A stretch of DNA of 64,000 bases, taken from assembly GCA_907165275.2 (NCBI GenBank), contig OU015666.1, forward strand, positions 2,510,001 through 2,574,000, given 5' to 3'. This DNA comes from Zygaena filipendulae. Its lineage: Eukaryota > Arthropoda > Insecta > Lepidoptera > Zygaenidae. Each line of letters opens with the position of its first letter. Position 1 is the stretch's first letter. The position numbers and the translations under genes were made by a program. Of the stretch, positions 1-64,000 are shown one piece after another. The notes under the pieces were generated by a model. It ran no database searches and had not been told where the DNA came from. It worked only from the letters and a program-made list of their open reading frames with translations.

Positions 1-437
1 CAATTTTGTAGTGCAACCGATGATCCTGCTGCTGATGAAGTCGCTGAAACTTCCGACACTGCTGACGAAAGCCCTGACACCTGTTCGCCATGCGCTTCTT
101 CATATTCGCGCACCCTTTGCTTTATATGGAGAAACTTTTGGTGAACGTAATCAAACAAAGACCGCTGGCTCATTAGTTTATCGTCCGCTATTATATTATT
201 GTGCTCGGTCTCGAGGTTGCTCATCAATTGAGATTCTGTGGACGGAGACGGAGCTCTTCTTAGCGATGACATGATCTGATTGTAGGTTCGCAAGCTTGCG
301 TTTATTTCATTATAAAGACTCATGTAATACGGATGTTCTGAGTCGAGATCTGTTTTATATTATTCGCACATTGTCGGGTTCATTATTGGACCATATAATT
401 TTGTATAATCCTCGTCTCTGTTAATATTGCACTGCAT
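1..437 (-). pseudogene. ELL-domain family gene, 5' part, with premature stop (copy 0)
   Basis: This is the 5' end of a family member running off the left edge. The start ATG is at 435-437 and the encoded N-terminus matches the other array copies, including the ELL-like domain. Codon 26, a glutamine CAA in every intact copy, is TAA here (360-362 on the plus strand), so the protein would end after 25 residues. Beyond the stop the frame stays open and closely matches the intact copies, so the lesion is young. The position to the left of a Tc1-bearing spacer mirrors the long gene at 45674-47635, so this is probably a long-class copy, although the diagnostic 3' half lies outside the window. Reinitiation at a downstream methionine cannot be excluded. 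Confidence 0.85.
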
Positions 438-777
438 ATTTTGATGATGGTAGTCGTTTCAGTCAATATTAATATTACGATAAGAGTCTGCTTGCTGAAG
501 CAAATATACTGAAGCTCAGTTTGCTTACACGCTCTTCGGATCAAACTGATCACCACAGAATGTTGATCAAAGCGGTTTTGCGATCAAACAGTCACGTATG
601 CCTTTAATTCGTTGTGTCCGCCCACAGAATGGGTGGTTAGTCAACACAAACAACAACCGTCGGTGACGGATGCTGGTACCAATTTTATAAGATTGTCGTT
701 TGTCGATCGTATAATTTTCACTTTTAATGGGTCACAGAGCTTAAAAATGCGTCGTTACATTCGAAAGTCAAAAGTGA

Positions 778-813
778 ACTGAAGACTATGGCGAAAATTG
801 GGAAGTATTTATA
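778..813 (-). promoter_or_regulatory. TATA box and initiator of copy 0
   Basis: On the minus strand TATAAATA (806-813) lies about 33 bp upstream of a TCAGT initiator (778-782), the layout seen in every array copy. The GATA palindrome further upstream (near 886-905) has lost one half-site here: the second GATAAG reads ATATAAG. The core promoter is intact but its gene carries a stop. Confidence 0.6.
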
Positions 814-1150
814 TTTGACCGCACAGGCGATGCAGGTAGGTACACAAAAAAATTGCAAGAGTGTAGACACAAAGGAACAATAGATTTCTTATCTATTTAT
901 ATAAGGATATTCTCCAATACTTCTAGTATATTGATATTTCTCTCAGTTTGATATATTTCTTATCTCTAATACTTTCTGTAAATTTGAATACTATTGAACA
1001 GCCAGAATGTGAATGTGTTTTTTTTATTTGTTCGATAATATGTCCAAAGGAATAAGGAAAGCAATAAGGAAAAAATAATATAAAATTACTCGGCGTGAGG
1101 ACCGACGCTGATGATATGAACGGGATTAAAGGGAGAACTTTGAAATAGAT

Positions 1151-2469
1151 TTAACCCTGGAAAGATAATCTGCGTAAAATTGACGCATATGCGTTCGAAA
1201 TATTGCTCTCTCGTTTTTAATTTTTCGAATCTGTTGCTGTGCTTTTAGGACATCTCTCACGTTGCTTAGTACTTCCGTGAGGCGCATGTCTCACTGAGGT
1301 AAGTGTCATCAATTTGGAAATATAACTACCACGTGAGTCAAAATGACGCATGATTATCTTTTAAGTGATTTTTGAGATTTTGACCTAAATAGACATTCAT
1401 GCTGTTTTTTTATCTGATGATACTTGTTACTTTATTTTATGTATTATTTATATATTTTCGTAGATATCCTGATAAAATAATGCGATAATGGACAGTAGAA
1501 TTTTGGGAGAAGATCGAATCCTGAGCGTTTTTTTAGAGCGTGATGACGAAGCCGTCTGTGAGGACATGAGAGTGAAGACGACGTGCAGAGTGACTTCGAA
1601 AAAGGTTTTATGACTAAGGAGAGAGAAGACAAGGTGACGTCCAGCAGAAACGAACCCTTACACGAAGAAATGATTCAGCAACTGGCTTCTTCCTCGGCTT
1701 CTCATCGAATACTAAACTTGCCAAAGCGGACTGTTAGAGGCAAGGGTTGCTGGTCGACTTTAAGGTCACAAGACGTAGCAGAATATCAGCACTGAATATT
1801 GTTAGATGTCAAAGGAGTCCGACCTGTATATGATCCTCTCAAGATTAAAATTTTTTTACTTATGAAATAATATCTATCGAAATTGTAAGATGGACTAATA
1901 CCGAGATATCGTTGGAGCGGAAATCTATGTTTGTTGCTACATTTCGTGGCAAGAATGAATGAATCCGTGCTTTGATTGGCATCTTGATGATGACAGCAGT
2001 GAGGAAAAAATACGACGAAAGGCAAATGCATCGTGAAAATGCAAAAAAATCTATTTGCCGACAACATAATATACCTAGATATGGAAGCAAGTTGTATCTG
2101 ACTTATTGGAATATAACTGTATGTTCCTATCATTTGATATATATAATGTCTTTATTACTGAGTTAATAACTTAGAATGGCTGATAATTAGGAAAAAAAAG
2201 TTATTTGTGATAAAAGAAAAAATATTCCAAATTTTTGGTGATTTTTTAAGACGTTTTATGGTTCGGTCTTGTTTTTATATAATAAATAAATATAAATATA
2301 CTAATTATGGTATTTATCATTTTATCAGAGTGTAAAAAAATAATACTGGTAAAGTTTATTTAAATCAATAAATAAAAAATCACATTACTACTACTTAAAA
2401 CTTATGCGTCAATTTTACGCATGATTATCTTCTACGTACATCAAAATATGATTATCTTTCTAGGGTTAA
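1151..2469 (+). mobile_element. piggyBac element, internally deleted
   Basis: The element is bounded by TTAA at 1151-1154 and 2466-2469, the piggyBac target duplication. The left end begins CCCTGGAAAGATAATC and is followed by the TGCGTAAAATTGACGCAT subterminal motif. The right end is the inverted CCCTAGAAAGATAATC, with the same internal motif spaced further in. This left/right asymmetry is typical of piggyBac. Length is about 1.3 kb against about 2.5 kb for full elements. Removing it joins the flanks as TAGATTTAAATTGAAAT, exactly the sequence in the uninterrupted units. Confidence 0.93.
1488..2165 (+). pseudogene. piggyBac transposase remnant
   Basis: An ATG at 1488 opens a reading frame resembling the acidic start of piggyBac transposase, but it is broken by frameshifts and stops. 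At 1583-1795 another frame carries the SHRILNLPKRTVRGK-like segment near the N-terminus. Around 1880-2010 a degraded frame resembles the segment before the catalytic core (WTNTEISLERKSMF, then GILMMTAVRK). At about 2040 it jumps to the ICRQHNI motif of the cysteine-rich C-terminal domain. The catalytic aspartate region is therefore deleted. It cannot encode an active transposase; the ends might still respond to one supplied elsewhere. Confidence 0.85.
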
Positions 2470-2818
2470 ATTGAAATTCATATAAAATGCGAAGCAATTT
2501 TTTCCCCAACCAATAAACTGTCATTGCAAGGATTGAACATTCACCATTAAAGTCTAAACTCAAAAAGTACAATACCGATTTAAAAAAAAAATTCATCAAT
2601 AGAATGCTACATTATCCCTTAGTGACGTAGGGTATGTTTCTACACGGAATTACCGCGGGAACTCCAAAATTACCGCGGGGAACAGCTAGTCTTTTTGTAA
2701 AGCAGTGCAGTCAGCTCACCGTTTATTAATGAATATAAATTGTCTATAAATGAAATGAAACTTATTTCAAATTAATGTATTCCCTGTACGACTATAATAC
2801 CTATGTACGTATATAACA

Positions 2819-3927
2819 CACACATCAAAAGTGTCTAGGGATCAAGTACATTTTAGAGAATTGCCGCAAATTGGGATTATAAGGATCCAGAAAAGAAACA
2901 ATACTTTTCTGGATCCTTATTGAAACTTTTTATTGAATTTCACCATTTGAATAAAGAATTTTATTTTAATTTTGTGTAAACTTTCAAAAATAACTGCCAT
3001 AAAAAATCCCTATAAAAGCGTGCGATGGCATTTTTACAAAAACATTACAATTTCTGCATCGTAACTGAAAAAAATTTCATCGGTATGGAGCGACAACATT
3101 ATTTGGCTCGAGAAGAGATGCTGAGATCCGTTGGAATATTGGAAGCTCGCACCAGGCAAATCACTGTGGCTGCTGCTGTTGGGACAAAGCAGAGCGTCAT
3201 AAGCCGCCTATGGACACGCTATCGCATCACGGGTAGTGTGGCGGAGCAACATGGAGGGCGAACTCGCATCACCACTCGAAGACAGGACCGCTATATCCAG
3301 AATACAGCGCTAAGAAATCGTACTATGACCGCCATGATGATATCTACGAGGCTCCACAGCGCTTCAGGCTCACTCGATCAAACTATACGTAATCGTTTAC
3401 GAGAAGTGGGTCTGTGATCCCGAAGGCCTCTGAGAGTTCCACCAATAGCGCCCCGCAAGCGTAGAGCCCGTTTACAATGGGTTCGCGAACACAGTAATTA
3501 GGAGGAAGAATACTGGTGTGGTCTTTGCTTTTCCGATGAATCTCGTTTCGGTATGAGGCCGGATACAAGACGTACATTAGTTTGGAGAAGCCCTGGACTT
3601 GATGTCCAGGGCTTCTCCAAACGGGAACGATTGAAATTCTGTTAGTTAGTTGATCCGTATGGAGGGGGAACAATTATGGTTTGGGCCAGTATTTGGATCG
3701 GTGGAAGAATCAATCTCATTTGGATCAGGGGCAATCTTAATGCTTCGATTTATGTAACAAGGATTGTTTCAGACGTAATCATCCCTTAGCGAAGCCAGTT
3801 GGGTGATTCGCTTCAACTTATGCACGACAATGCTCGTCCATACGCTGCTGGAGTCGTAACACGCACTCTTGCTAATGCTGATATCAACGCCCTGCCGTGG
3901 CCTGCTCAATCACCTGACCTAAATCCT
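2819..3927 (+). mobile_element. Tc1-like element, right end missing (copy 1)
   Basis: The left terminal repeat begins CACACATCAAAAGTGTCTAG at 2819 and matches the ends of the complete copy at 48697-50606. The element runs into a decayed transposase and is cut off at 3927, inside the SPDLNP motif, where unrelated repeat DNA begins. The flanking spacer sequence is the same as at 48697, so the insertion preceded duplication of the unit. The cut at 3927 is also the right border of array unit 0. Confidence 0.88.
3025..3927 (+). pseudogene. Tc1-like transposase, broken
   Basis: The first 130 codons (3025-3417) are open and encode helix-turn-helix DNA-binding sequence (AAAVGTKQSVISRLWTRYR). After a TGA the same frame continues through further stops (TAG near 3498, 3643 and 3787) with recognisable catalytic-domain pieces: FSDESRF carrying the first aspartate, MHDNARP carrying the second, and a truncated SPDLNP where the third acidic residue should follow. 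It is inactive. A 33-bp inverted duplication at 3589-3621 is specific to this copy. Confidence 0.88.
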
Positions 3928-4159
3928 TTTTGTTAAAAATTTGTTTATTTCTTGCTTTTTAGTGAGTCAGTTTGTAATTTATCTAAGTTACAATACCCTA
4001 CTGTCAACTGCTCATAACCTTTTACAAAATATAGCTTTTCCCGATGGAGGGACGTTAATTTTTTTGAAGAGTTCTCCTGGTACATCATCATCAGTTCCAC
4101 TTCACCATACACCGTGTGACGAGCATAAATTGTTTAGAAACCACATTAAAGTTAACGAA

Positions 4160-4676
4160 TCGGAATCTGTGAAATACCTATTATTTAGTAGTTCCGATGA
4201 CCACCTGCGGTCTTCATCATCAGTTCCACTTCTTCAAATTTTACTTTCCAAAACCAAATAAACGATTTACTATAAAAATACCCAAATCGCCATAGGTGTG
4301 CCTATAAATTTTGAAGATTTCCCTCGATTTCTCCAAGATCCCATCATCAGATCTCAACTTGGTGACAATTGAATCAATTTGGGAGTATCCCCTTTCAAAC
4401 AAAAAAACAATTTTTGAAATCGCTCCAATCGGAATCCGTGAAATACGTATTATTATTGAGTAGTTCCGATGACCATCTGTGGTCTTCATCATCAATCAGT
4501 TCCACTTCTTCAAATTTTGCTTTTCAAAAGCAAATGAACGATTTACTATAAAAATACCCAAATCGCCTATAATTTTTGAAGAGTTCCCTCGATTTCTCCA
4601 AGATTCCATCATCAGATCTGGACTTGGTGGCAATGGAACCTAATTGGGAGTATACCCTTTCAAACAAAAAATTGTA
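4160..4676. repeat. Tandem repeat of about 269 bp, ~1.9 copies
   Basis: Two diverged copies start at about 4161 and 4430 (CGGAATCTGTGAAATAC and CGGAATCCGTGAAATAC). Each includes a GATGACCA...GTCTTCATCATCA...TTCCACTTCTTC stretch and a TTTGAAGA..CCCTCGATTTCTCCAAGAT stretch. A partial relative lies at about 4064-4140. Short ORFs here are repeat translations, not genes. Confidence 0.7.
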
Positions 4677-4679
4677 CAT

Positions 4680-4787
4680 TGTTATCCTAGGGGTGAAAGT
4701 AACTTATTTAGTCCCGAGACGGGGTTTGGCGGCGCCAACAGATCGAGGGACTAAATAAATCTTTCTATCTTTCTCCCGAGGATAACA
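4680..4787. mobile_element. Small hairpin element (MITE-like)
   Basis: The ends TGTTATCC and GGATAACA are inverted, and an inner inverted pair (TTATTTAGTCCC and GGGACTAAATAA) brackets a GC-rich loop, so the whole 108 bp folds on itself. It interrupts the repeat to its left. No coding capacity. Confidence 0.6.
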
Positions 4788-5157
4788 CTTTGCTTTTCAT
4801 TACGAATGCAAGGAAAGTCAAAATAAAAATAGGAATTAGCTAAACAAAAAAATGAGTGAATTTTATTTTACATAAATCAACCATTAGGTGTGCTACTGGC
4901 CAGTAAGTATGCAAAAAAAAACTTGAGTTTCTGCAGTATCCAGCTGTCAGTTGAAAGCGATTCTCCCTGGGGCTGAAAAGTGTTACTTTCAACCGCTTCT
5001 TAGGCAACTTCAGACCTACTTTCCGAGTATGAGTAATGAAAAGAATTTTTTAAATTGGTCCAACCGTCTTCGAGTAATCGGTGAACATACATAAAAAAAA
5101 AACATACATACAATCGAACATAGAACCTCCTCCTTTTTGAAAGTCGGTTAAACATAT
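4788..5157. repeat. Repeat-derived sequence, retroelement-like tail
   Basis: No gene is seen. The segment from about 5030 (CCAACCGTCTTCGAGTAATC ... CATACATA ... CCTCCTCCTTTTTGAAAGTC) resembles a widespread lepidopteran dispersed repeat end. I cannot name the family with certainty. Confidence 0.35.
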
Positions 5158-5608
5158 CAATCAACTATGTGTCGGATAACACACAGAGAAAAGATAAAAT
5201 AATAGTACATAATATTAATTTACTAATAAAATATCGTTATTGTAGGCATCTTAAAATAATAAAAGAGATATTTTAGTATGTAACAAATTTTATTTAGCAA
5301 TACACAAAAAAAAAATTATATTCAGGCTACATTTCAAATGAAAATAAAACGAGATGTTAAGGGTCACAAGTTAGACGTTAATACTAATCGTTCATTTTGA
5401 ATGTCAGCAAAAAAAATAGCTAGTGAGCCAAAAATCATAGTTGACACGATTCTGCAATCACCGCAGCGGATACTGGGTGTGATGGACTAAAAATTGAACG
5501 CCTCTTTAGTTCGGATGGGGTATTCTCTGAAGCTTTTGATTCCATTTTGGCACTCCGTTTCCTGGACCTGGAACTTAATGTCGCTTGTGCTGGAATCAAT
5601 GATAAAAG
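5158..5608 (-). pseudogene. Fragment of the 356-aa ELL-family gene (3' end and flank)
   Basis: Bases 5158-5608 closely match 23582-24035, the last codons and downstream flank of the gene at 23858-24928. The match includes the stop codon position (5435-5437 here, 23858-23860 there). A short internal deletion near 5585, relative to the parent, shifts the frame. The similarity ends abruptly at about 5608, with no ELL domain present. This is a duplicated fragment; the unrelated sequence beyond 5608 was not part of the duplication. Confidence 0.8.
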
Positions 5609-6005
5609 TATTAGTAGTATTAGTTGAAGATTCTTGGAACGAAATTCTTAACGCAACTTGAGGTAGGAGTTGACTAGCAGCAATCATCATGCGTCATGCC
5701 AGGAAAAGCGTTCATACAAATGGAGACGTTCGGTTCCGTTCGGTGAAGTTCTGGTATTATCTTCAAGCGCTGGCCGCCATATTTGTTTTTTGTTGTCGTT
5801 TTAATCATACTTCAGATTTAAAGATCCATTACAGGGATAACACAATAATTTTACAAACTATTCACTACTCTTAGTTAAATTATCTGCTTATTAAAATTTG
5901 TAATGAAGATTCAAGTTTAATGTAAGAAATTAATCCCTTTCACCTCAGAGTAATAAATACTACCTTTAACCTTCTTCTGTGGTGATTATTAATAATGACC
6001 GGTGA
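5609..6005. other. No gene recognised
   Basis: AT-rich sequence between the gene fragment and a Helitron-like element. Short ORFs have no recognisable domain. Confidence 0.5.
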
Positions 6006-6204
6006 TCCTACTAATATTATAAATGTGAAAGTGTGGATTTTCGGATGTTTGTTACTCAATCACGTAAAAACGGCTGAACGAATTTGGATGAAATTTGGCA
6101 TGAACGTTATCAGGGGTACAGAGAAGGATATAGGGTACTTTTTATCTCGGAATTCCTGCGGGAACTCCGAAATTACCGCGGGTGAAACCGCGGGGCACAG
6201 CTAG
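6006..6204 (+). mobile_element. Short Helitron-like element
   Basis: It starts TCCTACTAATATTATAA and ends CCGCGGGGCACAGCTAG followed by T. That fits Helitron rules: TC start, CTRR end, insertion between A and T, and a GC-rich hairpin (CCGCGGGTGAAACCGCGG) near the 3' end. About 200 bp and non-autonomous. Many relatives lie in the window. Confidence 0.75.
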
Positions 6205-7060
6205 TTATTATTAATCCCAGATTTTATCACATTGACAATATCATGTTATATAAACATTGAAAAAATATTTAATTCCAATCGAACCGCCTTTTCTTCACTT
6301 TTAATACAGATAAATATTTTAGATCACACACAACAGCTAGATCTAAAAGTATGTAAGTTCATGCAAGGCTCATTTTACTGTGTGCACAGTTAACATATTA
6401 TGAAATATACGAGCACTTTAGAGTTTGTTAAATCTTATTGCAATAGTGGTAAGGATTAATATAGTCGTCTAAATGACAAACTTGTTTCCATATCACCACC
6501 ACCACATCTTTACAGTAAAATAAATAGCAAAATGAAGATATATCAACTAAATGGATATAAAATGAAACATGAACTAAAAACTTGGCTAGCCACTCTAAAT
6601 TACAATGAAACAGAAGACATCTTGCAAATGTACTAAACTACCTAAGTTCTCCCAAATGTACACAGATTCACATTTATACAAACACACATACTGACACACA
6701 CACCCATACGCACTATTACATACGCGTACAGTACTACATTACTCACCTACTAAGCTAAGGCACGGAGACTAGGTATGTGTTCCGTGGGTTTGGGCGCAGT
6801 TGTTCGGTTAAAATTTCACTCGTTTGAGTTGCAACCAAGCCACAAAACGATCGAGTTGTTTTTATAATCTCAAAATTTTGAAATTTCAGGCGCCATTTGT
6901 TTTCTCTCAACTCACATTGCAAATAAGATTGTTTTACATCCAATTATAAACTTTTTGTGACTACAACACCTCCCCTTTGTTCGTAAGAACTCCGATTGAT
7001 TTCTTCTTCGATGAATCCGGTTTTTGGCGCAAACTTTGACACTTCTTAAACAATACATAG
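6205..7060. other. No gene recognised
   Basis: AT-rich sequence with short CA-rich runs near 6690-6720. From about 6760 a segment (GTTTGGGCGCAGTTG..GTTGCAACCAAGCCAC) resembles the outer part of the foldback element to the right. No supported reading frame. Confidence 0.45.
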
Positions 7061-7345
7061 CTGTCAGAGTGAAAATTAACCTGCTTCGGAGATGGTTGTT
7101 TGGTTGCTGCACTCTGAGCCACGGAACGGGTGAAACTACGCTCTGGGGTCGTATTTTTGAATCGCTCGAATTAATTTTCGTACACGGAATTGCAAGATTC
7201 ACGTGTGAATGCTTAAAAAATGTATGAGGATTCGCACGTGAATCGCGATTCCGTACGTGAAAGTAATTCGAGCGATTCAAAAATAGGGCCCCTGACAGCT
7301 GTCAAGAGTAAAATTTCACCAAGCCACAGAACGGGTACAGAGCGC
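7061..7345. mobile_element. Foldback (hairpin) element
   Basis: The core is a long imperfect palindrome: TTTTTGAATCGCTCGAATTA near 7153 is mirrored by TAATTCGAGCGATTCAAAAA near 7265. Between them are further inverted pairs built from CACGTG-containing words (ATTCACGTGTGAAT, TTCGCACGTGAAT). Outer parts (GAGCCACGGAACGGGT and AAGCCACAGAACGGGT) are direct rather than inverted. ORFs here are readings of the palindrome. Confidence 0.6.
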
Positions 7346-7487
7346 GCTCGAGCGCGTTCGAGTGCACTCGTGCGAATCCACGGAACGCGACTCTGGAGGG
7401 TTGAAATACAGGCATCAGCATTGCCTAGTTTAACTTCCAGTCTCCCACAAATAGTTTACAATATTGAAGTTGTATTTGTTCAAGTTT

Positions 7488-7531
7488 TGTTTTTATTTAT
7501 TTATTTTATTTATTTATTTATTTATTTATAC
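7488..7531. repeat. (ATTT)n microsatellite
   Basis: Run of ATTT/TTTA units with small interruptions. Confidence 0.9.
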
Positions 7532-8071
7532 ATAATTATAACACCATAACAGCTATTCACTAAAGCGATGCTATAATAAATTAATTTTTGTAAAAATTAA
7601 TTGTGGTTAAATAAACTTTTTAAACTTATAATAAACTTATTAAACTTATTATATTTTTTCGACGCCGACTTCACTTTTAAACTTATGTATGTAAAACTAA
7701 CTCTCTTACATATAACTTAGTTTAAATACACTATACTCTTTTTTACTTATCAACAAATTCTGAAATTATTTCCCTAATAACGATTTAACCACTTCTATAA
7801 TCCTGGTGTGAATTCTAGGTCAGTAGTCACAAAATATATAGTTGTATTTTCTTCAGTTCTACGTGTACAAAAATTCAAATTATTATGAAAAGAGAATCTT
7901 GAACCACTGGTCAAAAATTTAAAGATTCCCTTACATTTGCACATACATACACGCGAAACTTATATTAAGTCTGTAAAAACTTAAGTTAATCTAAAACAGT
8001 ACCTACATCCATGTTGCGGTTATAAGCAAAACTTGGTTTGAAATATGAAATTATCATAGAAAAGTTTATCA
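7532..8071. other. Downstream flank of the 444-aa gene
   Basis: AT-rich, without a recognisable gene. It presumably includes the 3' untranslated region of the minus-strand gene that ends at 8072. Confidence 0.5.
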
Positions 8072-9406
8072 TCACAAAGTATTACGTATTTTCGCTGCTT
8101 CATACTCTTTGAGTTTATCTTTTATGAAATTAAGTTTTCTATAAAAGTAACTGTACTGATCGCGAGTAGCCTTGAAATTTCCATTGTTCTTCAAACGATG
8201 TAAACATATTCTTCTCATCGCTCTTACTCTATCATACTGTATTACATCACGGGGTTGGGTATTTTTGAGAGTACGACATCTCGAATCCACAATGCGCAAA
8301 TCGTTTGTCATGTTTTGTACTTCCCTGCGGAGTGGTAAATAATGTTCATTGTAAATTAAATTAAAAGATTTTGTAAATAATTTTTTTGTCTTGTCGTTGT
8401 CGATGCATTTGTAAATAATTTCAAAATCTTCAGGCTCTTTCGATGGCTTCTTAAGTTCTTCGTAACACGAAACTCTGACAACTTTTTTATCTTTCGATAT
8501 TTTACTTTCTGGTGCCGTTGATGTTGTTATCGTTGATGTTGCTTGCGTTGGAACAGATATGGAAGATGATGATCTTGGTAATATTGACCTCAAAGTTGAC
8601 ATTCCTTGTGAATGTATAGTTGATGATGAGGACGATGACGTTGACGTCATATGCATGCGCGCTGCTCTCGAGGATGGTTGCTTCGAGGATGATGATTGCA
8701 ATTTTGCTTGCGTGAAGGCGGATGTAGACAATAATGGCCTTGTTGACGAACACTTTAATGCCGAAGTTGATTTCGTAGGTACTCGTGGGGATAATGTTGG
8801 CCTAGATGCTATTGACCTTGACGTTGTCGTTGCTTGTAGGGGTACAGTTTTGGTGGTTGACGGTCCTGCTGTTGACATCACTTTCACTTGCACTCGAGAA
8901 TCCCACGATGGTTTGGGGACTGATATGGACGATGGCGGTTTTGAAATTGACATTGATTTCATCAGAGAATCGCAGTTCTGCAGCTCAACTGACGATGATG
9001 TTGATGATGGTACCACCTCTGACGCTGCTGACGAAGGCTCTGCTGTTCTTTGACTATGTGTCTCATCGTATTCACGCACCCTTTGCTTTATAAGGGTAAA
9101 CTTGCAGTGGATAGTATCGAAAACAGATCTCTTGTGCTTATAATTATCGTCTGCTTCTAATCTTGCATACTCTGTCTCGAGGTGCATTATCAGTCGCGTA
9201 TACCTTGCTGAAGGATATGGAGCTATTCTTAGCAGCGACATAATCGTGTTGTAATTCTTTAGTATTTCGTTAATTTCATTATAAAGAGACTTATACTGTA
9301 GATGTGCCAAATTGAGATCAGATTGATATTGTTTATACATTCTCAGATCCTTTATTGGCCCATATAATTCTCTATGATCCTCTTCTGTATTTATATCACA
9401 CTGCAT
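8072..9406 (-). CDS. Double ELL-domain protein, divergent member (444 aa)
   Basis: No function is established. Two occludin/ELL-like domains are visible, at residues ~11-114 (YKQYQSD, LYNEI, ending CKFTLIKQRVREYDE) and ~326-436 (ending YFYRKLNFIKDKLKEYE). They are separated by a Ser/Thr/Pro-rich linker of about 200 residues. The start is taken at ATG 9404-9406 (MQCDIN), aligning with MQCNIN in the array genes; the frame is open four codons further upstream, but only with a GTG there. In ELL proteins this domain lies at the C-terminus, and in human ELL2 it binds the AFF4 scaffold. The ELL N-terminal elongation domain is absent. Because it stands outside the array, is diverged and keeps both domains, it may resemble the ancestral form. 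A hairpin element starts only ~42 bp upstream of the ATG, so its promoter may have been displaced. Confidence 0.85.
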   Translation of the reverse strand: MQCDINTEEDHRELYGPIKDLRMYKQYQSDLNLAHLQYKSLYNEINEILKNYNTIMSLLRIAPYPSARYTRLIMHLETEYARLEADDNYKHKRSVFDTIHCKFTLIKQRVREYDETHSQRTAEPSSAASEVVPSSTSSSVELQNCDSLMKSMSISKPPSSISVPKPSWDSRVQVKVMSTAGPSTTKTVPLQATTTSRSIASRPTLSPRVPTKSTSALKCSSTRPLLSTSAFTQAKLQSSSSKQPSSRAARMHMTSTSSSSSSTIHSQGMSTLRSILPRSSSSISVPTQATSTITTSTAPESKISKDKKVVRVSCYEELKKPSKEPEDFEIIYKCIDNDKTKKLFTKSFNLIYNEHYLPLRREVQNMTNDLRIVDSRCRTLKNTQPRDVIQYDRVRAMRRICLHRLKNNGNFKATRDQYSYFYRKLNFIKDKLKEYEAAKIRNTL

Positions 9407-9447
9407 ATTTGCTTTCACACCTTTCTCAGTTTCGAGTTGTACGAAAA

Positions 9448-9861
9448 AATTGATGGTTAAACAAACTTACCTAGTGATGTTTGACCATAATTATACGAGA
9501 CGTTGCATCCGAAGAGATTTATTAGAGATGTTTTACTATGTAGTCCATTCTTCAATGTACTGGCATCGCACACAATTATTTAGAGCTATAAAGGAGAATC
9601 AAAAATAAAAAGATATTCAATTGACTACTGTGTACCCCTCCTCCCCGCCCCACCCGGCGTAGCGCCTGCGTTGCCGCACGCCGCCGTGCCAGCTCATTTT
9701 TTCAGAGCACCTATTTCATGGCATGGGGTAACGTTAATACTTATAGATGTATAAGTTTTTAACGAAACCTATGGGCTGGGAGGGTAATAAATCTCTTCGG
9801 ATGCAACGTCTCGTATAATTATGGTCAAACATCACTAGGTAAGTTTGTTTAACCATCAATT
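9448..9861. mobile_element. Inverted-repeat element just upstream of the 444-aa gene
   Basis: Arms of about 77 bp (9448-9524 and 9785-9861) are near-perfect inverted copies starting AATTGATGGTTAAACAAACT. Bases 9525-9703 of the interior are the reverse complement of the right part of the neighbouring large element (about 14540-14720), so the two are related. No coding sequence. Confidence 0.75.
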
Positions 9862-10217
9862 ATACTGCGACGTTGCATCCTCGAGATTTATTAGAGATGT
9901 TTTACTATGTAGATGTTTAGCGCTCACCATGAAATAGGCAAAAGATAGGGAAAGAAGAACGATGATAAACCAAGTTAAATCAGCGAACACGAGTAGAGAA
10001 AAAATATAATTAGACTTGTACGAATAATTTTACAAAATATTTATATATTTTGTTTATCTTGTATTTATATAAATGTTTATTAATCAGAGTCATTATTGTA
10101 AGCTGCTTCTGCAAAGAGTCTATCCTCATTTATGGGATACAGTGGGATAAAGTTAAGGCATTGTGAGTTAAAGCATTGTGAATAGGTCGTTTCGTGGTCA
10201 ATAATTTTCTGTATTTA

Positions 10218-10551
10218 GTAAGTTTTTTTTTTTTTTTTTCATTAGAGGTATTGACTTTCAGTTGGTTAAGCAGATCAAGGACAGCGTCTCTGCACGTTGT
10301 GCAGTCGACAACGCAAGTAGAGCTATTCGTTTCTTGGTTAGTTTTTCGAGCGGAAGGCTCTCTTTTGGGTACTAATTTGTTATATTGAAAAATTTAAAGA
10401 TATAGGTATATCAGCGATAAAGCAATCAATATTATTTCAGGAAGAGGCGTAACCAAGGTTTACTTGGGCGGTTTAAAACTATCATTGTGCCTGATGCTCT
10501 ATCGGTAGCCTATTTTTTTTTTTTTTTTTTTTTTATTTTTTTTTTTTTTAA
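10218..10551. repeat. Two poly-T tracts
   Basis: T-runs at about 10218-10238 and 10511-10550 suggest retroposed insertions or simple-sequence expansion. The DNA between them shows no gene. Confidence 0.6.
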
Positions 10552-11621
10552 GCATTTGAAGAGAGAGAAGAGAGGGAAAAAAAAAATCGTAACGGAAGTA
10601 CTAGATACTCCAATCTACCATGAGTGCGTTAAAACGTCTGTAGATATGCCGAGATAAATAAAGTGGGCTTTTCTTTGGCTTTGGAAGCAAAGCAAAATTA
10701 ATATCGATGATCAATTTAAAGACTGAATGAGTCAAACTCCACTCGGTATCCGACAAAGGTTTTTTAACACCTTTAAAAAAATTTTGAACGGAAAAAAGTA
10801 CATTTACTGTAAATAAATAAAGTATCAGTCAATATACTATCTCAAGACTCCACATCGGCTTCGCGGTTGTTTCCTAAATTTATGTACGACGCGATGTGAA
10901 GATCAAAAGAAGTCTTCCCTCGCGTCTCCTGATCTGTCGGAAACTTTGCAAAGCACATTAGACCATAAACCGATGTTCACCGATGCACGATAGGTACACC
11001 CCAACCTGTTGGAGAGGCAGCGGAGAATATTTCCAAAGCGTTAACGGTTCTTACGAGTTTTGTTTTTTGAATGCCTAATATTTTATTATTAATCCACCAT
11101 GAAAAAACTGATTCAAGGGAAGTACCTGCCTGGCATGATTTTAAAACTGTTTAAAACTCTCTCCCACAGCTTGGATTGTTTGTCTAATGGCAGTATTTTT
11201 CTGTTTGAAAACCAAAAAATATGCTTCTTTTAGGTCTATGGTCGCCATAAGCGGTTTTTAAAACACAAGTATCGTAATAGTAGCTTAGAATCTTCAAAAA
11301 AAATTGTTAGACCACATTAAAAAACAAGACCTTTTATAACTTGGACCACCGCCTTATATTGTCAGCACTTGGAATATTGTCTCCTCGCAGCTAACTTGCA
11401 ACTTACCTACCCTACACTATGTTGATTTTTTTTAGCTATCAATTTTGTTCTGTGTGACTGATTTTAAATTTTATTAATGTACTCATGTAAGTGGCATGTG
11501 TCTTAATGAGTATAATAAAGATCTTTAAACCGAATAGTCCGTAGGTCTTCCATTTTGAACTGATTTGACTTGATAAACTCGTTAACTCTCGTTAACTCGT
11601 TTGAAATTCTTACCAATATTA

Positions 11622-11795
11622 AAAAAGCGAGAGTGTGTGTTTGCAACTCCTTCACGCAAATACCACTGAATGGATTATAATGAAATTCACATTAACATAG
11701 CTTATACATCAGAATAACACACAGGGCACCCTTTATTCCGGAATTCCCGCGAGGTCTGTGAAACCAACGCGGGTGAAACCGCAGGGAACAGCTAG
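11622..11795 (+). mobile_element. Helitron-like element, 5' truncated
   Basis: Ends GGTGAAACCGCAGGGAACAGCTAG with the usual 3' hairpin. Its 3' end directly abuts the start of the next element, so one inserted at the end of the other. Confidence 0.65.
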
Positions 11796-11997
11796 TCTAT
11801 ACTAATATTATAACGAGGAAAGATTTGATTTTTGGTTTGTTTGTTACGATTTAACTCAAAAACTACTGGACCGATTTCAAAAATTCTTTCACCATTAGAA
11901 AGCTACACTATTCTTGAGTAACATAGGCTATATTTTAATCCGGAATTGCCGCGGGAACTCCAAAACCATCACGGTTGAAACCGCGCGGGACAGCTAG
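11796..11997 (+). mobile_element. Helitron-like element, complete, 202 bp
   Basis: Starts TCTATACTAATATTATAAC and ends GCGGGACAGCTAG followed by T, with the 3' hairpin. It is a full-length example of the short family. Confidence 0.78.
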
Positions 11998-12254
11998 TTA
12001 AGAATAAAGTGAACTTTTGAGTGTTGAAAAATTGTCAAGACTGCACTGCAATGACTGTATAACTTAGTGGATTAGATATTGCAATATTTAGGTGGTAACT
12101 TTTAGTAGAGCTTAAAGTGTTATATTCGGGGACCGTAAACTGGAATACAGTGCGATCAAAAGGAATTTTAAAGCTCCTTACATAATTAGGTATATAACAA
12201 CTACATCTAAAATGACTAAATCATCTATAATTGATTGCCACTCATACTAAAAAT

Positions 12255-12767
12255 ATCTAGGTGACCGAGCTTCGCTCGTAGTGCTATCTGTCGTTAAGTA
12301 GAAAAAGCAGTACCAAACACTCATTTTTCATTGCCTGAAAACACAGATAAAACAACCCTGCATACTAAATTTCATGAAAATCTTTGGAGTCGCGTCCGAG
12401 ATTCAGATTATAAGTATAATATGTATCTATACCACAGATTCCATACTAATAATTATTATAAAACTGAAGAGTTTGTTTGTGTGTTTGAACGCGCCAATCT
12501 CAGCAACTACTGGTCCTATTTGAAACATTTTTTCAGTGTTAGATAGCCCATTTATCGAGAAAAGCTATACAAATACATAATATGATCCCGCTAAGATCAA
12601 TAAGAGCGGAGCAGCAATGAAAAATGTTACAAAGAACGGAAAAAATATTCCGTTACGCTACTTGAACGGTTAAAGTTACGCAAAAATCATGTAGTTATGG
12701 AATATATTTTGCATCAGTAAAGAATTTTTCTTAAATTAACGCGGTTGAAACCGCGGGACACAGCTAA
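12255..12767 (+). mobile_element. Two adjoining Helitron-like or related repeats
   Basis: Bases 12440-12767 match the longer body type (TTTGTTTGTGTGTTTGAACGCGCC ... GGTTGAAACCGCGGG ... CAGCTAA). Upstream, 12255-12435 has the GACCGAGCTTCGCTCG hairpin and the AAATTTCATGAAAATC wording of another common lepidopteran repeat. The 71-codon ORF across the junction is incidental. Confidence 0.5.
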
Positions 12768-13326
12768 TGTATATATATATATACACGAATTGCTTTTTAG
12801 TAGATGTAGACGATATAATCTACTTGCGTGGGATACTACCTCAGTTATTACGGTTTGTATGGTTTGGTCGTTACTGACGTTATACGTTCGTTACGTATAG
12901 TAATGAATTTTTTGTCTTTTATATAGCAAATCCTGTTTTTCTTCTTATGTAAGGCCGTCTACTAGAAGCCATCCCCAACGTTTAGAGATTTTGTCGGGAA
13001 TGGCCAAACACTTCTTTGATCACCAAGGGATTTTAGGATTTTTCGAGGTAAGGTATCCTCAATTACCATACTAGTGCTTGCGTCTGGTTCTTCAGTTGCT
13101 AGTAGCACTGTCATCTCCTTCTGAGTTATTTCAGGGAGTGAACCTTTCGCTGTTCACTTCGGTTTTCATCTCCGAAGGCTCAGTTCTCTTCTATGGAAAG
13201 AAATCTCGAACCAGATCGTTCGTGTAAGGGTGCACTTGTTTAATCACCGCGACATGAAGTTGACCTTGGAAGGTACTTTAAGGGTGATCTGGACTTTAAG
13301 CGGTGCTTATTTCGATCGCGAGAGCC

Positions 13327-13995
13327 TGGTAATATAGTGCACAAACTGTTGAGGCACTCAAATATTTTAACGTCTTTGGGCGTAATCACGTTACTACACG
13401 AGACAGATGAAGCTATCTATCATGAACACGTCAAGTAGTATAGCTTAGAGTCGACACGATCCTGGAAATGTAGTGCACAAGCTGTTGAGGCACTCGAATA
13501 TTTTAACGTCTTTGGGCGTAAGCACGTTACGACGCGAGACGGATGAAGCTATCTATCATGAACACGTCAAGTAGTATAGCTTAGAGTCGACACGATCCTG
13601 GAAATGTAGTGCACAAGCTGTTGAGGCACTCGAATATTTTAACGTCTTTGGGCGTAAGCACGTTACGACGCGAGACGGATGAAGCTATCTATCATGAACA
13701 CGTCAAGTAGTATAGCTTAGAGTCGACATGATCCTGGAAATGTAGTGCGCAAGCTGTTGAGGCACTCGAATATTTTAACGTCTTTGGACGTAAGCACGTT
13801 ACGACGCGAGACGGATGAAGCTATCTATCATGAACACGTCAAGTAGTATAGCTTAGAGTCGACACGATCCTGGAAATGTAGTGCACAAGCTGTTGAGGCA
13901 CTCGAATATTTTAACGTCTATGGGCGTAATCACGTTACGACACGAGACGGATGAAGCTATCTATCATGAACACGTCAAGTAGTATGTATAGCTTA
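13327..13995 (+). repeat. 136-bp satellite, about five copies
   Basis: The word GAGGCACTC recurs at 13351, 13487, 13623, 13759 and 13895, an exact 136-bp period. Each unit includes AACGTCTTTGGGCGTAA, GACGGATGAAGCTATC and TAGCTTAGAGTCGACA. The middle copies are nearly identical and the first and last are more diverged. Copies are contiguous without spacers, so this is not a CRISPR-like array. Confidence 0.95.
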
Positions 13996-14774
13996 GCCAT
14001 GATTGCATCAGGAAAAATAGCCATATTCCATTCTTTCGTCAGAGTATCTTGTTATCAACCATGATCACGTAAATAATAGCAGTACATAAATAACAGGCAC
14101 GTAAATAGAAGCAAGCATACGTAAATAAAAGCATAATAAAGCATAAAATGAAATAAAAAGTGGGTATGCTAGCAATGTTACATTAGCTGTGCTTTTATTA
14201 TGGCTATACTCGTTAAAACGATGGTTCAAGAACACACAAAGGTGGGTAATTTTACGATGAATGCATATTATCAAAGCTTTCCATTTATTTGTTTATTAAT
14301 TGAATTATAATAATGTGACACCTAAAGGTGAGTAAACAACGACTTACCATCGCATGTCTGATGCACAGGGACCGACGAAGGTAAAGCTCAATGCGTTGTA
14401 GTCGTTTTGAGATATTCGCTTCTTTCTCTTTGTTTGTACGTTTACCCATAGTTAACCTTTAACTTCACATTATTTTATTATTTTTTGTAGGTAGAATAAA
14501 AAGTATTTTAGCTCAAGATTACAAAAAACCTATTTAGTAGTGGCGATGCCGGCACACAAAAAACGAATGAGCTGGCACGGCGGCGTGCGGCAACGCAGGC
14601 GCTACGCCGGGTGGGGCGGGGAGGAGGGGTACACAGTAGTCAATTGAATATCTTTTTATTTTTGATTCTCCTTTATAGCTCTAAATAATTGTGTGCGATG
14701 CCAGTACATTGAAGAATGGACTACATAGTAAAACATCTCTAATAAATCTCGAGGATGCAACGTCGCAGTATAAT

Positions 14775-16346
14775 ATATTATCAGATTGCTCTGTGAAGGT
14801 ACCTAGTGAAATTCAGCTTATACAACGTGTTAATGACTATTGACTAATGACTAATGAATTAACTGAAAACTAGAAAGTAGTGGGCTCAGAATCAACTAGC
14901 AAATCGATCGCACTATGTTTTAATATAGGTTATATTTTTTTATTTTTACAAGCCCATGTCTAAATTATTTACAATACAATATTTGGCGCGTACGCCGCCC
15001 GCAGCAAAAAAATTCGAACCGGTAGGCGCAGGCGTAGCGCTTGAAATTTCGTAGATAGGTCACCTCCAAACTAATGTTGAATAACTTTTAAAGTATTAAT
15101 TTTTTTGATATAAAATATATTTTAATCATATTATTGTTTACTTTTTTAAATGGGGTGTATCAGGTTTTCAGTTCATTCATTAACACGTTGTATACACCTG
15201 CTTTTGATATCAACACTGCTTGAACGGCTGTTAATTTATTACTGGAGTATGTCGCAGATCAACTTCACACATTCACTTAATCACCGTATGAAATACAGAT
15301 ACTACTTTATTATTAATCGCACTATTATAATATCACAATTAAAATTTAAATAATACTTATTAGCAACATAATCTAATCACCCAATAAATAAATGATCCAA
15401 TATTTCACAACGCGTCGTTCACTTTTGCAAATAAGAATTAAACTAAACGTAATAGAGAAAGTGTATGTAATTATATAGGCATGTCCAGCAGTTAGAGTGC
15501 CTGAAGGCAGGTAGGTGAAAATCCAAAAAAATAGGCACCAATTAGTTACTGATAAAGAAACAAATAATTGACTTTAGGTATTTACCTGTACACTAGTACT
15601 TTCTGTATTGTATCTTTTGTTCAGCCAGGTAAATATCTACCTGCATAAACGACTTTTCTTTGTTCTTACTATCTGTATAATATAAATATGCAGGTATAAG
15701 AGCGCCAATGCATATTCAGCTAGAGCTCTACCATCGTCCCTTTAGCAATCTTACCTAACACAAAGTCTTACCTCGATTTGGGAAAAATGTCCAAACAGTT
15801 TGATCGTCGCACTAATGGTTATGCTGAATGGAATAAACCTCACATTTATTTTGGTACCTTACAGGCGCCATAACCTAAGATTATATTATCATACTCTGTT
15901 TACTGAAATATAATATTATAAATAGTAATTTTAAGGGCATCGGCACGCATTTTACACAAATGTGAATATAATTTGATAATGATAATGATGATGATAACGA
16001 TAACCTAATTGAAGGAGATTTTTTAAATTCTTAAAAACGCAACTAGGCATATTGATTATGGGTAATTTGTCCACTTATTAAATCACCCCATAATATTAGG
16101 TACTTATTACTTACCCATCTGAAGTACAGTCATTATATCAAGCAATATTTTAACGTGTTCGTCATTGAACTCTATTACTATTGCAATAAGATTCAACGAT
16201 GGTCAAAAGTGATTATATATTATATTTGTGATGCTGAATGTATACATACATTCACACACACACTGTACACTTGCTTAAATTATTATCAGTCTGACCACTA
16301 ATAATATATAAACTTAACAAGTATTTTTTTCTTTATAACTAAAAAC
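14775..16346. other. No gene recognised
   Basis: AT-rich intergenic DNA. A short GC-rich patch lies at about 14990-15050. Short ORFs (for example 15150-15353) have no domain or supporting context. Confidence 0.5.
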
Positions 16347-16515
16347 TAGCTGTTCCCCGCGGTTTTACCTGCGTTAATTTTGGAGATAGTTCTTAATGTC
16401 CTATTCTGATATATAAGCTTTATTATTATAAAGTTTCATAAAAAATCCATTCAGTAGTTTTTATGTGAAAGAGTTACAAACATCCATACAAACTTTCGCG
16501 TTTATATTAATACTT
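16347..16515 (-). mobile_element. Helitron-like element, minus strand
   Basis: Read on the plus strand it begins CTAGCTGTTCCCCGCGG and ends TTTATATTAATA, the inverted order of the usual 5' and 3' ends. Confidence 0.65.
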
Positions 16516-16735
16516 GCTGTTTCCCAAGATTTCACCCGCGTAAATTTCGGATTTCCCGAGAGAACATCGGTACGAAAAGTAACCTACGTCCTTTTCTGTA
16601 CCCTCGACAACGTGTAGGCAAAATATTATTATAATCGGTTGAGCCGTTGAGGCGTGAAAGCGTTACAAACAAACAAATAAACAAACTCACTCACTCACTC
16701 ACTCACACTCACACACTTTCGCATTAATATCTAAA
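16516..16735 (-). mobile_element. Second Helitron-like element, minus strand, with (ACTC)n
   Basis: Begins GCTGTTTCCCAAGATTTCACC and ends with an ACTC/CACA-rich run (16685-16715) and TTCGCATTAATAT. It is diverged and directly follows the previous element. Confidence 0.55.
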
Positions 16736-16800
16736 ATTGAATCCATTGTGACAAATATCCACTCAAGTTATTGTTTGTCTTGCTCTTATAGGTCCAAATA

Positions 16801-17032
16801 ATTGGACATAGATAAGCAATAGTGTGTTAACCCACACTGGAGAAATTTTGAGTAAATCGTGTTTTAAAAGTAGGAGCGCCATTTTGTATCAACATTTTTT
16901 ATGTTCAATATTTAGTTACATATTTAAGCAATGTAATAAGGTAAACACATAATTAAAAAACTCTCGATAAAACCTTCTGAATTAATAACTTAATTTTGTG
17001 GGTTAACATGTTATTGCTTATCTGCGTCCAAT
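16801..17032 (+). mobile_element. MITE family with GATAAGCAATA ends, copy 1
   Basis: Inverted ends ATTGGACATAGATAAGCAAT and ATTGCTTATCTGCGTCCAAT flank about 190 bp of AT-rich sequence. The same element recurs at 18733-18970 and 20574-20789 in the opposite orientation. Confidence 0.85.
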
Positions 17033-17204
17033 TATGGCACTGTTTGATTGTTATTGAAAAACAAGCCGTGATTTTCTGAGACGATAGCACAGTAAATTGT
17101 TCAAAACTATAGGGCAATGTGATATCATGAGGTTTGCTTTGCGAGTAAAAACTCATGATTTTCTCTTATAAAATATGTAGTTGCTTGCTCTGCGATACCT
17201 TCCT

Positions 17205-17274
17205 AGTGCTATTAGAAGAATTCCCGAGGAAGCTCTGACATTACCGCTGGTGAAACCGCGGGGAACAGCTAGTT
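17205..17274 (+). mobile_element. Helitron-like 3' fragment
   Basis: Only the 3' end is visible (GAATTCCCGAGGAAGC...GGTGAAACCGCGGGGAACAGCTAG). Confidence 0.55.
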
Positions 17275-17382
17275 CACTATAATCTCGGAGAGACGGAAAA
17301 TAATCAACAACCTATCTCGTATACTTTGCGATAAATCCATACAATTGAATGAAGTACGTTAATAACAGACGCTTTGTTTCAG

Positions 17383-17498
17383 GTAACAAGATGGCGGCTA
17401 TACTCCGGCGCAACACCAGCACCATCCAAGGTATAACGTCGAGTGTCACGTGCTTGCTCCTCTTGGCCTCAGTCCTGGTGCACTTCGGTCTGCGATGA
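17383..17498 (+). CDS. Possible terminal exon with hydrophobic C-terminus
   Basis: A pyrimidine-rich stretch ending TTTGTTTCAG (acceptor AG at 17381-17382) precedes an open frame in balanced-GC sequence unlike its AT-rich surroundings. The ATG frame (17391-17498) ends in SSVTCLLLLASVLVHFGLR before TGA. A polyadenylation signal AATAAA follows at 17557. A short hydrophobic run at the very C-terminus behind a small polar segment is what a GPI-anchor signal or tail anchor looks like. It could be the last exon of a membrane-attached protein gene whose other exons lie outside or far upstream. I do not recognise the gene. A chance 35-codon ORF is possible. Confidence 0.35.
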
Positions 17499-17959
17499 CG
17501 TCAGAACTAGAATAATCCCGGCTTGTGTTGTTAAATACTGATAAAAGTCTTAGTTTAATAAATAAAAAAACAATTAATGTAATAAAATAATTTAGGTAAT
17601 GACTTCGAATTTCAAATTATATAAAAAAAAACAAGTTGTAATAAATGTTTAAAATGATGGAGCCAACAGAATAACATTGTTTGAATGGATGTATTTATGA
17701 TCACATACAACGTTATTATCATTATAACTTTTTTTTAAATTGTAGTGGTGGTTGACTTTGATGCATTACACTGAGCTGAAAATTTTCCTAAAGAAACAGA
17801 CAAAACAAATATTAAAACCTCATATTTTGAAGTAACATTGCGAAAAACAAACAAACCTTAAAATTATAAAAGAGTAAAATCCGCAATTCTGTACATTGAA
17901 TGTATGTTTACCAAGAATTGAAAGAGGCGATAAAGGAAGAGACATCAAAAAAGTTTTTA
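17499..17959. other. No further gene recognised
   Basis: Possible 3' untranslated region of the preceding exon (AATAAA at 17557, a second A-rich signal near 17580), then AT-rich DNA. Confidence 0.4.
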
Positions 17960-18132
17960 AATTCTTTACTGTGTGTTTGTCTGTTCGCGATAATCTCCAA
18001 ATCTACTGAACAGATTGTCAGGTAGATTGAGCTTAGCCATACAGGCTTTATTTCATTTAAATCGGATGTCCGGAAAAAAATTTATATCAAAACGTTTCAC
18101 GCAGGTGAAACCGTGGGGCACAGCTGCTAGTA
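17960..18132 (+). mobile_element. Helitron-like element, diverged
   Basis: Body wording (TGTGTTTGTCTGTTCGCGATAATCTCC) and the end GGTGAAACCGTGGGGCACAG, with a doubled CTGCTAG terminus. Confidence 0.55.
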
Positions 18133-18254
18133 GCTAATATGTCAACAGTTGCTCAGAATATGTAGTTACGAACACGCTACTAACTTACGCACAGATCAAG
18201 CTACAAACTCAGCACTACGGTCGCATAACTAACGACTAAGCGTGCGTAGCTGAC

Positions 18255-18350
18255 AGCTACGTGCTCGTAGCACGAAGCTACGTGCTCGTAGTACTAAGCT
18301 ACGTGCGAGTAGCAGTAAGCTACGTGCGAGTAGCATTAAACTACGCAGAA
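18255..18350 (+). repeat. 21-bp minisatellite, ~4.5 copies
   Basis: Units begin at 18255, 18276, 18297, 18318 and 18339, an exact 21-bp period with the form AGCTACGTGCTCGTAGCACGA. Each unit includes a small palindrome (CTACG...CGTAG). The period is a multiple of three, but no gene context supports coding. Confidence 0.9.
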
Positions 18351-18530
18351 GTTTGTGCAAAATAATCCTAAACAGATAGCAGAAGTAAAACTGTAACTTG
18401 TTTACCTACAGCTTTTTATCTGCTATGTAATATATCGAACACTCTTACATAATTACATAAAGCATATTTGATTTGATTTGATTTGATAATTATACATTCG
18501 CAGCTACGCAACATTGAAGCGATACTAACG

Positions 18531-18712
18531 GCCGCACTCAGAGTCGACTTTACAAGTTTAATAAATTTATGTTAATTGGCATTTCACTAATTAAGTTACA
18601 TCTTATTAAATGCCAATTAACATTAATTTACTGAACATCTCTGATTGCGGCAGTTTTGTTTTAAAAATCCATACTTAACTAAGTAACCATTAAAGTCGAC
18701 TCTGAGTGCGGC
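18531..18712. mobile_element. 182-bp MITE
   Basis: Inverted ends GCCGCACTCAGAGTCGACTTT (18531-18551) and its complement (18692-18712) are exact. An inner inverted pair (GTTAATTGGCATTT and AAATGCCAATTAAC) gives a second stem. Confidence 0.85.
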
Positions 18713-18732
18713 GGTAAGACTTGCAAGTCATA

Positions 18733-18970
18733 ATTGGACGCAGATAAGCAATAACATGTTAACCCACAAAATTAAGTTATCCATACAGAACGATTTATTG
18801 AGAGTTAAGGAACGTTTTTTAATTATGAGTTTACCTCATTACATTGTTTAACTATGTAACTAAATATTAAACATAAAAAATGTTGACAGAAAATTGCGCT
18901 ATAATTTTAAGACACGATTTACTCAAAATTTTTCCAGTGTGGGTTAACACACTATTGCTTATCTATTCAC
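18733..18970 (-). mobile_element. MITE family with GATAAGCAATA ends, copy 2
   Basis: Same family as 16801-17032, inverted. It starts ATTGGACGCAGATAAGCAAT and ends ACACTATTGCTTATCTATTC. A 90-codon ORF at 18880-19152 begins inside it and is not credible as a gene. Confidence 0.85.
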
Positions 18971-20573
18971 ATGTTTATGCACATAACCAAATTAATTCGT
19001 TGTTTCTTAGCAACATAAAGGGAAAAATAAACAAATTCAGTTTGATCCTTGTCACGTCAAATTTTATACGTAAAAAATGTGTAGTTTATTTAAATATTCG
19101 CGCTCTTTCTACAAATCATTTGATTTTAAAGTTATCAAATATAGAAATATAAATAATTATAAGTGACTAGTCATAGTGCAACTATTTTCACTCGAATGTT
19201 AATAAAATTATTATTATTAATGAAAACAGTCGTGTATTCAGTTGTGTGTTTTTCTGACAGGTATCTAAGTAAGGTTTCATTTTTCTCCTTCTGTCGTTAA
19301 CCCCGTCCGTGCGTGACGCGAGCTGCCAACTGAAAACCAGTGCTGGGTGTACCCGCACTTAGCTAATGCTGAGTTGGGGTCCCTTTCAGCAGAGAAGATA
19401 CCAATGGGTAAACCAATTTATTCAATGTTTTTTTGTTTTTTCTTGTGTACTTATTGTGTTAGAATAAATGTAGTTTTCTTTCTTTCTTTTTAAGTACATA
19501 ATGTTATAACAGCACACATAAGATACAGATAAAGTGTCGTAAGATCCATGCGGTTTGAATGTAGAAAAATTACGATAGCTAATAACATCCTCAATCTAGT
19601 CAATTTTATGTGTGGTGGGTAAAATATTGAATGGCAAAAACTCTTTGTGTTTGTGTACCTTTACTAATATAGGTGATGAAAATGACATCAGTTTTGTTTC
19701 ATTTCCAGAAACCATCACCCCCGTTTTTCTAAAATTTTGTTATTATAAGTTAATGCAGTGTCCGATAAGGATAGGTATTATCATTTTCACCATGAAATGA
19801 CTAAATATTAATAAATAAATAGATCACAAAAACAAATCGAAAGAATATTATGCAATCTTGTAGGGTGTCAATTATATTTGTAATAGAAAATCAATATTAT
19901 CCTTATTTTACTTCAGTAATAAAAGCTTCAAATTTGTAATCTTGATAATAAAACATGTACACGAGGACTTTAGTTAATAAGTAGATATTAAATTTGAAAA
20001 TATTCCTTAAAAATAAATACTTAATTATATTTCTTATATTAGGAATAATAAAACATAATAATTTAAGTAGGAGTTACCTATTTAGATAAAATATAAAAAA
20101 AAATATATTCTGCCAGTAAATCTTCAATAAATTGACATAACAATTTCTTAACGGAATTTGTATTACATAATATAAAGTATATTTAAGTATCTTATTTGAA
20201 TAAAATAATAATAAATTTATGAAATAATCTCAGTATACTTTGGATTTAAATATAAATTGTAAAATTTTACCATAATTATAAATAAATCCATTATAAAAAT
20301 TGACTTTCATTGTAAATATTGACCTGTATTAGCCGTACTATATAATAAATAATAGACATTTAGTAAAAGTTAGATTGTGAAAATAATTAGCTATTATCTA
20401 CCATTAAAAGTAACTACTAAGTAAAACGGTATATTAGATCACTTTAGTGCTAATTATTTTAATAATGTAAATATTTATCAGTGTTGCGAAATAATATTGT
20501 ACAAACTTTGGTGATCCTGTATGCAATAAAGATTTCTTGGGAATACTATGAAGCTTTTATTTGTTGGACGCAG
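18971..20573. other. AT-rich intergenic DNA with one dispersed repeat
   Basis: Bases ~19255-19420 (CCCGTCCGTGCGTGACGCG ... TGTACCCGCACTTAGCTAAT) look like a piece of a dispersed retroelement. 19800-20520 is extremely AT-rich. No gene is supported. Confidence 0.4.
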
Positions 20574-20789
20574 ATAAGCAATAACAAGTTAACGACGATT
20601 GTCAAAACGATTTATTGAGATTTAGAGAACGTTTTTTAATTATGTGTTTACCTCATTACATTGTTTAAATATGTAACTAAATATTGAACAAAAAAATTGT
20701 TGACACAAAGTCGCGCTAGAATTTTAAAACTTTAATTTACTCAAAATTTCTCCAGTGTGGGTTAACACACTATTGCTAATCTATGTCCT
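20574..20789 (-). mobile_element. MITE family with GATAAGCAATA ends, copy 3
   Basis: Starts TTGGACGCAGATAAGCAATAAC and ends CACTATTGCTAATCTATGTCC. It is the most degraded of the three copies. Confidence 0.8.
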
Positions 20790-20825
20790 TTTAACCGACA
20801 CACATTCATGATTCTACACTAATAT

Positions 20826-20935
20826 AATTATAGTGACAATAATAGTCCACTTCACAAAACACAGATCTACTTAATCCCACAGTAAACATAAATCATAAGC
20901 AAGTGGCTTGGAAACCAAGCAAACGTGGTATACCA
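20826..20935 (-). mobile_element. SINE tail fragment
   Basis: It shares AACACAGATCTACTT.ATCCCACAGTAA and GGAAACCAAGCAAACGTGGTAT with the body of the SINE at 21640-21915 but lacks the tRNA-like head. Confidence 0.65.
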
Positions 20936-20942
20936 ATTACTT

Positions 20943-21219
20943 TATAAAGCTGTAGAGTTTGTTTGTTTGGTTGAAAGCGCTTGTCTCAAGAACTACTGGT
21001 TCAAATTGAAAAATTCTATTTGTGTTGGATAGTTCAATTAATTAGGAAGACTATAGACTAATTAATATCACGCTACGGTCAATAGAAGCGAAGCGAACGA
21101 AAAATATCGCAAAAACGGGAAAAAATATTCCTTTTGAGAGCTTCCGTCGCTATGGAATATATTCTAGTAGATTTTTATTTCTCAAAGTAACGGAGGTGAA
21201 ACCGCGGGACACAGCTAGT
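20943..21219 (+). mobile_element. Helitron-like element, longer body type
   Basis: TAGAGTTTGTTTGTTTGGTTG...CACGCTACGGTCAATAGAAGC...GGTGAAACCGCGGGACACAGCTAG. Complete apart from an eroded 5' end. Confidence 0.7.
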
Positions 21220-21639
21220 GATTACATACACATCTGTACCTAGCGAATGTTTCTAAAAGTTGCCTGTGATGTCACTTAGGAAGCGACAGAGCAATACTGA
21301 CGCGACGTCGCCGCTGCGGCGCTCCTGTCCTTACAGTGCCCGGTGGTATTCAGCACGGCCACAACCAATGATATTCTATGTAATATGGGAGGTCAAAATT
21401 CTTCACAATATACGGAGTAATTTATAGAAAGATCTTCCACCGCTGATAAACGTATATTTTTACCCGACTGTATGTTGGTTTTTTTTTTTTTTCAAAGTCA
21501 ACAATTAGAATATATCAAATAAGAGACTAAATCGTCTCTTCAGTGAACTATAATATAGTTAGGTATTTGTTTATCCACATAACCACAGAGAGAAACGTAA
21601 TCATTTATGTGTAAAACATACCCTCGACTCAGCACGAGC

Positions 21640-21915
21640 AACGATAATAACAATAATAATCCACATCACAACACACAGATCTACTTGATCCCACAGTAAG
21701 CGATTATTAGCTTGTGTCGTGGAAACCAAGCAAACGTGGTATATACTAGGTACATAGAATTACTTATATAATATACTATAGATATATAAACACACCTAGA
21801 CTGGAAAATGGAATCCTGTGTTCATCACACAAAGTCTACCCCCACCGGGAATCGAACCCGGAACCCCTTGATTAGCGGGTGGCATGGCGACCTCTGCGCC
21901 AATCAGGTCGTCATC
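21640..21915 (-). mobile_element. tRNA-derived SINE
   Basis: On the minus strand the head (about 21915-21838) has a box A-like TTGGCGCAGAGG and a box B GGTTCGATTCCCGG. The would-be acceptor stem does not pair, so it is not a tRNA gene. The body continues to about 21640 and ends in ATT-rich repeats. Polymerase III promoter elements appear intact. Confidence 0.7.
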
Positions 21916-22740
21916 GACGGTCGTCAACGATGGACGATAGTGTCGCGCTTGGCGTGGAGAAAGTAGGTGGTTAGGGCATTCAGCGCGGCAGGTAGGTAGG
22001 TAGCGTGGGAATGCAAGAAGAAGTCCGATAGATTGAGACTAATTATTGCCTTCCCGGCCCGTTCCCGGTAGATAGGTACAAGTAGGTACAATTAGCGACA
22101 CTGGCCTCAGCGGTAGGTGGAAGGTGGCTCGCAGATGGTGACGACGCTGGTGCCGCGGCGGCTGCTGTAGGCAGCGGCTGGAGTACGCCTGGAGTAGTCC
22201 GGGAGTAGGCGCCTGGAACTTCAGCTGGTAGGTGCCTGGAGTACGCCGGGGGTAGTCCAGGAGTAGGCCTGGTAGGTGCCTGGAACCTGGAGCGAGGGCT
22301 TCGGTTACCATCGGCGAGTCCGTAGCTGGCTGCCTTTCCACCCCGTGAGAACCAGTGGTCGTAAGATAGTAGCGATAGTGCTTAAATAGGAATTGCAGCC
22401 AGCCAGACTAGATTAAGCGAGAAGCAGCTTAGTAGTGTGAATGTGAATGAGAACTCACCCTAGAGGGTCATCCAGCACTAGCACAGAAAAATAGTATGCG
22501 CGGTAGACTAACGGTCACAAGATCGTAGGTAGGTTGCGGTAGGTACCGTAGAATTAATTTAGACACCCGCGTGTAGCGCGGCGTGCGAGCTGCAGTCGTC
22601 TGTCCGTGCAGATTGGAATGATCGGCCGATGACGACCGGCGGCGCGGAAGCGCGGCGCGCGGAGGTATATTTGGAGATCCGTTCGCACAGGGTAGATTTA
22701 ATTTATTTTATTTTATAGTTTTGTTATTATGTTGAGAACT
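21916..22740. other. GC-rich, promoter-like region
   Basis: This is the only extended GC-rich stretch in the window. Bases 22120-22290 contain imperfect GGAGTAG/GGCGCCTGGAA repeats with TGGTAGGTGCCTGGA words. Bases 22565-22665 are rich in CpG. On the minus strand a good splice donor (AG/GTGAGT context) lies near 22455. A 5' exon and promoter of an unidentified gene is possible. The 100-codon minus ORF at 22039-22341 is a reading of the repeats and is not called. Confidence 0.3.
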
Positions 22741-23580
22741 GAGACTACAACGTTACAATAGTTATTATAATATTCTCTTTGGTGGCAAACTCAACTGAAA
22801 CCGGTGGCGCGGCGGCACGGTGGGCGACAATGAGTGGTCGAGACAATAGCCGATCAACGCATGACAATTCGAGCACTGAGTTTCGGTGCAGATGAAAGTT
22901 TCGGTCAATTTCTAGCCGAAACCGCATTAAGGCCGAAACTAGATTCATCCGAAACCGAAACCGAAATTTCGATCTGCCACTTCTTTTAAATATTAAAGTT
23001 TTCATTTATTCTTCCAAACCATACTGTTAGTAGGTAATTATTCAATAATGAAGGCCGTAAATTTTAAAATGGCTTTAGGGGCGGGCACAAAAAGTACCTA
23101 TCATATTATTTTATTGAGTGGTAATTAACAAAATCTTGATTTGAAAACTACGAATTTATTTATTTTTTGTTTTTTTTAATTGTTTATTTTAGTGGTGTTC
23201 AATGAAGAGTTTATTATTATTATATTTATTCATTTATCTATTCAACCAAATGTAGTTTTAGTTAAATAGATAAATGTATAAATATAATAATAATTCAATC
23301 ATTACAAGTACCTACCTATATATTCTAACGCAATTGCGGTTACAGTTGTAGGACGGCATAAAACAATAGATTATTCCACATTACTAAAACCTTTAAGTAA
23401 ATAAAGTAATTTAATAAAAAAATAAAAATAAAAACATCCGACGGAGTAAGTAGATGACAAACTGGATAAAGACAAAATTAAATTGAAAGAAATCCAAGCA
23501 GTAGTCATTGTAGAATCCATCGGAGATGGTGTTGTCAATCATCACTTACCAGGTTTTTGGGCTAAACCGAATTTAAAAAA
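22741..23580. other. No gene recognised; inverted repeat at 23213-23305
   Basis: Bases 22880-22985 hold repeats of CCGAAACCGAAA type, probably a mobile-element end. At 23213-23305 a TTATTATTATATTTATTCATT arm is mirrored by AATGTATAAATATAATAATA. The rest is AT-rich. Confidence 0.45.
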
Positions 23581-23857
23581 ACAATCAACTATGTGTCGGA
23601 TAACACACAGAGAAAAGATAAAATAATAGTACATAATATTAATTTACTAATAAAATACCGTTATTGTATGCATCTTAAAATAATAAAAGAGATATTTTAG
23701 TAGGTAACAAATTTTATTTAGCAATACACAAAAAAAAATTATATTCAGGCTACATTTCAAATGAAAATAAAACGAGATGTTAAGGGTCATAAGTTAGACG
23801 TTAATACTAATCGTTCATTCCGTATGTCAGCAAAAAAAATAGCTAGTGAGCCAAGAA
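23581..23857. other. 3' flank of the 356-aa gene
   Basis: Downstream sequence of the gene at 23858, duplicated at 5158-5434. An inverted AATAAA (TTTATT at about 23712) is a candidate polyadenylation signal for the minus-strand transcript. Confidence 0.5.
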
Positions 23858-24928
23858 TCATAGTTGACACGATTCTGCAATCACCGCGGCGGATACTGGG
23901 TGTGATGGACTAAAAATTGAACGCCTCTTTAGTTCGGATGGGGCATTCTCTGAAGCTTTTGATTCCATTTTGGCACTTCGTTTCCGCTTACGAGTGACTA
24001 ATGACCTGGAACTTAATGTCGCTTGTGCTGGAATCAATGATAAATTCTTTGAGAGTGGCGATTTTGTTGAGGTTATTTTCGGAGTAACAGACGATGATCG
24101 TAATGATGGTAGTCTTGACGTTGAGTTTAATATGAATAAAGGTGGCCTTGATAATTGTAGTTTAAGTGTCGAAGGAGATGGTGGAACAACCATCTTGGAC
24201 GGTAGTCTGCTTAAAATTGATGTCACTTGCTTGCCCTTTTGCGGAAGTAAAGATTCGTACGCTGAAGGCTCTGACTTCATCGCTTCCATTTGCTTCGCTT
24301 GTAGATGTGTAGATGTACTCATATTCACTTTCATTTGAGTCCGGGCATCTAATACTTTCGGGGCTATGTATGTGGACAATGATGACTTTGATATCGACTC
24401 TATTTGCGACCGAACACCACAAGTGTTCTGGGGTATAGATTTAGACGACGGATTTCTTGATGTCGACGTCGAGCCCATCAGGGAATTAAAATTTTTCAGT
24501 GGATCTGCTAATAACGCCACTGAAGATGATGCTACCGCCCCTAACTCTGACGACGATGGCCTTACTGCTTTCCATGCTCGCGCTTCATCGTATTCGCGCA
24601 CTCTTTGTTTTATGTGGACGAACTTGCAGTGGATGTTATCGAAAAGAGACCGCTTTCTGTTGTAATTTTCATCTGTTTGTAATCTAGCCAACTCTTTTTC
24701 GAGGCGCATCATCAATTTTGAATAATCAGACGAAGGATATTTAGTTGTTCTCAACAACGACACAATCCATGTGTAAGTGCTTAACATCGCGTTAACCTCA
24801 TTGAAAAGCTTCATGTAGTGTGGGTGTGCTGAATTTAGGTCTGATTTGTATTTCTTGTACATGTTCATGTCCATTATAGGTCCATATGACTGTTTGTAAT
24901 CCTCGTTTGGATTCATATTGCACTGCAT
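23858..24928 (-). CDS. Single ELL-domain protein, divergent member (356 aa)
   Basis: The start ATG at 24926-24928 encodes MQCNMNPNEDY, aligned with the array genes. The ELL-like domain spans residues ~10-115 (KKYKSDLNSAHPHYMKLFNE ... IHCKFVHIKQRVREYDE). A Ser/Thr-rich linker follows, then a basic patch TRKRKRSAK near residue 312 that may be a nuclear localisation signal. The end SIFSPSHPVSAAVIAESCQL corresponds to residues ~351-368 of the long array genes, which continue where this one stops. It therefore looks like a relative of the long class without the Ser-rich tail, and there is no second ELL domain. A TATAAAAA on the minus strand at 24965-24972 could be its TATA box. No function is established; a nuclear protein is inferred. 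Confidence 0.8.
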   Translation of the reverse strand: MQCNMNPNEDYKQSYGPIMDMNMYKKYKSDLNSAHPHYMKLFNEVNAMLSTYTWIVSLLRTTKYPSSDYSKLMMRLEKELARLQTDENYNRKRSLFDNIHCKFVHIKQRVREYDEARAWKAVRPSSSELGAVASSSVALLADPLKNFNSLMGSTSTSRNPSSKSIPQNTCGVRSQIESISKSSLSTYIAPKVLDARTQMKVNMSTSTHLQAKQMEAMKSEPSAYESLLPQKGKQVTSILSRLPSKMVVPPSPSTLKLQLSRPPLFILNSTSRLPSLRSSSVTPKITSTKSPLSKNLSLIPAQATLSSRSLVTRKRKRSAKMESKASENAPSELKRRSIFSPSHPVSAAVIAESCQL

Positions 24929-25363
24929 CTTTGTCGAAATAAGTTAGCTGATTGCTCTTTGAAGTTTTTATAGCTTAGCTTCTTGATCTGCTTCTAATAT
25001 CAAAACGAGTTATGTATACGACTTTATTCAAGGCGTTTCTGTGGCGACTGATATAACTGAATTCCGCATAGGTTTGACACAAAATTCGATCAGTATTGAT
25101 GTTGTTTGAAATAACTTGAATTCGTAGCACACATTCACTATGTGCGATATAAACTGTCAAAAGAATATAACAAATGTTACTTAATAGAAAACACCGCACG
25201 TTCTTTTACATGATTCGTTACGTTCAACACTCAAATTGACGCGCGAGAAAGCGATGCGCTTTATATATTAAAATTTAATGTTATTAACAACTGCAATCCT
25301 TATCAGCAATAACCAAATGTTATCTACTAGTGATAAATAAATTACGGTCGTTATGTATAATTA
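24929..25363. other. Upstream region of the 356-aa gene; left border of the main array
   Basis: This region is not similar to the upstream arms of the array genes. At about 25364 (AAATAAATTATTACTAATTACG) sequence common to all array units begins, marking the array edge. Confidence 0.55.
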
Positions 25364-26721
25364 AAAATAAATTATTACTAATTACGGTCATTAGTTATCA
25401 TTAATAAATTACTAATCATTTAATACCTACCTAATAATAAATATAATTAACATTTCAGACTTACAACTTACAACTGCAGACTATTTAGCTATTCAGGGTG
25501 GTATGCGTCTGTTGGAAATCGGGGCTCGCTGACCTGTATTTTTATGACACTGGTCTACTTTTAAATGAGATGCAGATCACCACTAGGTTAGGTAAAGTTG
25601 TACTAACTGGGGCCTGGGACAGAAGAGAATATTATTATATTGTCATCCGACAGGAAAAGCACTTCCGTACTTCATAATTCGCAAAGAAGTTAAGGGATTA
25701 CTTCACCCTTTAATGGGATCGGTCTACTGCTGTCAGTCATGGTCAACTTCAGAGCAGGGTGTGGTGGCAGTCCAATGGGATCAAAAGATAATAATGTTTT
25801 CCTAAGTAAATTTTCATAACCATGGTGTCACGAGTGCATATTGCATAGTGATTAATCGTTAGCTTAACTTCGCTCAATACTTTCAAAAAAGTGCATTAAA
25901 ACAAATAAGAAGTCTGATGTTTATCTGTTAACGTTAGGTACTCGCATATCGAGACTGATTGAACTGCAAAGCTCAAATAAAATATTAGTAGGTACCATGA
26001 TATCGATAATCGGGGTAATAAAAAACAAGTGAAAAAAGATAACATGTTTTATTTAATTTATACATGATAATATGAAAGTTCAAATTTATTTACAATAATG
26101 TTAAGATACAAAATTTATCACCACTGAATAAACTACTAAACACGGTCTCAAAAACTTTTGAAAGCAGCTTGTCCATAAAATAAGGTGTAACTAAAACTTT
26201 GTTAAAGTTCGTAAGGTAATTATACGATGTAAAAATGAGAAGATGTTTGGATGGATGTGACTCAATCACACATAAACGGTTTAGCAAAATTGTGTTTTAG
26301 ATTAAACAGGCACACACACACACACACACACACAATACACATACTTTTTATCCCCTAAATCTTAAAAATATAGTAGCAAAACAATTATATCAAATACAAT
26401 AAAATCTGGACCCAATGAAATTATCTAAATTATACAAACTCAGTTTGAAATATCCACTTCGCGCATCTATAAAACAACATCATGTATATTATAATAATAT
26501 CATACATTAGCAATCTTACAGATACCCGCTGGATATTGGATGTGACGTGTTAATGTCGAACGCTTCGTCGATTACGGGGGGCATTCTTTGAAGCTCTTGA
26601 CGGTGATAATGTTTCAAGCTTAGAAGTTGATTGCGACCGATCCCTCCATTTTCACCTACTACCCACTGACCCTTGAACTTGCTGCACAAGTTTGAGCAGT
26701 GATTGGTAACGCAGATGAAAA
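25364..26721. repeat. Array unit 1: 3' flank of the long gene
   Basis: This block is repeated at about 33197-34563, 41438-42607, 54490-55847 and 62414-63771. It holds a TTAGCTATTCAGGGTGGTAT segment at ~25485, an 80-nt TTATCCCCTAAATC region, and a (CA)n tract at 26310-26335 whose length varies between units. The ORF at 26516-26758 overlapping the end of the long gene is discussed in the findings. No other gene is supported. Confidence 0.7.
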
Positions 26722-28592
26722 TTAAATTAACGGCATTGACGGTAACGTTTTTTGCCACGACACAGATGATAATGATAGCGAAGATAATTTTGACGTGGCT
26801 TGCGGGAGGATAGACGCGGACGATGGTGGCTTTGATAATGATGGCCTCGATGATGCTTGTGAGACAGGTTTGGATAATGGTGACTTCGATGATGATAATT
26901 TTGACTTTTCGTGTAAGGAAAGTGATTCGGAAGAAGATAACTTTGATGACCGTGATGATTTTGACGTATAAGTTCCTTTTGAAGGGAAGGATGTGGATGG
27001 TGGTGGCCTCGATGATACTGACTTTGACGCTGCATGTGCGTGGATAGATGTAGAAGACGATGGTCTTGCTGATAATGAAAATCTTGACGAAGACGTCGTT
27101 TGAGAGAAAGAAGTGGACGATGATGGTCTCGACAATGATGATTTTGATGTTTTGTGCCGACCACCGGAAGCGGAAGACGAAGATTTTGATGATGATGACG
27201 AACTTGACACTGATGATTTTGATTTTATGTACGAGGGTGCAGATGTAGAGGACGATGATTTTGACGATGATGAGGATCTTGCCGTAGACATGCCTTTTGA
27301 TGAGAAAGATGTGGATGAAGGCGGCCTCGATGATGATGTATTTGACTTTGGATACGGAGCGTCGGAAGTGAAAAATGATGACCTCGATGATGATGAAAAT
27401 CTTGTCGTGGATGTTGCTTGTGAAGGAAAAGATGTGGAAAATAACGGATTTAATGATAACTCTAACATTGGTTGGGAGACAGGTGTTGACGATGGTGGCA
27501 TTGATGATGATGACTTGGGATATTTCGCAATCACTCTAGCAGGAACTTGGTGTGAAGGACTAAATATCGACTGCCATTTTGATTTCGGTTCTTCATTCTC
27601 CAAAACCGTTGAAGATGATGTCAGTTCTGGTTTTTTTGAGGTAGATTGCGTCTGAGCCCATTTTCGTTTGCGAACCACAGGTAGCATTAAACTTGGTAAT
27701 GCTTGGGTTTGATCTCGCCGAATTTGTGCTGGAAGCGAAGTCGTTGATAGCGGCTCTGAAAATAATGCCTTCATAAATTTTGCTCGCCGGGGGTCGCGCG
27801 CGGATAACTGTAGCCATGACGATGGTGGCTTTGATGGCTCTGACGTAAACGCTATTGGGATAAGTCGATAAGGAATTGATGAGGATGATGCTAAACAAGA
27901 TTTCGATTTTTCTAGTGACTCGGTGTTTCGTTTCTGAAGGGAATATTTTTGCTCCGACGGTCTTAACGTCGCTTGCATATGAACTTCCCGAGTTTTTAGA
28001 GGGGCGACTAATTTTGATGTCGTTTGCAGAGGGTTCGATGTAGACGTTGATGGCCTTGACACTGCTGGCGGTAACACATGCGACGGGGCATTATCATACG
28101 TTTGTGGAGAAATAAATGTAGACGATAACGGCCCTGATGTTGATGCTGATGATGTAAAACCGCAATTTTGTAGTGCAACCGATGATCCTGCTGCTGATGA
28201 AGTCGCTGAAACTTCCGACACTGCTGACGAAAGCCCTGACACCTGTTCGCCATGCGCTTCTTCATATTCGCGCACCCTTTGCTTTATATGGAGAAACTTT
28301 TGGTGAACGTAATCAAACAAAGACCGCTGGCTCATTAGTTTATCGTCCGCTTATTGTGCTCGGTCTCGAGGTTGCTCATCAATTGAGATTCTGTGGACGG
28401 AGACGGAGCTCTTCTTAGCGATGACATGATCTGATTGTAGGTTCGCAAGCTTGCGTTTATTTCATTATAAAGACTCATGTAATACGGATGTTCTGAGTCG
28501 AGATCTGTTTTATATTGTTCGCACATTGTCGGGTTCATTATTGGACTATATAATTTTGTATAATCCTCGGCTCTGTTAATATTGCACTGCAT
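26722..28592 (-). pseudogene. Long ELL-family gene with 7-bp frameshift (unit 1)
   Basis: The ATG at 28590-28592 opens 85 codons covering most of the ELL domain. A 7-bp deletion at 28350/28351 (TATTATA, present in the other copies) then shifts the frame to a quick stop. The original frame resumes at an in-frame methionine (28333-28335, MSQRSLFDYVHQK) and is open for 537 codons to 26722. Two in-frame deletions relative to the other long copies are also present: 21 bp near 28011 and 63 bp near 27517. Codons 8 and 16 also differ (RAED, LYSP). The full protein cannot be made; a shortened product from the internal ATG, keeping half the domain plus the Ser-rich tail, is possible. The remaining coding frame is well preserved, so the lesion is recent. 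Confidence 0.85.
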
Positions 28593-28931
28593 ATTTTGAT
28601 GATGGTAGTCGTTTCAGTCAATATTAATATTACGATAAGAGTCTGCTTGCTGAAGCAAATATACTGAAGCTCAGTTTGCTTACACGCTCTTCGGATCAAA
28701 CTGATCACCACAGAATGTTGATCAAAGCGGTTTTGCGATCAAACAGTCACGTATGCCTTTAATTCGTTGTGTCCGCACACAGAATGGGTGGTTAGTCAAC
28801 ACAAACAACAACCGTCGGTGACGGATGCTGGTACCAATTTTATAAGATTGTCGTTTGTCGATCGTATAATTTTCACTTTTAATGGGTCACAGAGCTTAAA
28901 AATGCGTCGTTACATTCGAAAGTCAAAAGAG

Positions 28932-29070
28932 ACTGAAGACTATGGCGAAAATTGGGAAGTATTTATATTTGACCGCATGCCACCCAGGCAGGCGATGCAG
29001 GTAGGTACACAAAAAAATTGCAAGAGTGTAGACACAAAGGAACAATAGATTTCTTATCTATTTAGATAAG
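28932..29070 (-). promoter_or_regulatory. Promoter of the unit 1 long gene
   Basis: Inverted TCAGT initiator at 28932-28936, inverted TATAAATA at 28960-28967, and the 18-bp GATA palindrome CTTATCTATTTAGATAAG at 29053-29070. Predicted 5' leader of about 340 nt with no recognised splice sites. Confidence 0.65.
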
Positions 29071-30380
29071 GATATTCTCCAATACTTCTAGTATATTGAT
29101 ATTTCTCTCAGTTTGATATATTTCTTATCTCTAATACTTTCTGTAAATTTGAATACTATTGAACAGCCAGAATGTGAATGTGTTTTTTTTATGTGTTCGA
29201 TATGTCCAAATAAGGAAAAAATAAAATTACTCGGCGTGAGGACCGAGGCTGATGATATGAACGGGATTAAAGGGAGAACTTTGAAATAGATTTAAATTGA
29301 AATAAAACTTGGAAGATACTTTTGCGTTATTTTTTCTTCTATATTTAATACCTTAATTTATTAATTTTTGAATTGTTAGTTTTTAAATCAAAATAGGTAA
29401 ATATAATAATAATAATAATAATAATAATATCATTTATTCATCTCCACAAATTAAGTACATGAAGAGTGTTTTAATTAAGAAAAGTAGGAGATCTGGAGCC
29501 TAATCTAGGATAACCTGTATTATAGGTCTCCAGGACCCGAACTTAAAAACTATTTTTAGTAGGTACAAAATATAAAATAAAAATAAACCGGGATAGAGAC
29601 TTACAGTTCTAAGTATGAGCGTGTGCATGGGTGAATTTGTGAGAGTGATAGTGTAAGTGTGTGTGATAGGGCGGCGTGCGTCCGGTGTGTGCATGTGTGT
29701 CAGTGTGAGCATGTGTTTCTGTGTGTGCACCGAATGCTTTACTACCCACAAGTCTACCCACTCAAACATATTACCTAATTACAATCATGAAAGAAGTCCA
29801 ATGACCACTTTTGCTTTTCTTATTATCCGACAATAATTAACATAACTTCAGTGTCATCATAGTTAAGTTTATTGAGAAAATCTGTAAGTTTGTGTTTGCA
29901 TTCGTATTTGCTTAGTGAATAAAAGTTCAGTTTCTTATTTAGACTAGCTGTTCCCCGCGGTAATTTTGGAGTTCCCGCGGTAATTCCATGTAGGAACATA
30001 CCCTACGTCACTAAGGGATAATGTAGCATTCTAATGATGAATTTTTTTTTTAAATCGGTCTTGTACTTTTTGAGTTTAGACTTTAATGGTGAATGTTCAA
30101 TCCTTGCAATGACAGTTTATTGGTTGGGGAAAAAAATCGCATTTTATATGAATTTCAATTTAAATCTATTTCAAAGTTCTCCCTTTAATCCCGTTCACAT
30201 CATCAGCCTCGGTCCTCACGCCGAGTAATTTTATTTTTTCCTTATTTGGACATATCGAACACAAAAAAGAAATTCACATTCTGGCTGTTCAATAGTATTC
30301 AAATGTACAGGAAGTGGTAGAAATAAGAAATATATCGAACTAAGAGAAATATCAATATACTAGAAGTATTGGAGAATATC

Positions 30381-30518
30381 CTTATCTAAATAGATAAGAA
30401 ATCTATTGTTCTTTTGTGTCTACACTCGTTCAATTTTTTGTGTACCTACCTGCCTCGCCTGCCTGGGTGGCATGCGGTCAAATATAAATACTTTCTAATT
30501 TTCGCCATAGTCTTCAGT
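30381..30518 (+). promoter_or_regulatory. Promoter of the unit 1 short gene
   Basis: GATA palindrome CTTATCTAAATAGATAAG at 30381-30398, TATAAATA at 30483-30490 and TCAGT at 30514-30518, placing the TATA about 33 bp before the initiator A. The leader to the ATG is about 343 nt. The same three elements in the same spacing occur upstream of all main-array genes. Confidence 0.68.
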
Positions 30519-30858
30519 TCACTTGTGACTTTCGAATGTAACGACGCATTTTTAAGCTCTGTGACACATTAAAAGTGAAAATTATACGATCGACAAACGA
30601 CAATCTTATAAAATTGGTACCAGCATCCGTCACCGACGTTTGTTGTTTGTGTTGACTAACCACCCATTCTGTGTGCGGACACAACGAATTAAAGGCATAC
30701 GTGACTGTTTGACCGCAAAACCGCTTTGATCAACATTCTGTGGTGATCAGTTTGATCCGAAGAGCGTGTAAGCAAACTGAGCTTCAGTATATTTGCTTCA
30801 GCAAACAGACTCTTATCGTAATATTAATATTGACTGAAACGACTAGCATCATCAAAAT

Positions 30859-32409
30859 ATGCAGTGCAATATTAACAGAGACGAGGATTATACAAAATTA
30901 TATGGTCCAATAATGAACCCGACAATGTGCGAACAATATAAAACAGATATCGACTCAGAACATCCGTATTACATGAGTCTTTATAATGAAATTAACGCAA
31001 GATTGCGAACCTACAATCAGATCATGTCATCGCTAAGAAGAGCTCCGTCTCCGTCCACAGAATCTCAATTGATGAGCAACCTCGAGACCGAGCACAATAA
31101 TATAATAGCGGACGATAAACTAATGAGCCAGCGGTCTTTGTTTGATTACGTTCACCAAAAGTTTCTCCATATAAAGCAAAGGGTGCGCGAATATGAAGAA
31201 GCGCATGGCGAACAGGTGTCAGGGCTTTCGTCAGCAGCGTCGGGAGTTTCAGCGACTTCATCAGCAGCAGGATCATCGGTTGCACTACAAAATTGCGGTT
31301 TTACATCGTCAGCATCAACATCAGGGCCGTTATCGTCTACATTTATTTCTCTACAAACTTATAATGCCCCGTCAACGTCTACATCGATCCCTCTACAAAC
31401 GAAATCAAAATTAGGGCCATTACCGTCGCGCACAGTTGTCCCTCTTAAAACTCAGGGAGTTCATACGCTGGCGACGTCAAGACCGTCAGAGCAAAAATAT
31501 TTCCTTCAGGGACGGAACACCGAGTCGCAAGTGAAATCGAAATCTTGTTTAGCGTCATCTTCATCAATTCCTTATCGGCTTATTCCAATAACGTTCACGT
31601 CAGAGCCATCAAAGGCACCATCGTCATGGCTACAGTTATCCGCGCGTGACCCCCGGCGGGCAAAATTTACAAAGGCATTATCTTCAGAGCCGCTATCATG
31701 TACTTCGTTTCCAACACAAATTCGGCGAGGTCGACCCCAAGCACAACCAAGTTTAGTGATACCTGTGGTTCGCAAACGAAAATGGGCACAGATGCAGTCC
31801 ACATCAAAAGTACCAGAAACGACATCATCTTCAACGATTTTGGAGAATGCCGAACCGAAACCAAAACGGCAATTTGCACCGCAAAACAGTAAAAGCTCCT
31901 TGACGCAACCAACAAAACTGTCGTCGGCGACATCTGTCCTCCGCACAACTTTGGACGTTGCGCTACCCGAACCAAAAAAATCGGCATTGGTATCTAGAAA
32001 AGAATATCATTATGAGGAACTCAATAAGCCGTCTGAACCGGAGGACTTTGGAGCCATTTATAGATATATTTCTAACGATAAGACCAAAAAAATGTTCAAA
32101 AAAGCGTTCAGCATCGTATATAACGAAAACTATTTGCCGTTGCGCCAAAAGTTAGAACATACCCTAAAAGAGTACCACAGCGCTGATGAAAAGTATCGCG
32201 TTCAGAAATCTACCCAACCTCGCGATGCCATTCAATTGGAAAGAGCGAGGGCGTATCGGAAGATTATTTCGCATCGTTTGCTCAATGATAAATTTTATAA
32301 GGACGATCGCGCTCGGTACAATTACTACTATCGAAAGCTCATGTTCATAAAAGATCGGTTGAATGAGTATGCGACATTGAAAACGCGCAACCATTTGGGT
32401 ATAAAGTGA
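30859..32409 (+). CDS. Double ELL-domain protein, short class (516 aa, unit 1)
   Basis: Intact. The first occludin/ELL-like domain spans residues ~10-114 (CEQYKTD, HPYYMSLYNEIN, FDYVHQKFLHIKQRVREYE). A Ser/Thr/Pro-rich linker of ~270 residues includes a conserved block IPYRLIPITFTSEPSKAPSS (238-257), then WLQLSARDPRRAKF, and basic patches (IRRGR near 288, VRKRKW at 304-309, PKPKR at 333-337) suited to nuclear import. The second ELL-like domain is at ~395-505 (EDFGAIYRYI ... YYYRKLMFIKDRLNEY). No ELL elongation domain, signal peptide or membrane segment is present. AATAAA lies at 32544, 135 nt past the stop. It is divergent with the long gene at 26722-28592 and convergent with the one at 34564. 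By analogy with ELL it may bind elongation-complex scaffolds; that is inference. Confidence 0.88.
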   Translation: MQCNINRDEDYTKLYGPIMNPTMCEQYKTDIDSEHPYYMSLYNEINARLRTYNQIMSSLRRAPSPSTESQLMSNLETEHNNIIADDKLMSQRSLFDYVHQKFLHIKQRVREYEEAHGEQVSGLSSAASGVSATSSAAGSSVALQNCGFTSSASTSGPLSSTFISLQTYNAPSTSTSIPLQTKSKLGPLPSRTVVPLKTQGVHTLATSRPSEQKYFLQGRNTESQVKSKSCLASSSSIPYRLIPITFTSEPSKAPSSWLQLSARDPRRAKFTKALSSEPLSCTSFPTQIRRGRPQAQPSLVIPVVRKRKWAQMQSTSKVPETTSSSTILENAEPKPKRQFAPQNSKSSLTQPTKLSSATSVLRTTLDVALPEPKKSALVSRKEYHYEELNKPSEPEDFGAIYRYISNDKTKKMFKKAFSIVYNENYLPLRQKLEHTLKEYHSADEKYRVQKSTQPRDAIQLERARAYRKIISHRLLNDKFYKDDRARYNYYYRKLMFIKDRLNEYATLKTRNHLGIK

Positions 32410-34563
32410 GAGTACGTGAAAATCAAAGCTTCAGTAGCCCTTAGAAAGTTAGTAAAGTACATGTCATTGAAATTGTCGGTCTGTCGCTATTCCGAATATT
32501 TAAGTACTGCAAGATACAAATGGGATAGAGATTAGGTATATCCAATAAATAAATAACATTTAAAACCTTTACATAATTTTCATTTTTCCCCATAGTATCT
32601 ATTAATGTGAATAAATTACACTGATTATTTTTTGTTTATAATAAATGTGAAATGAAACTTATTATCAAATTAATGTATTCCCTGAACGACTATAATATGT
32701 ATATAAATAATACTTGATTATTATTAGTAGATTCTAAGATTATAATATAAGTTGTTATCCGTTGATGTGACAAAAAATGCTGTACCTAAAATAAAAGTTA
32801 TGTGTAAAATTATACCAAATAAATGATGATTATAATTATGATTGTTTTTTTTTTCGTCTTTCCAAGAATGTAAACTTAAGTCTACGGTAGTTTCTTGTTC
32901 AATCAAAAATATATGAAAAATTAAAGTAATAACTTAAACTTAAAATCAATCACACAAAAACGGTTGAACGAACTTAGATGAAATTTGGCATGCATTTAGC
33001 CTTTGACATGGTAAAGAACATAGGCTACCTTTTATCTAAGAATTCCCGTGGGATCTCCGAAATTAACGCGGGTGAAATAGAATTAATTATTGCACACTAC
33101 ACGTTGTTAGAGGTACATAGGGTACTTTTTATCTTGGAATTTCCGCGGGATCTCCGACATTAACGTGGGTGAAACCACGGGGCACAGCAGCTAGTTAAGA
33201 ATAAATTATTACTAATTACGGTCATTAGTAATCATTAATAAATTACTTAATATCATTTAATACCTACCTAATAATAAATATAATTAACATTTCAGACTTA
33301 CAACTTACAACTGCAGACTATTTAGCTATTCAGGGTGGTATGCGTCTGTTGGAAACGGGGCTCGCTGACCTGTATTTTTATGACACTGGTCTACTTTTAA
33401 ATGAGATGCAGATCACCACTAGGTTAGGTAAAGTTGTACTAACTGGGGCCTGGGACAGAAGAGAATATTATTATATTGTCATCCGACAGGAAAAGCACTT
33501 CCGTACTTCATAATTCGCAAAGAAGTTAAGGGATTACTTCACCCTTTAATGGGATCGGTCTACTGCTGTCAGTCATGGTCAACTTCAGAGCAGGATGTGG
33601 TGGCAGTCCAATGGGATCAAAAGATAATAATGTTTTCCTAAGTAAATTTTCATAACTATGGTGTCACGAGTGCATATTGCATAGTGATTAATCGTTAGCT
33701 TAACTTCGCTCAATACTTTCAAAAAAGTGCATTAAAACAAATAAGAAGTCTGATGTTTATCTGTTAACGTTAGGTACTCGCATATCGAGACTGATTGAAC
33801 TGCAAAGCTCAAATAAAATATTAGTAGGTACCATGAAATCGATAATCGGGGTAATAAAAAACAAGTGAAAAAAGATAACATGTTTTATTTAATTTATACA
33901 TGAAAATATGAAAGTTCAAATTTACTTACAATAATAATAAGATACAAAATTTATCAACACTGAATAAACTACTAAACACGGTCTCAAAAACTTTTGAAAG
34001 CAGCTTGTCCATAAAATAAGGTGTAACTAAAACTTTGTAAAAGTTTGTAAGGTAATTATACGATGTAAAAATGAGAAGATGTTTGGATGGATGTGACTCA
34101 ATCACACATAAACGGTTTAGCAAAATTGTGTTTTAGATTAAACAGGCACACACACACACACACACACACACAATACACATACTTTTTATCCCCTAAATCT
34201 TAAAAATATAGTAGCAAAGCAATTATATCAAATACAATAAAATCTGGATCTCAATGAAATTGTCTAAATTATACAAACTCAGTTTGAAATATCCACTTCG
34301 CGCATCTATAAAACAACATCATGTATATTATAATAATATCATACATTAGCAATCTTACAGTCTATACCCGCTGGATATTGGATGTGACGTGTTAAAGTCG
34401 AACGCTTCGTCGATTACGGGGGGCATTCTTTGAAGCTCTTGACGGTGATAATGTTTCAAGCTTAGAAGTTGATTGCGACCGATCCCTCCATTTTCACCTA
34501 CTACCCACTGACCCTTGAACTTGCTGCACAAGTTTGAGCAGTGATTGGTAACGCAGATGAAAA
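32410..34563. repeat. Convergent intergenic region, units 1/2
   Basis: From left to right: the 3' flank of the short gene (AATAAA at 32544), two degraded Helitron-like tails (about 32945-33080 and 33110-33195), the unit border near 33197, then the 3' flank of the next long gene with a (CA)n tract at 34147-34172. Repeated between all convergent pairs. No gene is supported. Confidence 0.7.
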
Positions 34564-36519
34564 TTAAATTAACGGCATTGACGGTAACGTTTTTTGCCAC
34601 GACACAGATGATAATGATAGCGAAGATAATTTTGACGTGGCTTGCGGGAGGATAAACGCGGACGATGGTGGCTTTGATAATGATGGCCTCGATGATGCTT
34701 GTGAGACAGGTTTGGATAATGGTGACTTCGATGATGATAATTTTGACTTTTCGTGTAAGGATTCGGAAGAAGATAACTTTGATGACCGTGATGATTTTGA
34801 CGTATAAGTTCCTTTTGAAGGGAAGGATGTGGATGGTGGTGGCCTCGATGATACTGACTTTGACGCTGCATGTGAGTGGATAGATGTAGAAGACGATGGT
34901 CTTGCTGATAATGAAAATCTTGACGAAGACGTCGTTTGAGAGAAAGAAGTGGACGATGATGGTCTCGACAATGATGATTTTGATGTTTTGTGCCGACCAC
35001 CGGAAGCGGAAGACGAAGATTTTGATGATGATGACGAACTTGACACTGATGATTTTGATTTTATGTGCGAGGGTGCAGATGTAGAGGACGAGGATTTTGA
35101 CGATGATGAGGATCTTGCCGTAGACATGCCTTTTGATGAGAAAGATGTGGATGAGGGTGGCCTCGATGATGATGTATTTGACTTTGGATATGGAGCGTCG
35201 GAAGTGAAAAATGATGACCTTGATGATGATGAAAATCTTGTCGTGGATGTTGCTTGTGAAGGAAAAGATGTGGAAAATAACGGATTTAATGATAACTCTA
35301 ACATTGGTTGGGAGACAGGTGTTGACGATGGTGGCATTGATGATGATGACTTGAATGATGCCTCATGCAAGGGAACAGATGTAATTATATTCTTATCAGA
35401 TGTTACAACTAGATTGGGATATTTCGCAATCACTCTAGCAGGAACTTGGTGTGAAGGACTAAATATCGACTGCCATTTTGATTTCGGTTCGTCATTCTCC
35501 AAAACCGTTGAAGATGATGTCGGTTCTGGTTTTTTTGAGGTAGATTGCGTCTGAGCCCATTTTCGTTTGCGAACCACAGGTAGCATTAAACTTGGTAGTG
35601 CTTGGGTTTGATCTCGCCGAATTTGTGCTGGAAGCGAAGTCGTTGATAGCGGCTCTGAAAATAATGCCTTCATAAATTTCGCTCGCCGGGGGTCGCGCGC
35701 GGATAACTGTAGCCATGACGATGGTGGCTTTGATGGCTCTGACGTAAACGTTATTGGGATAAGTCGATAAGGAATTGATGAGGATGACGCTAAACAGGAT
35801 TTCGATTTTTCTAGTGACTCGGTGTTTCGATTCTGAAGGGAATATTTTTGCTCTGACGGTCTTAACGTCGCTTGCATATGAACTTCCCGAGTTTTTAGAG
35901 GGGCGACTATGCGTGACGGTGATGGCCCTAATTTTGATGTCGTTTGCAGAGGGTTCGATGTAGACGTTGATGGCCTTGACTCTGCTGGCGGCAACACATG
36001 CGACGGGGCATTATGATACGTTTGTGGAGAAATAAATGTAGACGATAACGGCCCTGATGTTGAAGCTGACGATGTAAAACCGCAATTTTGTAGTGCAACC
36101 GATGATCCTGCTGCTGATGAATTCGCTGAAACTTCCGACGCTGCTGACGAAAGCCCTGACACCTGTTCGCCATGCGCTTCTTCATATTCGCGCACCCTTT
36201 GCTTTATATGGAGAAACTTTTGGTGAACGTAATCAAACAAAGACCGCTGGCTCATTAGTTTATCGTCCGCTATTATATTATTGTGCTCGGTCTCGAGGTT
36301 GCTCATCAATTGAGATTCTGTGGACGGAGACGGAGCTCTTCTTAGCGATGACATGATCTGATTGTAGGTTCGCAAGCTTCCGTTTATTTCATTATAAAGA
36401 CTCATGTAATACGGATGTTCTGAGTCGAGATCTGTTTTATATTGTTCGCACATTGTCGGGTTCATTATTGGACCATATAATTTTGTATAATCCTCGTCTC
36501 TGTTGATATTGCACTGCAT
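34564..36519 (-). CDS. ELL-domain protein with Ser-rich tail, long class (651 aa, unit 2)
   Basis: Intact, start ATG 36517-36519. Residues ~10-114 form the ELL-like domain, nearly identical to the short genes. The linker matches the short class through VVRKRKWAQ (~315-323) and ENDEPKSK (~341-348). After that the two classes diverge: this one continues SIFSPSHQVPARVIAKYP, then a low-complexity tail (~390-645) built from SSS, RPSSSTSF, SSKSS and similar words. There is no second ELL domain. The tail is TCN-rich, so the opposite strand reads as a long Asp-rich ORF, which is only a shadow. Ser-rich tails of this kind are likely disordered and phosphorylated (inference). The last 37 nt overlap an 80-codon ORF in another frame (34355-34600). 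Confidence 0.85.
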   Translation of the reverse strand: MQCNINRDEDYTKLYGPIMNPTMCEQYKTDLDSEHPYYMSLYNEINGSLRTYNQIMSSLRRAPSPSTESQLMSNLETEHNNIIADDKLMSQRSLFDYVHQKFLHIKQRVREYEEAHGEQVSGLSSAASEVSANSSAAGSSVALQNCGFTSSASTSGPLSSTFISPQTYHNAPSHVLPPAESRPSTSTSNPLQTTSKLGPSPSRIVAPLKTREVHMQATLRPSEQKYSLQNRNTESLEKSKSCLASSSSIPYRLIPITFTSEPSKPPSSWLQLSARDPRRAKFMKALFSEPLSTTSLPAQIRRDQTQALPSLMLPVVRKRKWAQTQSTSKKPEPTSSSTVLENDEPKSKWQSIFSPSHQVPARVIAKYPNLVVTSDKNIITSVPLHEASFKSSSSMPPSSTPVSQPMLELSLNPLFSTSFPSQATSTTRFSSSSRSSFFTSDAPYPKSNTSSSRPPSSTSFSSKGMSTARSSSSSKSSSSTSAPSHIKSKSSVSSSSSSSKSSSSASGGRHKTSKSSLSRPSSSTSFSQTTSSSRFSLSARPSSSTSIHSHAASKSVSSRPPPSTSFPSKGTYTSKSSRSSKLSSSESLHEKSKLSSSKSPLSKPVSQASSRPSLSKPPSSAFILPQATSKLSSLSLSSVSWQKTLPSMPLI

Positions 36520-36857
36520 ATTTTGATGATGCTAGTCGTTTCAGTCAATATTAATATTACGATAAGAGTCTGCCTGCTGAAGCAAATATACTGAAGCTCA
36601 GTTTGCTTACACGCTCTTCGGATCAAACTGATCACCACAGAATGTTGATCAAAGCGGTTTTGCGGTCAAACAGTCACGTATGCCTTTAATTCGTTGTGTC
36701 CGCACACAGAATGGGTGGTTAGTCAACACAAACAACAAACGTCGGTGACGGATGCCTGTACCAATTTTATAAGATTGTCGTTTGTCGATCGTATAATTTT
36801 CACTTAATGTGTCACTGAGCTTAAAAATGCGTCGTTACATTCGAAAGTCAAAAGTGA

Positions 36858-36996
36858 ACTGAAGACTATGGCGAAAATTGGGAAGTATTTATATTTGACC
36901 GCATGCCACCCAGGCAGGCGAGGCAGGTAGGTACACAAAAAAATTGTACGAGTGTAGACACAAAAGAACAATAGATTTCTTATCTATTTAGATAAG
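36858..36996 (-). promoter_or_regulatory. Promoter of the unit 2 long gene
   Basis: Inverted TCAGT at 36858-36862, inverted TATAAATA at 36886-36893 and GATA palindrome at 36979-36996. Confidence 0.65.
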
Positions 36997-38602
36997 GATA
37001 TTCTCCAATACTTCTAGTATATTGATATTTCTCTCAGTTCGATATATTTGTTATCTCTAACACTTACTGTACATTTGAATACTATAGAACAGCCAGAATG
37101 TTAATTTTTTTTTATGTGTTCGATATGTCCAAATAAGGACAAAAATAATATAAAATTACTCGGCGTGAGGACCGACGCTGATGATATGAACGGGATTAAT
37201 GGGAGAACTTTGAAATAGATTTAAATTGAAATTTATATAAAATGCGAAGCAACTTTTTACTCAAACAATAAACTGTCATTGCAAGGATTGAACATACACC
37301 ATTAAAGTCTAAACTCAAAAAGTACAAGACCGATTTAAAAAAAAAAATCATCATTAGAATGCTACATTATCCCTTAGTGACGTAGGGTATGAACTCCAAA
37401 ATTACCGCGGGGAACAGCTAGTCTTTTTGTCAAGCAGTGCAGCCAGCTCACCGTTTATTAATGAATATAAATTGTCTATAAATGAAATGAAACTTATTTC
37501 AAATTAATGTGTACGACTGTACGACTATAATACCTATGTACGTATATAATACATATAAACTATACTTGAATATTTAAATATAAGTATATTAGTAGATAGT
37601 AGTAGAATAAGTTGTTTTCCGTTGATGTGACAAAAATGCTGTAAAATAAAAATCTCGAACTGAATTTTTACTTTTATACGTGCATACATACGTATAAATG
37701 CCAATGCAGGTTTGTTTGTTTCTTTATGACGATATCACGCTTTAACGGCTCAAACGATCATCATCATTTCGGACACACGTTGTCAGGAAATAGGGTACTT
37801 TTTATCTCGGAATTTTCGTTTGAACTCAGTAATTAAACCCCAGGTTACAACTAGCCACGTAGGTAGATATACCTAATTATATTTATCAGTATTGCGAAAT
37901 AATACTAAGCCAATTTTGGTGATGCTGAATGCAAAAAGGTTTCCTTGGAATATTTTATTGTAACTCGTATGTTAAACCTACACACATTCACGGTCTTAGA
38001 CGCATACGTAGTATAGCATAGGTATATACACGTGAGGCATAATGTGTTCTTGACTTTCTTCTTATCTTGTTTAGACTATGTATGATACTTTACACCCTTG
38101 AAACATCGGTTGAAACATGGATCGATTACTTTTGATTAATTTTACTGTTCACGGATTTTTCTAAACCACACAATAGTTTCTTGCCAGGTTGGTATTTATT
38201 AATCCAATGGTGTAGAGTAAATTTAAAATTGCGTACTTACCATTTTGCGTACTGGTAATATATATCTATTTATTTTGATTTAAAAACTGATAATTCAAAA
38301 ATTATTAAATTAAGGTATTGAGTATAGAAGAAAAAATAACGCAAAATTATCTACCAAGTGTTATTTCAATTTAAATCTATTTCAAAAGTTATCCCATTAA
38401 TCCCATTCATATCATTAGCGTCGGTCATCACGCCGAGTAATTTTATATTATTTTTGTCCTTATTTGGACATATCGAACACATAAACAAAAAGAAATCACA
38501 TTCTGGCTGTCCAATAGTATTCAAATGTACAGGAAGTGTTAGAGATAAGAAATATATCGAACCGAGAGAAATATCAATATTCTAGAAGTACTGGAGAATA
38601 TC

Positions 38603-38741
38603 CTTATCTAAATAGATAAGAAATCTATCGTTCTTTTGTGTCTACACTCGTTCAATTTTTTTGTGTACCTACCTGCCACGCCTGCCTGGGTGGCATGCGG
38701 TCAAATATAAATACTTCCCAATTTTCGCCATAGTCTTCAGT
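38603..38741 (+). promoter_or_regulatory. Promoter of the unit 2 short pseudogene
   Basis: GATA palindrome at 38603-38620, TATAAATA at 38706-38713 and TCAGT at 38737-38741, all intact although the gene is broken. Confidence 0.62.
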
Positions 38742-39079
38742 TCACTTTTGACTTTCGAATGTAACGACGCATTTTTAAGCTCAGTGACACATTAAGTGAA
38801 AATTATACGATCGACAAACGACAATCTTATAAAATTGGTACCAGCATCCGTCACCGACGTTTGTTGTTTGTGTTGACTAACCACCCATTCTGTGTACGGA
38901 CACAACGAATTAAAGGCATACGTGACTGTTTGATCGCAAAACCGCTTTGATCAACATTCTGTGGTGATCAGTTTGATCCGAAGAGCGTGTAAGCAAACTG
39001 AGCTTCAGTATATTTGCTTCAGCAGGCACACTCTTATCGTAATATTAATATAGACTGAAAGAACTAGCATCATCAAAAT

Positions 39080-40630
39080 ATGCAGTGCAATATTAACAGA
39101 GACGAGGATTATACAAAATTATATGGTCCAATAATGAACCCAACAATGTGCGAACAATATAAAACAGATCTCGACTCAGAACATCCGTATTACATGAGTC
39201 TTTATAATGAAATAAACGCAAGCTTGCGAACCTACAATCAGATCATGTCATCGCTAAGAAGAGCTCCGTCTCCGTCCACAGAATCTCAATTGATGAGCAA
39301 CCTCGAGACCGAGCACAATAATATAATAGCGGACGATAAACTAATGAGCCAGCGGTCTTTGTTTGATTACGTTCACCAAAAGTTTCTCCATATAAAGCAA
39401 AGGGTGCGCGAATATGAAGAAGCGCATGGCGAACAGGTGTCAGGGCTTTCGTCAGCAGCGTCGGGAATTTCAGCGACTTCATCAGCAGCAGGATCATCGG
39501 TTGCACTACAAAAATGCGGTTTTCCATCGTCAGCATCATCATCAGGGCCGTTATCGTCTACATTTATTTCTCTACAAACTTATAATGCCCCGTCAACGTC
39601 TACATCGATCCCTCTACAAACGAAATCAAAATTAGGGCCATTACCGTCGCGCACAGTTGTCCCTCTTAAAACTCAGGGAGTTCATACGCTGGCGACGTCA
39701 AGACCGTCAGAGCAAAAATATTTCCTTCAGGGACGGAACACCGAGTCGCAAGTGAAATCGAAATCTTGTTTAGCGTCATCCTCATCAATTCCTTATCGGC
39801 TATTTCCAATAACGTTCACGTCAGAGCCATCAAAGGCACCATCGTCATAGCTACAGTTATCCGCGCGTGACCCCCGGCGGGCAAAATTTACAAAGGCATT
39901 ATCTTCAGAGCCGCTATCATGTACTTCGTTTCCAACACAAATTCGGTGAGGTCGACCCCAAGCACAACCAAGTTTAGTGATACCTGTGGTTCGCAAACGA
40001 AAATGGGCACAGATGCAGTCCACATCAAAAGTACCAGAAACGACATCATCTTCAACGATTTTGGAAAATGCCGAACCGAAACCAAAACGGCAATTTGCAC
40101 CGCAAAACAGTAAGAGCTCCTTGACGCAATCAACAAAACTGTCGTCGGCGACATCTGTCCTCCGCACAACTTTGGACGTTGCGCTACCCGAACCAAAAAA
40201 ATCGGCATTGGTATCTAGAAAAGAATATCATTATGAGGAACTCAATAAGCCGTCTGAACCGGAGGACTTTGAAGCCATTTATAGATATATTTCTAACGAT
40301 AAGACCGAAAAAATGTTCAAAAAAGCGTTCAGCATCGTATATAACGAAAACTATTTGCCGTTGCGCCAAAAGTTAGAAAATGCCCTAAAAGAGTACCACA
40401 GCGCTGATGAAAAGTATCGCGTTCAGAAATCTACCCAACCTCGCGATGCCATTCAATTGGAAAGAGCGAGGGCGTATCGGAAGATTATTTCGCATCGTTT
40501 GCTCAATGATAAATTTTATAAGGACGATCGCGCTCGGTACAGTTACTACTATCGAAAGCTCATGTTCATAAAAGATCGGTTGAATGAGTATGCGACATTG
40601 AAAACGCGCAACCATTTGGGTATAAAGTGA
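39080..40630 (+). pseudogene. Short ELL-family gene with two stop codons (unit 2)
   Basis: Full length (same 1551 bp as the intact short genes) and colinear, but codon 257 is TAG (39848-39850, tryptophan TGG elsewhere) and codon 290 is TGA (39947-39949, arginine CGA elsewhere). Both are single transitions. Upstream of the first stop, 256 codons encode the first ELL domain and half the linker. Downstream of the second, an open frame with an ATG at 39977 covers the basic patches and the whole second ELL domain (217 codons). The absence of frameshifts and the near identity to intact copies point to recent inactivation. AATAAA is at 40765. Confidence 0.9.
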
Positions 40631-42607
40631 GAGTACGTGAAAATCAAAGCTTCAGTAGCCCTTAGAAAGTTAGTAAAGTACATGTCATTGAAATTGTCGG
40701 TCTGTCGCTATTCCGAATATTTAAGTACTGCAAGATACAAATGGGATAGAGATTAGGTATATCCAATAAATAAATAACATTTAAAACCTTTACATAATTT
40801 TCATTTTTCCCCATAGTATCTATTAATGTGAATAAATTACACTGATTATTTTTTGTTTATAATAAATGTGAAATGAAACTTATTATCAAATTAATGTATT
40901 CCCTGAACGACTATAATATGTATATAAATAATACTTGAATATTATTAGTAGATTCTAAGATTATAATATAAGTTGTTATCCGTTGATGTGACAAAAAATG
41001 CTGTACCTTAAATAAAAGTTATGTGTAAAATTATACCAAATAAATGATGATTATAATTATGATTGTTTTTTTTTTTCGTCTTTCCAAGAATCTAAACTTA
41101 AGTCTACGGTAGTTTCTTGATCAATAAAAAAATATGAAAAATTAAAGTAAAAACTCAAACTTAAACTTAAACTCAATCACGCAGAAACGGTTGAACGGAT
41201 TTAGATGAAATTTGGCATGCATTTAGCCTTTGACATGGTAAAGAACATAGGCTACCTTTTATCTAAGAATTCCCGTGGGATCTCCGAAATTAACGCGTGT
41301 GAAATAGAATTAATTATTGCACACTACACGTTGTTAGAGGTACAGAAAAGGACATAGGGTACTTTTTATCTTGGAATTCCCGCGGGATCTCCGACATTAA
41401 CGTGGGTGAAACCACGGGGCACAGCAGCTTGTTAAGAATAAATTATTACTAATTACGGTCATTAGTAATCATTAATAAATTACTAATCATTTAATACCTA
41501 CCTAATAATAAATATAATTAACATTTCAGACTTACAACTTACAACTGCAGACCATTTAGCTATTCAGGGTGGTATGCGTCTGTTGGAAACGGGGCTCGCT
41601 GACCTGTATTTTTATGACACTGGTCTACTTTTAAATGAGATGCAGATCACCACTAGGTTAGGTAAAGTTGTACTAACTGGGGCCTGGGACAGAAGAGAAT
41701 TATATTGTCATCCGACAGGAAAAGCACTTCCGTACTTCATAATTCGCAAAGAAGTTAAGGGATTACTTCACCCTTTAATGGGATCGGTCTACTGCTGTCA
41801 GTCATGGTCAACTTCAGAGCAGGGTGTGGTGGCAGTCCAATGAGATCAAAAGATAATAATGTTTTCCTAAGTAAATTTTCATAACTATGGTGTCACGAGT
41901 GCATATTGCATAGTGATTAATCGTTAGCTTAACTTCGCTCAATACTTTTAAAAAAGTGCATTAAAACAAATAAGAAGTCTGATGTTTATCTGTTAACGTT
42001 AGGTACTCGCATATCGAGACTGATTGAACTGCAGAGCTCAAATAAAATATTAGTAGGTCCCATGAAATCGATTATCGGGGTAATAAAAAACAAGTGAAAA
42101 AAGATAACATGTTTTATTTAATTTATACATGAAAATATGAAAGTTCAAATTTATTTACAATTATGTTAAGATACAAAATTTATCACCACTGAACAAACTA
42201 CTAAACACGGTCTCAAAAACTTTTGAAAGCAGCTTGTCCATAAAATAAGGTGTAACTAAAACTTTGTAAAAGTTCGTAAGGTAATTGGATGGATGTGACT
42301 CAATCACACATAAACGGTTTAGCGAAATTGTGTTTTAGATTAAACAGGCACACACACACACACACAATACACATACTTTTTATCCCCTAAATCTTAAAAA
42401 TATAGTAGCAAAACAATTATATCAAATACAATAAAATCTGGATCTCAATGAAATATTCTAAATTATACAAACTCAGTTTGAAATATCCACTTCGCGCATC
42501 TATAAAACAACATCATGTATATTATAATAATAACATACATTAGCAATCTTACAGATACCCGCTGGATATTGGATGTGACGTGTTAATGTCGAACGCTTCG
42601 TCGATTA
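40631..42607. repeat. Convergent intergenic region, units 2/3
   Basis: Same organisation as 32410-34563: short-gene 3' flank, two Helitron-like tails (~41165-41300, ~41350-41432), then the long-gene 3' flank with a short (CA)n at 42348-42366. An 89-codon ORF at 41574-41843 is open only in this copy. The block ends at GTCGATTA (42607), where a BEL/Pao sequence is inserted. Confidence 0.7.
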
Positions 42608-42649
42608 TTTATTTATTTATTTATTTATTTATTCAAAAAGTTTACCAAC

Positions 42650-43449
42650 AATTGTTACAATACATCAATAAAGAAAACAAGATTATTAGTATTGAGCTCA
42701 TTGCACATTGTTTCTCAACATCCTCCGGCCCCTGGCTGCGTGTGCGCAGCAGCCAACTCCTCGGTGCGCAGCTCCAGGGCGTACAGCCGCTGTATGGGCC
42801 GCACCGTCTCACTGCCGCTGGCTAATCGTATCCGGGCGGCCCGGCTGTGTCCGTCCACTCCTGGGAACACCTCCATTACTCGACCGAGTGGCCAGTGGAC
42901 TCACTTTACATTTTGGATCTCAACCAGAACAATATCTCCCGGTCGGACTATCCAATCATTCCTCTTCTGTTGTTTCTGTATAAGCAGTGACAGGTATTCA
43001 TTTCTAAATCTTGACTTAAATTCTTCTCTCAACTTTACAATTCGAGTAGCTTGAGCATTTAGTCCTATCTCGTCTAAGTCACTCGTATCACGGCGTTTGT
43101 TGGAAACGATGAAATCGTTGGGCGTCAGAGGGACTAGGTTCTCTGTATCAGTATTAGCCGTCAATGGCCGATTGTTCATTACGCCTTCAATTTCACATAG
43201 CATTGTGTACAGCGCTACTCGGTCCAAAGATGCTTTTCCTAGCATTCTGCGCATCATATCCTTGACTAATTTTATCAAGCGCTCCCAAAACCCTCCCCAC
43301 CACGGGGCTTGAGGCGGAATGAAATGCCATTTGATCTTGTCGCCTGACGTTTCCCGCAAAAGATTAGCTGCCCTGATGAAGTTGGAGCCGTTGTCTGTGT
43401 AAACTACGTTGGGCCTGCCTCTCCTGGCTATAAAGCGGCGTAATGCCAT
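42650..43449 (-). pseudogene. BEL/Pao integrase core, C-terminal part, frameshifted
   Basis: A second frame, offset by one base from the preceding one, begins MALRRFIARRGRPNVVYTDN at 43449 and carries the rest of the integrase core (YTDNGSNF, then PPQAPWWGGFWERLIK with the catalytic glutamate) and the C-terminal domain start (RPGDIVLVE). A stop occurs at 42901. Beyond it another frame keeps the C-terminal words (PLGRVMEVFPGVDG ... RPIQRLYALE) to about 42715. The frameshift at 43449 and the later break make the integrase inactive. Confidence 0.8.
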
Positions 43450-45353
43450 TAGAAAATTAGAAATGCGTCAGTGGAAAGTGAATTCACCAGCTCTAGGTGA
43501 ACGGCTCTGTAGGTTGCGCATGTAAATAAAACAATCCATACCTTTTCTCTTGATCGTAGAATTAGTGGGCCAGCTAAATCAATGCCGGTTACATCAAATG
43601 CGTGACCACATCTTACTCGATCGGCAGGTAGTGGTGCTGTAGGTGCCGAACACATCTTTGCGCTGAGCCTCTTGCACGGAATGCACTCTCTCACTATTTT
43701 CTTGGATAATCGTCTGATTCCCAAAATCCAATATTCTTCACGAATATTGTTTATCAACATTTGTACGCCAGCATGACAGCTTTTTATATGACAATGTCTT
43801 ACTAACTTCATAACTGTCACGTTAGTACCAGGTAGCAATATAGGTGAGATAAAATTGTCTTTGTCTTGAGATAGAGTCAAACGAGTTTTTACTCTCAGAA
43901 TTTTATCTTTGTCTTCACTTATCTCCATATTCAGAAATTTCTTTGTGGATTCTATGTCTGAGAATTCTTCCGACTGAATCAATCTGAATAATTTCTTCTC
44001 TGACTCTTCGTATTCTTCGCCTGTTATTTCTCCTCTTTTTAGAGCTTCTTTCTTAGACTTTCGTTGGCAATTCTTGCTAAATCTCAGACACCAGGCTAAC
44101 ATTCTTACCGTCTTGGTATATTTTGAGAAGTAGTTCAGTTGATCGGAGAATTTATTATTTATCTGTACATTCAGACAACTTTTCTTCATTTCTCTCATAA
44201 CTTCATTGTGTGTCTTACTTTGAGCTTTAGCATCGTCATCTATACTAAGGGTTTCTAACTTCCACATGTCTTCTACGTCAAATCCAACAAAGTTGAGATT
44301 TATAGTGTTGACTGAATATACATTGTATGCAGGTCCTTGTATGGCCCAGCCAAATTTCGTTTCAATAGCTACAAGACTGTCTTTCAGAGTAATCATACTA
44401 CCAGTCATAATAGAACCCAAATATTCTGCTCCAATCAAAATATCAATATCTTCATTTGGCGAGTCTTTGATAGTTATACCTTTCTCTTTCAGGATATTCA
44501 GAATGTTAGCATCAGCTTTTGGTAGCGCTTGGCAAATAATAGGCGGCTCCAAGGCTTCCATTTCAATCATAAACTTATCGTCGCAGCTCATCAGTGTTAA
44601 TTTATAGGACTTGCGATTTTCCTTTCTGGTTACTACTCCACCGAATAGGTTATGCGATACTAAAGCTTCGCCACTGGGTACGAGTTTCAGTTTGTCTGCA
44701 ATACCTTTCTTTACGAATGATCTTTGTACCCCTGTATCAAGGAGGGCTCTTACCGCGATTTTCTTGCCTTTATGCGCTACGTTCAGACTCAACGTTGGTA
44801 GGATCACTGTAGCGTTGGAAACATTGCAAAGATTAGTCTTCGGCTTTTCATCTTCGTTTTCATTTTTCTTTTCTGGTGGATGCATTAATGCATAATGACG
44901 TTTACCACAATAGGTACATGTTACATGCTTCCTGCAATATTTATGCCAATGTCCTATAACTAGGCAAATTCTGCATGCTTTCTTTATCTTCACAGCTTTA
45001 TGACGATCATCGAGACTCATTTTCTTAGCATCTTCACAGTCTGCTGATGAATGTAGTTGACTGTCACAAAAGATGCATTTTCTAACCTTCTGTGCACCAG
45101 GATTGACGTTTTCTGTTGCTGCAGTGAAACACGAAGTCGAGGGTTCATTAGGGACAATATTTTTACGTGAAATCTTAATTCTCTCCTCGCTTTCAGCTTC
45201 CCTTTTCAGAAATGTAAGCAGATCGTTCAAGGTGCTTGATTGGTCAGTATGAGTTGATCGGCTATCTTGGCGTTCCCATACCTTTAGCAGTTCAATTGGT
45301 AGCGCTGACTCGACGAGTGGACGGAGCATAGCAGCATACTTGTCGCTGGTCAC
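43449..45353 (-). pseudogene. BEL/Pao gag-protease-integrase remnant
   Basis: One 634-codon frame. It has a gag C-terminal region (DKYAAMLRPLVESALP near the start), two CCHC-like zinc knuckles at residues ~90-160 (CIFCDSQLHSSADC; CTYCGKRHYALMH), and a retroviral-type aspartic protease with the ALLDTG motif at ~204-210. It then passes, with no RT or RNase H, to the linker after RNase H (FSKYTKTVRMLAWCLRF), the H2C2 zinc-binding domain of integrase (HCHIKSCHAG ... CIPCKR) and the start of the integrase core (FDVTGIDLAGPL). The frame ends at a stop at 43449-43451. The loss of RT and RNase H leaves the frame intact. Confidence 0.85.
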
Positions 45354-45528
45354 ACCAAGAGACTCGAGAGCTCATTGCACAATTACTTACAGGTAAACAT
45401 CACAAAACAAAAAAAATATACATCTTAACATTTATAAACGGCAGAGTGAAGTTACATAAAGGCTCTGAAATGGTCACACGCGAATTTAATTAAAAGTATT
45501 ACAATTGCATTTACCCGGTGACTACGCG

Positions 45529-45673
45529 GGGGGCATTCTTTGAAGCTCTTGACAGTGATAATGTTTCAAGCTTAGAAGTTGATTGCGACCGATCCCTCCA
45601 TTTTCACTTACTACCCACTGACCCTTGAACTTGCTGCACAAGTTTGAGCAGCGATTGGTAACGCAGATGAAAA
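45529..45673. other. Proximal 3' flank of the unit 3 long gene
   Basis: Remaining host sequence between the BEL insertion and the stop codon of the long gene. The overlapping ORF seen downstream of the other long genes is shortened here to 62 codons by the insertion. Confidence 0.6.
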
Positions 45674-47635
45674 TTAAATTAACGGCATTGACGGTAACGT
45701 TTTTTGCCACGACACAGATGATAATGATAGCGAAGATAATTTTGACGTTGCTTGCGGGAGGATAGACGCGGACGATGGTGGCTTTGATAATGATCTCCTC
45801 GATGATGCTTGTGAGACAGGTTTGGATAATGGTGACTTCGATGATGATAATTTTGACTTTTCGTGTAAGGAAAGTGATTCGGAAGATGATAACTTTGATG
45901 ACCGTGATGATTTTGACGTATAAGTTCCTTTTGAAGGGAAGGATGTGGATGGTGGTGGCCTCGATGATACTGACTTTGACGCTGCATGTGAGAGGATAGA
46001 TGTAGAAGACGATGGTCTTGCTGATAATGAAAATCTTGACGAAGACGTCGTTTGAGAGAAAGAAGTGGACGATGATGGTCTCGACAATGATGATTTTGAT
46101 GTTTTGTGCCGGCCACCGGAAGCGGAAGACGAAGATTTTGATGATGATGACGAACTTGACACTGATGATTTTGATTTTATGTACGAGGGTGCAGATGTAG
46201 AGGACGATGATTTTGACGATGATGAGGATCTTGCCGTAGACATGCCTTTTGATGAGAAAGATGTGGATGAGGGTGGCTTCGATGATGATGTATTTGACTT
46301 TGGATATGGAGCGTCGGAAGCGGAAAATGATGACCTTGATGATGATGAAAATCTTGTCGTGGATGTTGCTTGTGAAGGAAAAGATGTGGAAAATAACGGA
46401 TTTAATGATAACTCTAACATTGGTTGGGAGACAGGTGTTGAAGATGGTGGCATTGATGATGATGACTTGAATGATGCCTCATGCAAGGGAACAGATGTAA
46501 TTATACTCTTATCAGATGTTACAACTAGATTGGGATATTTCGCAATCACTCTAGCAGGAACTTGGTGTGAAGGACTAAATATCGACTGCCGTTTTGATTT
46601 CGGTTCGTCATTCTCCAAAACCGTTGAAGATGATGTCGGTTCTGGTTTTTTTGAGGTAGATTGCGTCTGAGCCCATTTTCGTTTGCGAACCACAGGTAGC
46701 ATTAAACTTGGTAGTGCTTGGGTTTGATCTCGCCGAATTTGTGCTGGAAGCGAAGTCGTTGATAGCGGCTCTGAAAATAATGCCTTCATAAATTTTGCTC
46801 GCCGGGGGTCGCGCGCGGATAACTGTAGCCATGACGATGGCGGCTTTGATGGCTGTGACGTAAACGCTATTGGGAGAAGTCGATAAGGAATTGATGAGGA
46901 TGACGCTAAACAAGATTTCGATTTTTCTAGAGACTCGGTGTTTCGTTTCTGAAGGGAATATTTTTGATCCGACGGTCTTAACGTCGCTTGCATATGAACT
47001 TCCCGAGTTTTTAGAGGGGCGACTATGCGTGACGTTGATGGCCCTAATTTTGATGTCGTTTGCAGTGGGTTCGATGTAGACGTTGATGGCCTTGACACTG
47101 CTGGCCGTAACACATGCGACGGGGCATTATGATACGTTTGTGGAGAAATAAATGTAGACGATAACGGCCCTGATGTTGATGCTGATGATGTAAAACCGCA
47201 ATTTTGTAGTGCAACCGATGATCCTGCTGCTGATGAAGTCGCTGAAACTTCCGACACTGCTGACGGAAGCCCTGACACCTGTTCGCCATGCGCTTCTTCA
47301 TATTCGCGCACCCTTTGCTTTATATGGAGAAACTTTTGGTGAACGTAATCAAACAAAGACCGCTGGCTCATTAGTTTATCGTCCGCTATTATATTATTGT
47401 GCTCGGTCTCGAGGTTGCTCATCAATTGAGATTCTGTGGACGGAGACGGAGCTCTTCTTAGCGATGACATGATCTGATTGTAGGTTCGCAAGCTTGCGTT
47501 TATTTCATTATAAAGACTCATGTAATACGGATGTTCTGAGTCGAGATCTGTTTTATATTGTTCGCACATTGTTGGGTTCATTATTGGACCATATAATTTT
47601 GTATAATCCTCGTCTCTGTTAATATTGCACTGCAT
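45674..47635 (-). CDS. ELL-domain protein with Ser-rich tail, long class (653 aa, unit 3)
   Basis: Intact, start ATG 47633-47635. Same layout as the 651-aa copy: ELL-like domain ~10-114, linker with VVRKRKWAQ, then Ser-rich tail. Differences include NASLRTYN instead of NGSLRTYN in the domain, PKSKRQ instead of PKSKWQ (as in the short class PKPKRQ), and a tail with SESLSLHEKS where the unit 2 copy lacks SL. The coding region survives, but about 145 bp downstream the 3' flank is interrupted by the BEL/Pao insertion, so the usual transcript end and polyadenylation site are displaced by 2.9 kb. It is divergent with the short gene at 52135, the spacer being enlarged by a Tc1-like element. Confidence 0.85.
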   Translation of the reverse strand: MQCNINRDEDYTKLYGPIMNPTMCEQYKTDLDSEHPYYMSLYNEINASLRTYNQIMSSLRRAPSPSTESQLMSNLETEHNNIIADDKLMSQRSLFDYVHQKFLHIKQRVREYEEAHGEQVSGLPSAVSEVSATSSAAGSSVALQNCGFTSSASTSGPLSSTFISPQTYHNAPSHVLRPAVSRPSTSTSNPLQTTSKLGPSTSRIVAPLKTREVHMQATLRPSDQKYSLQKRNTESLEKSKSCLASSSSIPYRLLPIAFTSQPSKPPSSWLQLSARDPRRAKFMKALFSEPLSTTSLPAQIRRDQTQALPSLMLPVVRKRKWAQTQSTSKKPEPTSSSTVLENDEPKSKRQSIFSPSHQVPARVIAKYPNLVVTSDKSIITSVPLHEASFKSSSSMPPSSTPVSQPMLELSLNPLFSTSFPSQATSTTRFSSSSRSSFSASDAPYPKSNTSSSKPPSSTSFSSKGMSTARSSSSSKSSSSTSAPSYIKSKSSVSSSSSSSKSSSSASGGRHKTSKSSLSRPSSSTSFSQTTSSSRFSLSARPSSSTSILSHAASKSVSSRPPPSTSFPSKGTYTSKSSRSSKLSSSESLSLHEKSKLSSSKSPLSKPVSQASSRRSLSKPPSSASILPQATSKLSSLSLSSVSWQKTLPSMPLI

Positions 47636-47975
47636 ATTTTGATGATGCTAGTTCTTTCAGTCTATATTAATATTACGATAAGAGTGTGCCTGCTGAAGCA
47701 AATATACTGAAGCTCAGTTTGCTTACACGCTCTTCGGATCAAACTGATCACCACAGAATGTTGATCAAAGCGGTTTTGCGATCAAACAGTCACGTATGCC
47801 TTTAATTCGTTGTGTCCGCACACAGAATGGGTGGTTAGTCAACACAAACAACAACCGTCGGTGACGGATGCTGGTACCAATTTTATAAGATTGTCGTTTG
47901 TCGATCGTATAATTTTCACTTTTAATGGGTCACAGAGCTTAAAAATGCGTCGTTACATTCGAAAGTCAAAAGTGA

Positions 47976-48114
47976 ACTGAAGACTATGGCGAAAATTGGG
48001 AAGTATTTATATTTGACCGCATGCCACCCAGGCAGGCGATGCAGGTAGGTACACAAAAAAATTGCAAGAATGTAGACACAAAGGAACAATAGATTTCTTA
48101 TCTATTTAGATAAG
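47976..48114 (-). promoter_or_regulatory. Promoter of the unit 3 long gene
   Basis: Inverted TCAGT at 47976-47980, inverted TATAAATA at 48004-48011 and GATA palindrome at 48097-48114. Confidence 0.65.
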
Positions 48115-48696
48115 GATATTCTTCAATACTTCTAGTATATTGATATTTCTCTCAGTTCGATATATTTCTTATCTCTAACACTTTCTGTACATTTGAATAC
48201 TATTGAACAGCCAGAATGTGAATGTGTTTTTTTTTATGTGTTCGATATGTCCAAATAAGGAAAAAATAATATAAAATTACTCGGCGTGAGGACCGACGCT
48301 GATAATATGAACGGGATTAAAGGGAGAACTTTGAAATAGATTCAAATTGAAATTCATATAAAATGCGAAGCAATTTTTTCCCCAACCAATAAACTGTCAT
48401 TGCAAGGATTGAATATTCACCATTAAAGTCTAAACTCAAAAAGTACAAGACCGATTTAAAAAAAATAATTCATCATTAGAATGCTACATTATCCCTTAGT
48501 GACGTAGGGTATGTTCCTACACGGAATTACCGCGGGAACTCCAAAATTACCGCGGGGAACAGCTAGTCTTTTTGTAAAGCAGTGCAGCCACCTCACCGTT
48601 TATTAATGAATATAAATTGTTTATAAATGAAATGAAACTTATTTCAAATTAATGTGTACGACTTTACGACTATAATACCTATGTACGTATATAATA

Positions 48697-50606
48697 CACA
48701 CATCAAAAGTATCTAGGGATCAAGTACATTTTAGAGAATTGCCGCAAATCGGGATTATAAGGATCCAGAAAAGAAACAATACTTTTCTGGATCCTTATTG
48801 AAACTTTTTATTGAATTTCACCATTTGAATAAAGAATTTTATTTTAATTTTGTGTAAACTTTTAAAAATAACTGCCATTAAAAATCCCTATAAAAGCGTG
48901 CGATGGCATTTTTACAAAAACATTACAATTTCTGCATCGTAACTGAAAAAAATTTCATCGGTATGGAGCGACAACATTATTTGGCTCGAGAAGAGATGCT
49001 GAGATCCGTTGGAATATTGGAAGCTCGCACCAGGCAAATCACTGTGGCTGCTGCTGTTGGGACAAAGCAGAGCGTCATGAGCCGCCTATGGACACGCTAT
49101 CGCATCACGGGTAGTGTGGCGGAGCAACATGGAGGGCAAACTCGCATCACCACTCGAAGACAGGACCGCTATATCCAGAATACAGCGCTAAGAAATCGTA
49201 CTATGACCGCCATGATGATATCTACGAGGCTCCACAGCGCTTCAGGCTTACTCGATCAAACTATACGTAATCGTTTACGAGAAGTGGGTCTGTGATCCCG
49301 AAGGCCTCTGAGAGTTCCACCAATAGCGCCCCGCAAGCGTAGAGCCCAGAACACAGTAATTAGGAGGAAGAATACTGGTGTGGTGTTTGCTTTTCCGATG
49401 AATCTCGTTTCGGTATGAGGCCGGATACAAGACGTACATTAGTTTGGAGAAGCCCTGGACATCAAGAACGATTGAAATTCTGTTAGTTAGTTCATCCGTA
49501 TGGAGGGGGAACAATTATGGTTTGGGCCAGTATTTGGATCGGTGGAAGAATCAATCTCATTTGGATCAGGGGCAATCTTAATGCTTAGATTTATGTAACA
49601 AGGATTGTTTCAGACGTAATCATCCCTTAGCGAAGCCAGTTGGGTGATTCGCTTCAACTTATGCACGACAATGCACGTCCATACACTGCTGGAGTCGTAA
49701 CACGCACTCTTGCCAATGCTGATATCAACGTCCTGCCGTGGCCTGTTCAATCACCTGACCTAAATCCTATTGAGCACGCATGGGATATACTCCAAAGAAG
49801 AGCTCTGCCGGGGATGGATGCTGTAAATACCCCACAACAACTTTTTGACTTGTTACAAAGAACGTGGGTGGCCATTTCTCAAAGTGATTTTGATTAACTG
49901 ATTTTAAGCATACTAAATCACTGCGGATGTGTGATTCGTGTCAATGGAAGGAACACAGAATGTTAATTTGTTTATTCATTACAATATAATTTTCAAAAAC
50001 CCCCCCTGTCTTTGCCTTTTTTTGCCATTTTATTGTCGACTTAGAATTGGTTCAATTGGGTCCTTGCATGAAATTTATTATAAGAAATTGTGTCAATATT
50101 TCAAAAATAGAGCCTTAGAAAAGCGGTATCGTGAAAGACTTACTAAAAAAATTTCAATAGTTTCCAAAATATTCAACTTTTAATATTGTGAAACACATGA
50201 CCCTGTCAAAACGACAGTGACATTTCTATCGCAGATTAATAAGGGTGAAATTTTGAACTAGTGACGTCATTCCGCGTTTTGGCGGTAAAGTCTAAAGTAT
50301 GAACTTAGAAACGCTCTATTTAAATAATTTATGAATATATTTTATTTTTCTTTTTCTTGCTTTGTTTAAATAGACCATATATCTTTAAAAGAGACTGAAA
50401 AAAAAAATTATGCGAGTACCCTATTTCTCAAATTTTACAAAAAATAAAATTTTTCCTAATTTATTCAAAATATGGGGATGAATTGTTAATTAAGATATGG
50501 GAAATAAAGCAGGCAGCCAGTCCAGAAGATTATATTAGATTTAAATTGATTGAGTTTCTTTTTATAGCAAAAAATGTACTTGATCCCTAGACACTTTTGA
50601 TGTGTG
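48697..50606 (+). mobile_element. Tc1-like element with both ends (1.91 kb)
   Basis: Terminal inverted repeats of 36 bp begin CACACATCAAAAGT at 48697 and end ACTTTTGATGTGTG at 50606, with one mismatch between the ends. TA dinucleotides flank both sides (48695-48696, 50607-50608). A subterminal 19-bp hairpin (AAGGATCCAGAAAAG ... CTTTTCTGGATCCTT) lies at about 48758-48798. The region after the transposase (49900-50570) is non-coding. The internal point 50506 is also the left border of a large tandem duplication. Confidence 0.92.
48903..49897 (+). pseudogene. Tc1-like transposase, broken (unit 3)
   Basis: 130 open codons (48903-49295) encode the DNA-binding region (VGTKQSVMSRLWTRYR). A TGA follows, then frameshifts, deletions (for example about 18 bp near 49348 compared with the copy at 3025) and stops. 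A second open stretch (49640-49897) holds MHDNARP with the second catalytic aspartate and SPDLNPIEHAWD with the third acidic residue. The first catalytic aspartate (FSDESRF) lies in the broken middle. Inactive. Confidence 0.9.
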
Positions 50607-51657
50607 TATAAACTATACTTGAATATTTAAATATTAGTATATTAGTAGATAGTAGTAGTATAAGTTGTTTTCCGTTGATGTGACAAAAATGCTGTAAAAT
50701 AAAAATCTCGAACTGAATTTTTACTTTTATACGTGCATACATACGTATAAATGCCAATGCAGGTTTGTTTGTTTCTTTATGACGATATCACGCTTTAACG
50801 GCTCAAACGATCATCATCATTTCGGACACACGTTGTCAGGAAATAGGGTACTTTTTATCTCGGAATTTTCGTTTGAACTCAGTAATTAAACCGCAGGTTA
50901 CAACTAGCCACGTAGGTAGATATACCTAATTATATTTATCAGTATTGTGAAATAATACTAAGCCAATTTTGGTGATGCTGAATGCAAAAAGGTTTCCTTG
51001 GAATATTTTATTGTAACTCGTATGTTAAACCTACACACATTCACGGTCTTAGACGCATACGTAGTATAGCATAGGTATATACACGTGAGGCATAATATGT
51101 TCTTGACTTTCTTCTTATCTTGTTTAGACTATGTATGATACTTTACACTCTTGAAACATCGGTTGAAACATGGATCGATGACTTTTGATTAATTTTACTG
51201 TTCACGGATTTTTCTAAACCACACAATAGTTTCTTGCCAGGTTGGTATTTATTAATCCAATGGTGTAGAGTAAATTTAAAATTGCGTACTTACCATTTTG
51301 CGTACTGGTAATATATATCTATTTATTTTGATTTAAAAACTGATAATTCAAAAATTATTAAATTAAGGTATTGAGTATAGAAGAAAAAATAACGCAAAAG
51401 TATCTACCAAGTTTTATTTCAATTTAAATCTATTTCACAAGTTATTCCATTAATCCCGTTCATATCATCAGCGTCGGTCCTCACGCCTAGTAATTTTATA
51501 TTATTTTTGTCCTTATTTGGACATATCGAACACATAAAAAAAAAAAGAAATCACATTCTGGCTGTCCAATAGTATTCAAATGTACAGGAAGTGTTAGAGA
51601 TAAGAAATATATCGAGCTAAGAGAAATATCAATATTCTAGAAGTACTGGAGAATATC

Positions 51658-51796
51658 CTTATCTAAATAGATAAGAAATCTATCGTTCTTTTGTGTCTAC
51701 ACTCGTTCAATTTTTTTGTGTACCTACCTGCCACGCCTGCCTGGGTGGCATGCGGTCAAATATAAATACTTCCCAATTTTCGCCATAGTCTTCAGT
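51658..51796 (+). promoter_or_regulatory. Promoter of the unit 3 short gene
   Basis: GATA palindrome at 51658-51675, TATAAATA at 51761-51768 and TCAGT at 51792-51796. Confidence 0.66.
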
Positions 51797-52134
51797 TCAC
51801 TTTTGACTTTCGAATGTAACGACGCATTTTTAAGCTCAGTGACACATTAAGTGAAAATTATACGATCGACAAACGACAATCTTATAAAATTGGTACCAGC
51901 ATCCGTCACCGACGTTTGTTGTTTGTGTTGACTAACCACCCATTCTGTGTGCGGACACAACGAATTAAAGGCATACGTGACTGTTTGACCGCAAAACCGC
52001 TTTGATCAACATTCTGTGGTGATCAGTTTGATCCGAAGAGCGTGTAAGCAAACTGAGCTTCAGTATATTTGCTTCAGCAAGCAGACTCTTATCGTAATAT
52101 TAATATTGACTGAAACGACTAGCATCATCAAAAT

Positions 52135-53685
52135 ATGCAGTGCAATATTAACAGAGACGAGGATTATACAAAATTATATGGTCCAATAATGAACCCGACA
52201 ATGTGCGAACAATATAAAACAGATCTCGACTCAGAACATCCGTATTACATGAGTCTTTATAATGAAATAAACGGAAGCTTGCGAACCTACAATCAGATCA
52301 TGTCATCGCTAAGAAGAGCTCCGTCTCCGTCCACAGAATCTCAATTGATGAGCAACCTCGAGACCGAGCACAATAATATAATAGCGGACGAAGAACTAAT
52401 GAGCCAGCGGTCTTTGTTTGATTACGTTCACCAAAAGTTTCTCCATATAAAGCAAAGGGTGCGCGAATATGAAGAAGCGCATGGCGAACAGGTGTCAGGG
52501 CTTTCGTCAGCAGCGTCGGGAATTTCAGCGACTTCATCAGCAGCAGGATCATCGGTTGCACTACAAAAATGCGGTTTTCCATCGTCAGCATCAACATCAG
52601 GGCCATTATCGTCTACATTTATTTCTCTACAAACTTATAATGCCCCGTCAACGTCTACATCGATCCCTCTACAAACGAAATCAAAATTAGGGCCATTACC
52701 GTCGCGCACAGTTGTCCCTCTTAAAACTCAGGGAGTTCATACGCTGGCGACGACAAGACCGTCAGAGCAAAAATATTTCCTTCAGGGACGGAACACCGAG
52801 TCGCAAGTGAAATCGAAATCTTGTTTAGCGTCATCTTCATCAATTCCTTATCGGCTTATTCCAATAACGTTCTCGTCAGAGCCATCAAAGGCACCATCGT
52901 CATGGCTACAGTTATCCGCGCGTGACCCCCGGCGGGCAAAATTTACAAAGGCATTATCTTCAGAGCCGCTATCATATACTTCGTTTCCAACACAAATTCG
53001 GCGAGGTCGACCCCAAGCACAACCAAGTTTAGTGATACCTGTGGTTCGCAAACGAAAATGGGCACAGATGCAGTCCACATCAAAAGTACCAGAAACGACA
53101 TCATCTTCAACGATTTTGGAGAATGCCGAACCGAAACCAAAACGGCAATTTGCACCGCAAAACAGTAAAAGCTCCTTGACGCAACCAACAAAACTGTCGT
53201 CGGCGACATCTGTCCTCCACACAACTTTGGACGTTGCGCTACCCGAACCAAAAAAATCGGCATTGGTATCTAGAAAAGAATATCATTATGAGGAACTCAA
53301 TAAGCCGTCTGAACCGGAGGACTTTGAAGCCATTTATAGATATATTTCTAACGATAAGACCGAAAAAATGTTCAAAAAAGCATTCAGCATCGTATATAAT
53401 GAAAACTATTTGCCGTTGCGCCAAAAGTTAGAAAATGCCCTAAAAGAGTACCACAGCGCTGATGAAAAGTATCGCGTTCAGAAATCTACCCAACCTCGCG
53501 ATGCCATTCAATTGGAAAGAGCGAGGGCGTATCGGAAGATTATTTCGCATCGTTTGCTCAATGATAAATTTTATAAGGACGATCGCGCTCGGTACAGTTA
53601 CTACTATCGAAAGCTCATGTTCATAAAAGATCGGTTGAATGAGTATGCGACATTGAAAACGTGCAACCATTTGGGTATAAAGTGA
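52135..53685 (+). CDS. Double ELL-domain protein, short class (516 aa, unit 3)
   Basis: Intact and colinear with the unit 1 short gene. ELL-like domains lie at ~10-114 and ~395-505, with linker basic patches at ~288 and ~304. Notable differences from unit 1 are ADEELMS for ADDKLMS at the end of domain 1, LQKCGFP for LQNCGFT, SYTSFP for SCTSFP, and DFEAIY for DFGAIY in domain 2. AATAAA lies at 53820. The whole gene lies inside the 7,924-bp duplicated block; its sister at 60059 encodes the same protein, with a single synonymous change noticed (53064 versus 60988). Confidence 0.88.
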   Translation: MQCNINRDEDYTKLYGPIMNPTMCEQYKTDLDSEHPYYMSLYNEINGSLRTYNQIMSSLRRAPSPSTESQLMSNLETEHNNIIADEELMSQRSLFDYVHQKFLHIKQRVREYEEAHGEQVSGLSSAASGISATSSAAGSSVALQKCGFPSSASTSGPLSSTFISLQTYNAPSTSTSIPLQTKSKLGPLPSRTVVPLKTQGVHTLATTRPSEQKYFLQGRNTESQVKSKSCLASSSSIPYRLIPITFSSEPSKAPSSWLQLSARDPRRAKFTKALSSEPLSYTSFPTQIRRGRPQAQPSLVIPVVRKRKWAQMQSTSKVPETTSSSTILENAEPKPKRQFAPQNSKSSLTQPTKLSSATSVLHTTLDVALPEPKKSALVSRKEYHYEELNKPSEPEDFEAIYRYISNDKTEKMFKKAFSIVYNENYLPLRQKLENALKEYHSADEKYRVQKSTQPRDAIQLERARAYRKIISHRLLNDKFYKDDRARYSYYYRKLMFIKDRLNEYATLKTCNHLGIK

Positions 53686-55847
53686 GAGTACGTGAAAATA
53701 AAGGCTTCAGTAGCCCTTAGAAAGGTAGTAAAGTACATGTCATTGAAATTGTCGGTCTGTCGCTATTCCGAATATTTAAGTACTGCAAGATACAAATGGG
53801 ATAGAGATTAGGTATATCCAATAAATAAATAACATTTAAAACCTTTACATAATTTTCATTTTTCCCCATAGTATCTATTAATGTGAATAAATTACACTGA
53901 TTATTTTTTGTTTATAATAAATGTGAAATGAAACTTATTATCAAATTAATGTATTCCCTGAACGACTATAATATGTATATAAATAATACTTGAATATTAT
54001 TAGTAGATTCTAAGATTATAATATAAGTTGTTATCCGTTGATGTGACAAAAAATGCTGTACCTAAAATAAAAGTTATGTGTAAAATTATACCAAATAAAT
54101 GATGATTATAATTATGATTGTTTTTTTTTTCGTCTTTCCAAGAATGTAAACTTAAGTCTACGGTAGTTTCTTGATCAATCAAAAAAATATGAAAAATTAA
54201 AGTAAAAACTCAAACTTAAACTTAAACTCAATCACGCAGAAACGGTTGAACGGATTTAGATGAAATTTGGCATGCATTTAGCCTTTGACATGGTAAAGAA
54301 CATAGGCTACCTTTTATCTAAGAATTCCCGTGGGATCTCCGAAATTAACACGGGTGAAATAGAATTAATTATTGCACACTACACGTTGTTAGAGGTACAG
54401 AAAAGGACATAGGGTACTTTTATCTTGGAATTCCCGCGGGATCTCAGACATTAACGTGGGTGAAACCACGGGGCACAGTAGCTAGTTAAGAATAAATTAT
54501 TACTAATTACGGTCATTAGTAATCATTAATAAATTACTAATCATTTAATACCTACCTAATAATAAATATAATTAACATTTCAGACTTACAACTTACAACA
54601 GACTATTTAGCTATTCAGGGTGGTATGCGTCTGTTGGAAATCGGGGCTCGCTGACCTGTATTTTTATGACACTGGTCTACTTTTAAATGAGATGCGGATC
54701 ACCACTAGGTTAGGTTAAGTTGTACTAACTGGGGCCTGGGACAGAAGAGAATATTATTATATTGTCATCCGACAGGAAAAGCACTTCCGTACTTCATAAT
54801 TCGCAAAGAAGTTAAGGGATTACTTCACCCTTTAATGGGATCGGTCTACTGCTGTCAGTCATGGTCAACTTCAGAGTAGGGTGTGGTGGCAGTCCAATGG
54901 GATCAAAAGATAATAATGTTTTCCTAAGTAAATTTTCATAACTATGGTGTCACGAGTGCATATTGCATAGTGATTAATCGTTAGCTTAACTTCGCTCAAT
55001 ACTTTCAAAAAAGTGCATTAAAACAAATAAGAAGTCTAATGTTTATCTGTTAACGTTAGGTACTCGCATATCGAGACTGATTGAACTGCAGAGCTCAAAT
55101 AAAATATTAGTAGGTACCATGTAATCGATAATCGGGGTAATAAAAAACAAGTGAAAAAAGATAACATGTTTTATTTAATTTATACGTCATGAAAATATGA
55201 AAGTTCAAATTTATTTACAATAATGTTAAGATACAAAATTTATCACCACTGAATAAACTACTAAACACGGTCTCAAAAACTTTTGAAAGCAGCTTGTCCA
55301 TAAAATAAGGTGTAACTAAAACTTTGTAAAAGTTTGTAAGGTAATAATTATACGATGTAAAAAATGAGTAGATGTTTGGATGGTTGTGACTCAATCACAC
55401 ATAAACGGTTTAGCAAAATTTTGTTTTAGATTAAACAGGCACACACACACACACACACAATACACATACTTTTTATCCCCTAAATCTTAAAAATGTAGTA
55501 GCAAAACAATTATACCAAATACAATAAAATCTGGATCTCAACGAAATTGTCTAAATTATACAAACTCAGTTTGAAATATCCACTTCGCGCATCTATAAAA
55601 CAGCATCATGTATATTACAATAATATCATACATTAGCAATCTTACAGATACCCGCTGGATATTGGATGTGACGTGTTAATGTCGAACGCTTCGTCGATTA
55701 CGGGGGGCATTCTTTGAAGCTCTTGACGGTGATAATGTTTCAAGCTTAGAAGTTGATTGCGACCGATCCCTCCATTTTCACTTACTACCCACTGACCCTT
55801 GAACTTGCTGCACAAGTTTGAGCAGCGATTGGTAACGCCGATGAAAA
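53686..55847. repeat. Convergent intergenic region, units 3/4
   Basis: Short-gene 3' flank with AATAAA at 53820, two Helitron-like tails (~54225-54360, ~54400-54487), then the long-gene 3' flank with a (CA)n tract at 55440-55458. No gene supported. Confidence 0.7.
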
Positions 55848-57791
55848 TTAAATTAACGGCATTGACGGTAACGTTTTTTTCCACGACACAGATGATAATG
55901 ATAGCGAAGATAATTTTGACGTTGCTTGCGGGAGGATAGACGCGGACGATGGTGGCTTTGATAATGATGGCCTCGATGATGCTTGTGAGACAGGTATGGA
56001 TAATGGTGACTTCGATGATGATAATTTTGACTTTGCGTGTAAGGAAAGTGATTCGGAAGAAGATAACTTTGATGACCGTGATGATTTTGAAGTATAAGTT
56101 CCTTTTGAAGGGAAGGATGTGGATGGTGATGGCCTCAAAGATACTGACTTTGACGCTGCATGTGAGAGGATAGATGTAGAAGACGATGGTCTTGATGATA
56201 ATGAAAATCTTGACGAAGATGTCGTTTGAGAGAAAGAAGTGGACGATGATGATCTCGACAATGATGATTTTGATGTTTTGTGCCGGCCACCGGAAGCGGA
56301 AGACGAAGATTTTGATGATGATGACGAACTTGACACTGATGATTTTGATTTTATGTGCGAGGGTGCAGATGTAGAGGACGAGGATTTTGACGATGATGAG
56401 GATCTTGCCGTAGACATGCCTTTTGATGAGAAAGATGTGGATGAGGGTGGCCTCGATGATGATGTATTTGACTTTGGATATGGAGCGTCGGAAGTGAAAA
56501 ATGATGACCTTGATGATGATGAAAATCTTGTCGTGGATGTTGCTTGTGAAGGAAAAGATGTGGAAAATAACGGATTTAATGATAACTCTAACATTGGTTG
56601 GGAGACAGGTGTTGACGATGGTGGCATTGATGATGATGACTTGAATGATGCCTCATGCAAGGGAACAGATGTAATTATATTCTTATCAGATGTTACAACT
56701 AGATTGGGATATTTCGCAATCACTCTAGCAGGAACTTGGTGTGAAGGACTAAATATCGACTGCCATTTTGATTTCGGTTCGTCATTCTCCAAAACCGGTG
56801 AAGATGATGTCGGTTCTGGTTTTTTTGAGGTAGATTGCGTCTGAGCCCATTTTCGTTTGCGAACCACAGGTAGCATTAAACTTGGTAATGCTTGGGTTTG
56901 ATCTCGCCGAATTTGTGCTGGAAGCGAAGTCGTTGATAGCGGCTCTGAAAATAATGCCTTCATAAATTTTGCTCGCCGGGGGTCGCGCGCGGATAACTGT
57001 AGCCATGACGATGGTGGCTTTGATGGCTCTGACGTAAACGCTATTGGGATAAGTCGATAAGGAATTGATGAGGATGACGCTAAACAAGATTTCGATTTTT
57101 CTAGTGACTCGGTGTTTCGTTTCTGAAGGGAATATTTTTGCTCCGACGGTCTTAACGTCGCTTGCATATGAACTTCCCGAGTTTTTAGAGGGGCGACTAT
57201 GCGTGACGGTGATGGCCCTAATTTTGATGTCGTTTGCAGAGGGTTCGATGTAGACGTTGATGGCCTTGACTCTGCTAGCGTTAACACATGCGTTTGTGGA
57301 GAAATAAATGTAGACGATAACGGCCCTGATGTTGAAGCTGACGATGTAAAACCGCAATTTTGTAGTGCAACCGATGATCCTGCTGGTGATGAAGTCGCTG
57401 AAACTTCCGACGCTGCTGACGAAAGCCCTGACACCTGTTCGCCATGCGCTTCTTCATATTCGCGCACCCTTTGCTTTATATGGAGAAACTTTTGGTGAAC
57501 GTAATCAAACAAAGACCGCTGGCTCATTAGTTTATCGTCCGCTATTATATTATTGTGCTCGGTCTCGAGGTTGCTCATCAATTGAGATTCTGTGGACGGA
57601 GACGGAGCTCTTCTTAGCGACGACATGATCTGATTGTAGGTTCGCAAGCTTCCGTTTATTTCATTATAAAGACTCATGTAATACGGATGTTCTGAGTCGA
57701 GATCTGTTTTATATTGTTCGCACATTGTCGGGTTCATTATTGGACCATATAATTTTGTATAATCCTCGTCTCTGTTCATATTGCACTGCAT
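55848..57791 (-). CDS. ELL-domain protein with Ser-rich tail, long class (647 aa, unit 4)
   Basis: Intact, start ATG 57789-57791 (MQCNMNRDED; an isoleucine at position 5 elsewhere). It has the ELL-like domain at ~10-114, the linker with VVRKRKWAQ, and the Ser-rich tail. It lacks six residues around SPQTHVLTLAES compared with SPQTYHNAPSHVLPPAES in unit 2, by an 18-bp in-frame deletion near 57290. It carries several tail substitutions (SRSSSSTSF, SLRPSPSTSF, LHAKSK). Indels in all long copies preserve the frame except in unit 1, which suggests the tail tolerates length change but is still kept open. Confidence 0.85.
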   Translation of the reverse strand: MQCNMNRDEDYTKLYGPIMNPTMCEQYKTDLDSEHPYYMSLYNEINGSLRTYNQIMSSLRRAPSPSTESQLMSNLETEHNNIIADDKLMSQRSLFDYVHQKFLHIKQRVREYEEAHGEQVSGLSSAASEVSATSSPAGSSVALQNCGFTSSASTSGPLSSTFISPQTHVLTLAESRPSTSTSNPLQTTSKLGPSPSRIVAPLKTREVHMQATLRPSEQKYSLQKRNTESLEKSKSCLASSSSIPYRLIPIAFTSEPSKPPSSWLQLSARDPRRAKFMKALFSEPLSTTSLPAQIRRDQTQALPSLMLPVVRKRKWAQTQSTSKKPEPTSSSPVLENDEPKSKWQSIFSPSHQVPARVIAKYPNLVVTSDKNIITSVPLHEASFKSSSSMPPSSTPVSQPMLELSLNPLFSTSFPSQATSTTRFSSSSRSSFFTSDAPYPKSNTSSSRPPSSTSFSSKGMSTARSSSSSKSSSSTSAPSHIKSKSSVSSSSSSSKSSSSASGGRHKTSKSSLSRSSSSTSFSQTTSSSRFSLSSRPSSSTSILSHAASKSVSLRPSPSTSFPSKGTYTSKSSRSSKLSSSESLSLHAKSKLSSSKSPLSIPVSQASSRPSLSKPPSSASILPQATSKLSSLSLSSVSWKKTLPSMPLI

Positions 57792-58129
57792 ATTTTGATG
57801 ATGCTAGTCGTTTCAGTCAATATTAATATTACGATAAGAGTCTGCCTGCTGAAGCAAATATACTGAAGCTCAGTTTGCTTACACGCTCTTCGGATCAAAC
57901 TGATCACCACAGAATGTTGATCAAAGCGGTTTTGCGGTCAAACAGTCACGTATGCCTTTAATTCGTTGTGTCCGCACACAGAATGGGTGGTTAGTCAACA
58001 CAAACAACAAATGTCGGTGACGGATGCCTGTACCAATTTTATAAGATTGTCGTTTGTCGATCGTATAATTTTCACTTAATGTGTCACTGAGCTTAAAAAT
58101 GCGTCGTTACATTCGAAAGTCAAAAGTGA

Positions 58130-58268
58130 ACTGAAGACTATGGCGAAAATGGGGAAGTATTTATATTTGACTGCATGCCACCCAGGCAGGCGATGCAGGT
58201 AGGTACACTAAAAAATTGTACGAGTGTAGACACAAAAGAACAATAGATTTCTTATCTATTTAGATAAG
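58130..58268 (-). promoter_or_regulatory. Promoter of the unit 4 long gene
   Basis: Inverted TCAGT at 58130-58134, inverted TATAAATA at 58158-58165 and GATA palindrome at 58251-58268. Confidence 0.65.
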
Positions 58269-59581
58269 GATATTCTCCAATACTTCTAGTATATTGATAT
58301 TTCTCTCAGTTCGATATATTTCTTATCTCTAACACTTACTGTACATTTGAATACTATAGAACAGCCAGAATGTTAATTTTTTTTTTATGTGTTCGATATG
58401 TCCAAATAAGACCAAAAATAATATAAAACAAAGCAGGCAGCCAGTCCAGAAGATTATATTAGATTTAAATTGATTGAGTTTCTTTTTATAGCAAAAAATG
58501 TACTTGATCCCTAGACACTTTTGATGTGTGTATAAACTATACTTGAATATTTAAATATTAGTATATTAGTAGATAGTAGTAGTATAAGTTGTTTTCCGTT
58601 GATGTGACAAAAATGCTGTAAAATAAAAATCTCGAACTGAATTTTTACTTTTATACGTGCATACATACGTATAAATGCCAATGCAGGTTTGTTTGTTTCT
58701 TTATGACGATATCACGCTTTAACGGCTCAAACGATCATCATCATTTCGGACACACGTTGTCAGGAAATAGGGTACTTTTTATCTCGGAATTTTCGTTTGA
58801 ACTCAGTAATTAAACCGCAGGTTACAACTAGCCACGTAGGTAGATATACCTAATTATATTTATCAGTATTGTGAAATAATACTAAGCCAATTTTGGTGAT
58901 GCTGAATGCAAAAAGGTTTCCTTGGAATATTTTATTGTAACTCGTATGTTAAACCTACACACATTCACGGTCTTAGACGCATACGTAGTATAGCATAGGT
59001 ATATACACGTGAGGCATAATATGTTCTTGACTTTCTTCTTATCTTGTTTAGACTATGTATGATACTTTACACTCTTGAAACATCGGTTGAAACATGGATC
59101 GATGACTTTTGATTAATTTTACTGTTCACGGATTTTTCTAAACCACACAATAGTTTCTTGCCAGGTTGGTATTTATTAATCCAATGGTGTAGAGTAAATT
59201 TAAAATTGCGTACTTACCATTTTGCGTACTGGTAATATATATCTATTTATTTTGATTTAAAAACTGATAATTCAAAAATTATTAAATTAAGGTATTGAGT
59301 ATAGAAGAAAAAATAACGCAAAAGTATCTACCAAGTTTTATTTCAATTTAAATCTATTTCACAAGTTATTCCATTAATCCCGTTCATATCATCAGCGTCG
59401 GTCCTCACGCCTAGTAATTTTATATTATTTTTGTCCTTATTTGGACATATCGAACACATAAAAAAAAAAAGAAATCACATTCTGGCTGTCCAATAGTATT
59501 CAAATGTACAGGAAGTGTTAGAGATAAGAAATATATCGAGCTAAGAGAAATATCAATATTCTAGAAGTACTGGAGAATATC

Positions 59582-59720
59582 CTTATCTAAATAGATAAGA
59601 AATCTATCGTTCTTTTGTGTCTACACTCGTTCAATTTTTTTGTGTACCTACCTGCCACGCCTGCCTGGGTGGCATGCGGTCAAATATAAATACTTCCCAA
59701 TTTTCGCCATAGTCTTCAGT
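59582..59720 (+). promoter_or_regulatory. Promoter of the unit 4 short gene
   Basis: GATA palindrome at 59582-59599, TATAAATA at 59685-59692 and TCAGT at 59716-59720. Confidence 0.66.
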
Positions 59721-60058
59721 TCACTTTTGACTTTCGAATGTAACGACGCATTTTTAAGCTCAGTGACACATTAAGTGAAAATTATACGATCGACAAACGA
59801 CAATCTTATAAAATTGGTACCAGCATCCGTCACCGACGTTTGTTGTTTGTGTTGACTAACCACCCATTCTGTGTGCGGACACAACGAATTAAAGGCATAC
59901 GTGACTGTTTGACCGCAAAACCGCTTTGATCAACATTCTGTGGTGATCAGTTTGATCCGAAGAGCGTGTAAGCAAACTGAGCTTCAGTATATTTGCTTCA
60001 GCAAGCAGACTCTTATCGTAATATTAATATTGATTGAAACGACTAGCATCATCAAAAT

Positions 60059-61609
60059 ATGCAGTGCAATATTAACAGAGACGAGGATTATACAAAATTA
60101 TATGGTCCAATAATGAACCCGACAATGTGCGAACAATATAAAACAGATCTCGACTCAGAACATCCGTATTACATGAGTCTTTATAATGAAATAAACGGAA
60201 GCTTGCGAACCTACAATCAGATCATGTCATCGCTAAGAAGAGCTCCGTCTCCGTCCACAGAATCTCAATTGATGAGCAACCTCGAGACCGAGCACAATAA
60301 TATAATAGCGGACGAAGAACTAATGAGCCAGCGGTCTTTGTTTGATTACGTTCACCAAAAGTTTCTCCATATAAAGCAAAGGGTGCGCGAATATGAAGAA
60401 GCGCATGGCGAACAGGTGTCAGGGCTTTCGTCAGCAGCGTCGGGAATTTCAGCGACTTCATCAGCAGCAGGATCATCGGTTGCACTACAAAAATGCGGTT
60501 TTCCATCGTCAGCATCAACATCAGGGCCATTATCGTCTACATTTATTTCTCTACAAACTTATAATGCCCCGTCAACGTCTACATCGATCCCTCTACAAAC
60601 GAAATCAAAATTAGGGCCATTACCGTCGCGCACAGTTGTCCCTCTTAAAACTCAGGGAGTTCATACGCTGGCGACGACAAGACCGTCAGAGCAAAAATAT
60701 TTCCTTCAGGGACGGAACACCGAGTCGCAAGTGAAATCGAAATCTTGTTTAGCGTCATCTTCATCAATTCCTTATCGGCTTATTCCAATAACGTTCTCGT
60801 CAGAGCCATCAAAGGCACCATCGTCATGGCTACAGTTATCCGCGCGTGACCCCCGGCGGGCAAAATTTACAAAGGCATTATCTTCAGAGCCGCTATCATA
60901 TACTTCGTTTCCAACACAAATTCGGCGAGGTCGACCCCAAGCACAACCAAGTTTAGTGATACCTGTGGTTCGCAAACGAAAATGGGCTCAGATGCAGTCC
61001 ACATCAAAAGTACCAGAAACGACATCATCTTCAACGATTTTGGAGAATGCCGAACCGAAACCAAAACGGCAATTTGCACCGCAAAACAGTAAAAGCTCCT
61101 TGACGCAACCAACAAAACTGTCGTCGGCGACATCTGTCCTCCACACAACTTTGGACGTTGCGCTACCCGAACCAAAAAAATCGGCATTGGTATCTAGAAA
61201 AGAATATCATTATGAGGAACTCAATAAGCCGTCTGAACCGGAGGACTTTGAAGCCATTTATAGATATATTTCTAACGATAAGACCGAAAAAATGTTCAAA
61301 AAAGCATTCAGCATCGTATATAATGAAAACTATTTGCCGTTGCGCCAAAAGTTAGAAAATGCCCTAAAAGAGTACCACAGCGCTGATGAAAAGTATCGCG
61401 TTCAGAAATCTACCCAACCTCGCGATGCCATTCAATTGGAAAGAGCGAGGGCGTATCGGAAGATTATTTCGCATCGTTTGCTCAATGATAAATTTTATAA
61501 GGACGATCGCGCTCGGTACAGTTACTACTATCGAAAGCTCATGTTCATAAAAGATCGGTTGAATGAGTATGCGACATTGAAAACGTGCAACCATTTGGGT
61601 ATAAAGTGA
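60059..61609 (+). CDS. Double ELL-domain protein, short class (516 aa, unit 4)
   Basis: Intact; the same protein as the unit 3 short gene, being the duplicated copy. ELL-like domains lie at ~10-114 and ~395-505, with the Ser/Pro linker and basic patches. AATAAA is expected at 61744. It forms a divergent pair with the long gene at 55848 and is convergent with the partial long gene at the right edge. Two near-identical short genes 7.9 kb apart give either increased dosage or an assembly duplicate. Confidence 0.87.
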   Translation: MQCNINRDEDYTKLYGPIMNPTMCEQYKTDLDSEHPYYMSLYNEINGSLRTYNQIMSSLRRAPSPSTESQLMSNLETEHNNIIADEELMSQRSLFDYVHQKFLHIKQRVREYEEAHGEQVSGLSSAASGISATSSAAGSSVALQKCGFPSSASTSGPLSSTFISLQTYNAPSTSTSIPLQTKSKLGPLPSRTVVPLKTQGVHTLATTRPSEQKYFLQGRNTESQVKSKSCLASSSSIPYRLIPITFSSEPSKAPSSWLQLSARDPRRAKFTKALSSEPLSYTSFPTQIRRGRPQAQPSLVIPVVRKRKWAQMQSTSKVPETTSSSTILENAEPKPKRQFAPQNSKSSLTQPTKLSSATSVLHTTLDVALPEPKKSALVSRKEYHYEELNKPSEPEDFEAIYRYISNDKTEKMFKKAFSIVYNENYLPLRQKLENALKEYHSADEKYRVQKSTQPRDAIQLERARAYRKIISHRLLNDKFYKDDRARYSYYYRKLMFIKDRLNEYATLKTCNHLGIK

Positions 61610-63771
61610 GAGTACGTGAAAATAAAGGCTTCAGTAGCCCTTAGAAAGGTAGTAAAGTACATGTCATTGAAATTGTCGGTCTGTCGCTATTCCGAATATT
61701 TAAGTACTGCAAGATACAAATGGGATAGAGATTAGGTATATCCAATAAATAAATAACATTTAAAACCTTTACATAATTTTCATTTTTCCCCATAGTATCT
61801 ATTAATGTGAATAAATTACACTGATTATTTTTTGTTTATAATAAATGTGAAATGAAACTTATTATCAAATTAATGTATTCCCTGAACGACTATAATATGT
61901 ATATAAATAATACTTGAATATTATTAGTAGATTCTAAGATTATAATATAAGTTGTTATCCGTTGATGTGACAAAAAATGCTGTACCTAAAATAAAAGTTA
62001 TGTGTAAAATTATACCAAATAAATGATGATTATAATTATGATTGTTTTTTTTTTCGTCTTTCCAAGAATGTAAACTTAAGTCTACGGTAGTTTCTTGATC
62101 AATCAAAAAAATATGAAAAATTAAAGTAAAAACTCAAACTTAAACTTAAACTCAATCACGCAGAAACGGTTGAACGGATTTAGATGAAATTTGGCATGCA
62201 TTTAGCCTTTGACATGGTAAAGAACATAGGCTACCTTTTATCTAAGAATTCCCGTGGGATCTCCGAAATTAACACGGGTGAAATAGAATTAATTATTGCA
62301 CACTACACGTTGTTAGAGGTACAGAAAAGGACATAGGGTACTTTTATCTTGGAATTCCCGCGGGATCTCAGACATTAACGTGGGTGAAACCACGGGGCAC
62401 AGTAGCTAGTTAAGAATAAATTATTACTAATTACGGTCATTAGTAATCATTAATAAATTACTAATCATTTAATACCTACCTAATAATAAATATAATTAAC
62501 ATTTCAGACTTACAACTTACAACAGACTATTTAGCTATTCAGGGTGGTATGCGTCTGTTGGAAATCGGGGCTCGCTGACCTGTATTTTTATGACACTGGT
62601 CTACTTTTAAATGAGATGCGGATCACCACTAGGTTAGGTTAAGTTGTACTAACTGGGGCCTGGGACAGAAGAGAATATTATTATATTGTCATCCGACAGG
62701 AAAAGCACTTCCGTACTTCATAATTCGCAAAGAAGTTAAGGGATTACTTCACCCTTTAATGGGATCGGTCTACTGCTGTCAGTCATGGTCAACTTCAGAG
62801 CAGGGTGTGGTGGCAGTCCAATGGGATCAAAAGATAATAATGTTTTCCTAAGTAAATTTTCATAACTATGGTGTCACGAGTGCATATTGCATAGTGATTA
62901 ATCGTTAGCTTAACTTCGCTCAATACTTTCAAAAAAGTGCATTAAAACAAATAAGAAGTCTAATGTTTATCTGTTAACGTTAGGTACTCGCATATCGAGA
63001 CTGATTGAACTGCAGAGCTCAAATAAAATATTAGTAGGTACCATGTAATCGATAATCGGGGTAATAAAAAACAAGTGAAAAAAGATAACATGTTTTATTT
63101 AATTTATACGTCATGAAAATATGAAAGTTCAAATTTATTTACAATAATGTTAAGATACAAAATTTATCACCACTGAATAAACTACTAAACACGGTCTCAA
63201 AAACTTTTGAAAGCAGCTTGTCCATAAAATAAGGTGTAACTAAAACTTTGTAAAAGTTTGTAAGGTAATAATTATACGATGTAAAAAATGAGTAGATGTT
63301 TGGATGGTTGTGACTCAATCACACATAAACGGTTTAGCAAAATTTTGTTTTAGATTAAACAGGCACACACACACACACACACAATACACATACTTTTTAT
63401 CCCCTAAATCTTAAAAATGTAGTAGCAAAACAATTATACCAAATACAATAAAATCTGGATCTCAACGAAATTGTCTAAATTATACAAACTCAGTTTGAAA
63501 TATCCACTTCGCGCATCTATAAAACAGCATCATGTATATTACAATAATATCATACATTAGCAATCTTACAGATACTCGCTGGATATTGGATGTGACGTGT
63601 TAATGTCGAACGCTTCGTCGATTACGGGGGGCATTCTTTGAAGCTCTTGACGGTGATAATGTTTCAAGCTTAGAAGTTGATTGCGACCGATCCCTCCATT
63701 TTCACTTACTACCCACTGACCCTTGAACTTGCTGCACAAGTTTGAGCAGCGATTGGTAACGCCGATGAAAA
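61610..63771. repeat. Convergent intergenic region, units 4/5
   Basis: Duplicate of 53686-55847, including the Helitron-like tails and a (CA)n tract (63364-63382). No gene supported. Confidence 0.7.
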
Positions 63772-64000
63772 TTAAATTAACGGCATTGACGGTAACGTTT
63801 TTTTCCACGACACAGATGATAATGATAGCGAAGATAATTTTGACGTTGCTTGCGGGAGGATAGACGCGGACGATGGTGGCTTTGATAATGATGGCCTCGA
63901 TGATGCTTGTGAGACAGGTATGGATAATGGTGACTTCGATGATGATAATTTTGACTTTGCGTGTAAGGAAAGTGATTCGGAAGAAGATAACTTTGATGAC
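63772..64000 (-). CDS. Long-class ELL-family gene, 3' end only (unit 5)
   Basis: The last ~76 codons of a long gene, in the duplicated copy of 55848-56076. It encodes the end of the Ser-rich tail and the LPSMPLI terminus before the stop at 63772-63774. The 5' part, including the ELL domain, lies beyond the window. No lesion is seen in the visible part. Confidence 0.8.
   Translation of the reverse strand, partial: SSKLSSSESLSLHAKSKLSSSKSPLSIPVSQASSRPSLSKPPSSASILPQATSKLSSLSLSSVSWKKTLPSMPLI

Follow-up and report, generated by a model that had tools for sequence, protein, structure and literature searches.

A cluster of multicopy genes for ELL/occludin homology domain proteins, in part arranged as inverted pairs, in the moth Zygaena filipendulae

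The window analysed here, i.e. the whole stretch of 64,000 nucleotides at positions 2510001-2574000 of contig C17 (in a genome of 365,880,709 bases and 56 contigs), carries related genes for proteins with one or two ELL/occludin homology domains (OHDs; Pfam PF07303). As originally predicted, it contains four head-to-head pairs of a long-type gene (L, minus strand) and a short-type gene (S, plus strand), with start codons at 28592-/30859+, 36519-/39080+, 47635-/52135+ and 57791-/60059+. The first pair consists of L3 (26722..28592, minus), whose frame breaks near 28350 and whose ORF 26722-28335 is still open, and the two-domain gene S3 (30859..32409, plus; 516 aa). It is followed by L4 (34564..36519, minus; 651 aa), with one ELL domain and a Ser-rich tail (PF07303 E-value 3.6e-12, one stretch), and S4 (39080..40630, plus), which is broken by in-frame stops into ORFs 39080-39850 and 40013-40630. 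The third pair is formed by L5 (45674..47635, minus; 653 aa) and the two-domain S5 (52135..53685, plus; 516 aa), the fourth by L6 (55848..57791, minus; 647 aa) and the two-domain S6 (60059..61609, plus; 516 aa; E-value 4.1e-16, two stretches). All eight genes of the pairs are present, two of them (L3 and S4) in broken form. Concerning the stand-alone or doubled domains announced for these pairs, the short gene does have two, while the long gene has one plus its Ser-rich tail, not two. The proposed spacing of about 8 kb fits one L-to-L interval (7,927 bp), the others being 11,116 and 10,156 bp.

The array, first placed at 25364..64000, is real but was drawn too narrowly, as three further members lie to its left: A2 (8072..9406, minus), an older two-domain gene of 444 aa (PF07303 E-value 1.1e-22, two stretches); B2 (23858..24928, minus), an older one-domain gene of 356 aa with a SIFSPSH end (E-value 3.4e-14); and L2 (1..437, minus), a long-type copy without S partner, with a stop at codon 26 and its 3' part left of the window. 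At the right edge, 63772..64000 (minus) is the 3' end of L7, a long-type gene of 647 aa whose remainder lies right of the window. A retrotransposon fragment, presumably Pao/BEL-like, is found between pairs at 42901..45329 (minus), with an integrase zinc-binding match above the Pfam cut-off and aspartic protease and integrase core matches below it. A Tc1-like transposase fragment, below the Pfam cut-off, occupies 48903..49295 (plus) in the L5/S5 spacer and has a near copy at 3025-3417. An Rfam scan gave no match at the gathering threshold.

In each pair, the first ~345 codons and ~700 bp of upstream DNA had been described as inverted copies of each other, and ungapped arms of 582, 1,100, 793 and 1,095 nt were indeed recovered (repeats I17, I3, I11 and I5), with identities of 97-98% that rule out chance as their source. 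In the L4/S4 pair, for instance, the arm at 36013..37112 (minus) pairs with that at 38487..39586 (plus), both belonging to I3, and is 97% complementary to it. The start-to-start distance is 2,260-2,268 bp in six of the nine pairs of the cluster and 2,561, 2,716 and 4,500 bp in the others; the spacer of the 4,500-bp pair holds the Tc1-like insertion.

The cluster reaches beyond the window at both ends. Within 187 kb around it, 39 loci with a PF07303 domain were found on contig C17, some of them broken. By subtype, the N-terminal domain loci in the 200 kb examined comprise one A', three A, three B, eleven L (L3, listed twice, being counted once), nine S and twelve C, the last being tandem short genes; A and S are two-domain subtypes, and A', B and L have one domain. 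Nine L(-)/S(+) head-to-head pairs occur, including the four of the window, and the L copies without S partner are L2 and L9. The block order A - B - L/S was seen three times, a recurrence which suggests block duplication. Copies of one type share 0.977-1.000 nucleotide identity, the three A copies being 98.3-99.3% identical, a few L and S copies identical or nearly so, and neighbours from C2 to C12 differing by 0-9 columns per 3.1 kb. With 50 candidates scored, a PF07303 profile search of the genome contigs gave at least 42 places, of which 40 lie on contig C17 and two on contig C18, whereas a search with the S6 protein gave at least 45 places (83 of 97 candidates scored), all on contig C17 between 2.4809 and 2.6671 Mb. 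The two C18 matches are exons of the moth's own intron-containing Ell (exon 2 vs. ELL2, 9.3e-7). Ell apart, no PF07303 or S6 match beyond the cluster was present among the matches listed in this genome-wide search, which included contig C54.

As for the domain itself, the predicted ELL-type identity is borne out: PF07303 scored 47.4-81.1 bits in the four proteins scanned, above its gathering cut-off of 31.2 bits, tricellulin is the best PDB sequence match, and ELL2 and occludin structures were matched as well. In a structural model of S6 (alignment of six sequences; pLDDT by block 55-85 for residues 11-120 and 54-88 for residues 401-510), both domains form a three-helix arch, with helices at 21-61, 68-84 and 86-120 and at 407-448, 454-476 and 478-512. 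The ten best Foldseek matches of this model were all OHDs (E-values 1.0e-3 to 5.3e-2), and we predict the same arch for the family's OHD. PF07303 alone was matched in the four window proteins, and ELL_N, the N-terminal elongation domain of ELL, was not found in any of them at Pfam E-values up to 1; nor was a MARVEL domain matched, at the same limit, in four of four family proteins. RKRK-type basic clusters lie near codons 303-319 in B, L, S and C, A being without, and are predicted to act as a nuclear signal in most subtypes. The SIFSPSH motif is confined to A', B and L.

The resemblance between L and S is unevenly distributed. In seven pairs, L-S identity is 97-99% from -400 to +400 around the ATG, 92-93% from -600 to -400 and 84-95% from +400 to +1000, beyond which there is no agreement; non-coding DNA to -600 is 92-98% identical. 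In all four L-S comparisons (two of them true pairs), dS is 0-0.044 over codons 0-140 and 0.15-0.26 over codons 140-343. Since L and S hardly differ in the promoter and the first 140 codons (dS about 0.02) but do so in codons 140-343 (dS about 0.2), their 5' halves were likely homogenised in an ancestral pair, which was then amplified. This order of events is the best account of the within-pair identity (0.9662, n=9), equal to that between pairs (0.9663, n=72), and of the S/L branch, which is long in the linker (0.124) and short in the 5' kilobase (0.0033, i.e. 0.0017 for the promoter and 0.0050 for the first 420 bp). Ongoing gene conversion within the palindromes was considered and not kept in view of these identities and of the L/S trees: an S/L split is compatible with the trees restricted to L and S (p-AU 0.19-0.53, three 5' stretches). 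With outgroups, a 354-bp tree, which left out L2, L3, B3 and eight of the twelve C copies, shows S and L copies mixed and rejects the separation of one- and two-domain classes (p-AU 2.8e-42), a rejection that mostly reflects L-S homogenisation. A single promoter common to all subtypes was not borne out: two of ten upstream comparisons (A'-B and L-C) exceeded all 300 shuffles, the core promoter being clearly common to L and C.

Four accounts other than the one we prefer were weighed. According to the first, which takes up the original suggestion, the proteins act as decoys for the super elongation complex, their free OHDs occupying the ELL site on AFF/Lilli (or on EAF) and so tuning Pol II elongation. 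PMC5290273 describes the AFF4-binding part of ELL2 as its OHD, which contacts AFF4 through a groove of listed residues. The nuclear-type basic clusters of most subtypes would also suit a decoy, as would the standing of Ell as the only other OHD gene among the matches listed. Compared with the moth's own Ell, the family shows greater identity in the groove (8-12 of 31 positions) than elsewhere (10-17 of 72-73); however, tricellulin has a similar excess (12/31 vs. 23/69) and is a junction protein, so that this excess is no sign of AFF binding. Against human ELL2, eight family domains keep only 5-8 of 31 groove residues, vs. 16 in the moth's Ell and 17 in tricellulin, the 31 positions being approximate since 'Phe547' of PMC5290273 corresponds to residue 548 here and Tyr596, Ile599, Gln619 and Leu628 mismatch. 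An AFF4-type contact is not supported by this sequence comparison, and decoys of ELL complexes, whose AFF4-binding groove would be poorly kept, seem improbable.

The second account, an ampliconic family in germline conflict, engaged in drive or in a dosage race with a sex chromosome, would accord with the recent high-identity amplification (down to the few differences between C2 and C12), the palindromic pairs and the fast linkers. Inverted arms, near-identical 5' halves and recent amplification also recall the ampliconic palindromes of sex chromosomes. In contrast to these, the arms are small (0.6-1.1 kb), within-pair identity is not above between-pair identity, and the cluster is most likely autosomal. 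In Z. filipendulae (PMC11422757), chromosome 17 is an autosome of 11.8 Mb, chromosome 18 measures 11.37 Mb and the Z 14.6 Mb, sizes with which those of contigs C17 (11,795,000 bp), C18 (11,371,952 bp) and C54 (14,596,444 bp) agree. Since C17 has the size of chromosome 17 and Tpi lies on the Z-sized C54, an autosomal placement is likely, and the sex-chromosome amplicon of the original prediction is not supported. A search for gloverin as a moth marker, run with no positive control, gave no match. Apart from Ell, the PF07303 and S6 matches listed include none on C54 or elsewhere outside the cluster, and hence no sex-linked partner copies, and we consider germline conflict an unlikely explanation.

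A third account would have the cluster arise by neutral or mutation-driven tandem amplification and be now decaying. Six of the 27 non-C loci are broken or short (L2, L3, S4 and S7 broken, L11 short, and a third B seen as fragments only); the C copies, of 311 codons (292 in C7), end earlier than the L type owing to stops; TEs are inserted in spacers; and dN/dS within subtypes varies between 0 and 1.35, values that are based on few changes and carry little weight. On the other hand, many copies keep uninterrupted frames, as had been anticipated: among the 39 loci, 21 of the 27 non-C frames are intact (A' 1/1, A 3/3, B 2/3, L 8/11 and S 7/9), and wherever intact L, S, A and B copies differ by a coding indel (four cases), its length is a multiple of three. 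Moreover, dN/dS of the N-terminal domain between subtypes is 0.14-0.27 (Nei-Gojobori; 14 comparisons, S6-L4 excluded), with dS of 0.65-1.98, several values being near saturation; for the rest of the protein, where sequences are poorly alignable, 12 of the 15 comparisons give values of 0.44-0.80 and the remaining three are saturated, and C-domain dS between subtypes is saturated as well. On these substitution estimates, the N-terminal OHD is under purifying selection with loose linkers, and neutral decay has a low probability. Finally, a miscount is conceivable for the near-identical C repeats and for the few L or S copies that are identical, but it is unlikely that the array is collapsed or artefactual, and an assembly artefact in general is very unlikely, as the 200 kb contain no N, many copies are told apart by their sequence, in-frame indels and insertions, and the published assembly was built from HiFi data at 58-fold (PMC11422757).

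To the reading we prefer we give about an even chance: a single, dosage-amplified family of proteins with OHDs joined to Ser-rich stretches, acting as nuclear adaptors which would bind a partner through the OHD. Beyond the domain itself, we infer every step. The source would be an intronless OHD, most simply a retrocopy of Ell, as the genome matches listed hold no further OHD gene outside the family. One- and two-domain genes would then have become head-to-head neighbours, and homogenisation across the inverted arms would have affected their promoters and N-terminal domains. Block-wise multiplication of the pair (A - B - L/S pairs) would have followed, the shortened type C expanding separately. 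Under a shared promoter, one-site (L, B, C) and two-site (S, A) binders of the same partner would be expressed coordinately and in proportion to dosage, the two-site protein possibly bridging partners which the one-site protein could cap; we predict that AFF/Lilli, bound in the human ELL2-AFF4 mode, is not this partner. A bolder version of this adaptor reading, which we put forward tentatively and hold to be rather doubtful, is that a moth lineage turned the OHD into a stand-alone block, encoded by promoter-sharing palindromic pairs whose dosage-amplified, autosomal one- and two-site binders form a self-contained system that may, perhaps in the germline, rewire a nuclear complex through a non-AFF4 partner.

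OHDs normally occur singly, at the C-terminus of elongation factors or junction proteins. The domain of the moth family is alike in Pfam score, predicted three-helix arch and matched structures, but it stands N-terminally, alone or doubled, with Ser-rich linkers and in a multicopy cluster. It shares the OHD with ELL, ELL2 and ELL3, yet differs from them by having no ELL_N match, a poorly kept AFF4 groove and an OHD free of introns. Mouse Ell3 has been called testis-specific (PMC3386972). The tails of occludin and tricellulin have the same fold, tricellulin being the best PDB sequence match, whereas the moth proteins have no MARVEL match and, in most subtypes, bear basic clusters. Literature searches brought up no title or abstract describing a cluster of many OHD genes, and a term search of PMC11837612 and PMC11675541 gave no mention of occludin. 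A protein database search with the full S6 protein found no homologue at E 0.001 among 7,985 scored candidates, which Ser-rich words may have crowded; a further search found none among 29 scored candidates, and viral contigs gave none. The collections gave no sign of holding many animal genomes, so that the missing homologues say little on whether other species lack the family. A multiplied, doubled and selected OHD with drifting linkers offers a natural series for OHD binding by itself, and the likely autosomal pairs a case of inverted genes with homogenised 5' halves and distinct 3' halves. The Ser-rich stretches joined to the OHDs are predicted to be disordered.

The twelve short tandem C genes, located to the right of the window (C17:2631743-2666991, stretches L024-L028 of the contig), follow one another with a repeat period of 3,119-3,120 bp. 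From the 2nd to the 12th copy, adjacent members differ in only 0-9 alignment columns, which points to a very recent expansion of the array; copies 1 and 2 differ in 126. Past the right end of the cluster, Tc1-like and reverse-transcriptase-like fragments were recognised by eye (L028:5474-6512 and L028:7458-9801).

Within the window, two nearly identical Tc1-like transposase fragments lie next to L2 (3025-3417) and L5 (48903-49295), respectively; the L2 region may have arisen by block duplication of the L5 region, with the S gene since lost.

Concerning the one-domain subtypes A', B and L, a SIFSPSH motif is common to them (e.g. 23858-24928 and 34564-36519) and, among the cluster's subtypes compared, was found neither in the two-domain ones nor in the C frames; it is a possible short linear motif. 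Five Asp/Glu-rich antisense ORFs of 142-164 codons lie opposite the Ser-rich part of A2 (8559-9053), L3 (27227-27655), L4 (35063-35554), L5 (46179-46670) and L6 (56353-56844), and most likely mirror the Ser codons of the other strand rather than being genes. Finally, a tandem repeat (136 bp unit, 4.9 copies, 96% matches) is present between A2 and B2 (13325-13985).
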